This document shows positions 1-37,911 of a stretch of DNA of 37,911 bases, piece after piece. A program made the position numbers and the translations under genes. This DNA comes from Deltaproteobacteria bacterium (GTDB lineage: Bacteria > Desulfobacterota > BSN033 > UBA1163): positions 1-37,911 of the forward strand of contig JAGVBT010000013.1 of the NCBI GenBank assembly GCA_020059605.1, written 5' to 3'. The first letter of the stretch is position 1, and each line of letters begins with the position of its first letter. The notes beneath the pieces were generated by a model. That model was not told the DNA's origin. It was given only the letters and a program-made list of their open reading frames with translations, and did not search any database.

Positions 1-110
1 ACACGGTCAGTTACCAAAGAGGGGTAATTCCTCCTTTTTGCCCGCTGCGCCAGCGCTTGCGCGGCGGGCAAAGGGAGGTCCGGAGGGATTTTATAAATCG
101 ATATCTTTTC
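1..110. repeat. Palindromic intergenic repeat, inverted copy of 34872-34965
   Basis: A strong hairpin lies at about 30-78, with arms TTTGCCCGC and GCGGGCAAA extended by CTCC/GGGAGG. The reverse complement of this stretch closely matches 34872-34965, including the CCCTCCCTTTGC and AGCGCTGGCGCAGCGGGCAA blocks and the following CCCCTCTTTGG. It is therefore a dispersed repeat, cut by the window edge on the left. No coding potential was seen in 1-157. Confidence 0.75.
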
Positions 111-157
111 TATTTTGAGACCGTTAATATCGACTTCATCGTCAACTTTAAAACTTC

Positions 158-186
158 TTGACATCTCAGGATGTTTTTAAGATAAT
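158..186 (+). promoter_or_regulatory. Sigma-70-type promoter for leader 1
   Basis: TTGACA at 158-163 is a perfect -35 box. It is followed by a 17-base spacer and GATAAT at 181-186, which matches five of six consensus bases. Transcription would start near 193, almost exactly where the structured leader begins at 195. This tight fit supports both the promoter and the RNA element. Confidence 0.75.
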
Positions 187-194
187 ATTTTTAA

Positions 195-284
195 GGCTGT
201 GAAGTTAGCCATAAACGCCCTGATGATATCGGGATAGGCTCATAGGGCCAATAACTTCTACCCATCCGGTAGAAGTTTTTTTTT
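195..284 (+). promoter_or_regulatory. Fluoride-riboswitch-like pseudoknot leader (divergent) with terminator
   Basis: A stem GGCT (195-198)/AGCC (207-210) closes a loop containing GAAGTT (201-206). That loop is complementary to AACTTC (253-258), as in the crcB-motif pseudoknot. ATAAACGCC (211-219) matches the conserved segment after the first stem in fluoride riboswitches, and the element ends CTTCTAC. AACTTC is also the 5' arm of the terminator, so pseudoknot and terminator are mutually exclusive. It departs from the consensus where GAUG should be (TGTG here) and where UGAUG should precede the last strand (CAATA here). It may be a variant fluoride switch, a relative with another ligand, or a decayed copy. 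Confidence 0.55.
253..284 (+). terminator. Intrinsic terminator of leader 1
   Basis: AACTTCTACC (253-262) pairs with GGTAGAAGTT (268-277), and a run of nine T covers 276-284. It lies upstream of the DUF2267-like gene, so it acts as an attenuator rather than a gene-end terminator. Confidence 0.8.
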
Positions 285-305
285 GGTGAGAAAGGGGGTG
301 AGGGA

Positions 306-563
306 ATGGAAACGCGGAAAGAATTTCTCGAAGCAGTCATGAAGATGGCGAATCTGAGAGATTTGAAACAGGCGGATGCAACAGCCCGGGCGGTCATCTC
401 CTTGACCAAGGCAATCATCGGAGAGGAGTTGTCTCAAAAGATCGCAGAACTCTCCCCGCCCGATCTTCGTGAAGGGTGGGAGTCCATCAGGCCGGCCTAC
501 TTATTCGACGACTACGAGCGCGATGAATTGTTGTTCGAAACCGGCGAGGTCTCCGAAGGGTAG
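306..563 (+). CDS. DUF2267-like small protein
   Basis: An 85-residue soluble protein whose middle (about residues 5-60: FLEAVMKMANL, AVISLTKAIIGEELSQKIAEL, PPDLREGWES) follows the DUF2267 pattern of paired helices with a leucine-rich core and an LP-x-x-LR-like end. The function of DUF2267 is not established. The ATG at 306 has a strong purine-rich ribosome site (GGGGGTGAGGGA). It is the first gene after leader 1, so its transcription should depend on the attenuator at 253-284. The C-terminal segment (YLFDDYERDELLFETGEV) is acidic. The family assignment is by eye from the pattern only. A role in ion stress would be inference from the neighbouring fluoride riboswitch genes. Confidence 0.7.
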   Translation: METRKEFLEAVMKMANLRDLKQADATARAVISLTKAIIGEELSQKIAELSPPDLREGWESIRPAYLFDDYERDELLFETGEVSEG

Positions 564-566
564 AAA

Positions 567-586
567 ATCATTTCCTGTGAAATGAT
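567..586 (+). other. Short hairpin after the DUF2267-like gene
   Basis: ATCATTTC (567-574) and GAAATGAT (579-586) form a perfect 8-bp stem with loop CTGT directly after the stop codon. No T-tract follows, so it is not a classical terminator. It may protect the 3' end of the upstream message or be the first stem of leader 2. Confidence 0.5.
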
Positions 587-589
587 CAT

Positions 590-673
590 GGGGGATGAAG
601 CTTGTCATTCAATGTGATTCCCTGGGGAGAGGACCAGGCCACTTCTACTAAGTGTTGGGTAGAAGTTTTTTTT
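590..673 (+). promoter_or_regulatory. Second fluoride-switch-like leader with attenuator
   Basis: GGGGATGAAG (591-600) matches the GG-n-GAUG core of the crcB motif. GAAG (597-600) can pair with CTTC (642-645) inside CACTTCTAC, which resembles the conserved final strand. An internal hairpin CCTGG/CCAGG sits between them. The same CTTC strand belongs to the terminator arm, so the on/off logic of leader 1 recurs. The P1 stem is poor and the UGAUG block is missing, so this is weaker than leader 1 and much weaker than the canonical element at 1505. No convincing promoter was found between it and the upstream gene, suggesting read-through. Confidence 0.4.
641..673 (+). terminator. Intrinsic terminator of leader 2
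   Basis: ACTTCTAC (641-648) pairs with GTAGAAGT (659-666), followed by eight T (666-673) that abut the ATG at 674. The hairpin would also hide the weak ribosome site AGAAG, so it could act on both transcription and translation. Confidence 0.7.
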
Positions 674-1459
674 ATGGAAAGGCCATTTGCCAGACAGCTT
701 CAGGTTGCACGGGTGATCCGATATCTCAAGGATCGCGAAAAAGAGGAGGGGGGATTCAGCCTTGTCCCCGAGCTGTATCCTGATATTGAAGATACCTATT
801 ATGCCATTCGGACATTAACATTATTGCGCCGTGGGGTCGATCGAATGAAGACCGGCCAATACCTCAAGACGGTCGACTGGACACAGGTAAATTCCCAAAG
901 GACCCTTTACATGCTTGTCTATCTTCATGTCACCTTAAAGCTTGAGTTTCCTCTTCCATTGACCGCCCTTCTCAACCGCGATTGGCCAGCATTTCAAAAT
1001 CTTGACGGCCGGTATTTTCACGATGAGATCCGGAAACTTCTTCACAACCCGTTCAAATCGCCGGCTCCCTCCCCTCTTTTCCGGTTTCAGGACTACGAAA
1101 ATTTGCAATCCCTTCGGAAGAAGGTTTCGGTCTTGCTCAATCATGGCATTGATTTTGATGGAGAAGAAATGATCCAATGGGTTCGGCTGTCCCAGAATGG
1201 AGATGGAGGGTTCGGGTTCTATCCCGGAACGACGTCGTTTATGGAAAATACCTACTGCGCCCTCGAAATTTTATCAAGGCTCGGCGGCTCACCCCTGAAG
1301 ATCGATGATTGCCGGGAATACATCCTCAACTGCCAGACCAAGAGCGGTGGATTCGGCAGGGCGCCCATAAGCTTCCCTTTCATTGAGAGTACGTTTCATG
1401 CCGTTTCGGGGTTGTTTTTGCTTAGAGGAATGGAAAAAAAGAAAAAATCATTTGAGTGA
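674..1459 (+). CDS. Prenyltransferase/squalene-cyclase-type repeat protein
   Basis: A 261-residue protein with several copies of the GGF-x(6-10)-(D/E)-x-T-(Y/F)-x-A-(L/I/V) motif: near the N terminus (GGFSLVPELYPDIEDTYYAI), near residue 190 (GGFGFYPGTTSFMENTYCAL) and at the C terminus (GGFGRAPISFPFIESTFHAV). These are alpha-alpha toroid repeats of the prenyltransferase beta subunit and terpene cyclase superfamily. No DxDD cyclase motif or clear zinc triad is visible and there is no signal peptide, so the enzymatic role is unknown. I chose the ATG at 674, directly after the leader terminator. An earlier in-frame TTG at 602 lies inside the structured leader and would translate it. The position right after a fluoride-switch-like leader suggests ion-stress control, which is inference. 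Confidence 0.75.
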   Translation: MERPFARQLQVARVIRYLKDREKEEGGFSLVPELYPDIEDTYYAIRTLTLLRRGVDRMKTGQYLKTVDWTQVNSQRTLYMLVYLHVTLKLEFPLPLTALLNRDWPAFQNLDGRYFHDEIRKLLHNPFKSPAPSPLFRFQDYENLQSLRKKVSVLLNHGIDFDGEEMIQWVRLSQNGDGGFGFYPGTTSFMENTYCALEILSRLGGSPLKIDDCREYILNCQTKSGGFGRAPISFPFIESTFHAVSGLFLLRGMEKKKKSFE

Positions 1460-1462
1460 AGC

Positions 1463-1492
1463 TTGACAGTAGCTCTCTGAGATTGTTATGAA
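1463..1492 (+). promoter_or_regulatory. Sigma-70-type promoter for the fluoride riboswitch operon
   Basis: TTGACA at 1463-1468, an 18-base spacer, then TATGAA at 1487-1492 (four of six consensus bases). Transcription would begin near 1499, just ahead of the aptamer at 1505. Confidence 0.6.
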
Positions 1493-1504
1493 AGGGCAGA
1501 TGAA

Positions 1505-1632
1505 GGTGATGGAGTTCACCTGAGAACCGCCGATGAGGCTGATGACTCCTGCGAATATGGTTTGGCAGGAGTCATCAAAAGGTAAGCCTTAGAAATGACT
1601 CCTGCCAGGAAAATTTCTGGAGGAGTTTTTTT
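1505..1632 (+). promoter_or_regulatory. Fluoride riboswitch (crcB motif) with expression platform
   Basis: The aptamer (1505-1552) matches the crcB consensus closely: GGTGATGGAGTTCACC at 1505-1520, then AACCGCC, GGCTGATGACTCCTGC at 1537-1552, with the pseudoknot GGAGT (1511-1515)/ACTCC (1545-1549). Downstream, 1564-1576 can pair with the aptamer end (1541-1552) or with a second copy of that sequence at 1595-1606. The second copy is otherwise the 5' arm of the terminator at 1598-1632. Fluoride binding should hold 1545-1549 in the pseudoknot, free 1564-1575 to form the antiterminator, and turn the antiporter gene on. The fluoride specificity of this RNA family is established; the switching path here is read from base-pairing. 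Confidence 0.92.
1598..1632 (+). terminator. Attenuator that also hides the ribosome site
   Basis: ACTCC and CCAG (1598-1608) pair with CTGG and GGAGT (1617-1626), followed by seven T (1626-1632). The ribosome site GGAGGAG of the antiporter gene is the 3' arm, so the closed hairpin blocks both elongation and ribosome access. Confidence 0.85.
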
Positions 1633-2802
1633 ATGACGGACCACACTATCGCTCTTATCATTTCCTTACTTGTATTTCTCGGAAGTCTCATTTCCGTAGA
1701 GACAGGCATTTCGGTCGCGCTCATTGAGATTACCCTGGGAGTGATCGGGGGGAATTTTCTCAACCTCTCGCCTACCCCCTGGCTGATCTTTCTGGCAGGT
1801 TTCGGAGGAATCCTGTTGACCTTCCTGGCGGGGGCGGAGGTGGACCTTTTCATCTTGAGGGAAAAGGCCAAAGAAAGCTTACTGATTGGAGGGGTTTCAT
1901 TCCTTGCTCCCTTTCTGGGCACGATCGCTTACTGCTATTGGGTCGCCCATTGGACGTTAAACGCATCTATCATTGGAGGGATCGCCCTTTCTACAACCTC
2001 TCTGGCCGTAATCTATGCCGTCCTGGTGGAGACAGGATTAACCAATTATGAAATTGGAAAGATCCTCATGGCCTCCTGTTTTATTACCGATCTAGGGACA
2101 GCGCTGGCGCTAAGCCTCATCTTTGCGGAATTCAACGCCTCCACACTGGTCTTCGCCGGGGTTTCGGCCGTGGTCATTTTTGCCATGCCCAGGATTTCCC
2201 CGTTTCTTTTCAAACGATATGGCGACCGGGTGATCGAGCCGGAGATCAAATTCCTCTTCTTCATTCTTTTCCTTTTCATCTATGTATCAAAATTGGGATC
2301 AAGCCATGCCATCCTGCCTGCTTTTGTGGCCGGCCTGGCCCTGTCCAAAACCTTCAATGAAAATCGCCTTCTTCAAAGAAAACTACGGATCATTGACTTT
2401 GCGATGATCACCCCTTTCTTTTTCATCAACGGAGGAATCAATGTCTCGCTAAAAATGCTTTATCAAAACGTCGGCCTGTTTGCGATCCTCTTCGGCGTGA
2501 AACAGATCACCAAGGTTGCGGGCATCTATCCCTTTGCGCGGAGATATGTGAGGAAGGAGGCGATGTTTACCACCCTTTTGATGAGCACCGGTCTCACCAT
2601 GGGAACAATTTCTTCAATGTTCGGGCTTTCGACAGGCATGATTGATCAAACCCAATTCTCGGTCCTGGTTGCAGCAGTGGTGGCCAGCGCCATTTTGCCC
2701 ACGTTTATTGCCCAGAAGTGGTTCTACCCGTCCCATGTCATGAACGAAGACCATGGTCGCGAACGGCCGCCCGGCGAGAAGATAGGAGGGAAAGATGTTT
2801 AA
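1633..2802 (+). CDS. CPA2-type cation/proton antiporter under fluoride riboswitch
   Basis: A 389-residue integral membrane protein with about 11-12 hydrophobic segments, resembling the Na+/H+ exchanger domain of the CPA2 family (for example the GGNFLNLSP, FLAGAEVDL, STTSLAVIYAVL and ITDLGTALAL segments). FITDLG carries the polar/acidic pair typical of the ion-binding site. The ATG at 1633 follows the switchable ribosome site directly. Fluoride riboswitches are known to control Na+/H+-antiporter-family genes, so this one probably exports fluoride or compensates the ion and pH imbalance caused by HF entry. Which ion it moves cannot be read from the sequence. It overlaps uspA by 8 bases, so the two are one operon. 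Confidence 0.88.
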   Translation: MTDHTIALIISLLVFLGSLISVETGISVALIEITLGVIGGNFLNLSPTPWLIFLAGFGGILLTFLAGAEVDLFILREKAKESLLIGGVSFLAPFLGTIAYCYWVAHWTLNASIIGGIALSTTSLAVIYAVLVETGLTNYEIGKILMASCFITDLGTALALSLIFAEFNASTLVFAGVSAVVIFAMPRISPFLFKRYGDRVIEPEIKFLFFILFLFIYVSKLGSSHAILPAFVAGLALSKTFNENRLLQRKLRIIDFAMITPFFFINGGINVSLKMLYQNVGLFAILFGVKQITKVAGIYPFARRYVRKEAMFTTLLMSTGLTMGTISSMFGLSTGMIDQTQFSVLVAAVVASAILPTFIAQKWFYPSHVMNEDHGRERPPGEKIGGKDV

Positions 2803-3217
2803 GAAGATACTGGTGGGAAATGACGGTTCCGAGGGGGCTAAAAAAGCGTTAATGGCCGCCATTCATCTGGCTAAACATACCGGGGCGGAGCTCCATTCGA
2901 TCTCCGTGGAAGAGGACCTTCCCCATTATGCGGCAACCGTGGGAGAAGTCTTAGAAGCCAAGGCGGAGAAAAACGGGTACTTCGAAAGATTAAATCAAGA
3001 GTCAAGAGAGATGGCGGCGAAGGAGGGCATCCCGCTACAAACGCATGTGATCGCGGGACACGAAGTGCAGACCATCGTGGATTATGTCAGAGAAGGCCAT
3101 TTTGATCTGGTGGTCATTGGATTCATGGGGCACTCGAAAATCTATGACCGGGTATGGGGAAGCACTTCGCAAAATATCACCCGGTTGGCTCCCTGCACGG
3201 TCATGGTGGTTAAATAA
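2795..3217 (+). CDS. Universal stress protein, UspA family
   Basis: A 140-residue single UspA domain. It starts KKILVGNDGSEGAKKALMAA (family pattern ILV-x-D-GS) and ends with the nucleotide-binding pattern G-(F)-MGHSKIYDRVWGS(T)SQNITRLAPCTVMVVK, close to G-x2-G-x9-G-(S/T). This suggests an ATP-binding type. The ATG at 2795 has AGGAGGGAAAG upstream and lies inside the antiporter gene, so the pair is translationally coupled and under the same fluoride switch. UspA genes are among the known members of fluoride riboswitch regulons. The gene ends 7 bases from the convergent selenoprotein gene, and no terminator is visible between them. Confidence 0.92.
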   Translation: MFKKILVGNDGSEGAKKALMAAIHLAKHTGAELHSISVEEDLPHYAATVGEVLEAKAEKNGYFERLNQESREMAAKEGIPLQTHVIAGHEVQTIVDYVREGHFDLVVIGFMGHSKIYDRVWGSTSQNITRLAPCTVMVVK

Positions 3218-3224
3218 GAAACCG

Positions 3225-4385
3225 TTAAGGTTTGGGAGGGGGCCGGCTGTCATAAATACGGGGTTCGCTCTTTTCAGGAAATTTGGACTTGTAGTCCTCG
3301 ACCCATTTCTTGATGTCAGGATCGTCCTTAACGGCCTCTGCGAGGGGAAAGGAACTCATCGTGAAAGGGTTTTTCTCTGCAAACTGTTTGAGGGTGTTTT
3401 CGATATTTTTCACGGTTTCCTGCCACTGCCTTTTTTCAGCCTCCGATGCGGTTGCCGAACTTAATCGTTGCCGGGCCTGCGTCAGATTTCGTTCATAGGT
3501 ATATTTTGTCGCCATATTGTAGAAAGGGGTTTCTCTATTGGAGAAAATCAAATTGAGTTTTTGGGCATACATCCCCTTGGAAGAGGTCTGAAGAATGATT
3601 GTTTTTTTGATGACGGGGGGATTGTTGAGATGAACCCCCGTATGACCTCCGACAATCATGTGGATTCCCGATGTCTTGAAAGCCAGATCCACATCCTGTT
3701 GATAACCAAGATGACTCAGCAGGATGATGAAATCTGTCTGGGATCCCAGTTCGTTGACCATTTCCTGTGCGGTTTCAACCGGGTCCCGGAAAATTAACCC
3801 GCTCCTTCTCGGATCGGAGGGACCTGTGAACACCTCCGGCGCAAGCAGGCTGAAAATCCCGACCCTCAACCCGTTGACCTCCTGCACGACGGAGCGCTGA
3901 AAAAGCGGCTGGTTGGAATCCTGATCAACCAGATTGGAAGAAAGGAACGGGATACGGGATCTTTTCGAAAGGTCCACGAGAAATTTCTTGCCGAGAGTGA
4001 GATCATCATCTCCGATTCCAATGGCATGATAGCCTATTCGCTCCAGGCTCTTCAGGATGAGAGAGGCCCTTTCTTCTAACCCCTCCCTTTCATTCTCCGG
4101 ATGGGGAACATGGAATTTTTTAAAAAAAAGATCTCCCGCATCCAGAAGGAGCAAACCTTTTTCCCTCTCTCTCACTTCTTTCACCCAGGTTGCTCTTCTG
4201 GCCAGACCGCCAAAACGAAGCGTCGGCCCTCACACCGGGCAGGGATCGATCTCTCCATTGATATTATTGCTGTAAAGGACGGTGACGGAGGGAGGCAGGG
4301 GTTGTCCTGCCAAAAAAGGACAATCCAAGGCAAAAAAAGCCAACGCCCATAAAATGAAGCCGATCATTCTTTGGATGTTGTTCAT
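3225..4385 (-). CDS. Selenoprotein metallophosphoesterase/5'-nucleotidase-like, CxxU
   Basis: A 386-residue exported protein if the in-frame TGA at 4232-4230 is read as selenocysteine (residue 52). Upstream of it lie a good signal peptide (MIGFILWALAFFALDCPFLAG) and LYSNNINGEIDPCPV. Downstream the frame continues GPTLRFGGLARRATWVKEV into a 5'-nucleotidase/metallophosphatase domain with LLLDAGDLF, SSNLVD and IVGGHTG. The paralogue at 7497-8606 aligns across the TGA and has PCGTC where this has C49-P-V-U52, so Sec replaces the second Cys. A hairpin with loop GGUCUG starts 8 bases after the TGA. The metal site is divergent: there is no DxH, and GNH(D/E) is replaced by GDDD. Substrate unknown. 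The ATG at 4383-4385 follows GGGGTAAGGCGGA. The alternative is a pseudogene with a nonsense mutation, which I consider unlikely. Confidence 0.83.
4192..4221 (-). promoter_or_regulatory. SECIS hairpin for the CxxU metallophosphoesterase
   Basis: On the - strand, GCUU (4221-4218) and UUUUGGC (4215-4209) pair with GCCAGAA (4202-4196) and GAGC (4195-4192), with a 2-base bulge. The apical loop is GGUCUG (4208-4203), the same GGUCU found in the E. coli fdhF SECIS loop. The loop begins 21 bases after the UGA, within the usual bacterial range. Confidence 0.75.
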
Positions 4386-4403
4386 TCCGCCTTACCCCTT
4401 TTC

Positions 4404-4431
4404 ATTATAGCATGGTTCCCTTTCATTTCCA
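4404..4431 (-). promoter_or_regulatory. Possible promoter for the CxxU gene
   Basis: On the - strand a perfect TATAAT (4409-4404) lies about 20 bases before the start codon. TGGAAA 16 bases upstream is a four-of-six -35 match. This would give the selenoprotein gene its own transcript besides read-through from the large cluster. Confidence 0.4.
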
Positions 4432-4476
4432 CCATTTCAATCAAATGATCTTCGATGCCACGGTTGTCGTTGCCTT

Positions 4477-5340
4477 TTATCCCGGGCCCGTCTCTTTTTC
4501 GATCACATCGAGGATTCTCCTGATAACGTCGTAATCCGAAGGAGATGTTTCTATAAACCCATGTTGAATCTCCTCATCCCATTTCGCCATTAATTTTCGG
4601 GTTCCCGGATTTTTCGGATTCAGTTTAAGAAGGGTCGCCTTAACGGACTGAACCATTTCTTCCGATGCTTCCGCCCGAACAATAATTGATACCGTCGGGA
4701 CCGGGTCGGTGATGTGGAGATGCCGAAGTCCTTTCTTTTTATATTGATGAGCCACAATATCCTTCACGGCCCCCGCATCAAACTCTCCCGCCAGGACGGC
4801 TTCGATGACATAATCATGGCTTCGAAGAAATGCGTACCGTTTCAAATCTTTCAACCCGACACCCGACTTAAGCAGATGATACCTTGGGAGGATATGGCCT
4901 GCGGTAGACCATTCTTGGGCAAAAGCAAAACTCCTTTTTTTGAGATCTGAAAGGTTCCGAATTGAACTGTCCTCCCGGGTAACAATGATCCCCCGATAAT
5001 ACGGACTTCCGTCTTTACTTAAGGCGCGCAGGATAGGGTTCACGGGGAACTTTTCTTTCGCTTTAAGATAAGGAATGGGACCGCACAAGGCGATGGGAGT
5101 CTCGCCCATCTCCGTCCTTCCAATGGTCTCCTGGTAAAAAGGTGCGAGCTTGATTTTGAACCGGTAGGCTGTGTTTTGATTCAGGTAATCGACAAAAGGC
5201 TCGTAAAGCCTTCTCATGGTTCGTAGATCATATTTCGGGCAAAGCCCAAATTGAATAACCTCTTGGGAAAAGACGGATGAGGACGGAAAAATGAAGAAAA
5301 AGACAGAGAGAAATATGAGTAGCCTAAATCGATGCCCCAT
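4477..5340 (-). CDS. PhnD-like periplasmic substrate-binding protein
   Basis: A 287-residue exported protein of the phosphate/phosphonate (PhnD/AioX) binding-protein family: signal peptide (LLIFLSVFFFIFPSSSVFSQ), then IQFGLCPKYDLRTMRRLYEPFVDYL, ALCGPIPYL, and the central block LSDLKKRSFAFAQEWSTAGHILPRYHLL. No ABC permease or ATPase gene is nearby, so it is more likely a sensor or scavenging binder than part of a transporter. AioX of this family binds arsenite through cysteine. Here the mature domain has Cys in FGLCP and ALCGP, which makes arsenite binding a fair inference given the neighbours. I chose the ATG at 5340 (AAGGTG upstream) over an earlier ATG at 5394 because the signal peptide follows it directly. 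Confidence 0.8.
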   Translation of the reverse strand: MGHRFRLLIFLSVFFFIFPSSSVFSQEVIQFGLCPKYDLRTMRRLYEPFVDYLNQNTAYRFKIKLAPFYQETIGRTEMGETPIALCGPIPYLKAKEKFPVNPILRALSKDGSPYYRGIIVTREDSSIRNLSDLKKRSFAFAQEWSTAGHILPRYHLLKSGVGLKDLKRYAFLRSHDYVIEAVLAGEFDAGAVKDIVAHQYKKKGLRHLHITDPVPTVSIIVRAEASEEMVQSVKATLLKLNPKNPGTRKLMAKWDEEIQHGFIETSPSDYDVIRRILDVIEKETGPG

Positions 5341-5434
5341 CAACACCTTACTCCCGATTGACACGTTTTTTAAATCATTTCTTTTACACTTCAATCTTGA
5401 ATAAAAACCTAATCGATAGTGGTGAAAATGTCAA

Positions 5435-5662
5435 TTATTTTTGCCAATGACCCATCATCCTGGACATCATCTCTTTCATGGGGAAATTCATCCCCTTCAT
5501 CATCTCCATACAGCGAGGCATCATCTCCTGCATTAAAGATGGATCCCCCATGCCGGTCTGGCAAAATTCGGGAATTAACTCTTTCATCGCTTCCTTTTGC
5601 TCCTCCCAAGATAACGCCTTAAACCGGATTACAAAATCATTTACTTTACTTCCCTGTTCCAT
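5435..5662 (-). CDS. Small Met/Cys-rich protein of unknown function
   Basis: A 75-residue protein with a helical N-terminal half (FVIRFKALSWEEQKEAMKELIPEF) and a C-terminal half crowded with Met and Cys (MQEMMPRCMEMMKGM, MKEMMSRMMGHW). I do not recognise a named family. The Met, Cys and His content suggests binding of soft metal or metalloid ions, which is inference. The ribosome site GAGGAGG lies 5 bases before the ATG at 5662. The gene begins one base after the stop codon of the UxxU selenoprotein, so the two are certainly co-transcribed and probably translationally coupled. Confidence 0.75.
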   Translation of the reverse strand: MEQGSKVNDFVIRFKALSWEEQKEAMKELIPEFCQTGMGDPSLMQEMMPRCMEMMKGMNFPMKEMMSRMMGHWQK

Positions 5663-5663
5663 C

Positions 5664-5990
5664 TTAACCTCCTCTTCTCGATTTGGTTTGATCTTTTTTG
5701 TCTTTAATATACTCCCTGTATTCCTTCATGAGGACGTTTTTATACTCACGGCGGGCGGAGGACGGAATATAATTATTATTTTTCTCCAGCCGATAGAGGA
5801 GCTCTTCGGCCGTCTCCTGATTCGGCGGCCTGCCTTCCGAGAAAAGCTCTGTCATGATCTCGTCCAGCCCGTTAATCCGGACCTGTATCCCATCCGGAAA
5901 TCTCAATGTGCGCCGACTACCTGTCGGCGTTTCAGGTTCTCAGCCCACTCATCCATCCCCTTCAATCTGCGAGATTCGATACTCGGTCAT
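5664..5990 (-). CDS. Double-selenocysteine (UxxU) small protein in ars cluster
   Basis: A 108-residue protein if two in-frame TGA codons (5951-5949 and 5942-5940) are read as Sec at residues 14 and 17, giving GDG-U-VG-U-EPE, a UxxU version of a CxxC motif. The ATG at 5990 has an excellent ribosome site (GGGAGGT). The frame continues through RFPDGIQVRINGLDEI, ELLYRLEKNNNYIPSSA and YKNVLMKEYREYI to 5664, a coherent soluble domain. A perfect 7-bp stem with loop AGGUA starts 10 bases after the second TGA. I do not recognise the fold; the C-terminal NYIPSSA segment looks conserved-type. It sits between acr3 and a Met-rich gene. Without Sec decoding, a translated 13-residue peptide with a perfect start would make no sense. 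Confidence 0.78.
5911..5929 (-). promoter_or_regulatory. SECIS hairpin for the UxxU protein
   Basis: CGCCGAC (5929-5923) and GUCGGCG (5917-5911) form a perfect 7-bp stem with loop AGGUA (5922-5918) on the - strand. The loop is 17 bases after the second UGA and 26 after the first, both within the usual bacterial SECIS distance. One element could therefore serve both codons. Confidence 0.8.
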
Positions 5991-6038
5991 GGGATACCTC
6001 CCTGAATGAATATCCCTACGTCGTGATTTTCCTCCCGC

Positions 6039-7133
6039 TCATGGTTTACAGGAGACGTGGCAGATTCCAGTGGGCGTCTCCACGGCAAATGGAAAATACT
6101 TTCTCTTTAACCAGAGGGCGAGATGAACAAGGTTGATTAAGACAGGAACCTCCACCAGCGGACCGATCACCGCCGCAAAGGCCTGGCCCGAGTTAATCCC
6201 GAAAACGGCCACGGCCACGGCAATGGCCAGCTCAAAATTATTCGATGCCGCCGTAAAACTGAGAGTGGTGGACTGTTCATAAGTCGCCCCCACCTTCGCC
6301 GAGAGGTAGAACGATACAAGAAACATCACGACAAAGTAAATGAGCAACGGAATCGCCACCCGGACCACATCGAGGGGAAGCCGGACGATGTATTCTCCCT
6401 TGAGAGAGAACATGACGAGAATGGTAAAGAGGAGGGCGATCAGGGTGATCGGGCTGATTTTGGGAACGAACTTCTCCTCGTACCACTGTCTCCCTTTTGT
6501 CTTCAAACCGATTACCCTGGAGAGAACGCCGGCAATGAAAGGAATGCCAAGGTAGATGAAGACGCTTTCGGCAATCTGACCGATGGTGATATCCACCACC
6601 ACCCCTCTCAGCCCGAGCAAAGGAGGAAGGAGGGTAATAAAAAAGTAGGCATAAATGGAGAAGAACAGGACCTGGAAGACGGAATTGAAGGCCACCAACC
6701 CGGCGCAATATTCCCTGTCTCCTGAAGCCAGGTCGTTCCAGACAATCACCATGGCGATGCAGCGGGCCAGGCCGATCATGATGAGACCCACCATGTAGTC
6801 CGGATAACCTCCCAGGAAGAGAACGGCCAGGATGAACATGAGAATGGGTCCGATGACCCAGTTCTGAACGAGGGAAAGGCCAAGGACTTTATAATTCCGG
6901 AAAACTTGCCCCAACTCCTCATATCTCACCTTCGCCAGGGGCGGATACATCATGAGGATCAGCCCGATGGCAATCGGTATGTTGGTCGTCCCGACCTGGA
7001 ATTGGTCCCAGAAGTGGACGATACCCGGAAACACGTATCCCCAGCCCACGCCGATAAACATCGCAAGAAAGATCCATAACGTCAAATAGCGGTCCAGGAA
7101 AGAGAGTTTTTTCATCACCTGCTCTTCAGCCAT
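6039..7133 (-). CDS. acr3: Arsenite efflux carrier ACR3
   Basis: A 364-residue, ten-helix carrier of the ACR3 family in the BASS superfamily. Diagnostic segments include [37 protein letters not shown], and [19 protein letters not shown] with the conserved essential Cys (residue 125). The later [19 protein letters not shown] matches the second discontinuous-helix region. The family exports arsenite (and antimonite in some members) in antiport with protons at the inner membrane. The ATG at 7133 has AGAGGAGG upstream. It lies between the UxxT selenoprotein gene (upstream) and the UxxU gene (downstream), all on one strand with short gaps. The C terminus adds a short Cys-containing tail (ICHVSCKP). 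Confidence 0.95.
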
Positions 7134-7204
7134 TTCTGGTATCCTCCTCTTGTTGCGGTTGCATTAAATCGCTGGACCGGCAGACTGCCGGCACATCAGA
7201 CCGA

Positions 7205-7411
7205 TCAGGTTCCTCCAAAACCGACGGTCACCTTGTCCCCTTCGATAATAACCGGTATTTGTCTTTTTCCCTCCGAATATTTCAACATCTCTTCAAGCTT
7301 AGCACTGTTAGCCCCCACGTCTTCAAAAACCGCCTTGTTCCCGTAGGCTTCACGAGCCTTTTGGGTATGCGGTCAACTCCCTGTTCCGAAAATGATCACT
7401 TTTGGAGACAT
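7205..7411 (-). CDS. Glutaredoxin-like selenoprotein, UxxT
   Basis: A 68-residue protein if the in-frame TGA at 7375-7373 is read as Sec (residue 13). It begins MSPKVIIFGTGS-U-PHTQKAREAYG, which is the glutaredoxin pattern with U-P-H-T in place of C-P-x-C, and continues to FEDVGANSAKLEEMLKYSEG and RQIPVIIEGDKVTVGFGG, the Grx cis-Pro/GG region. The size and fold match short UxxT/CxxT glutaredoxin-like proteins. The ATG at 7411 has a perfect AGGAGGT 6 bases upstream. A hairpin with loop CGUGA follows the TGA at the right distance. Its role is probably selenol-based thiol exchange or reduction in the arsenic cluster, which is inference. It lies upstream of acr3 in the same direction. Confidence 0.85.
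7340..7365 (-). promoter_or_regulatory. SECIS hairpin for the UxxT protein
   Basis: On the - strand AGGCU (7359-7355) pairs with AGCCU (7349-7345) around loop CGUGA (7354-7350), with a lower CCC/GGG stem (7365-7363 with 7342-7340). The loop begins 18 bases after the UGA and contains the GU typical of bacterial SECIS loops. Confidence 0.72.
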
Positions 7412-7496
7412 TTGACCACCTCCTGTTTTGCTGTTGATCCGGTTTTATCAGATGCTCTTTTTTTTACATCGCTTAATGAAGTCCACATCGGGTCGA

Positions 7497-8606
7497 TCAG
7501 GGAAGCGCCCTTTTTAATAGGTCCCTCGACGAATCGATCATCCTTTGAATTTCCAGATCGGATTTCATCCCGGGATGCATCAGGACCAAATAATTTTCGT
7601 ATGTGTTTTTGCCTTCGGATCCCGGGATCTTCTTCTTTTGCTCAGTCAATATGTCCTGAAGTTCTTTCAAACCTTTCATGTCTTTTGCATGTTTCGGATT
7701 TTCTATCTTTTCCTGGATCTCCTCGATCTTGTTCTGGATTAATCTTCTCGACAAAATGTCTGCAAACTCATACGATCCCTTTAATAGATTTAAATTCAGC
7801 CTTCCGACATGAATGCCGAAGGCATCGGTCTGGACATAAAGCGAACGGCCGACCTGTTTTGGAAACACGAAAGAACGATCGTTCCCTCCAATGATGATTG
7901 AAATGGATTGGACCTCCCTAACAAAGGATTCGATCTCGACTCGAGTGAGGTGAGCAAGAAGAATCAGATGGTCACAGGATGAGGTGAGGGAGCGGATGGT
8001 CTCCACGGCGGCTTTGACCGGGTTTTCGATGAAATAGTTTTTTAACTCCTTCTGGATGGGAGGAGAAATGTCAGCCGTGACCAGGCCGAGGATTCCAATC
8101 TTAATCCCTTCCACTTCTTTAATAAGGTATGGTTTAAAAACGGGTTTCCCTGTCTTTTTCTCTCTGAGATTTGCCGAAAGGAATGGAATCGTTGATTTTT
8201 TTTGAAGACCCTTCAGATATCCTACGCCCAATCCCAGGTCGGTATCCCCGATATTCAGGGCGTGGTAACCCAATGTTTCATATAACTTCAAGACAAACTC
8301 CGCTCTTCGCCTGGCCTGTTCGCGTCCCCGGGGCTCGCTGAAATAACTGACGACCAATGCGTCACCCGCATCGAGGACGAGGAGATTTTTGACTTCTTCC
8401 TTAACCGTTTTAAGATAGTGAGACCTTCTGGGCAACCCTCCGTTATCTCCCCCATCCGGGCAGGTCCCGCAAGGCTCCACCTCTCCCAGGTTGTTCGAAG
8501 TATATATGAGGGTGAGCGAGGCTTCCTTTCCAATACAAAGAGAAGGTCCCATCAGTAAAGAGAAAAATATAACGAGAATACCGAGCAGAATTTTTTCACC
8601 CCTCAT
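7497..8606 (-). CDS. Exported metallophosphoesterase-like protein, Cys paralogue
   Basis: A 369-residue protein with a signal peptide (ILLGILVIFFSLLMGPSLCIG), then LTLIYTSNNLGEVEPCGTC, GGLPRRSHYLKTV, LLVLDAGDAL, NIGDTDLGLG, FLSANL and IIIGGNDRSF. This is the 5'-nucleotidase/metallophosphatase fold and a clear paralogue of the selenoprotein at 3225-4385. It keeps Cys at the position where that one has Sec. The metal ligands are even more divergent (GGND instead of GGHT), so it may have lost phosphatase activity and use the PCGTC motif for redox or metal binding. The ATG at 8606 has AGAGGGGA upstream. It sits between a BASS-family carrier and the UxxT gene. Confidence 0.82.
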   Translation of the reverse strand: MRGEKILLGILVIFFSLLMGPSLCIGKEASLTLIYTSNNLGEVEPCGTCPDGGDNGGLPRRSHYLKTVKEEVKNLLVLDAGDALVVSYFSEPRGREQARRRAEFVLKLYETLGYHALNIGDTDLGLGVGYLKGLQKKSTIPFLSANLREKKTGKPVFKPYLIKEVEGIKIGILGLVTADISPPIQKELKNYFIENPVKAAVETIRSLTSSCDHLILLAHLTRVEIESFVREVQSISIIIGGNDRSFVFPKQVGRSLYVQTDAFGIHVGRLNLNLLKGSYEFADILSRRLIQNKIEEIQEKIENPKHAKDMKGLKELQDILTEQKKKIPGSEGKNTYENYLVLMHPGMKSDLEIQRMIDSSRDLLKRALP

Positions 8607-8638
8607 ATTTTCCCCTCTGTTCTCGAAAACTTAAGGAT

Positions 8639-9607
8639 TCAGCTTTTCGGTGGATATTTTTGAGTTTTCATAAAAAACTGATAGAAACCGACGGCCGTAA
8701 GCATCTGAAAAGCGAATCCCACCGCCACCGGCAACATCTCCAGACCCTTAAAGCTCATAGCCGCTATGCCAATGGCAATGGGCAGGTTCTTCATCCCCGA
8801 TGAGTAGGTGATGGCAATATTCTTACTCCTGGGAAAGAATTTAAGGCTTACTACATAAGCCACTAAAAATAAAATAGGGAAAATCAGTATGGTGGATGTA
8901 ACCAAAGGCGCTATCAGTCCTATGTTTTTCATGATTGGGGGGATGTTGGTGTTAATTGCCATGAACATCAACAATACAGCCATCGTCGCCGAGATGGCCG
9001 GCATCACCGGCAGGTACTTCTGAACATTCGCCTCTCTTTCTATAACCTCCCTTAAGGCGATACCTCCCAGCACCGGCAGAAGCACAGTATAAATGAGCTG
9101 CCGGAACATCCCCCAGGTGTTAACAGTGACAAATGTGCCGGCAAACAGGGACATCAGCAATGGTATGAGGAAAGGTGCCAGAATCATGGTGGCAGCGTTG
9201 ATGACAGTGGCCAGAGGAACATCCCCTCTAAGGAGACCGGCCCAGACCAAAGCCATACCAGCGCAGGGGACCACACCGATTAGAATCAGGCCTGTGGCTA
9301 AATCAGAATGTCCGGATAGGAACAGTAGGGCCAGAAGCCAGCATAAGAAAGGAGCAAAAAGGAAGTTCAGCGCCAGCCCGAAAGAGAACCCTCTCCAGTC
9401 CTTAGCTGCTGTTCCCAGGCGCTTGAAGATGATGGTGAAACCCATCGCGCCGATCATGATAATGATGAGCGGAGTATTAAACTGACGAATATAGACCCCG
9501 GGTCGGGCGGTGATTAAGCCCACTATCACCCCAATAACCAAAGTAGTTATAATGATGTAGGTGTAGTTCTCCCTAACAAATTTAGCATAATTCATTATGA
9601 ACTTCAT
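8639..9607 (-). CDS. BASS-family carrier, arsenic-resistance type
   Basis: A 322-residue integral membrane protein with about ten helices of the bile acid:sodium symporter/ACR3 superfamily, distinct from the ACR3 at 6039-7133. GVVPCAGMALVWAGLLRGD carries a Cys (residue 115) at the position corresponding to the ACR3 functional Cys. YSSGMKNLPIAIGIAAMSF corresponds to the second crossover region. Relatives of this subgroup are annotated as arsenic resistance proteins; substrate identity is inference from family and context. The ribosome site before the ATG at 9607 is weak, and a second ATG (9595) is possible. A repeat-rich 123-base gap separates it from the truncated DGC gene upstream. Confidence 0.8.
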   Translation of the reverse strand: MKFIMNYAKFVRENYTYIIITTLVIGVIVGLITARPGVYIRQFNTPLIIIMIGAMGFTIIFKRLGTAAKDWRGFSFGLALNFLFAPFLCWLLALLFLSGHSDLATGLILIGVVPCAGMALVWAGLLRGDVPLATVINAATMILAPFLIPLLMSLFAGTFVTVNTWGMFRQLIYTVLLPVLGGIALREVIEREANVQKYLPVMPAISATMAVLLMFMAINTNIPPIMKNIGLIAPLVTSTILIFPILFLVAYVVSLKFFPRSKNIAITYSSGMKNLPIAIGIAAMSFKGLEMLPVAVGFAFQMLTAVGFYQFFMKTQKYPPKS

Positions 9608-9699
9608 TTATGGAACCTTGATTTAACCCTAATTGAGCGAAAAAAACCCTATATTGAATTGTTTCACCGATGGTTAAGCGATTATCGATTTTTATGGTC

Positions 9700-9800
9700 A
9701 CCTTTTAAAATCCCCCTCATTCCCCCTTTTTCAAAGGGGGATGATAACTTTATTCTCCCCTTTGGCAAAGTCGTTGCGACTCAAAACCGGGGGGATTCTC
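9700..9800. repeat. CCCCCTTT-type palindromic repeat with nested 22-base insert
   Basis: ATCCCCCTCATTCCCCC, then TTTTTCAAAGGGGGATGA and CTCCCCTTTGGCAAAG, form the common CCCC-TTT/AAA-GGGG hairpin repeat. The second hairpin is interrupted at 9770-9791 by GTCGTTGCGAC plus TCAAAACCGGG. Removing these 22 bases rejoins CCCCTTTGGCAAA to GGGGATTC and restores the hairpin. The repeat supplies the 3' end of the DGC reading frame at 9731-9976. Confidence 0.7.
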
Positions 9801-9976
9801 TCCGGTAATGCTCCCAGGCAGCCAATCGCCACCTTTTCAGGCCCCAGTTCCTTAACCGCCTCCAAAGAGGCTAAGGCGTTGGTGATGCCCGTGTTCGAGA
9901 GTCCCCCGAAACAAGAAAAGATAAGGTTCTCGTGAGTCTTCATCCCTTCCTGCCAATGTTTTTGTTCTTCTGCCAT
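9731..9976 (-). pseudogene. Truncated DGC-domain (putative zinc-binding) protein
   Basis: The first 65 residues (ENLIFSCFGGLSNTGITNAL, ASLEAVKELGPEKVAIGCLGAL) are a clear start of a DGC-domain, putative zinc-binding protein like the one at 15814-16230. After IPPVL the frame runs into the dispersed repeat at 9700-9800, and the last 16 residues (SRNDFAKGENKVIIPL) are repeat-encoded. The second half, which in the family carries the DGCP-x-x-CA(K/R) Cys motif, is missing. The ATG at 9976 has AAGGAGAA upstream, so the fragment is probably still translated. It looks like a real cluster member broken by repeat insertion or deletion. Confidence 0.7.
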
Positions 9977-10005
9977 GCCAGTTCTCCTTTCTCTTTAAAG
10001 ATTCA

Positions 10006-10038
10006 CCCCGTTAGAAAGTAGAAGACTTTCTAACGGGG
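10006..10038. terminator. Perfect 14-bp hairpin after the DUF1684 gene
   Basis: CCCCGTTAGAAAGT (10006-10019) and ACTTTCTAACGGGG (10025-10038) form a perfect stem with a 5-base loop, directly downstream of the DUF1684 stop codon on the - strand. There is no T-tract on that strand, so it may slow transcription or protect the 3' end rather than terminate fully. Confidence 0.55.
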
Positions 10039-10039
10039 T

Positions 10040-10690
10040 TTACTGAAACTTCTTTTCCCCTGCCCGAATTTCCGCACCCAGCCGGTTTTCCTCCAATGGC
10101 AGGACACAGACAAATTTTTCGTTATAGGCGCAGGAAGGGTTATAGGCATAATTGAAGTCGACCACGATGTGATATCCGGGCATCAATATTTCTGCATCGA
10201 GGTAACGGCCCCCCTCATAAGTTTCGTGACCATTGGTCTTATCATAAAAAGGAATGAAGATCGTATCACCCAAAATTGATTTATAAAGTTCAAGGGAGTA
10301 TGCTTTCCCCTCTAACGCAAACCGGAATCTCCCATATCGAATGTATCTCTTCTTTGGGCCTTTGTTGGTTAAGAAAGTGGCATAATATTCCGGGTTATTG
10401 ATGTTGATGATGTATCGTTCAATCTTTCCCTCAAAACGATATTTAAGGTCAATAGGAAAGTACCGGAGGCCTCTAAAATGGGGTTTGTCAGATTCTTCGA
10501 GCGGAGAGTTGGGGGCGGTTTTAAAAAAACGATCCCTCTCTTCTCGGAATAATTGAAACGCCTTAACCATTTCTTCCTGTGTTCCAGGGGCCTTTGGATA
10601 AATGGGTTCTGAGAATCCGATGAGAAATAGGATACTCAATCCGACAAAAGACACCCTTTTTATCATCTTCATTTGAACATCGAATTTCAT
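10040..10690 (-). CDS. DUF1684 family exported protein
   Basis: A 216-residue protein with an N-terminal hydrophobic export segment (VSFVGLSILFLIGFSEPIYPKA) and the DUF1684 pattern: LFREERDRFFKTAPNSPLEE, FRGLRYFPIDLKYRFEG, GGRYLDAE, VVDFNYAYNPSCAYNEKFVCVLPLEENRL and a terminal AEIRAGEKKF. The function of DUF1684 is not known; the conserved DFN-x-AYNP-x-CAY core suggests a binding pocket. I chose the ATG at 10690 (GGGAAG upstream) over an in-frame GTG at 10696. It lies between the DUF169 gene and the truncated DGC gene in the arsenic cluster. Its presence there is the only hint to its role. Confidence 0.82.
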   Translation of the reverse strand: MKFDVQMKMIKRVSFVGLSILFLIGFSEPIYPKAPGTQEEMVKAFQLFREERDRFFKTAPNSPLEESDKPHFRGLRYFPIDLKYRFEGKIERYIININNPEYYATFLTNKGPKKRYIRYGRFRFALEGKAYSLELYKSILGDTIFIPFYDKTNGHETYEGGRYLDAEILMPGYHIVVDFNYAYNPSCAYNEKFVCVLPLEENRLGAEIRAGEKKFQ

Positions 10691-10730
10691 TATCACTTCC
10701 CTATGCCTCAGTGTCGGTTAAACATTTCTA

Positions 10731-11528
10731 TTAATCTTTTTTGATGTTTCCTCCGACTGGCTGAAAAATATCGGTCAACGGAAGGGTGAGGCCCACCTCA
10801 GGCTGATAACGCAAGTATGAGGGTATTGGATATCTTATTCCTCTTTCATGGGTCTTCTCGAGCCCCTCGACAAGGTCTTTCAGGTTTGATGAGGGAATGG
10901 CATAGACCATTTCATAATCCTGGGCGGTGGCCCAGACCCGATCTCCATTCCCCGGCACGACAACTTTGGGAGACTGATCCAAATAGGCTCCCAACACCCC
11001 CTCCGTGCATGTTCCGGCACGGCCGGAAAAAGAGCTGGCGATGGGCAAACCGGTGCGGTGCGTGCTCCCATGAATACACCGCATGAGCTGGGCAGGATTT
11101 AAGTAAATAAGAATGACATCCGGCTCTATCTTCGTTCTCTCCAGAGGAGAATAGACCACTGCCTCGCATCGGCCCTGTTCCAATGTTCTAAAGGACTGAA
11201 GGATCTTAAGGGCTGCGGTTTGATCGGCGGCATAGTTCATTCGTGTAAAAAAGTCGATGGCCCCTCCTCGAGGCATCGATTCCCAACCATAGGTATAGCC
11301 GGAGATGGCGCAACCGAGATCTTCTCTGGTCATAGCCATCGTCCAGCCATATTTACGGCAAATACTTTGAACCTGGCAATGGGCCATTTTGACATTCAGG
11401 TCTTTCACGGGCCTTCGAGCGCCGTCCGGAATCTCTTTCTCGTCCTTGAGAATCTTAATGGCCACCGAGAAGGTCTCAGGGTTGATGTAACGCCTTATCT
11501 CCTTGCCAAGATCCTGCCATTCTTTCAT
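10731..11528 (-). CDS. DUF169 family protein
   Basis: A 265-residue soluble protein with the DUF169 pattern: SVAIKILKDEKEIPDGARRPVKDL near residue 20, MAHCQVQSICRKYG, REDLGCAISGYTYGWE, VVYSPLERTKIEPDVILIYLNPAQLMR, SSFSGRAGTCTEGVLGAYL and VVVPGNGDRVWATAQDYEMVYAIP. DUF169 proteins are common in anaerobes and have no established function; the several conserved Cys suggest cofactor or metal binding. The ribosome site before the ATG at 11528 is distant (GGAG), and an alternative start was not obvious. It is followed by DUF1684 in the same direction. Confidence 0.85.
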   Translation of the reverse strand: MKEWQDLGKEIRRYINPETFSVAIKILKDEKEIPDGARRPVKDLNVKMAHCQVQSICRKYGWTMAMTREDLGCAISGYTYGWESMPRGGAIDFFTRMNYAADQTAALKILQSFRTLEQGRCEAVVYSPLERTKIEPDVILIYLNPAQLMRCIHGSTHRTGLPIASSFSGRAGTCTEGVLGAYLDQSPKVVVPGNGDRVWATAQDYEMVYAIPSSNLKDLVEGLEKTHERGIRYPIPSYLRYQPEVGLTLPLTDIFQPVGGNIKKD

Positions 11529-11549
11529 GAGAGTTTTGGCTCCTTTCTT

Positions 11550-12116
11550 CTAATTTGAATCAGATTTGAAATGCTCCTCCGGGACTTCGTATCCGGAGCC
11601 TTGAAGGAGGCTGAGAAGGCTCTTTCGCTTCTCCTGATGTTGTTCTAAAAAAAGGAGAGTGCATTTTGTGATGTCTGACTCCCGTCTCACCAATTTATAA
11701 GAAAAGGCGAAGCAGGTTTGTTCCCCGCATTCTTTGCAATTTGTTTTGGGAAGAAATTTAAGAATCTCCGATGATTTCAACTCCTTTCTCGAATTATAAT
11801 CAGGCTTAATGTGTTCCCGGTTCTGATCGGTCTCATTAACAATCTGTCTCAACTCCTCCATGACTTCCCTGGCCTCTTTCTCATCCTCCAGTTTGGTGAT
11901 GGCAATCTCCCTGGGCCGGAAGGTAATCAGATGTCCCTTCCGTTTGATCGTCAATATCTTTTCTTGATCATTATATTGGAACCCTTTGAGCACGGCATTG
12001 AGATACGGAAAGACCGGACTGATATCCTTGGAAACCGTTGCGATTGCATTGACGGTCTGCGCTGAAAAATTACACTCGGGGAGGACGATCCTCAATTGAT
12101 ATTCATTCAATAACAT
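11550..12116 (-). CDS. [4Fe-4S]-motif protein, paralogue A
   Basis: A 188-residue protein whose C-terminal part carries LPKTNCKECGEQTCFAF followed by a fourth Cys in DITKCTLL. This C-x2-C-x4-C-x(n)-C pattern is the [4Fe-4S] motif of the acetyl-CoA decarbonylase/synthase gamma-subunit N-terminal domain. The N-terminal part (YQLRIVLPECNFSAQTVNA, VFPYLNAVLKGFQYN, ITFRPREIAITKLEDEKEA) is shared with the gene at 12187-12750. I chose the ATG at 12116 because AGGAGGTG precedes it; the longer frame upstream reads the neighbour in another frame. Probable role: electron transfer, partner unknown. The pairing with its paralogue suggests a heterodimer. Confidence 0.8.
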   Translation of the reverse strand: MLLNEYQLRIVLPECNFSAQTVNAIATVSKDISPVFPYLNAVLKGFQYNDQEKILTIKRKGHLITFRPREIAITKLEDEKEAREVMEELRQIVNETDQNREHIKPDYNSRKELKSSEILKFLPKTNCKECGEQTCFAFSYKLVRRESDITKCTLLFLEQHQEKRKSLLSLLQGSGYEVPEEHFKSDSN

Positions 12117-12186
12117 GGGGCACACCTCCTTTTGGCTTACAGGTATAGGATTGTTTGAAAAAAATCTTCCATCGTAATCCCTTTCT

Positions 12187-12750
12187 TTAACTGTTCCCGG
12201 ATTCGAAGGGCTCCGCGGGGACTTTAAGGCCGGCGTTGCGGAGCGTCTCAAACAGGAGCTTTCGTTTCTCCGTAAACTCATCCGAGAACAGGGGGGCGCA
12301 CTTCTCAATGCCTATCTGATCCCGCAATAATTTAAAGGCAAAGGCAAGACAGGTCAGAAGCCCGCATTTTTTACAATTCGTTCCCGGGAGCAGTTTGATG
12401 ATATCGGTCGGTTTCAGCTCCTGCCTCATGGTATAGTCGGGCTGGATTTTATCCCTACCCAAATAGGTCTCGTTCACCAGGTTCTGCAGCCACCCCAGAA
12501 TCTTCTCCGCCTCTTCTTCATTGTCAATCTTCGTGAGGGTGATGTGCAGTGGGTGGAGGGTGATGATTTTATCGCCTTTTTTGAAAGTGAGCGTTAACGC
12601 CGGATGATTGTAAATACATCCTTCCAATGTAGCGTTCAGATAAGGGAAGACCTTTTGAATTTCGCCAAGAACCTCTGCGACGACCCTAATCTTTTCTGGA
12701 TCTGCAAGGCAGGGGAGAACCCGGGTGATTTTATAGGCATTGAATGACAT
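12187..12750 (-). CDS. [4Fe-4S]-motif protein, paralogue B
   Basis: A 187-residue protein, homologous over its full length to the gene at 11550-12116: YKITRVLPCLADPEKIRV, VFPYLNATLEGCIYN, ITLHPLHITLTKIDNEEEA, then LLPGTNCKKCGLLTCLAFAFKL and IEKCAPLF for the four cluster ligands. It probably binds a [4Fe-4S] cluster. It starts 7 bases after the stop of the DsbD-like fusion and is followed by paralogue A after 70 bases. No membrane segments or signal peptide are seen, so it is cytoplasmic. A plausible inference is that the pair feeds electrons to, or takes them from, the membrane thiol carrier encoded just upstream. Confidence 0.8.
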   Translation of the reverse strand: MSFNAYKITRVLPCLADPEKIRVVAEVLGEIQKVFPYLNATLEGCIYNHPALTLTFKKGDKIITLHPLHITLTKIDNEEEAEKILGWLQNLVNETYLGRDKIQPDYTMRQELKPTDIIKLLPGTNCKKCGLLTCLAFAFKLLRDQIGIEKCAPLFSDEFTEKRKLLFETLRNAGLKVPAEPFESGNS

Positions 12751-12757
12751 GGCTTTC

Positions 12758-14287
12758 TCACAAGAGAAAGATGATCAAAATTGCTGCCAGTGTAAAGAAG
12801 AAAAAGGCGGTGAACAGCTTGATGGTCGAAGTCCTCCGCTGTAGAAAAAACGATAATTGCTCCGAAGTGGTTCCCCAATAGACAATACCGAAAATGGCCA
12901 CCAAGGGTAAAATATAAACGATATTGTATAAAATGAGATAAAGTATCGCGCTGTCTCGAAGGGATGGGATGTTAGTTACAAAGAGGATGGTCGGCAGATA
13001 GACCTGGCTTGTGCAGGTTGACTGCAACAGGGTCACAATAAAGCCGATCATGACCGCGGCAAACAAAAAACGTGTGGGCTTTCCCTCTTTGTTTCCTTCC
13101 AATTCGCTCTCTCTTGTTCGTATGATCCGGTGTATTCTCTTCTTCAAGGAATTCGGCACCTGGAGAGTCATCCGGGAGGGCCGGCCTCTCTTCACCTGGA
13201 CATAATCGTAGAGACTGAAGATCCCAAGGAATGTGGAAAAAAGGAAAGTGATGAAATAGACGACCCGGGAGAAGAGGGGAATAAATGAAAGATGCTGGAC
13301 AAAACTCAGGATGCCAAGGCCAAGCAAGAGATGGGTGAAAAAACCGCTCCCCGTAAAGCCCATGCCAACCCAGAAAATCTCTTTTCGCGTCCGCCCAACC
13401 ATCGTGAGATAGGAGATGAAAAAAACAAGTGTCGCTAAGGCACAGGGATTCAACCCTTCAATCAAACCAGCAAAAAGGATGGCTATGATTCCGAAGGATT
13501 TAAACCGTTCGATCATGGAGGTTTCCGCTTTTTGAATCTCCTTTTCTTCCACTTCGAGAGCGGATTTTGTCTCGACCTTTTCATAAGTTGCGATCAGGGC
13601 CTCCACCCTCGATTCGGTAATCTCCCCGGGGGAAAGGAAATCGTTGCCGATAAAAATGCTCGGGGCGATCAAACGCTTCTCATGAGGAAGACCGAGCCGG
13701 TTCGACAGGGTTTCATTCAGACGTTTGCCGTCGTCCGTATTCAAGTCAATCGGTTTGATATGGAGGTGGGGATATTTTTCGCCGATATATTTAAGCAGGT
13801 AGCTTACCCGGTCGCATTGGGAACATCCCTTCTGATAAAAATAGGCGAGATCCACCGAAAATGTCTTCTCAGAAACCGCTACCTTCGAAGGAATTTCAAG
13901 GTGAGGCAGCGCCGGGGCAAGGGAGCCCTTCATCTGATATTCGATGATCAGGGGATCCAATTTCTCCATCACCTCCCGCTCCCCGAAGAGCATTTGATCT
14001 CCGATAAAGAGAACCGGAAGTTCATCCGCCTTTCGCTGGAACTTTTTCTCAAGTTTAGCGAGGGCCTCGTAATGGGACGGGTTGGCCAGGTCAAAGGTTT
14101 TGATTTCCAGAAAAGGATACATCATTTGGAGAGTGGGCACATAGCTCTGAAGAATGGGCTGGCAGCTTGGGCAATCCTCCGCATAGAAGAGGTAGATCTG
14201 GATCGGGGAGGACGATTGAGCTTTTATAATAAGAGGTGTTGAGATAAGAAGAAAAAAAACTAAGAAAAAGCCCTTCCACCGTTTCAT
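12758..14287 (-). CDS. Two thioredoxin-like domains fused to a DsbD/CcdA-like membrane domain
   Basis: A 509-residue fusion. A signal segment (residues 5-23) is followed by one thioredoxin-like domain with C39-PS-C42 and a second with C155-SQ-C158. A membrane domain of about seven to eight helices starts near residue 258, with Cys in GLNPCALATLVF and QSTCTSQVYLP at the two positions expected for DsbD/CcdA electron transfer. The family moves reducing equivalents from cytoplasmic thioredoxin to exported thiol proteins. Here both periplasmic acceptor domains are at the N terminus, unlike DsbD. The ATG at 14287 has GAGG upstream. It sits downstream of ccdA, separated by a small inserted element (14312-14476). 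Confidence 0.85.
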   Translation of the reverse strand: MKRWKGFFLVFFLLISTPLIIKAQSSSPIQIYLFYAEDCPSCQPILQSYVPTLQMMYPFLEIKTFDLANPSHYEALAKLEKKFQRKADELPVLFIGDQMLFGEREVMEKLDPLIIEYQMKGSLAPALPHLEIPSKVAVSEKTFSVDLAYFYQKGCSQCDRVSYLLKYIGEKYPHLHIKPIDLNTDDGKRLNETLSNRLGLPHEKRLIAPSIFIGNDFLSPGEITESRVEALIATYEKVETKSALEVEEKEIQKAETSMIERFKSFGIIAILFAGLIEGLNPCALATLVFFISYLTMVGRTRKEIFWVGMGFTGSGFFTHLLLGLGILSFVQHLSFIPLFSRVVYFITFLFSTFLGIFSLYDYVQVKRGRPSRMTLQVPNSLKKRIHRIIRTRESELEGNKEGKPTRFLFAAVMIGFIVTLLQSTCTSQVYLPTILFVTNIPSLRDSAILYLILYNIVYILPLVAIFGIVYWGTTSEQLSFFLQRRTSTIKLFTAFFFFTLAAILIIFLL

Positions 14288-14311
14288 CAGCTTTACCTCG
14301 TGATCAACTGA

Positions 14312-14476
14312 TTAATCAGTCCATAATTGTATAGACACGAAAAAACAAACCGTTCGTGCTGAGCCTGTCGAAGCCTGAACGGCAAGATACCACACCCTTC
14401 GACAAGCTCAGGTCGCTTCGACTCGCAACCGAGGTGAACGGTAAGGGATATGTCTTTCCAATTATGGACTCCTTAG
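14312..14476. mobile_element. MITE-like element with 20-bp terminal inverted repeats
   Basis: The left end AATCAGTCCATAATTG (14314-14329) and right end, read inward as CTAAGGAGTCCATAATTG, are inverted repeats that extend through TATAGACA versus GAAAGACA. The same termini bound the element at 34838-35004. The interior differs and holds a CTGAGCCTGTCGAAG/CTTCGACAAGCTCAG hairpin with the nested 22-base insert. There is no transposase frame. It lies between ccdA and the DsbD-like gene and provides the ccdA stop codon. Confidence 0.7.
14412..14433 (+). repeat. Nested 22-base insert, copy 2
   Basis: GTCGCTTCGAC followed by TCGCAACCGAG splits the 3' arm of the CTTCGACAAGCTCAG...GTGAACGG hairpin. 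Deleting it restores the arm that matches CCGTTCGTGCTGAG on the 5' side. The insert itself can form two adjacent 4-bp hairpins (GTCG/CGAC and CTCG/CGAG). Confidence 0.65.
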
Positions 14477-15171
14477 TAAATGGTTATTCCCAGATAAAAC
14501 AGATAAATCCCCACCAATACGACGATTGACCCGCCGACCCTTTTTCCCCAGGCGGTCATATTGATGATCCCTTTGGATTTGACAAAGTTTTCTGCAAAAC
14601 CGGTGGCCGTTCCCGCAAGAAAGATCAGGGCGCAGTGGCCAAGGGCATAAATAAATAACAGGGAGGTCCCGTAAACGACCTCTCCTTTTGAAGCAACAAA
14701 GGTGAGGATCAGTGCCAGGACAGGCGTGGCGCATGGCGAAGAAATAATTCCAAAGAAAAGGCCGAGAAGGAGCGCCCCCAATATCCCTCTTTGCTTGGGT
14801 TGAAGATGAACCGGTATGGGAAGGTTCCACTCGAAAAGGCCGACAAGCTGTAAGCCAATAATGACAGCAATCGCTCCGGCGATATAGTACCACGCGCTGC
14901 TGAACAAACCGAAGAGCCCTCCCACCAGAGAGGCTATGGCTCCCAAAATAGTGAACGTGATCGAGAGGCCGAGGATAAACGTCAGCGAATAAAGCAACGC
15001 CTTTCGCCGGTCTCCTTCGGAATACCCGCCTACATATCCGATTACCAGGGGAATGGTCGCCAGAACACAGGGGCTTGAAGAGGAAAGGATGCCCCCGATG
15101 AACACGCCGAGATAGGCAAGGAAGGGGTTATCCGCAATTGATTGAGAAAGATGATTGAGAAATAATTCCAT
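14473..15171 (-). CDS. ccdA: CcdA-type thiol electron carrier
   Basis: A 232-residue six-helix membrane protein of the CcdA/DsbD family. The two redox Cys are in SSSSPCVLATIPLVIGYVGG and GIISSPCATPVLALIL. The family passes electrons from cytoplasmic thioredoxin to exported thioredoxin-like proteins. It starts 3 bases after the stop of the periplasmic thioredoxin gene at 15175-15585, its obvious partner. The C-terminal TAA lies inside the terminal inverted repeat of the element at 14312-14476, so the last residues (GITIY) were probably fixed by that insertion and the original end may have been a little longer. Confidence 0.92.
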   Translation of the reverse strand: MELFLNHLSQSIADNPFLAYLGVFIGGILSSSSPCVLATIPLVIGYVGGYSEGDRRKALLYSLTFILGLSITFTILGAIASLVGGLFGLFSSAWYYIAGAIAVIIGLQLVGLFEWNLPIPVHLQPKQRGILGALLLGLFFGIISSPCATPVLALILTFVASKGEVVYGTSLLFIYALGHCALIFLAGTATGFAENFVKSKGIINMTAWGKRVGGSIVVLVGIYLFYLGITIY

Positions 15172-15174
15172 AAT

Positions 15175-15585
15175 CTATTTTACTCCCATCTTGCCAAATA
15201 TTTTTATGATTTCTTCCTTACTCATGAACCCCACATGCCGGTAAACTTCCCGATTCTTGGCGTCGAAGAAAATCTGTGTCGGGATGGCCCGTATTCCATT
15301 GATCCTTGTCAACTCCTTCTCCTGATAAACCTCGATCACCTTGATGATGACCCGCCCTTGATATTCCTCTGTCAGATCTTGGAGGATAGGAGCCATTTTC
15401 TTGCATGGGATGCACCTGTTCGCCCCAAAATCGATAAGCTTGGGTAGGGAAATTTTCGCCACCTCTTTAGGCAAGCGCTCAGATTTCGATTGAGGGAAGG
15501 CGCCTTGAGGGTAGGAAGGAATAATGAGTAAAAAAAATAAAAAGCATAGGCCCGTGGTTAGAATCTTTTGTCTTATCAGTATCAT
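15175..15585 (-). CDS. Exported thioredoxin-family protein (CIPC)
   Basis: A 136-residue protein with an N-terminal membrane/signal segment (ILTTGLCFLFFLLIIPSYPQGAFP) and a thioredoxin domain: LPKLIDFGANRCIPCKKMAPIL, VIIKVIEVYQEKELTRINGIRAIPTQIFFD with the cis-Pro, and YRHVGFMSKEEII. It is very similar in wording to the thioredoxin domain of the fusion at 18055-18954 (FGANSCLPCRQL, ALPTLVFFD). It should act outside the cytoplasmic membrane and be re-reduced by the CcdA encoded immediately downstream. The substrate is unknown; reduction of arsenical or selenol partners in this cluster is inference. Confidence 0.9.
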   Translation of the reverse strand: MILIRQKILTTGLCFLFFLLIIPSYPQGAFPQSKSERLPKEVAKISLPKLIDFGANRCIPCKKMAPILQDLTEEYQGRVIIKVIEVYQEKELTRINGIRAIPTQIFFDAKNREVYRHVGFMSKEEIIKIFGKMGVK

Positions 15586-15654
15586 TGAGTAACCTTATCT
15601 TTTTTAACAAACGGATTGTTTTCAGCTTGCACGAAGCTTGAAAGGAATGACCTC

Positions 15655-15804
15655 TCACTGCTCCCGGGTCGCCTGGTCGACCTGCGGTTTCAAAACCTCC
15701 TTGAGGAACAGAAAAGCATCCTCCTTGTCTTCGTCAAGAAAAATCCTTACCAGCCTGAGTAGCTCCTCGGAGTCGAGTTTTACATTAATGGATTTTACAA
15801 TCAT
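15655..15804 (-). CDS. 49-residue conserved-looking small protein
   Basis: A short frame (MIVKSINVKLDSEELLRLV, then RIFLDEDKEDAFLFLKEVLK, ending KPQVDQATREQ) that reads as one amphipathic helical hairpin. GAGG lies 5 bases before the ATG at 15804. It begins 9 bases after the stop of the DGC gene, in operon arrangement. I do not recognise a family; no Cys or membrane segment is present. Coding is supported by the ribosome site, codon use and tight spacing, not by homology. Confidence 0.65.
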   Translation of the reverse strand: MIVKSINVKLDSEELLRLVRIFLDEDKEDAFLFLKEVLKPQVDQATREQ

Positions 15805-15813
15805 CTGATTTCC

Positions 15814-16230
15814 TCACAATAGACCCATTCTTTTTGAGATTCGGGTTGACAGATATTGGGATACCTTCTCCACATCAGAAGTGAGAGGGTTCAAGTTATA
15901 ATTCTTCTCTATGCCCATACTCGTAATTTCGACATATTCATCGACATTGAACCCGGCGTGCTCAAGCGTTTTCTTAGCACATGCCACCGGGCAACCATCA
16001 ATGGCCACAATGACTTTGCCCGCTTTGGTTGACTCAATCATCCCGCTGACATGACCGCCGATGCCAGCCAGACAGAAGAATTTCCCCGTGCCCTCTCGGG
16101 TCAATTTTACCCCTGCTTGGTTAGCAATCTGTCCAACATTCGATCCTCCCGAACATGGAAAAATCAATATCTCAGTTGGTTCGCACAAGCATTTTTTTCC
16201 ATTTCCCTCCCCTTTTATTCGGAGATCCAT
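15814..16230 (-). CDS. DGC-domain putative zinc-binding protein
   Basis: A 138-residue protein of the DGC-domain family: EILIFPCSGGSNVGQIANQAG (residues 21-41), GKFFCLAGIGGHVSGMIES, and IVAIDGCPVACAKKTLEHAGF containing the name-giving D-G-C with a second Cys. The conserved Cys suggest zinc or other thiophilic ion binding. Biochemical function is not established, although the gene often accompanies arsenic/thioredoxin/permease genes. The ATG at 16230 overlaps the end of the UxxC thioredoxin gene by 16 bases, so translation is coupled. A truncated second copy of this family lies at 9731-9976. Confidence 0.88.
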   Translation of the reverse strand: MDLRIKGEGNGKKCLCEPTEILIFPCSGGSNVGQIANQAGVKLTREGTGKFFCLAGIGGHVSGMIESTKAGKVIVAIDGCPVACAKKTLEHAGFNVDEYVEITSMGIEKNYNLNPLTSDVEKVSQYLSTRISKRMGLL

Positions 16231-16451
16231 TTCTTAATCTCTTCCGGTTTCGGAACTTTGCCCGCGATTTTTACAATTCCGTCCACAACGAGGGCGGGGG
16301 TGAGGAGAACTCCATAATTGGTAATGGTTTTAATATCCTGGACTTTAACTACCTCGGCATCAACTCCGAGCTCTTTGACCGCCTCTTTAGCTCGCTCCGC
16401 AAGCTGGTTGCATTTGGCTCACCCCATACCTAATACTTCGATTTTTTTCAT
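16215..16451 (-). CDS. Selenocysteine thioredoxin-like protein, UxxC
   Basis: A 78-residue protein if the in-frame TGA at 16421-16419 is read as Sec (residue 11): MKKIEVLGMG-U-AKCNQLAERA, then VKELGVDAEVVKVQDI, YGVLLTPALVVDGIVKIAGK and PEEIKKWISE. This is the small thioredoxin family often called redox-active disulfide protein, which normally has GCxKC; here the first Cys is Sec, giving UxxC. AAGGAG precedes the ATG at 16451, and a hairpin with loop CGGAG follows the TGA. It lies between the ArsP-like permease gene (19 bases upstream) and the DGC gene (overlapping). Relatives are typically paired with this permease type, suggesting a role in reducing its substrate. Confidence 0.9.
16389..16405 (-). 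promoter_or_regulatory. SECIS hairpin for the UxxC thioredoxin
   Basis: AGCUUG (16405-16400) pairs with CGAGCU (16394-16389) around loop CGGAG (16399-16395) on the - strand. The loop begins 19 bases after the UGA and contains the GG typical of bacterial SECIS loops. Confidence 0.75.
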
Positions 16452-16470
16452 CTTCAATCTCCTTTTCCTT

Positions 16471-17499
16471 TTACGTAAAATAATGACCGAAGGTCATCCC
16501 GATGATCGTTGACATGATGGCCACCAATAATATGTAGGTCATTCCTTTCTTCGCTCCCATGACCCGGACGATGACGATCATGCTGGGTAAACTCAGGGCA
16601 GGCCCGGCAAGGAGAAGGGCCAGGGCGGGCCCCCGCCCCATCCCCATGTCGAGAAATGCCCTGATGATGGGAACTTCTGTCAGGGTTGCAAAGTACATGA
16701 GCGCCCCGAAAACGGAGGCAATCAGATTGGATCGGAGGGAATTGCCCCCCAGCCATTTCTGGATCAATGTTTCCGGAACGAGGGTTTTGATCATCCCTGC
16801 CACAAACACTCCGATGAGAAGCCACGGGGTAATCAATTTAACGAACCCCCATGTTGCCAGCAGCCATTCCTTGATCTCCTCCCGGTTATACCAGCGTTTC
16901 AAGGCAGCAAGCAGGACGATAAAGGATATGGCTGTCAGAATCCACATCTTCTGCGAAGCAAAGACGAGGATCCCTACCAGGGCGGCAAAATAGATGAGGA
17001 GAACATAGCCCCTCTTGCCTCCCTCGGGCACACCAAGAGTCAATGCCTGATTCAACTTCTCTTTTTCCTCTCTCCGGAAGAGAAACGCCATGATAAGTCC
17101 GATTACGATTGAGAATAAAACGGCGCCAACGGCTCTTCCGATCCCTAAATCCAGTCCAAGGAGCCTTGCGGAATAGGCAATCGCCAGAATATTAATCGCC
17201 GGACCTGAATAAAGGAATGCCGTAGCCGGGCCAATCCCGGCTCCCCTTTGATAGATACCGGAAAAGAGCGGTAGAACTGTGCATGAACAAACGGCCAGAA
17301 CCGTCCCGGAAACGGAGGCCACACAATAAGAGAGCGCTTTCTTTGCCTGGGCGCCGAAATATTTAATCACGGAGGCTTGGGAGACAAAAACCCCGATCGC
17401 CCCTGCAATGAAAAAAGCTGGAATCAGGCAGGTAAGAACATGGGCGGAGAGGTAATCAATAAAAGCATCTATCCCACCCTGAAGGATAAGCATGAACAT
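16471..17499 (-). CDS. Permease, ArsP/YraQ (DUF318) family
   Basis: A 342-residue membrane protein with about eight to ten helices. The signature block is VLAVCSCTVLPLFSGIYQRGAGIGPATAFLYSGPAINILAI, and the second half repeats the topology with FATLTEVPIIRAFLDMGMGRGPALALLLAGPALSLPS. The vicinal Cys in CSC fit a thiophilic substrate. ArsP members export trivalent organoarsenicals; other members are uncharacterised permeases, so the substrate here is inference. It follows arsR after 21 bases and precedes the UxxC thioredoxin gene, the common permease-thioredoxin pairing. The ATG at 17499 follows AAAGGAG. Confidence 0.88.
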   Translation of the reverse strand: MFMLILQGGIDAFIDYLSAHVLTCLIPAFFIAGAIGVFVSQASVIKYFGAQAKKALSYCVASVSGTVLAVCSCTVLPLFSGIYQRGAGIGPATAFLYSGPAINILAIAYSARLLGLDLGIGRAVGAVLFSIVIGLIMAFLFRREEKEKLNQALTLGVPEGGKRGYVLLIYFAALVGILVFASQKMWILTAISFIVLLAALKRWYNREEIKEWLLATWGFVKLITPWLLIGVFVAGMIKTLVPETLIQKWLGGNSLRSNLIASVFGALMYFATLTEVPIIRAFLDMGMGRGPALALLLAGPALSLPSMIVIVRVMGAKKGMTYILLVAIMSTIIGMTFGHYFT

Positions 17500-17520
17500 C
17501 GATCAATCTCCTTTCCTCAC

Positions 17521-17838
17521 TTATAGCGCGCGAACCAATCTGCTCTGCTCATTTACCTGTTTCTTGATCACTGTGCTGATCCTGTCAAGGATTTCGAAGA
17601 TCTTTGGGTCCCGCACCCTGACCATCACCTTGACTCCGTCCTTTCGGGTCGTGACGAGATGACTCTTCTGCATGAGCGAAATATGCCGGGAGATATTGGA
17701 TTGCTCTCCATTGATCGCCGGAACAATCTCACAGATACATCGTTCTCCGCTCCGAAGAAGTTCAAGGATCTTCAAACGGGTGGGCTGGGCAAGGGCCTTT
17801 AGCACTTCCGCCTTCATTTCAAGAATCCGTTCCTCCAT
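17521..17838 (-). CDS. arsR: ArsR-family metalloregulator
   Basis: A 105-residue winged-helix repressor: EVLKALAQPTRLKILELLRSGERCICEIVPAINGEQSNISRHISLMQKSHLVTTRKDGVKVMVRV. ERCICEIV corresponds to the ELCVCDL metal-site motif of ArsR, with both Cys present, so an arsenite-type ligand is likely. The ATG at 17838 has GGAGGA just upstream; earlier ATGs at 17850 and 17865 lack a site, and the latter lies inside the operator palindrome. The gene heads the long - strand cluster, and the palindrome at 17852-17877 overlaps its promoter, which indicates autorepression and control of the downstream genes. Confidence 0.92.
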   Translation of the reverse strand: MEERILEMKAEVLKALAQPTRLKILELLRSGERCICEIVPAINGEQSNISRHISLMQKSHLVTTRKDGVKVMVRVRDPKIFEILDRISTVIKKQVNEQSRLVRAL

Positions 17839-17851
17839 AAAATCCTCCATG

Positions 17852-17877
17852 ATTATATGATTCATTAATCATATAAT
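17852..17877. promoter_or_regulatory. ArsR operator palindrome
   Basis: Perfect inverted repeat: ATTATATGATT (17852-17862) and AATCATATAAT (17867-17877) separated by CATT. It lies between the -35 box and the arsR start and covers the -10 region, the classical place for an ArsR operator. Confidence 0.8.
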
Positions 17878-17898
17878 TTAAACCTCATAACTTGTCAA
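17870..17898 (-). promoter_or_regulatory. Promoter of the arsenic/redox cluster
   Basis: On the - strand TTGACA (17898-17893), a 17-base spacer and TATATG (17875-17870) form a good sigma-70 promoter. Its -10 box lies inside the operator palindrome. Confidence 0.65.
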
Positions 17899-18054
17899 GT
17901 GAGATTTCCCTGGAACCGCGTCTTCGAAAGTTTCCGCACTCAACCCTCCCTTCTCTTTCTTATGCTTCGTCCTCAAGGGGATATTGATTTTTACCATAAT
18001 ATAGGGAATAAATAGTAACATAGACTCACCTCAATAATAATTAAAGGAGTAACC

Positions 18055-18954
18055 ATGAAACCGAAATTTATTGTCCTCGGAGCCGTGATCGTGGTATTGG
18101 CCGGCGCCCTCTTCTTTTACTTTTTTTATCTCCAGAACCCGGCCCGGCAGGTTCTGGCCCATGTCAACGGCGAAAAAATTACAGTGCAACAGCTTAATAG
18201 AGAATTAATGAAAGTGGAATCCCCTATGAAAGAAATGCTCAGGGAAAATCCACAGGAACTTCTCGAAGGGATGATCATCCAGATGGTCCTTCTCCAGGAG
18301 GCAAAAAAACAGGGAATACCTCCTCCCGTCAAAACCTATAAAGATACGGACAAGGATGCCCTCTCCCCCGAAGAGGCTCTCATTGCCGAGCTGATCAAAA
18401 AGAAGTTCTCCACGCCGCCAACCGTAACCAAAGAAGAAGTCAAAACATTCTATCCCTTATTGAAAGAGCGGTTGGGTGGGATGCCTCTCGACCAGGCCTC
18501 TCCCATCATTGAGCAGTTCATCATCGAGGTCAAACAGCAGGAGGAGATGAAACAGTTCCTTGCCGGACTTCGGGCCTCCGCCAAAGTCGAAATTGATCAG
18601 ATCCGTCTCCAGAAGGTCGCCTCCAAAGCTCCCGAATCGAATACGGAGGAGGACCTGAAGAAGGCCTTTGCAGGAGGAAAGCCTTTTCTCGTTGATTTCG
18701 GGGCAAATTCCTGCCTCCCCTGCCGGCAGTTAAGACCGATTCTCAAAGAACTCAGCAAAGAATTCTCCGGGAAGGCCGAGATCCTTATCATCGATGTCTA
18801 TAAATATCAACACCTGGCGCGGGAATATAAAATCGTGGCCCTCCCGACACTGGTCTTTTTTGATTCTCAGGGCAAGGAGGTTTTTCGGCAGCCCGGGGCC
18901 ATGAATAAAGAGCAGATCGCCGCAAAATTGAAAGAGATCGGGGCAGGAGTATAG
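18055..18954 (+). CDS. SurA-like chaperone domain fused to thioredoxin
   Basis: A 299-residue exported or membrane-anchored protein. A hydrophobic segment (residues 5-26) is followed by a SurA/PpiC-type N-terminal domain (VNGEKITVQQLNRELMKV, LLEGMIIQMVLLQEAKKQGI, residues about 37-185). A C-terminal thioredoxin domain (about 195-299) has FGANSCLPCRQL (C220-LP-C223) and VALPTLVFFD. The combination suggests a chaperone-tethered thiol reductase or oxidase outside the membrane. The thioredoxin part is close to the protein at 15175-15585, so it may also be served by CcdA. AAAGGAG lies upstream of the ATG at 18055. It is divergent from arsR, with 189 bases between, and may share control with it. 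Confidence 0.85.
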   Translation: MKPKFIVLGAVIVVLAGALFFYFFYLQNPARQVLAHVNGEKITVQQLNRELMKVESPMKEMLRENPQELLEGMIIQMVLLQEAKKQGIPPPVKTYKDTDKDALSPEEALIAELIKKKFSTPPTVTKEEVKTFYPLLKERLGGMPLDQASPIIEQFIIEVKQQEEMKQFLAGLRASAKVEIDQIRLQKVASKAPESNTEEDLKKAFAGGKPFLVDFGANSCLPCRQLRPILKELSKEFSGKAEILIIDVYKYQHLAREYKIVALPTLVFFDSQGKEVFRQPGAMNKEQIAAKLKEIGAGV

Positions 18955-18980
18955 GTTCTGGTTTAAAAACGATAGGTTCC

Positions 18981-19014
18981 TTGAGTTACTTGGGTTACTT
19001 GAGTTATTGAGTTA
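18981..19014. repeat. Short degenerate tandem repeat
   Basis: Four imperfect units of about 9 bases (TTGAGTTAC, TTGGGTTAC, TTGAGTTAT, TGAGTTAAC) follow the stop of the fusion gene. The last unit starts a weak GGGTT/AACCC complementarity with the next bases. No function is evident. Confidence 0.6.
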
Positions 19015-19102
19015 ACCCAAAAAACCCAATAAAATTTTCTATTTGCAAGCTGTTTTTGTCCCTGGTTTCCTGGTATCCTGATGCTCGGATATCCTGACCC
19101 CC

Positions 19103-19660
19103 ATGACCCACGTCACCCTTCTCCTGATTGCCTTCGGATTATCCATGGATGCCTTTGCCGTCTCCGTCAGCAACGGCATTGCCATCCAGCGCCGGAGGGC
19201 AAACCACGCCTTGAGAATCGGGCTATTCTTCGGATCTTTTCAGGCATTGATGCCGTTGATCGGGTGGGCCGCAGGCCTGAACCTGAGAGACTTGATCTCG
19301 GGCGTCGATCACTGGATCGCCTTTGGCCTTCTGACTTTCATCGGCTGTAAGATGATTTATGAATCAAAGAAGATGAATGGCCGGGGAAAAGAAGCCAAAC
19401 CGTTGAACCTTCCGACGCTGTTGATGCTCTCTGTTGCCACGAGCATTGATGCCTTGGCCGTTGGGATCAGTTTCGCCCTCCTGAATATCTCAATTATCGC
19501 GCCGATCCTCGTCATCGGAGCGGTGACCTTCGTATTATCGTTTTTCGGGGTTTTGACAGGCAGTAAAATCGGCCACTTTTTTGAAAAGAAAATCGAAATC
19601 CTGGGCGGCCTGATCCTGATCGGCATCGGGATCAAGATCCTGATCGAACATTTAAACTGA
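19103..19660 (+). CDS. mntP: Manganese efflux pump MntP
   Basis: A 185-residue, six-helix protein of the MntP (DUF204) family. It has the two-fold repeat with acidic signatures LLIAFGLSMDAFAVSVSNGI in the first half and MLSVATSIDALAVGISFAL in the second. The family exports Mn2+ from the cytoplasm. The ribosome site before the ATG at 19103 is poor (CCTGACCCCC), and no yybP-ykoY manganese riboswitch was recognised in the 148 bases upstream. It is followed by the cupin gene after 32 bases. Confidence 0.95.
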   Translation: MTHVTLLLIAFGLSMDAFAVSVSNGIAIQRRRANHALRIGLFFGSFQALMPLIGWAAGLNLRDLISGVDHWIAFGLLTFIGCKMIYESKKMNGRGKEAKPLNLPTLLMLSVATSIDALAVGISFALLNISIIAPILVIGAVTFVLSFFGVLTGSKIGHFFEKKIEILGGLILIGIGIKILIEHLN

Positions 19661-19692
19661 AAAAGTAAAAGGTGAAGAGAAAGGAGGTCAAA

Positions 19693-20028
19693 ATGGGATT
19701 CTGGAATCTTAGGGCATTAAAATTGGATGAGTTTAGGCCGGGTATATTCAGTAAGATCGAGACAGGAAAGAATTTAACCATGGCAGTTATGGAAATCGCC
19801 CCGGGCAAAGAAGGCACAGCCCATGGACATCCCTTCGACCAGTGCGGTATCGTGGTTGAAGGAGAAATAGAGATGTTGATAGGCGAGGAAAAGAAATTAT
19901 TGAAACCAATGGAAGCCTATTTCATCCCGGCGGAAGTGATGCATAACTGGAAGACTCTCACCTCCCCCGCCAAGATTTTAGACGTGGTGCTCAAACAGGG
20001 TCAACAGCGTTGGAAAAATATCGACTGA
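19693..20028 (+). CDS. Single-domain cupin protein
   Basis: A 111-residue small beta-barrel protein: MEIAPGKEGTAHGHPFDQCG (metal-ligand His pair in HGH), GIVVEGEIEMLIGEEKKLL, MEAYFIPAEVMHNWKTL (the C-terminal motif His) and KILDVVLKQG. The cupin fold binds a metal ion in the barrel; the reaction or ligand is not predictable. AAGGAGGTCAAA precedes the ATG at 19693, which I prefer over an in-frame ATG at 19672. It lies just after mntP in the same direction. Confidence 0.88.
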   Translation: MGFWNLRALKLDEFRPGIFSKIETGKNLTMAVMEIAPGKEGTAHGHPFDQCGIVVEGEIEMLIGEEKKLLKPMEAYFIPAEVMHNWKTLTSPAKILDVVLKQGQQRWKNID

Positions 20029-20099
20029 ATTTTTCTGTCAACCTATAATGAATCATCAGGCATGACAATTAGGGGCAAGTCTGGAGGGGAGGATAGATC

Positions 20100-20858
20100 A
20101 TGGATCGCAAGCGGCTTAAAAAACTGGCGGCGGAGAAACGGTTTATCCCGGGGATTTATAATTATTGTGATCGCTGGTGTGAGCGCTGTCCTCAAACCAA
20201 CCGGTGTTTGAACTTTTCGATCGGAGAAGAAGATTTTTCGGATCCCGAAACAAGGGATATCAAAAACGAAGCCTTCTGGAAAAAGTTATCGGAGATCTTT
20301 AAGGAAACACAGGAGATGCTCAAAGAGGCGGCAGAGGAATGGGGAATAGACCTGGAGGATTTGGATTCGGAAGAGGTGGCGGGACATATCCGGGTGAGGG
20401 ACGAGGCCGTGCAGGGTCATGTCATTTCACGGGCCGCCAGGAACTATGCCAGCAGGGTGGAAGATTGGTTCCGGGAGAGGGAGGAGCGGCTTTTAGAAAC
20501 GACAACCCTTCTTAGCGATGAGGTGAATCTTGAGGAAGCCCTGGAGGTGATCCGGTGGTACCAATACTTTATTGCCGCCAAGGCCATTCGCGCTGTCCTC
20601 GGAAAGCTGGAGGAGGAAAAAGATGGCCGGAATGAATTCCCGAGCGATGCGGATGGTTCAGCCAAGATTGCACTAATCGCAATTGACCGTTCGATCAGCG
20701 CCTGGGCAACGATTCCGCACCACGATCCTCGCGAGAGCGAGAGTGTTCTCAAAATCCTTTCCTTTCTTGACCGGTTGGGCCAGGCCATCGAAGAGACCTT
20801 CCCGAAGGCCAGATCCTTTATCCGCCCCGGATTTGACGATATCGACCTGAATGAATGA
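20100..20858 (+). CDS. Uncharacterised protein with N-terminal Cys cluster
   Basis: A 252-residue soluble protein with YNYCDRWCERCPQTNRCLNF near the N terminus: Cys 23, 27, 30 and 36 form a compact metal or Fe-S site. The rest is helical and charge-rich (EIFKETQEMLKEAAEEWGI, EALEVIRWYQYFIAAKAIRA, SISAWATIPHHDPRESESVL). I recall similar proteins only as uncharacterised. The ATG at 20100 has GGAGGGGAGG upstream. The gene overlaps the sensor kinase start by 4 bases (ATGA), so it may belong functionally with the two-component system. Confidence 0.7.
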   Translation: MDRKRLKKLAAEKRFIPGIYNYCDRWCERCPQTNRCLNFSIGEEDFSDPETRDIKNEAFWKKLSEIFKETQEMLKEAAEEWGIDLEDLDSEEVAGHIRVRDEAVQGHVISRAARNYASRVEDWFREREERLLETTTLLSDEVNLEEALEVIRWYQYFIAAKAIRAVLGKLEEEKDGRNEFPSDADGSAKIALIAIDRSISAWATIPHHDPRESESVLKILSFLDRLGQAIEETFPKARSFIRPGFDDIDLNE

Positions 20859-23395
20859 CAAACTTGTCGTTCGATAAGGAGTTGGCAACTGTGTTTCGAT
20901 CTAATAAAAGAATAAATCATCCTGATACCTTCCGCTGGAAAGTCCTGGTTCTCCTTATCGCCGTTCTTATTTCGGCCTACATCCTCAGGGACATTTTCCT
21001 CTTCATAAAATCCCCTTATCTTGGCCTTTATGGGGAATTCGATTCGAAAGGGTACCGGATAGAAAAAATCATCGACCTGGAAAGTTCGGTATCTTTAAGA
21101 ACGGAAACACATATCAAGACCTTAGGGGGCATCTCCATTGAGGATTGGCTTCGGTCCATTCTTTCCTTCCGGGGCGGTCTGAAACCCGTCTGGACATTAG
21201 AGAAACCATTGGAACTGGAAGTGCTGGATGAAATGAATCTCTCCAAGACCGTCCTTGTATTTCCGAAACAAGCATCGATGGAAGACCTTTTGAGGGGTCC
21301 GTTCTGGCTCTGGTCGCTCTCGATCTTCATTCTGTTTTGCGGGATTTATCTCCTGTTTCGATACCCGGAGCAACAAAGGGTCCGGCTATTATCGATACTC
21401 ATTCTTATTTCCGCCTTAAGCATTTTTAACAAATCTGGAAGGCACCTATTGCTCCAGGTCAGCGAAAACCTTCCCTGGATCATCACGGTCCGCTTGGGCA
21501 GCCTCTGCATGATCTTCTCCTCCTGGTTCCATCTCATCCTAATGTTTTTAGAAAAAAGAGGAAGTTTAAAAATTCCCGCGTGGATGCCGTGGGGGATCTA
21601 TGGGCTTCCACCCCTCGCGGCATCGATTGTTTTTTTTACAGGATGGGATCAACCCCTTTCCGGCATCGAGCATGCTTATCGCCTCCTCTATCTGGTCGCC
21701 GGAGCAGTGGTCTTTTTTACTTCCGTGGTCCTAGGGCGGGCTTACCAAAAAACCAGAGACGCGATCCTCAGGGCCCAACTTAAGTGGATTCTGTGGGGTC
21801 ACCTCCTGGGGATGTCTCCCTACATTTTACTTTACGGCCTCCCGAAAGCCCTCTTCGGTTTCCCCTGGATCAGTTATGGCGTGAGCATCCTTTTCTTTCC
21901 CCTCATCCTCTTTTCTTACCTTTTCGCCTTTTATCGATACCGGCTCATGGACGTGGATCGAGTCATTCATGGGAGCCTGGTGTATGGGATTTCTGTTATT
22001 TTCATATTCGGCTTCTATTTCTTCGCCCTGGGATTTTTCCTGGACAGGATCGCCGTTCCTTCCGGTATGGGGCCGTGGTTCCGCACCGATTTCCTGATGA
22101 TTTTCGCGGCGGTACTGGTCTTCAACCCCCTAAAAAACTTTGTCCAAAGAGGAGTCGACCGGATCCTTTTCCCGGAGAGGCTGGGCCTTCCCCTCCTGTT
22201 GATCGAGGGTTCCAACAAGCTGACGCGTTCTTCCCAGATGGAAGAAATTGCCGATTTCCTGATCAAAGAACTCCCGGATCATCTCGCTGTCGAGAAAGCC
22301 GCCCTGGTCCTGCGCCAGCAATTGAACGAAGGTTGGGAGGTTCGTCAGAAGCCGGAGGCCTGGATTGAAACAAATAAAAATTTGTTTTCAAACATTGATC
22401 TCTTATCCCGGCAGACTCTCCCTCAATTCTGGGATACACTCTCTCAGGATGACCTGGCGGAGCAACCCAACCCTTTCACCCCGTTGAAGGCTCAGGGGGT
22501 GGCCATTGTATTTCCGATGAAGGCCGGCGATGACCTCTGGGGGTTCTATCTGCTGGGGAACAAGACAGCCCATCGCCTCTTGAGTTCCGAAGAGACCGGC
22601 GTCCTCGGCACGCTATGCACTCAGGCCGCCCACATGGTTGGAAACGCCCGTTTAATGGAGGGTCTTCAGGGGACGAACCAATCCCTGGTTCAACTCTCCC
22701 AGCGGTTGATACAGGCTGAGAGAATGGCAGACATGGGCGAAGGAGCGGCGACCCTGGCCCATGAACTGAAAAACCCCCTTGGCATCGTCCGGGGATCCGC
22801 AGAAATCCTTCTGAAAGAGACAGACCCTTCCAAGAAAAAAGAGGTGCTGGGCTTCATCCTCGATGAAGTGGACCGCCTGACCGGGATTGTCGATGAGTTT
22901 CTGCAATTTGCGCGTATGTCACCTCCGGTCAAGTCAAAAACCGATTTGAACGACCTGGTTCGGTCCGCCGCCCTGCTATGGGAATCAAGAAGAAGGAGCG
23001 TCGTCCCGATATCCCTTCGATTCCAATTGGCCCACGAGGCAGGGAAAATCTCTATCGATTCCCGCCAGATTTATCAAGTGCTCATTAATGTTTTCACAAA
23101 TGCCGAGGAGGCAATGTCCAAAGACGGCGAGATATTCATCTCTACGGGAACAGATAGGCACATGGGTCGTGCCTGGATTAAAATTAAGGATACGGGAAAG
23201 GGCATTCCCATCGAACATCTGCGGCAGGTATATGATCGTTTTTTTACGACGAAGGATTCAGGCCTTGGACTTGGACTGACGGTGGTGAAGAAGGTGATGG
23301 AGGCCCACGGAGGATCGATTCAAATAGAATCCTCGCCGGGAAATGGCACGGAAGTTGCTCTTATTTTTCCAGGTTCAGAAAATGGATCCTCATAG
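20855..23395 (+). CDS. Membrane sensor histidine kinase (NtrB-like output)
   Basis: An 846-residue kinase. One N-terminal helix (about residues 28-48) is followed by a roughly 100-residue extracytoplasmic PDZ-like segment (RIEKIIDLESSV, ILSFRGGLKPVW) and about eight hydrophobic helices (150-410). Then come a GAF-like region (about 440-600), a HisKA box LAHELKNPLGIVRGSAEIL with His636, and an ATPase domain (NVFTNAEEAM, IKDTGKGIP, GLGLGLTVVKKVMEAHGG). It phosphorylates the regulator encoded 24 bases downstream. Start alternatives: the ATG at 20855 overlaps the previous stop; a GTG at 20891 has AAGGAG upstream and would trim 12 residues. The signal sensed is unknown. Confidence 0.92.
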   Translation: MTNLSFDKELATVFRSNKRINHPDTFRWKVLVLLIAVLISAYILRDIFLFIKSPYLGLYGEFDSKGYRIEKIIDLESSVSLRTETHIKTLGGISIEDWLRSILSFRGGLKPVWTLEKPLELEVLDEMNLSKTVLVFPKQASMEDLLRGPFWLWSLSIFILFCGIYLLFRYPEQQRVRLLSILILISALSIFNKSGRHLLLQVSENLPWIITVRLGSLCMIFSSWFHLILMFLEKRGSLKIPAWMPWGIYGLPPLAASIVFFTGWDQPLSGIEHAYRLLYLVAGAVVFFTSVVLGRAYQKTRDAILRAQLKWILWGHLLGMSPYILLYGLPKALFGFPWISYGVSILFFPLILFSYLFAFYRYRLMDVDRVIHGSLVYGISVIFIFGFYFFALGFFLDRIAVPSGMGPWFRTDFLMIFAAVLVFNPLKNFVQRGVDRILFPERLGLPLLLIEGSNKLTRSSQMEEIADFLIKELPDHLAVEKAALVLRQQLNEGWEVRQKPEAWIETNKNLFSNIDLLSRQTLPQFWDTLSQDDLAEQPNPFTPLKAQGVAIVFPMKAGDDLWGFYLLGNKTAHRLLSSEETGVLGTLCTQAAHMVGNARLMEGLQGTNQSLVQLSQRLIQAERMADMGEGAATLAHELKNPLGIVRGSAEILLKETDPSKKKEVLGFILDEVDRLTGIVDEFLQFARMSPPVKSKTDLNDLVRSAALLWESRRRSVVPISLRFQLAHEAGKISIDSRQIYQVLINVFTNAEEAMSKDGEIFISTGTDRHMGRAWIKIKDTGKGIPIEHLRQVYDRFFTTKDSGLGLGLTVVKKVMEAHGGSIQIESSPGNGTEVALIFPGSENGSS

Positions 23396-23419
23396 AGTGG
23401 GATAAAGGAGGGCTTCATC

Positions 23420-24787
23420 ATGCCAAGAATTCTTGTGGTGGATGATGAGCTTCGCTATTGTCATATTCTTGAAGCCATGCTGAAGCAGGAAAATTATGAA
23501 GTGGTCACCACCACGGATGGCCACCAGGCTGCTCGATGGCTGGATGATCAGGAGTTCGATCTGGTGATCTCCGATCTCTTTATGCCTTCGTTTGACGGAG
23601 TCAACCTGCTTCGTCACCGGAATGTCGTCGCTCCGGATGTTCCCTTTATCGTCCTTACCGCCTATGGAACGATTGAATCTGCCGTGGAAATGGTCAAAGA
23701 AGGCGCCCTGGACTATCTTACCAAACCGTTTAAAGAGGAGATCCTCCTGACGACCGTCAGGAACGCCCTGAAGATCAGGGCGCTGGCAGAGGAGAACCGA
23801 GACCTCAGGCAGCTCCTTAAGGAGAGTCTGGGGGAAACGGTCTTTATCGGCGAATCTCCCGCCATCAAGGCCATTCTCCAGCGCGTCCGGAAGGTGGCCT
23901 CCACAGACCTCACAGTCCTGATTCTTGGAGAGACAGGGACTGGAAAAGATCTGCTCGCCAGGATGATCCATCGCTTGAGCAACCTCAAGGACGGTCCCTA
24001 TGTGAAAGTCAATTGCGCCGCGATCCCTTCCTCTCTGCTCGAAAGCGAACTCTTCGGATATGAACGGGGAGCTTTCTCAGGCGCAAACACCCGCTACAAG
24101 GGCAAATTTCAATTGGCCCATGGCGGGACGCTTTTTCTTGACGAAGTGGGCGAACTTGACATTACACTCCAGGCCAAGATCCTTCAATCCATCGAGGAAA
24201 AAAGATTTTATCCTCTCGGAGGATCCCAGACGGTCGAGGTCAATTGCAGGATCCTTGCGGCCAGCAACCGTTCTCTGGAGGCCATGGTGAGGGAAGGCCG
24301 GTTCAGGCAGGACCTCTTCCATCGCCTGATGGCCTTTCCCATTCAAATTCCTCCGTTAAGGGAACGTAAGGAGGATATTAAGATTTTGGCCGAGTATTAT
24401 TTGAAAACCTTCGGGTCGGAGGTGGGAAATCCGGAACTGAGGTTCGAGCCCAAGGCTCTGAATTTTCTGACCCAGCACAATTGGAAAGGCAATGTTCGAG
24501 AGTTAATGAACGTGCTCCGATCGGCTGTTCTGATGAACCGGGATGGAACGATGGGGTTAGAATCTCTTCTATCCTACCCATTTTTCTGGGAAGACACAGG
24601 ACCAGAAGACCAGCAGGCCCCATCCGCTTCCGCCGAATTCAGTTCGATTCCGACCCTTGCCCAATCGGAGCGGGACCTGATCAAAAGGGCCCTTCAAACG
24701 AGCGGCGGCAATAAAAGCCAGGCAGCCCGCCTTCTTGGAATCAGCCGCAGTCATCTGCGATACAGGATGCTGATCCACGATCTTTAA
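23420..24787 (+). CDS. Sigma-54-dependent response regulator (NtrC family)
   Basis: A 455-residue regulator. The receiver domain has D8, D9 and the phosphoacceptor D52 (LVISDLFMP). A sigma-54 AAA+ domain (about 140-380) has Walker A GETGTGKD, the loop ERGAFSGA and Walker B GGTLFLDEVGEL. A Fis-type helix-turn-helix (NKSQAARLLGISRSHLRYRM) ends the protein. The sigma-54 contact loop is GAFSGA, a conservative variant of GAFTGA. GGAGGG precedes the ATG at 23420. The gene pairs with the kinase and is followed within 190 bases by a sigma-54-type promoter for the CsgG/RHS genes, its likely target. Confidence 0.95.
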   Translation: MPRILVVDDELRYCHILEAMLKQENYEVVTTTDGHQAARWLDDQEFDLVISDLFMPSFDGVNLLRHRNVVAPDVPFIVLTAYGTIESAVEMVKEGALDYLTKPFKEEILLTTVRNALKIRALAEENRDLRQLLKESLGETVFIGESPAIKAILQRVRKVASTDLTVLILGETGTGKDLLARMIHRLSNLKDGPYVKVNCAAIPSSLLESELFGYERGAFSGANTRYKGKFQLAHGGTLFLDEVGELDITLQAKILQSIEEKRFYPLGGSQTVEVNCRILAASNRSLEAMVREGRFRQDLFHRLMAFPIQIPPLRERKEDIKILAEYYLKTFGSEVGNPELRFEPKALNFLTQHNWKGNVRELMNVLRSAVLMNRDGTMGLESLLSYPFFWEDTGPEDQQAPSASAEFSSIPTLAQSERDLIKRALQTSGGNKSQAARLLGISRSHLRYRMLIHDL

Positions 24788-24970
24788 ATTCATGCGATCC
24801 ATATCAACCGGCTGAATGGTTGAACCGGCCGATTTCAACCGCTACGCTCATCACCGGCGGAAACCTTCCTCTCTTTAAATCGTTTTTCCCTCCCATCAAA
24901 AAATTCCTCATCATTGATTCCATTGACCTTTTAAAAAATGACCAATTAAATCAAAGAGTTCTTTCCTTCA

Positions 24971-24986
24971 TGGCATATGGGTTGCA
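24971..24986 (+). promoter_or_regulatory. Sigma-54-type -24/-12 promoter
   Basis: TGGCAT, five bases, TTGCA matches the sigma-54 consensus TGGCAC-N5-TTGCA with one mismatch and the exact GG-N10-GC spacing. It lies 183 bases after the NtrC-family gene and 260 bases before the CsgG-like gene, with the inserted element 25051-25212 in the predicted untranslated leader. The surrounding open frame 24820-25056 has no family I recognise and ends inside that element. Otherwise 24788-25246 holds no gene. Confidence 0.6.
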
Positions 24987-25050
24987 ATTAAAATATGGGG
25001 CCAAACCATATGAAGCGCTTCATCTTTTCGAAGAGTTAAAAATGATGCAT

Positions 25051-25212
25051 TCGTAAAAAGTCGTCACACCGGTGAAAACCGGTGTCCAGAGACATCGTAA
25101 GGTATTGAAAGGACTGGATTCCGGTCGTTGCGACTCGAAACCGAGCTGGAGTTTATCCCGATACAAATCGGGGCCGGAATGACAAAACCAGGCCTAAAGA
25201 GACTTTTTACGA
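25051..25212. mobile_element. MITE-like element, TCGTAAAAAGTC termini
   Basis: Perfect 12-bp inverted ends TCGTAAAAAGTC (25051-25062) and GACTTTTTACGA (25201-25212) enclose the ACCGGTG...CACCGGT and ATTCCGG...CCGGAAT hairpin repeats. The 22-base insert, copy 3, is at 25124-25145 (GTCGTTGCGAC then TCGAAACCGAG). There is no transposase. It lies in the leader of the CsgG/RHS operon. Confidence 0.65.
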
Positions 25213-25246
25213 GACCATCAAAAAAAATTTTCACGGAGGATTTACG

Positions 25247-26020
25247 ATGGAATCAAGAGAGTTAAAGAGAATCGTGGGCCTTTTTTGGGGGGTGACGTGC
25301 TTGTTCCTCTGTGGCTGTGCCACAACCGATTCGCCCGCTCCTACCGGGCCAGGACAACCGACGGCTCGAGTAACTCGCGGTTCGGGCCCTTCCATTCAGG
25401 AAGCACAGATGGAGAGATATGATGGCCCGAAAGCAAGGATTGCCGTGGGCGATTTTCAGGTGAAGGCAGCCGGAGCAACCATGGAAATAGGCGACGGTCT
25501 GAGAGAGATGTTGCTCACCTCCCTCTTTAATACCAATCGCTTTATCGTTCTCGAGCGGCAAGCGGTTCAAGACGTCATGCTCGAACAGGATCTCGGCGCA
25601 AGCGGGAGAGTCAAAAGGGCAACCGCGGCTCCCATCGGGCAACTCGAGGGGGCCGAATTGCTTGTTTACGGTGTGGTCACAGAATTCAGGGGCGATGCTT
25701 CGGGAATAGGGATTGGCATCTCCATGCCCAACATCCCTGTGAGGGTTGGGGGTGGCATGAAGAATGCCCAGATGGCCATTGATCTCAGGGTGGTCGATAC
25801 GACCACCGGCAGGATCGTATTTGCCGCCAGGGTTGAGGGGAAAGCCTCGGACTTTCACGGAAGCGTAGGGACAGTGATTGGCGGCGGGAGAACCGGAATG
25901 CCGGTTTCTCTCGGGGCCTATCAGAATACCCCCATGGAAAAAGCGATCCGGGTCTGTATCGACAGGGCGGTCAATCATCTATGCACCAAGACGCCCACCC
26001 AGTATTTTCATTATCAGTAA
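25247..26020 (+). CDS. CsgG/HfaB-like outer-membrane lipoprotein
   Basis: A 257-residue lipoprotein: a signal peptide ending in the lipobox LCGC (Cys24), then a CsgG-type domain with ARIAVGDFQVKAAGATMEIGDGLREMLLTSLF, RFIVLERQAVQDVMLEQDL, LEGAELLVYGVVTEF and MAIDLRVVDTTTGRIVFAARVEGKA. CsgG proteins form outer-membrane pores for curli secretion, and relatives serve other surface polymers or only bind. GGAGG precedes the ATG at 25247. It starts the operon with the RHS gene (12 bases downstream), so an export or anchoring role for that protein is a reasonable inference. The transmembrane hairpin region (GIGIGISMPNIPVRVGGGM) is Gly-rich and divergent. Confidence 0.85.
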   Translation: MESRELKRIVGLFWGVTCLFLCGCATTDSPAPTGPGQPTARVTRGSGPSIQEAQMERYDGPKARIAVGDFQVKAAGATMEIGDGLREMLLTSLFNTNRFIVLERQAVQDVMLEQDLGASGRVKRATAAPIGQLEGAELLVYGVVTEFRGDASGIGIGISMPNIPVRVGGGMKNAQMAIDLRVVDTTTGRIVFAARVEGKASDFHGSVGTVIGGGRTGMPVSLGAYQNTPMEKAIRVCIDRAVNHLCTKTPTQYFHYQ

Positions 26021-26032
26021 AGGGGGGCCAGA

Positions 26033-29000
26033 ATGTCCATCCGAAAGAAATCTCTTGGGATTATAGCAATCAGCGTCATCACAGTTTTTTTAGCCCTACC
26101 CCCTTTTCCTTTCATGTCTTCTCCTGAAAACGGGGCCGTACGGCAAAACCCTTTGGCCGTGGAACGGGCCAAAGATTTAGGCTGGGGGAACCTTTATGAT
26201 CATTTTTATGTCCATCACTGGCCAGACCCGGTAAATGTTCGGAACGGCAACCTGTTCCTCTACTACCAGGATTTCTTCATTCCATCCATCGGGATCCCGG
26301 TCAGGATGGAGAGGGTCTATAACAGCCGGTCGGTCCACCTGACCCCTTTGGGGTACGGCTGGACGTTTACGTATAATGTTATCCTCACTTCTCCGGGGAA
26401 TGGGGTGGTGAACATTTTTGAATCCGACGGCTCAAGCAGCACCTATCATCAGAGCGAAAAGAACGAAAGAGGAGAGGTATTTCTTTCAGAAGGCGGCAGA
26501 TCAAAAATCATCAGGGCAAAGGGAGCCGGCAGTTATGTCCGGACCCGGGGGTGTTTCGCCACAGAATATTTTGATCCAATGGGCAGGCTGGAAGCCATCT
26601 CAGACAGAAATGGCAATCTGACCAGTCTTGAATATGACCGGGAGGGCAGGCTCGTCTCCCTGAAAGACCCTGCCCATCGGAAAATCCGATTCGAATATTC
26701 AAGCAATGGTCTTATCAAGTCAATCCGGTATGCCTTGGGAAGAGAGGTCAAATACGAATACGACAACCAGAAAAATCTGATAGGCTTTGTCGATAGTGCC
26801 GGAAACAGGACAAGCTATTTTTACGACGACCTTCACAACCTCGTCAAGATGATCTATCCGAATGGGTCTCAAACCGTTTTTGAATACGATAGGGACAAAG
26901 ATGTGATTCTGAGTCAAAAAGGACCCGGCCTGAAAAAATCAACCTTTAGTTATTCTTCAAAACCCGGAAGGGTGACGACTACGGTGACCAACAGTCTGGG
27001 GCAAAAAACGAACTATATCTATGAAAGCGTACCCGGCGGTTTGCGATTTACCGTGGTCGACCCCGCGAACAACCGGTTCGTTCGCGAATATGATAAGAAT
27101 GGAAACCTGACCAGACAAATCGACAGAAATGGCCTGGTCACTGCCGTCCATTATGATGACACGGGCAGATTGATCCGTCGGACCGATCCTTCGGGCGGAA
27201 TCACCGAAATCGCCTACTGCGAGGTCTGCCCTGAGGGGCTCATCGCCAGCATCACGGATTCTTTAGGCAGGCGCGTGGAGAGACACTATGACGAGAGGGG
27301 AAACCTGATCGCCGTAGTTGATCCAAACGGCCATATGACGAAGATGCTCTACGATGAACAGGGAAATATGACCGCCGTCTCGGATAAGAAGAAAAACCGG
27401 ACGAAGATGAAGTATGACCGGGCGGGGAATCTGATCGAGATGGAAGATCCCCTGGGACATAAGAGGAGGATGGAATACGACGAGGCGAGCCGGCTGATTT
27501 GTGTCGTGGATACCAAGGGAAACCGCACGACGATTTCATACGACAGGAAGGACCGTCTGGTTGGTTTTCGAAATGCCATGGGTTTCCGGACGTCCCTTGA
27601 ATATGACGAGATGGGAAAGCTCAGGTCCTTCACAAGTCCCGAAGGGAGAAAAGTGCAATACGCCTATCATGAAACAGGAGGGATCTCAAAAATCACCGAC
27701 GGAAACGGAAACCACCAGGAGTTCCAATACGATTCGGAGGGGAACCTCGTCGAGTCAGTCGATTCTAATCGTAACCGGACCAGGCTTTTTTATGACGCAC
27801 AGAATCGAATCGTAAAACTGGAAGATCCTCATGGGAACGCCAATTCCTACCGCTATGACAACGCCTCGAATATCCTAAGCCGTGTAGATCCCCTCGGCAA
27901 TCGCTGGGGTTTTCAATACGACAGGCAGTTCCGGATCACGGGCTTCACGGATCCGAAAGGGATTCCGGTTCGGATGGAATATGATGAAAGGGACAATATG
28001 GTATCGGTGACAAATGAGCTGAATGAAAGATATCACATAAGCTATGACGCCGCCGACCGGTTACTTGGAATCAACGGCCCCTCCGGGCAGTCCATCCGTT
28101 ATACCTACGACCCTGACGGGAATCTAACAGGCGTTTCCGACGGGAACAATCATAAGCTCTCTGCAGAATTCGACCCCCTGGGACGCGTCGTGAAATACGT
28201 GGATCAGCTGGGGAATGCCGTGAGTTATCATTATGACTCGGAAAACAATCTGGTCCTCGTGAAGAATCGAAGGGGAGAGATGATCAAGTATGAATACGAT
28301 GCCATCAGCCGCCTTGTCAGGATGGAGGCCGACGGAAGGGGCAAGAGCGAGTTTGAATATGATGCGGACGGGAACATCATAAGCGCCCGAAATGACAATG
28401 CGGCTTACCGGTTTAAGTATGACCGGGCAGGCAGAATCATAGAGAAGAAAATTTCCACCGTTGGCGCCTCTTTCGACTACGAATACGATCCCAATGGGAA
28501 TCGGACGCTGGTTTCATCCCGGGGAAAACCATGCGTGCAATACGAGTATGATCGAACGAACCGTATCCGAAAAGTTAAAAACCGGTTGGGCGAGGAGTTC
28601 CAGTTCAAATATAACCGGCTGGGCTTGAGGGAAAGGCTCCTCTTCCCCAACGGGATTGCGGCAGAATATCGCTATCATTCTTCCGGAGCCCTCTCCGACC
28701 TGGTCGTCAAGAATAAAAATGGAAAAGCGATTAGAACCTTTCGCTATGAATATGACAGGGCTGGCAATCTCTTAAAATGCATCGAAGACCAAAACCGGGT
28801 CACCGCCTACGAGTATGACAACCAGGGCAGACTTACAAAAATCGTCAAGGCTGACGGGCGAAACCGTTTCTATGCTTATGATAGGTCCGGCAACCGCATC
28901 CGCATGGAAGACACTGGAGGCCAAAAGACAATCTATCATTTGAACGCCATGAACCAGCTGCTCGGGGCTGGAAAACAATTGCTCAAGTATGACAGGGACG

Positions 29001-30304
29001 GCAATTTAATTTCAAAAACAGATGGGGGCGGTGTGACGAGGTTGGCCTACGACAGCCTCAATTTTCTTTCATCCACGGCATCACCCCGGTGGGGAGAAAC
29101 GGTGTACGGGTACGGGCCGTTCGGAGAGAGGTTGTTTAAGAAGGGAAACGGGAAGACGATGGTTTATCTTCATGACCACGAGGATGTCCTGTGGATACTC
29201 GATGAGCAAGGGAACGTCGTGGTCGAATACACTCATGGCCCGGGGTTTGATGCGCCGCTCAGCATGCATACCGGAAACAAGAGCTATTTCTTCCATGCCG
29301 ACCGCCTGGGGAGCATTCTGTTCATCACCGACAGGGACGGCAATATCGTCAACCAATATGCGTATAGCCCATTCGGAGAGTTTGAAGAAAGGGAGGAAGG
29401 CATCCCAAATATGTATGGCTTTAACGGCAAACAGTATGATCCGGAAAGCGGTCTCTACTACTTCTTCAACCGGTACTACGATCCGAATTCTGGCAGGTTT
29501 GTCCAGGAAGACCCCCTTCAGATCAGTGCAATGGAATCAAATTTATACGTTTACGTGGGAAACAATCCGTTAAACAGGGTTGACTCCCTGGGGTTGGAAT
29601 GGAAGGGCCTTGTGGATTGGGCGATGAAGAACTTAGATTTGAGTTTGGACAATGTCAGGCAGAAAGACCCGGGGCAACTGGCCCGGGATTGCGGGACGAG
29701 CGGAAGCCCTTATGGAGGGGGATTAGTGAACTGGGTGATGGAAAAGGTTGATTTCGGTAGTCTGGACAATGTCAGGCAGAAAGACCCGGCACAGCTGGCC
29801 CGGGATTGCGGGACGAGCGGAAAGAACCCGCCGATCGACGGTTCCTGGGGCGTGAGAGTGGGCGCCGGTCTCCGGGGAACGGCGGAAGTCAGCTACAACC
29901 GGGAAAGCGGAGCCTTCAATGTAACCGGCAAGGTGGATGTAGCGACAAGTGCGGAGGTCAAGGTATTTATCGATGCCAAGGGAAGAGGAACATCGGGACC
30001 TGATGCACTCGTAGGAACAAATATTGGTCCGGTAAATATGGCGGGGGCCATAGATAAAAACGGCAATCCACAGGCCGAGTTGAATGTGAAAACGGGCCCC
30101 GTGACCGTCCGGACCCGGTTTGGGGAGGAGGGTCAGATTGAGGGCGGCAGGGTTGAAGTTGGCCCAAGCATTTCCGTACCTGTTGTCAGAGGAACCAAGG
30201 AATTGGGAAGAACGCAAACGACCGTCGAGATACCGGGTTACAACAGAATCAATAGGGCGATTAATCAGGTGGTCAACCCGTCGGCTTCCGATGATTGTGA
30301 ATGA
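26033..30304 (+). CDS. RHS/YD-repeat protein with beta-rich C-terminal tail
   Basis: A 1423-residue exported protein. A hydrophobic start (IIAISVITVFLALPPF) precedes a DUF6531-type N-terminal domain (DPVNVRNGNLFLYYQDFFIPSIGIPVRMERVYNSRS). Dozens of YD repeats follow (YDxxGNLxxxxDPxG), with the RHS core near residues 1085-1190 (FHADRLGSILFITD, YDPESGLYYFFNRYYDPNSGRFVQEDPL, NNPLNRVDSLGL). The usual DPxGL junction reads D1184-SLGL, so the autocleavage-site Pro is absent. The tail has two near-identical copies of DNVRQKDP-x-QLARDCGTSG, then a Gly-rich beta segment and no recognisable nuclease or deaminase motif. No immunity-like small gene follows. It is probably a surface or shell protein; a toxin role is not supported. 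Confidence 0.93.
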   Translation: MSIRKKSLGIIAISVITVFLALPPFPFMSSPENGAVRQNPLAVERAKDLGWGNLYDHFYVHHWPDPVNVRNGNLFLYYQDFFIPSIGIPVRMERVYNSRSVHLTPLGYGWTFTYNVILTSPGNGVVNIFESDGSSSTYHQSEKNERGEVFLSEGGRSKIIRAKGAGSYVRTRGCFATEYFDPMGRLEAISDRNGNLTSLEYDREGRLVSLKDPAHRKIRFEYSSNGLIKSIRYALGREVKYEYDNQKNLIGFVDSAGNRTSYFYDDLHNLVKMIYPNGSQTVFEYDRDKDVILSQKGPGLKKSTFSYSSKPGRVTTTVTNSLGQKTNYIYESVPGGLRFTVVDPANNRFVREYDKNGNLTRQIDRNGLVTAVHYDDTGRLIRRTDPSGGITEIAYCEVCPEGLIASITDSLGRRVERHYDERGNLIAVVDPNGHMTKMLYDEQGNMTAVSDKKKNRTKMKYDRAGNLIEMEDPLGHKRRMEYDEASRLICVVDTKGNRTTISYDRKDRLVGFRNAMGFRTSLEYDEMGKLRSFTSPEGRKVQYAYHETGGISKITDGNGNHQEFQYDSEGNLVESVDSNRNRTRLFYDAQNRIVKLEDPHGNANSYRYDNASNILSRVDPLGNRWGFQYDRQFRITGFTDPKGIPVRMEYDERDNMVSVTNELNERYHISYDAADRLLGINGPSGQSIRYTYDPDGNLTGVSDGNNHKLSAEFDPLGRVVKYVDQLGNAVSYHYDSENNLVLVKNRRGEMIKYEYDAISRLVRMEADGRGKSEFEYDADGNIISARNDNAAYRFKYDRAGRIIEKKISTVGASFDYEYDPNGNRTLVSSRGKPCVQYEYDRTNRIRKVKNRLGEEFQFKYNRLGLRERLLFPNGIAAEYRYHSSGALSDLVVKNKNGKAIRTFRYEYDRAGNLLKCIEDQNRVTAYEYDNQGRLTKIVKADGRNRFYAYDRSGNRIRMEDTGGQKTIYHLNAMNQLLGAGKQLLKYDRDGNLISKTDGGGVTRLAYDSLNFLSSTASPRWGETVYGYGPFGERLFKKGNGKTMVYLHDHEDVLWILDEQGNVVVEYTHGPGFDAPLSMHTGNKSYFFHADRLGSILFITDRDGNIVNQYAYSPFGEFEEREEGIPNMYGFNGKQYDPESGLYYFFNRYYDPNSGRFVQEDPLQISAMESNLYVYVGNNPLNRVDSLGLEWKGLVDWAMKNLDLSLDNVRQKDPGQLARDCGTSGSPYGGGLVNWVMEKVDFGSLDNVRQKDPAQLARDCGTSGKNPPIDGSWGVRVGAGLRGTAEVSYNRESGAFNVTGKVDVATSAEVKVFIDAKGRGTSGPDALVGTNIGPVNMAGAIDKNGNPQAELNVKTGPVTVRTRFGEEGQIEGGRVEVGPSISVPVVRGTKELGRTQTTVEIPGYNRINRAINQVVNPSASDDCE
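29646..29821 (+). repeat. Near-identical 59-base duplication inside the RHS gene tail
   Basis: TGGACAATGTCAGGCAGAAA, then GACCC and CTGGCCCGGGATTGCGGGAC with GAGCGG, occurs at 29646-29704 and 29763-29821, almost without changes and 117 bases apart. It encodes DNVRQKDP, QLARDCGTSG twice. The near identity at DNA level suggests a recent duplication. Confidence 0.85.
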
Positions 30305-30362
30305 TTTTTCTCGGCTGGACTTCGGCGAAAGATTCATATTTGCTGCGAAGAGGGTGAAAACG

Positions 30363-31613
30363 ATGCGTAAATTTGGAGGAATCTGTCTTGTGGTGCTGGC
30401 GGGTATTATTTTCACATTGGGTTACACAAGTGAAGCAAGGATCTGCCCTCCCAAAAGTGATAAGGGGGTGCTTGAAGGGGCGGGAAATGCCGGTGGAACC
30501 GCTGGGAGCAATGTGGATAGGAATGCAAATACAAACAAACCGGTGATTAAACCGCTCAGCCCTCAGCAGGCAGTGGAGGACCAGGCAAGGGCCCGTCAAA
30601 AGGCCGAGGCCGATGAAAAAGCGGCAAGAAAGGCCGAGGAAGAAAAGGAAGCCCGTCAGAGGGCGATTGATGACGCCGTTGCCCAGGCCTTGTCGAGGCA
30701 GAGAAAACCCGAAACACAGGATGAGAAAAAAATAGACAAACCAGAGATCCAAGAACCCCCGCCCCCTCCTGAGCCAACGGAACCGAAAGAACCTCCGGAA
30801 CCCTCCGAGCCGTCCGAACCAAAAGGTCCTGATTCTGGCACATCGGGTCCCCCTGCTGATAAGGACATTGCGGGTCGCTTCAGGGGAAGGGAGGACAGGC
30901 GATCCAGGGAGGTTGGAAACAGGACCCAGGACGACCTTGGCAGAACCTTCGCAGGCGGTTATGGAGACGGGCGGAAAACATCCGGAGAGTTAACGGCAAA
31001 AGTGGATTCGGATTTAGAGAGGATGGAGAAAGAACAGAGAGAAAAGGAGGAACGGAGAAGAAGGGGGCATGGCCCAACCACGGGAAAACCCCCTTCAGGA
31101 GGAACAAAGACCACTGAAACCACCCCTGTCCCTTCTACCCCTCCTGCAGGACCTTCCACGCCAACGCCTTCTGAACCTTCCCGGCAGCCCACAACAATCA
31201 ACTCCCGCGACTCCTCCGGGAAATTTACGATCGCCTTTCAATTCCCCAAGGGGGAGGGAAAGACCATCCAATCGACGAAGATCAAGGACGGCGCCTATAC
31301 TTACGACGTAGTCCAGATTATCATGGACGAAAAAGTCAGTTACTACGAAGCGTCGGTCAACATCTCAATTTCAGGGACCGGGATGAAGGGATGGAGGATG
31401 TACATTAGAAGTAATCTCTGGGACCGCGGACCCCAGGCCAGGACCCGGATTGAAAACCCTCAAAAATTCGTTTTGAAGGGAGGATACTATTATCAGGTCG
31501 AAATTGATTATAATGAAACGCTCAAGGTGACCAAAAAGGACGGGACAAAAGAGGATCAGATCGCGGAGCGGACCTCCCTGACGATCTTCCAACTCAAAAA
31601 AATCACTAAGTAA
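30363..31613 (+). CDS. Exported protein with coiled-coil, Pro-rich linker and C-terminal domain
   Basis: A 416-residue protein: signal peptide (MRKFGGICLVVLAGIIFTLGYTSEA), an Ala/Lys/Glu coiled-coil (about 60-110), a Pro/Glu-rich linker (EPPPPPEPTEPKEPPEP), a basic/acidic helical module (DIAGRFRGREDRRSREVGNRTQDD...LERMEKEQREKEERRRRG) and a Pro/Thr/Ser linker. A C-terminal beta-rich domain (about 285-416) ends IDYNETLKVTKKDGTKEDQI, AERTSLTIFQLKK. I recognise no family. The helical module recurs in the next protein, and the C-terminal domain recurs as a decayed fragment at 34805-35085. I chose the ATG at 30363 (GAGGGTG upstream) because the signal peptide follows; the longer frame overlaps the RHS gene. 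Confidence 0.8.
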   Translation: MRKFGGICLVVLAGIIFTLGYTSEARICPPKSDKGVLEGAGNAGGTAGSNVDRNANTNKPVIKPLSPQQAVEDQARARQKAEADEKAARKAEEEKEARQRAIDDAVAQALSRQRKPETQDEKKIDKPEIQEPPPPPEPTEPKEPPEPSEPSEPKGPDSGTSGPPADKDIAGRFRGREDRRSREVGNRTQDDLGRTFAGGYGDGRKTSGELTAKVDSDLERMEKEQREKEERRRRGHGPTTGKPPSGGTKTTETTPVPSTPPAGPSTPTPSEPSRQPTTINSRDSSGKFTIAFQFPKGEGKTIQSTKIKDGAYTYDVVQIIMDEKVSYYEASVNISISGTGMKGWRMYIRSNLWDRGPQARTRIENPQKFVLKGGYYYQVEIDYNETLKVTKKDGTKEDQIAERTSLTIFQLKKITK

Positions 31614-31702
31614 AAAAGGCAAATCGTCTGTGGAGATAAATGAGGAATACGGAAAACCACCAACCATCGCAATCGTGGGAGAATTTGGCCAAAGGGGGCC
31701 AT

Positions 31703-34700
31703 ATGAGAGGGACAAAAAAAACAGCGATCAGGAAGACCGCAAGGATGGTGATTTGTTTCGGATTGCCCATTCTCATCTTGCAGTGGGCAATTCCTGAAGG
31801 GATGGCATCTCTTGATCAGGAAGTGCAGCAAAAGAGGCAGACATTAACCAATATCGAGACTCAAGCCGACAAGGTGAAGGCTGATTTAAAGCAAGAATTC
31901 CCTAATGAAAAACGGACGCCTACGGAAATTGTTAATTCGGACATAGCCAATCTTCAAACCATCATCAATAAACTGAAAGATGCAAGGCTCGCCGTATTAA
32001 CCGTCCAGGTAGCGCCCAAGTTTCTCGATCCTGATTCCACAAAAGAAATGTACAGGCAGCTGAACAGAAAACTTTCTCCCTATTTTAAAGTGGACCAGAA
32101 TGGATCATTTGAGTGGGGACCGGCTTTTCAAAATTCGTATTTAAGGTATATTCCTCTTCCGAGTTTGGATGGTCTAAAAACATTCCTGGATGATTTGATT
32201 AAGAAGCATGAGAACAACCTGAACAAAAGAAAAGCCCAGTTGCGCATCCTGCAAGATGAAGAGGATCTAAAAAATGATATTAAATATCTTGGAAAGCAGA
32301 TAGCTCAAAATAAACAGCAACAGCAATGGAAAGTTTCCGGACTGCGGATCATTTGTCCCAGGGTTGAAATATTTGAGGATGAAAATCTTATTTGCAAAGC
32401 CGAAGCCGTCCTGGAGGGGGAGTCAAGACCAAAAGACGTCAGCACCCATCCTGACACGACCTGGACGCCCGGAACAGTAAGAGGAGGTATTATTCGAGGC
32501 GGAGATTTGGGGGTGGGAAATCATTCAGTTGAGGCAGGCTTCCGTGGACATTCCAGAGTGGTAAGCATTCGCGTCCTACAGAGGCCGGTGACAGGACCCG
32601 CGACGCCGACGGGTCCCCCGCCGCCTGGCCCAGTTGGACCACCTGGTCCTCCGGGCCCCTCCGCGCACCCTTCCGCAGGATGCCTTGTCCCTGACGTGGT
32701 GGGATACAGTGAGGAGGCTGCAAGATACGACATAACTCAGGCTGGATGCCAGGTGGGACCGGTGACTTACATCTCAAGCGATACCTCTGCAGGAGAGGTG
32801 GCGGGGCAAAATCCTGCACCCGGAACGGCGCTTCCAACTGGAGGAACCGTAAATCTTGTCGTCTCACAGAACGAGCCCCGCAGAATCTTTGTTGATCCGC
32901 CAAGGACAACGATTGATCTTAATGAATCCGTCACCTTCACTGCAACCCTGATTTACAAGGATGGGAAACAAGAGCTATTGCCCGATAGCGCGGTCCGGTG
33001 GCAGCCGGGAAATCCTTTTAAAGGGACGAATTCTGGAACGTTTACCATCACGGCCACGGCCAACGGTATTTCAGGATCTGCCACGGTCAGCGTCAATGAA
33101 CCCTCCGATTCCACCTCTTGGGAGCGGCCGATCACCCATGCGGGCCAGCGGGGTCTTCGTTTGCCAGCTCCTCCCCCGGATGCATTCACGTGGTTTGCTC
33201 TATGCGATAAGAGAACAGGTGACGTCGTATATGGGGAGCATACTGATCCGACGAAATTCGATATATTAGGGGGCCCTTTTCCTGGTCCGCGGACTGTGAA
33301 GGCATGGATTAACGAAAGGTATCCGAGTTGGCGGTGTCCCAGTGCGGTGCCTTCACCCCACAAATGGCATGTTCTGTGTGACAAAAAAACATTGGATATC
33401 GTTTTAGGAGAGGACACGAATCCAACCCGTTATGACATCATCTCTGGACCTTTTGCTGGTGAACCTGAGGCGCGGGCCTGGGCGAATGAGAATCAACCGA
33501 GCTGGCGTTGTTCCGGTGCAGCCCCTCCCGGTGCACTTACCTGGTATGTGCTTTGTGATAAGAAAACCCATGATATCGTTCTCGGCGACCATTCGGATCC
33601 TACTCGCTACGACAGGATGGCAGGCCCCTTTCCTGGTGAGCCGGAGGCGCGGGCCTGGGCCAGTGCGAATGCTCCGAGCTGGCGTTGTCCCGGCGGGCCC
33701 ATTGGTGCCGGGGAGGGATGGTATGCATTATGTGATAAAAGAAGCTACGATGTTGTCCTCGGCAAGCACACCGATCCGACCCAATATGATGTTTTAGGTG
33801 GCCCTTTTCATGGAGAACCCGAGGCCCGGAGCTGGACGAACGTCAATCGGCCAAGTTGGCGTTGTCCCAGTGGGCCGGCGGCCGATGGTTGGTATGTGCT
33901 CTGTGATGACAAGATGGGGGGCATTGTCGTCCTTGGAAAGAATACCGCTGGCTATCGCGTGATGGGCGGGCCTTTTCATGGCGAGCCCGAGGCCCGGGCC
34001 TGGACCGATCAAAAATGTCCAAGTTGGCGTTGCGGGGAACCCGGGGCCTGCGGGGACGCTGTTGATCTATACGTGCTTTGTGTGAAAACAAGGGGGCAAG
34101 TTGTGATTACTCAGAATTTTAATCCCCATCTTCATTCCCAAATGGCAGGGCCATTTAAGGGACAGCCTGCGGCAAGAAATTGGTTGAAAAATAACTGCCC
34201 ATCAGAGCTCTGTGATGCAAACGGGAGTTGCTTTAGTGTCTCTCTTGATAAAATAACGGGGCGTCTTACGGAAAGGGAAGAAAGAAGAACAGACGAAGTG
34301 AGCAGAAGGACGCAAGATGCTTCCATGAGTGGAATCCTAAGGGAAGGAGAGAAAGATCATGAAGAGGAAAAGTCAAAAGTGGAAAAGACATTAGAAGAGA
34401 TGGAATCCTCTTCTAAAGAAAGAAAAAAACGAAAAGACCCCCATCAACCATCAGGAGGAGCCCCCCCGACCAGAGGAGAGAGCAATTATTATATCATCCA
34501 GGAAACCAGTCTCTTTTTAGAGCGCACGGCTGAATGCACTTCCACTGAGTATCGGATTGAGGGTCCGATGACCGAGGAGCAGGTGAATCAGCTTGTTAAT
34601 GACCTGCAAAAAGCGGCCGGTAAGAAAATAGGAGTACAAACTTATCCCTTCTATGTCAGCATCACAGTAGCGAAAATCAGCAAGCATCCGGTTAAACCAA

Positions 34701-34792
34701 CGGCTCCAAAAGGGGGAAAAAATTGTAAGTATTGTCCTCCCGGACAACATATCGGGTTAGATTCGGGCAAAAGATTCTGCCACGCAGACTGA
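31703..34792 (+). CDS. Large exported protein: PASTA, Big-like, six 49-residue Cys repeats
   Basis: A 1029-residue protein. A signal segment (MVICFGLPILILQWAIPEGMA) is followed by a coiled-coil region (residues about 38-200), a collagen-like Pro/Gly linker and a PASTA-type domain (about 327-390: CLVPDVVGYSEEAARYDITQ, GEVAGQNPAPGTALPTGGTV). Then come a Big/Ig-like domain (FVDPPRTTIDLNESVTFTAT), six copies of a W-x3-C-DK...GGPF-x-GEPEARAW...PSWRC module (497-837), a charged helical module shared with the previous protein, and a short Cys-containing C terminus. PASTA domains bind peptidoglycan or muropeptides in other proteins. No enzyme motif is visible. The ATG at 31703 has AAAGGGGG upstream; the ATG at 31640 (GGAG upstream) is also possible. 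Confidence 0.82.
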   Translation: MRGTKKTAIRKTARMVICFGLPILILQWAIPEGMASLDQEVQQKRQTLTNIETQADKVKADLKQEFPNEKRTPTEIVNSDIANLQTIINKLKDARLAVLTVQVAPKFLDPDSTKEMYRQLNRKLSPYFKVDQNGSFEWGPAFQNSYLRYIPLPSLDGLKTFLDDLIKKHENNLNKRKAQLRILQDEEDLKNDIKYLGKQIAQNKQQQQWKVSGLRIICPRVEIFEDENLICKAEAVLEGESRPKDVSTHPDTTWTPGTVRGGIIRGGDLGVGNHSVEAGFRGHSRVVSIRVLQRPVTGPATPTGPPPPGPVGPPGPPGPSAHPSAGCLVPDVVGYSEEAARYDITQAGCQVGPVTYISSDTSAGEVAGQNPAPGTALPTGGTVNLVVSQNEPRRIFVDPPRTTIDLNESVTFTATLIYKDGKQELLPDSAVRWQPGNPFKGTNSGTFTITATANGISGSATVSVNEPSDSTSWERPITHAGQRGLRLPAPPPDAFTWFALCDKRTGDVVYGEHTDPTKFDILGGPFPGPRTVKAWINERYPSWRCPSAVPSPHKWHVLCDKKTLDIVLGEDTNPTRYDIISGPFAGEPEARAWANENQPSWRCSGAAPPGALTWYVLCDKKTHDIVLGDHSDPTRYDRMAGPFPGEPEARAWASANAPSWRCPGGPIGAGEGWYALCDKRSYDVVLGKHTDPTQYDVLGGPFHGEPEARSWTNVNRPSWRCPSGPAADGWYVLCDDKMGGIVVLGKNTAGYRVMGGPFHGEPEARAWTDQKCPSWRCGEPGACGDAVDLYVLCVKTRGQVVITQNFNPHLHSQMAGPFKGQPAARNWLKNNCPSELCDANGSCFSVSLDKITGRLTEREERRTDEVSRRTQDASMSGILREGEKDHEEEKSKVEKTLEEMESSSKERKKRKDPHQPSGGAPPTRGESNYYIIQETSLFLERTAECTSTEYRIEGPMTEEQVNQLVNDLQKAAGKKIGVQTYPFYVSITVAKISKHPVKPTAPKGGKNCKYCPPGQHIGLDSGKRFCHAD
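33191..34213 (+). repeat. Six tandem 147-base repeats (49-residue module)
   Basis: Units run W to final C: 33191-33337, 33365-33511, 33542-33688, 33719-33865, 33890-34033 and 34067-34213. Five are exactly 147 bases and one is 144, with linkers of 24-33 bases. Each encodes C at position 5 and at the last position, plus GPF, EARAW and PSWRC blocks. The last unit is the most divergent (LYVLCVK ... PSELC). Confidence 0.9.
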
Positions 34793-34804
34793 CCTTCACG
34801 ATTT

Positions 34805-35085
34805 CCCTGATTGAAATGGATTACGATGAAACACTTACAAATCAGTCCATAATTATCTATTCATCAGCCCTCTAATCCCTCCTTCCCTCCCTTTGCTCGC
34901 CGTGCAAGCGCTGGCGCAGCGGGCAAAAGGGAGGAACTTCCCCTCTTTGGCAGGGGTCAGGGGAGATTTTACAAAATATGTCTTTTCAATAATGGACTCA
35001 TTAGTAAGGTGACCAGAAAAGACGTAAGGGAAGAGGACCAGATCGTAGAACGGATTTCCCTGACCCTCTTTCAACAAAAAAAACA
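34805..35085 (+). pseudogene. Decayed paralogue of the 30363 gene C-terminal end, split by insertion
   Basis: 34813-34837 (encoding IEMDYDETL) and 35007-35085 (VTRKDVREEDQIVERISL, TLFQQKK) align without a gap to the end of the protein encoded at 30363-31613 (IDYNETLKVTKKDGTKEDQI, AERTSLTIFQLKK) once the 167-base element 34838-35004 and one TA are removed. The upstream part of this copy is missing. It is the remains of a third gene or cassette after the large repeat protein. From 35086 to 35384 I see no gene. Confidence 0.75.
34838..35004. mobile_element. 167-base MITE with TA target duplication (IS630/Tc1-like)
   Basis: Ends CAAATCAGTCCATAATT and, read inward from the right, CTAATGAGTCCATTATT match at 14 of 17 bases and are flanked by TA on both sides (34836-34837 and 35005-35006). 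Removing the element plus one TA restores the homologous frame. TA duplication is typical of the IS630/Tc1-mariner superfamily. The interior carries the palindromic repeat also found inverted at 1-110. There is no transposase. Confidence 0.8.
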
Positions 35086-35384
35086 AAATAACCTCTGCCC
35101 CTCCCGACCCACGACCCAAGAGTTAATTCCATTGCTAAAATATTTATTTTTTGATAAGGTAGGGCCATCTTCTGACTCCTCCTGCCGCTCTTTCCCTGCT
35201 TTGAAAAGAGCGGAGGGTTAAGGGCCATTTATGGCAGGCATGAAAATTGCCCAGGATATAAAACGTTTTTCAAGACCGCATCAAATCCGGGAAAGAATCC
35301 AAAGACGTTGTGAATAGAGTTCGGGATAAAAGAAATACTTGATTTAGATCTCTTCAGTATTTTATCTGGATATAGGAGGGGGCG

Positions 35385-35618
35385 ATGAAAAAGAGGGGGA
35401 GAACGCTTCCTTTGCTTGCTTACCGAGCCGAAGAAGCACTTCGGAAGGCTGTAGCTGAGGCGATCGCCGAACATCGCCGCAATGGAATTCCGATTGCTAT
35501 CTGGCGAAATGGTAAAGTGGTTTGTATTCCTGCGGACCAGATCCAAGTTCGAGAACCTAAGAGCGAGTATAAGGTCTCTCGTAAAAGCCAAAATAGAGAT
35601 ACATCCAAAAAAGGATGA
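35385..35618 (+). CDS. Small conserved-type protein (IPIAIWRNGKVV)
   Basis: A 77-residue basic protein: an N-terminal helix (AEEALRKAVAEAIAEHRRNG), then a short beta segment IPIAIWRNGKVVCIPADQI and a charged tail. Similar short proteins with an 'A-x-EHRR-x-G-x-P-(I/L)-A-(I/V)-W-R-x-GKVV' core occur in many bacteria without an assigned role; an antitoxin-like role is possible but unsupported here. AGGAGGGGG precedes the ATG at 35385. A 6-bp hairpin (AGGCTT/AAGCCT) follows the stop. The larger - strand frame across this region is rejected because it lacks a ribosome site. Confidence 0.65.
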   Translation: MKKRGRTLPLLAYRAEEALRKAVAEAIAEHRRNGIPIAIWRNGKVVCIPADQIQVREPKSEYKVSRKSQNRDTSKKG

Positions 35619-35737
35619 ATCGCTCAAGGCTTAAACAAGCCTATAATATCTGACTGGCCGGGAAGGTGTGGTACACTGTATTGCTGAATTAAAAAATGAA
35701 TCGCGTAAGGCTTTAGGAAACTATACTTTCTGACTCA
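35617..35737. repeat. Degenerate 38-base direct repeat in the leader of the DUF1841 gene
   Basis: GAATCGCTCAAGGCTT and TATAATATCTGACT (35617-35655) are echoed by GAATCGCGTAAGGCTT and TATACTTTCTGACT (35698-35737). The TATAAT-like boxes could be -10 elements. No function is established. Confidence 0.45.
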
Positions 35738-35783
35738 ATTTTTAAGTCAAATCTTTAAACTCTATGACGGATTGAGGAATGAA

Positions 35784-36323
35784 ATGGATGACTCCATATT
35801 TAAAACATTTCGAGAGATAAATCGCGAACATTTCCATGAAATCTGGGAAAAGGCTCAAAATGGCGAGTTACAGGACTTAACCGAGGAGGAACAGCGCCTG
35901 GGCAAGATCATGCTCGATCATTCTGACGAGTATTTCAATCAGTTTGAATTTGCCGATATTCTAGCCGACAACGAATATGACCCCGAGACCGAGGTGAACC
36001 CCTTTTTACACGTGACGGTCCACGCCATTGCGGAGAAGCAGGTTCAAGACCGCAACCCCATCGAGGCTTTTCAATTCTATAATTCAATGCTCCGGAACAA
36101 GTGCAGCGGACACGAGGCCATTCATCTTCTCGGTAACATCCTGTTAAGATTTATTTTTTATATCCTTAAGGAAAAACAACCTTTCCCTCTCGACCGTTAC
36201 TGCAAGATTCTGAAAGAATTCAAATCCCGGAAACCGGGAAAGATCGTTCAACTTCTGGAGGATATCCAAATCGACGAAGAACAAGAAGAGAACGAAGAAG
36301 AAAAACAGACCCAAGAATTGTAA
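35784..36323 (+). CDS. DUF1841 family protein
   Basis: A 179-residue soluble protein with the DUF1841 pattern: FREINREHFHEIWEKAQNGELQDLTEEEQRLGKIMLDHSDEY near the start, then VNPFLHVTVHAIAEKQVQDRNPIEAFQFYNSML and a Cys/His-bearing segment NKCSGHEAIHLLGN. The C terminus is very acidic. The function of the family is unknown. The ATG at 35784 has GAGG upstream; the frame is open from a TTG at 35772. The end overlaps, in another frame, the start of the damaged Cys-rich gene at 36292. Confidence 0.8.
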   Translation: MDDSIFKTFREINREHFHEIWEKAQNGELQDLTEEEQRLGKIMLDHSDEYFNQFEFADILADNEYDPETEVNPFLHVTVHAIAEKQVQDRNPIEAFQFYNSMLRNKCSGHEAIHLLGNILLRFIFYILKEKQPFPLDRYCKILKEFKSRKPGKIVQLLEDIQIDEEQEENEEEKQTQEL

Positions 36324-36510
36324 ACCGAATGGGGTCTGCCCTGTTTGTTGTTCAAAAATCCGCTCAGACTCTTGTGCGGGCTGCACTTATTATGTAGCCT
36401 CGGCAAGGTACCGTTCCGAAAAGTTCGAAAGGCCGGCAAAAGAAAAACCTTTTATCGCTCCCATTTATCCAGAAGTTGATGAGGAATGCGATCGGATCGT
36501 AACACTTTAG
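36292..36510 (+). pseudogene. Damaged Cys-rich (zinc-ribbon/TPR-type) gene, ends truncated
   Basis: A frame not obvious by start codon encodes KKKNRPKNCKPNGVCPVCCS, KIRSDSCAGCTYYVASARYR, SEKFERPAKEKPFIAPIYPE and VDEECDRIVTL, then a stop at 36508. The Cys spacing (CPVCC, CAGC) and the following segment look like the start of known SEC-C/zinc-ribbon plus TPR proteins. No ATG, GTG or TTG is in frame; an ACG at 36292 sits where the start would be expected, and the 3' part is replaced by the repeat at 36530-36640. It overlaps the end of the DUF1841 gene. It is likely a pseudogene, or it begins by an unusual mechanism. Confidence 0.55.
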
Positions 36511-36529
36511 CGGTTTGGAAAACTTCATA

Positions 36530-36640
36530 AAACCCCTCCCCACCTCCCCTGCCTACCGGCAGGCAGGCTTTGCCAAATGGAGGGAAAATACTTTCCCCCT
36601 TTGAAAAAGTCGCTTCGACTCGCAACCGAGGGGGATTCTT
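36530..36640. repeat. CCCC-TTT-type repeat with nested 22-base insert, copy 4
   Basis: CCCCTCCCCACCTCCCC, the GCCTACCGGCAGGC palindrome and CCCCCTTTGAAAAA form a composite intergenic repeat. GTCGCTTCGAC plus TCGCAACCGAG (36609-36630) interrupts it; removal joins CCCCCTTTGAAAAA to GGGGATTC. The repeat separates the damaged gene at 36292 from the zinc-ribbon gene. Confidence 0.7.
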
Positions 36641-36798
36641 TGCCCTGTGAGAGCTGCTTTTACCCTCGCGGAACATATTACATTTGTGATGAAAAGTTAC
36701 ACATCCTCTGCGCTGCTTGTTTCAGAAAATGTCCTGAATGCGGGAGAGAGTACTGCCCCGCCTGTCATCCAAAGGGATGCCCCAGGTGCAAGAATTAA
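36577..36798 (+). CDS. Zinc-ribbon-like small protein, N terminus repeat-derived
   Basis: The C-terminal 50 residues (CESCFYPRGTYYICDEKLHI, LCAACFRKCPECGREYCPAC, HPKGCPRCKN) contain twelve Cys/His in CxxC pairs, typical of a multi-zinc ribbon. The N-terminal part (MEGKYFPPLKKSLRLATEGD) is translated from the dispersed repeat at 36530-36640. The gene has therefore either lost its original start to the insertion or gained a new one. No good ribosome site precedes the ATG at 36577. Function unknown. Confidence 0.55.
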   Translation: MEGKYFPPLKKSLRLATEGDSLPCESCFYPRGTYYICDEKLHILCAACFRKCPECGREYCPACHPKGCPRCKN

Positions 36799-36941
36799 GG
36801 AAATGGGAAAGTCATTTGTGGGGCATCGGTAATTCGGTAATGGAAGTTTATGGCTCGGAAAGATGAGCCCATACTGAATCTGCTTGTTAAATGTCCGTGG
36901 TGAGTAGAGGTAACCTGGAATTAAATTGTTTGGAATCCTTC

Positions 36942-37911
36942 TTACACTCTGAGCCAGCGGCGCTGGAGGCCGTAATAAAGCAGCAGGCCTGCCAGGTAGG
37001 CCACGCCCATGTTCCACATGGCCGCGCCCGCAGTCACCAGAAGAACGAAGAGGTTCTGTTTTTTCAGTTTGATGTCCTGGACGACCAGGGCCAGTTCGAT
37101 TCCGGCAAAAAAGAGGAGGACGCCCAGGACCGGCCTGGGAAAGAGTTGAAGGAAAAGCGTCACCGAATCGCTTAAAAAAAGGCCGACGAGTAGCAGGATC
37201 GTCCCAAGGATAACCAGCGCCCCGCCTGTTCTCGCCCCGAAACGAAGATGGGCGGCCATGCCCCCTGCTCCATGACACATCGGAATGCCTCCGATCAAAG
37301 AGCTGAACAGATTCATCAGGCCGTGATCCATCGAAACCTTTCTGGCGGTCAACTTCCGATCCGGGAAATGCCGGTTGTTCTCCTCAACCGTCCCGAGGAT
37401 GGCATTGCCGAGCGTGAGAGGGGCCTGGGGAAGTCCCAGGAAAACAAAACCCGTGGCAAGTTCTCTCCACGAAATTTTTCCAAAGGTCAATTCAGGCAAT
37501 TGAAATCGGATGGAGAGATGAGAAAGCCCTTGGACCAATTCCGGTTTTAAAACCAGGGCGAGAGCCATCCCGTATCCCAAGAGGACCAGGGTGGCCGGAA
37601 GGCGCCGGTTATTCAGAAGGAGAAGCGTCAGGGCCGCTCCCCCGAGGGCAATGACAGGCTGCTCCCTCATCATCCCTAATCCTTCGATCATGAAATTCAA
37701 ACCCAGTCCCAGCATGATCCCCCGGATGACCGGCTTGGTGGTGACCTTTTCGATCCATGCAACCGCCCCTGTCAGCCCCATCAGAAGCCAGAAAAGACCG
37801 GTAAAGATCCCGGAACCCCAGATCATGCCGGGAGTCATTCCGCGGGAGATGGCCATTCCGCCTATGGCCTTCATCGGTTGAACGGCGACCGGGGTTTTAA
37901 AATAGAGGCCC
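36942..37911 (-). CDS. MOT1-type molybdate/sulfate transporter, partial
   Basis: A membrane protein that enters from the right edge (GLYFKTPVAVQPMKAIGG) and runs for at least 323 residues with about nine helices. It has the MOT1 family segments TPGMIWGSGIFTGLFWLLMG, LGLPQAPLTLGNAILGTVEE and GGIPMCHGAGGMAAHLRFGARTGG. MOT1 proteins take up molybdate with high affinity; some relatives carry sulfate. An ATG at 37874 is internal because the frame continues unbroken to the window edge with family-like sequence. No terminator is seen after the stop at 36942. Confidence 0.85.
   Translation of the reverse strand, partial: GLYFKTPVAVQPMKAIGGMAISRGMTPGMIWGSGIFTGLFWLLMGLTGAVAWIEKVTTKPVIRGIMLGLGLNFMIEGLGMMREQPVIALGGAALTLLLLNNRRLPATLVLLGYGMALALVLKPELVQGLSHLSIRFQLPELTFGKISWRELATGFVFLGLPQAPLTLGNAILGTVEENNRHFPDRKLTARKVSMDHGLMNLFSSLIGGIPMCHGAGGMAAHLRFGARTGGALVILGTILLLVGLFLSDSVTLFLQLFPRPVLGVLLFFAGIELALVVQDIKLKKQNLFVLLVTAGAAMWNMGVAYLAGLLLYYGLQRRWLRV

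What the first reader, a model, noticed from the sequence alone, without database searches (positions are those of the whole stretch)
3225..17898. ArsR-headed arsenic/redox cluster containing four separate selenocysteine genes
Along one strand from an ArsR gene and operator palindrome lie two arsenite-type carriers, an ArsP-like permease, CcdA, a DsbD-like fusion, exported thioredoxin, Fe-S proteins and four genes with in-frame TGA codons placed exactly at redox-motif residues (UxxC at 16421, UxxT at 7375, UxxU at 5951/5942, CxxU at 4232). Each TGA is followed by a stem with a GG, GGU or GU loop 17-21 bases downstream. Four such coincidences, each with a strong ribosome site and coherent protein on both sides of the TGA, are not explained by decay. 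Seen: TGAs, hairpins, motifs. Known: SECIS rules and ars families. Inferred: a selenol-based arsenic (or other thiophilic element) detoxification or sensing pathway with transmembrane electron supply.
Basis: partly seen in the sequence, partly recalled or inferred. Interest (0 to 1): 0.95.

Follow-up and report, generated by a model that had tools for sequence, protein, structure and literature searches.

The report
Selenocysteine-rich arsenic resistance gene cluster
An uncultured bacterium carries an arsenic-type resistance gene cluster in which four proteins are predicted to use selenium instead of sulfur at their reactive sites, one of them from a small two-selenium protein family that the searched libraries do not describe.

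Summary
The genome has selA, selB and a TGA-containing selD; selC is absent from this 93.7%-complete assembly, but its pattern is in 8 of 9 other same-genus genomes. The setting is arsenic-type: ArsR with CxC and an operator-like palindrome, ACR3, ArsP, thioredoxin/CcdA genes; the second 'arsenite carrier' fails the ACR3 cut-off. New is the 108-aa UxxU protein: no NCBIfam, Pfam or PDB family; 34 full-length loci in 33 of 395 phylum genomes, 33 with Sec at both sites and one with Leu and Sec; Cys-rich forms seen only as lower-scoring paralogues. A conserved, covarying SECIS follows, and ACR3 lies within 8 kb of 18 of 33 other loci. Proposed role (inferred): a diselenol carrier handing As(III) or a similar metalloid to ACR3, ArsD-like in function, not descent. 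No experiment supports the function.

The parts
17521..17865 (-). ArsR/SmtB-type regulator, CxC motif (C43, C45 of the listed frame; ERCICEI)
   Evidence: NF033788 83 bits over cut-off 55; PF01022; Cys positions
17853..17876 (.). perfect 10-bp inverted repeat (4-nt spacer), putative ArsR operator, near TTGACA at 17898; overlaps the first codons of the longest ArsR frame, so the true start is probably further in
   Evidence: start is my reading
16471..17499 (-). ArsP_1 permease, CSC motif
   Evidence: PF03773 272.8 bits over cut-off; below cut-offs of the SO_0444 and SaoE models
16215..16451 (-). TrxU: MTH895/ArsE-family thioredoxin-like protein with Sec at codon 11 (UAKC; TGA at 16421)
   Evidence: TIGR00412 108.1 bits, cut-off 62; relatives with TGA and with Cys; dN/dS after TGA 0.19
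15814..16230 (-). DGC-domain protein
   Evidence: PF08859 119.3 bits
15175..15585 (-). thioredoxin with hydrophobic N-terminus, CIPC
   Evidence: PF00085 over cut-off; TIGR01068 below equivalog cut-off
14473..15171 (-). CcdA/DsbD-type membrane electron carrier
   Evidence: PF02683 82 bits
12758..14287 (-). two CxxC segments followed by a hydrophobic, DsbD-like part
   Evidence: sequence and Cys list; no family over cut-off
11550..12750 (-). two Fe-S proteins (listed frames 11550-12308 and 12187-12750)
   Evidence: PF04060 46.3 and 40.4 bits
10731..11528 (-). DUF169 protein
   Evidence: PF02596 162.2 bits
10040..10696 (-). DUF1684 protein
   Evidence: PF07920 134.9 bits
8639..9607 (-). SBF-superfamily carrier, not ACR3 by cut-off
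   Evidence: PF01758 102.4 bits; TIGR00832 73.5 < 282.8
7497..8606 (-). UshA-like protein, Cys paralogue (PCGTC)
   Evidence: NF041198 209.3 bits, below cut-off 275
7206..7411 (-). UXX-star glutaredoxin-like selenoprotein, Sec at codon 13 (UPHT; TGA at 7375)
   Evidence: NF041114 91.7 bits over cut-off 72; Cys orthologue in G007, Sec in other loci; dN/dS 0.13
6039..7133 (-). ACR3 arsenite efflux transporter (C125 in GLARCIAMV)
   Evidence: TIGR00832 468.3 bits over cut-off
5664..5990 (-). UxxU: new double-selenocysteine protein, 108 aa, Sec at codons 14 and 17 (TGA at 5951 and 5942)
   Evidence: dN/dS after TGA 0.13-0.29
5907..5933 (-). 27-nt stretch with the SECIS hairpin of UxxU, loop AGGTA (AGTTA in most relatives)
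5435..5662 (-). small Met-rich protein, next to UxxU also in family-level relatives
4477..5394 (-). PhnD-type periplasmic binding protein
   Evidence: PF12974 193.1 bits
3225..4385 (-). UshA-like selenoprotein with hydrophobic N-terminus, Sec at codon 52 (PCPVU; TGA at 4232)
   Evidence: NF041198 222.8 bits, below cut-off 275; Sec in relatives; dN/dS 0.15

Best explanation
An ArsR-controlled arsenic(III)-type detoxification cluster of a Syntrophaceae-like deltaproteobacterium in which UGA is read as selenocysteine in four genes. Shown by sequence comparison: the Sec sites, a conserved SECIS for the UxxU gene, ACR3 and ArsP transporters, and conserved neighbourhood. Inferred: (a) UxxU, a small domain with a flexible N-terminal arm carrying two Sec residues, captures As(III) or a similar thiophilic metalloid as a diselenolate and passes it to ACR3, as ArsD does with thiols for ArsAB; (b) the UXX-star and thioredoxin-like selenoproteins keep it reduced or relay the metalloid, the thioredoxin-like one probably serving the ArsP permease; (c) CcdA, the exported thioredoxin and the DsbD-like fusion send electrons across the membrane to the exported UshA-like protein with its PCxxU site.
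For: Sec: exact TGA sites; Cys in the G007 orthologues of UXX-star and TrxU against Sec in the window and G140; CxxC paralogue of the UshA-like protein in the same cluster; 34 UxxU hits above 115 bits in 33 of 395 genomes, 33 with Sec at both sites and one with Leu and Sec; dN/dS 0.13-0.29 after the TGA; SECIS more stable than control codons in 34 UxxU genes, mean -10.3 against -3.9 kcal/mol, p=6e-16 with related genes counted as independent; 36 of 36 serines of the hairpin coded AGY; covariation score reached by 0 of 500 shuffles; selA, selB 371.7 bits, selD with its own in-frame TGA. Arsenic setting: ACR3, ArsP_1, ArsR CxC, palindrome. UxxU role: ACR3 relative within 8 kb in 18 of 33 other loci, 16 within 2.5 kb, while those genomes hold 0-2 matches to the ACR3 model each; UXX-star 46 bp from UxxU in L054 and L055, outside the family of the window; the C-terminal domain of UxxU occurs in one frame with a TIGR00412-type thioredoxin domain in other loci; AlphaFold model with a disordered arm (residues 1-22) before an ordered domain.
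Against: selC was not found in this assembly by four searches; the one Rfam match at the gathering score (47 bits) is a tRNA-Ser by ARAGORN. Nine of 33 other UxxU loci show no homologue of any of the 13 gene groups tested (some lie at contig ends) and some sit among housekeeping-type genes, so the arsenic link is not universal. Five TGA-free paralogues at 63-83 bits exist, four of them seen to have Cys-rich arms, so Sec is not indispensable to the wider domain family. No metal-binding or redox data exist. The fold search gave no significant hit. Single hairpins of the window are unremarkable.
Confidence: 0.6

Rival explanations
1. The selenoproteins are real, but UxxU is a redox protein (diselenide/diselenol electron carrier or reductase cofactor) for the thioredoxin-like partner or an arsenate or organoarsenical reductase, not a metalloid carrier.
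For: UxxU resembles CxxC redox motifs; partners are thioredoxin-, glutaredoxin- and CcdA-like; fused relatives join the domain to a thioredoxin domain.
Against: Spacing varies (UxxU, UxxxU, UxxxxU) and the Sec pair is in a predicted disordered arm, unlike a thioredoxin-fold active site; close pairing with ACR3, an exporter not known to need a reductant (recalled).
Confidence: 0.3
2. The true substrate is not inorganic arsenite but another thiophilic element or organometal (antimonite, mercury, organoarsenical, thioarsenate); the ars-type genes only mark the class.
For: Selenoproteins of transport type are linked to mercury and arsenic and the SAO operon to organometals (review PMC13188914, passages); the UshA-like proteins have detectable similarity to SoxB (84.9 and 54 bits, below its cut-off).
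Against: A bona fide ACR3 (468.3 bits) and an ArsR with CxC motif; no SaoL, SaoB or SaoC hit.
Confidence: 0.25
3. The TGAs are ordinary stops or decay: the genes are truncated pseudogenes, or the genome uses TGA for another amino acid.
For: The assembly lacks selC; single hairpins are weak; TGA also ends genes here, for example the UXX-star frame at 7206.
Against: TGA kept in 34 of 34 UxxU loci, Cys exchange, dN/dS 0.13-0.29, covarying SECIS, Sec machinery bar selC.
Confidence: 0.02

Closest known systems
UXX-star selenoprotein family 1 (NF041114)
   Same: Window 7206-7411 passes the curated cut-off and has the UxxT site given for it in PMC13188914
   Different: Here it stands in an ACR3/ArsP cluster with three other selenoprotein genes
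UshA-like (seleno)protein families NF041198 and NF049981
   Same: Homologous over residues 32-372 and 34-309; Sec after a PC motif
   Different: Below both cut-offs; spacing is CPVU (CxxU); DxH and GNHE motifs of 5'-nucleotidases read as NxN and GDDD (my reading, motifs recalled)
MTH895/ArsE thioredoxin-like family TIGR00412
   Same: Over cut-off; next to an ArsP-type permease
   Different: Sec instead of the first Cys; in the capped list, 13 matches (window included) have a TGA and the rest do not
ArsD arsenic metallochaperone
   Same: Proposed role only: small carrier beside an arsenite exporter
   Different: No ArsD-domain hit for UxxU; Sec pair instead of Cys; no homology shown
SAO (Sec-assisted organometallic) and Tso selenoprotein operons
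   Same: Operons with several selenoproteins (review PMC13188914, section 9)
   Different: No SaoL, SaoB, SaoC, SaoP, TsoA or TsoC hit; SaoT, SaoE, TsoB and TsoR models only far below cut-off. The original papers were not held
ArsEFG organoarsenical system
   Same: ArsE-like thioredoxin family
   Different: ArsG model only below cut-off (48.4 and 22.4 against 200); its function is known to me by recall and a paper title

Membership tests
Bacterial selenoprotein | in-frame UGA aligned with Cys or Sec in relatives | tested here: met
   for UxxU the close relatives are Sec-only, Cys-rich arms occur in divergent paralogues
Bacterial selenoprotein | SECIS hairpin just after the UGA | tested here: met
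   strong for UxxU. Same loop position in the Sec homologues scanned of UXX-star (6 of 6), TrxU (2 of 2) and UshA (window, L050, L052), but for UXX-star not better than many control sites; those three are suggestive only
Bacterial selenoprotein | selA, selB, selC, selD in the genome | tested here: inconclusive
   selA, selB, selD met; selC not found in this assembly; pattern in 8 of 9 other same-genus genomes; ARAGORN names tRNA-Sec in the 5 of these 8 whose match was fetched
Bacterial selenoprotein | selenium in the protein | not testable with these tools
   needs 75Se labelling or mass spectrometry
UXX-star family 1 (NF041114) | score over curated cut-off 72 | tested here: met
   91.7 bits
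UshA-like selenoprotein NF041198 / NF049981 | score over curated cut-off (275 / 140) | tested here: not met
   222.8 and 70.4 bits
ACR3 (TIGR00832) | score over cut-off 282.8 | tested here: met
   6039-7133: 468.3 bits; 8639-9607 fails at 73.5
MTH895/ArsE TIGR00412 | score over cut-off 62 | tested here: met
   108.1 bits
ArsD metallochaperone | ArsD domain (PF06953) | tested here: not met
   no hit for UxxU or its 33 relatives; TrxU only at E 0.048, 14.4 bits against 27
SAO system | Sao proteins over cut-off | tested here: not met
   20 cluster proteins scanned; SaoT model 18.1 against 65, SaoE 116.5 against 325, no other Sao model listed
Tso operon | Tso proteins over cut-off | tested here: not met
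   TsoB 88.7 against 805, TsoR 42.3 against 115
UxxU metal-binding selenoprotein NF041115 | score over cut-off 95 | tested here: not met
   one of 34 members at E 0.035, no other member listed; cut-off as shown

The most novel reading that the evidence does not exclude
UxxU is the first described member of a family of diselenol metalloid carriers: among close relatives it occurs only with selenocysteine (no Cys form among the 34 hits above 115 bits in 395 genomes), and it passes As(III) to ACR3, fed by two further selenoproteins, so that the whole cytoplasmic arsenic route runs on selenols.
Probability: 0.3. Interest if true: 0.88.

Novelty: new variant of a known kind. Interest (0 to 1): 0.75.

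Why it matters
It adds a selenoprotein family that standard annotation would miss, because read by the standard code these frames stop after about 8-29 codons, and it places it beside the ACR3 arsenite exporter in many genera. Selenols bind soft metalloids strongly and are stronger acids than thiols (general chemistry, recalled), so a carrier whose close relatives keep Sec at both sites would make the question 'why selenium instead of sulfur' testable in one small protein. It also joins several selenoproteins in one putative detoxification route.

Tried and rejected
Second arsenite carrier: rejected as ACR3 by cut-off. Structure: the UxxU model (mean pLDDT 76.1) gave no PDB fold match with E below 0.5 (the best, a RiPP leader-binding protein at 0.54, was ignored); the pdb_via library was not available. 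Sequence search of the PDB with the family profile: nothing at E 0.1. Alignment A1 was too divergent for the genome-contig scan; a subset of eight gave 17 named loci. Promoter and terminator scans are at noise. I suspected a repeat element in the short DGC-like frame at 9731; none of the 148 fetched loci holds the string, so this stays unproven. selA presence does not discriminate (355 of 395 phylum genomes over cut-off).

Papers: Haft and Gwadz 2023 and Haft and Tolstoy 2025 are not held and were seen only through the review PMC13188914, of which I saw the abstract, section 7 part 1 of 3, section 9 and passages; its table was thus seen in part 1 and in pieces. deep-Sep paper PMC12013277: one passage. 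PMC2440759: passages. PMC10190100: one passage, a reference title. Nothing joining selenoproteins with an ACR3/ars cluster appeared in the listings; these are listings only, some cut to 15 or 20 rows, and most subscription journals are not held.

Limits of my own tests: the ATG starts were chosen by the script (nearest upstream ATG), so 'all ATG' is no result; ribosome sites were judged by eye. The counts leave out the window, use a 30-bit threshold and are cut by contig ends. In one search six named loci that repeat unnamed ones were left out, and my expressions missed Sec homologues (UXX-star of L049 and L088; UshA of the window, L051, L053, L092) and the Cys forms of UXX-star and UshA, so its n is partial. 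The hairpin test uses my own rules modelled on recalled bSECISearch limits, not that program. In one search identical rows were merged (44 to 38); the two outer pairs fail in 15 and 13 of 38 sequences, and two of five measures are not unusual against shuffles. The list is capped. Of the eight loci scanned, L109, L115, L117 (other matches in G237, G215, G045) and L113 (the only own-genome match) hold no tRNA-Sec; the tRNA-Sec-like matches of G237, G215 and G045 were not fetched.
Full report
What was checked. The window is contig C91 of a 4.38 Mb draft genome (167 contigs, 93.7% complete, 3.74% contamination). Named relatives are MAG records called Deltaproteobacteria, Syntrophaceae and the like. 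The five TGA codons are at the stated bases, and reading them as Sec gives continuous proteins with the motifs UAKC, UPHT, UVGU and CPVU.

Are they selenocysteine? (1) UXX-star (7206-7411): the same-genus genome G007 has GTEGCPYT where the window has GTGSUPHT; G140 and more distant loci have U. It passes the NCBIfam model NF041114. (2) TrxU (16215-16451): G007 has MGCAKC, G140 has MGUAKC. In the phylum search 270 of 395 genomes match at E 1e-9; in the capped list 13 matches, the window included, carry one TGA, in three families of genomes, and the others listed carry none. (3) UshA-like (3225-4385): Sec is kept in L050, L051, L052 and L053 (L092), and the paralogue at 7497-8606 has PCGTC at the place of PCPVU. 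(4) UxxU (5664-5990): see below. Sequence after the last TGA evolves under constraint: dN/dS 0.13-0.29 for UxxU in six comparisons, and 0.19 TrxU, 0.13 UXX-star, 0.15 UshA in one comparison each.

Machinery. The genome has selA, selB at 371.7 bits and selD at 391.7 bits with one in-frame TGA. selC was not found: the Rfam search (150 of 617 candidates scored) has one match just at the gathering score, which ARAGORN calls tRNA-Ser; patterns (the one hit holds no tRNA) and a relative's tRNA-Sec as DNA query gave nothing; the stretch around selA has no tRNA. Of nine other same-genus genomes eight hold a tRNA-Sec-like match; the match was fetched for five of them, and ARAGORN names all five tRNA-Sec: G319, G007, G397, G395 and G140. 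Rfam scores two of these at 79 bits. I take the gap as an assembly gap; that is inference.

The UxxU family. With the single protein, 88 of 395 phylum genomes match at E 0.001, many by the C-terminal domain only. With the profile (50 of 395 genomes at E 1e-6) hits fall into two groups. Above 115 bits are 34 full-length hits in 33 genomes, all holding TGA in the aligned region; their sequences show Sec at both sites in 33 and Leu then Sec in one, G299. Below are partial hits at contig ends or without the arm, a truncated copy with two TGAs (G245), five TGA-free paralogues at 63-83 bits that cover most of the model, of which four were seen to have Cys-rich arms (CPC or PCC), and frames of about 170 aa in which the domain precedes a TIGR00412-type thioredoxin domain. 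The two Sec are spaced UxxU, UxxxU or UxxxxU. All 17 named loci hold such a gene, one of them the Leu-Sec form. None of 34 members has a convincing family in NCBIfam of June 2026 or Pfam (isolated hits at E 0.01 or worse), and the profile finds nothing in the PDB. The catalogue of 119 prokaryotic selenoprotein families in PMC13188914, as far as I saw it, lists other UxxU proteins (NF041115, an FmdB-type TIGR02605 and Prx-like), whose models these do not match apart from one NF041115 hit at E 0.035.

SECIS. In 34 UxxU genes the best allowed hairpin after the second TGA averages -10.3 kcal/mol against -3.9 at downstream control codons of the same genes (Mann-Whitney p=6e-16, related genes counted as independent; 21 of 34 rank in the best 10%). 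It is formed by the codons of P-T-V-S-R, loop AGTTA in most; among 44 genes the loop codon is GTT in 39 and all 36 serines there are AGY. Counting the seven-pair helix on 38 distinct sequences: 85% of cells paired, 16 cells with changes on both sides, covariation score 0.199; none of 500 shuffles reaches these three values, but the number of pairs with double change (3; reached by 162 of 500) and of further pair types (9; reached by 83 of 500) are not unusual. Relatedness inflates such tests, so I read this as strong support, not proof. For the other three genes the hairpin is only suggestive.

The cluster. On one strand: ArsR (CxC) with palindrome, ArsP_1, TrxU, DGC, thioredoxin, CcdA, CxxC/DsbD-like fusion, two Fe-S proteins, DUF169, DUF1684, SBF carrier, UshA-like Cys, UXX-star, ACR3, UxxU, small Met-rich protein, PhnD-type, UshA-like Sec. 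G140 keeps eleven of these in the same order (ArsR, ArsP, TrxU, Trx, CcdA, fusion, Fe-S, UshA-Cys, UXX-star, ACR3, UxxU) and G007 seven (ArsR, ArsP, TrxU, Fe-S, UXX-star, ACR3, UxxU), both without the SBF/DUF1684/DUF169 part. Of 33 other UxxU loci, 18 have an ACR3 relative within 8 kb (16 within 2.5 kb), 13 a Trx_3, 12 ArsR, 11 ArsP, 10 CcdA; 21 have at least one of ACR3, ArsP and ArsR. The genomes hold 0-2 matches to the ACR3 model each, so by my arithmetic chance would give well under one such locus. Nine loci show none of the groups tested; some are among housekeeping-type genes, and one (L065) has an arsenate-reductase-like protein nearby (my reading of the sequences).

How it may work. 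See the best explanation. Shown: Sec sites by comparison, SECIS of UxxU, gene families, synteny, and a model with a low-confidence arm (residues 1-22, pLDDT below 50) and an ordered domain of two strands and three helices. Inferred: metalloid capture by the Sec pair, transfer to ACR3, reduction by TrxU and UXX-star, electron export by CcdA. The UshA-like proteins seem to lack metal ligands of 5'-nucleotidases (NxN for DxH, GDDD for GNHE; read from the sequence, motifs recalled), so a binding or redox role at PCxxU is likelier than phosphatase activity.

Verdict. Four genuine selenoprotein genes in an ars-type cluster: about 0.97 as a prediction. Arsenic or a similar metalloid as target: about 0.85. 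Carrier role of UxxU: about 0.35-0.4. Novelty: three genes are Sec forms of, or close to, described families; UxxU is an undescribed double-Sec family within the searched libraries, and the combination did not appear in the literature listings named under Tried and rejected.

Noticed in passing
1496-1558 (+): Fluoride riboswitch aptamer (59.2 bits) just upstream of a Na/H-exchanger-type gene 1633-2802, next to the cluster but on the other strand.
   Followed up: partly
9731-9976 (-): A short DGC-like open frame (my reading; no Pfam or NCBIfam hit) that seems cut short at a repeat-like stretch CCCCCTTTGAAAAAGGGGG; none of the 148 fetched loci holds the longer string searched.
   Followed up: partly
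18055-18954 (+): Divergent gene joining a SurA-type N-terminal domain to a thioredoxin; in G007 and G140 relatives of the CxxC/DsbD-like fusion and a thioredoxin are divergent at this place.
   Followed up: no
L049 (G140) about 5534-6945: ACR3 beside UxxU appears in pieces in G140, with an extra C-terminal fragment holding a TAG: a frameshift or a decaying gene.
   Followed up: no
L053 8979-9278 (G299), same gene in L092: Only UxxU member with one Sec: GLITU, first Sec replaced by Leu; its best hairpin is weaker and placed differently.
   Followed up: partly
L048 10403-11278, also L057, L069, L071, L072, L075, L083, L084, L085: The UxxU C-terminal domain lies in one frame with a TIGR00412-type thioredoxin domain, often near ArsP.
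   Followed up: partly
L052 15765-17027 (G081), same in L091: UshA-like Sec gene broken over several frames while the TGA site is kept.
   Followed up: no
19103-19660 (+): MntP-type putative manganese efflux pump (PF02659) next to the cluster.
   Followed up: no
26033-30304 (+): 1423-aa RHS-repeat protein beside a CsgG-type gene 25247-26020.
   Followed up: no
L103 (G000:C150:37026-37952): selD of this genome is itself a predicted selenoprotein gene, with one in-frame TGA.
   Followed up: partly
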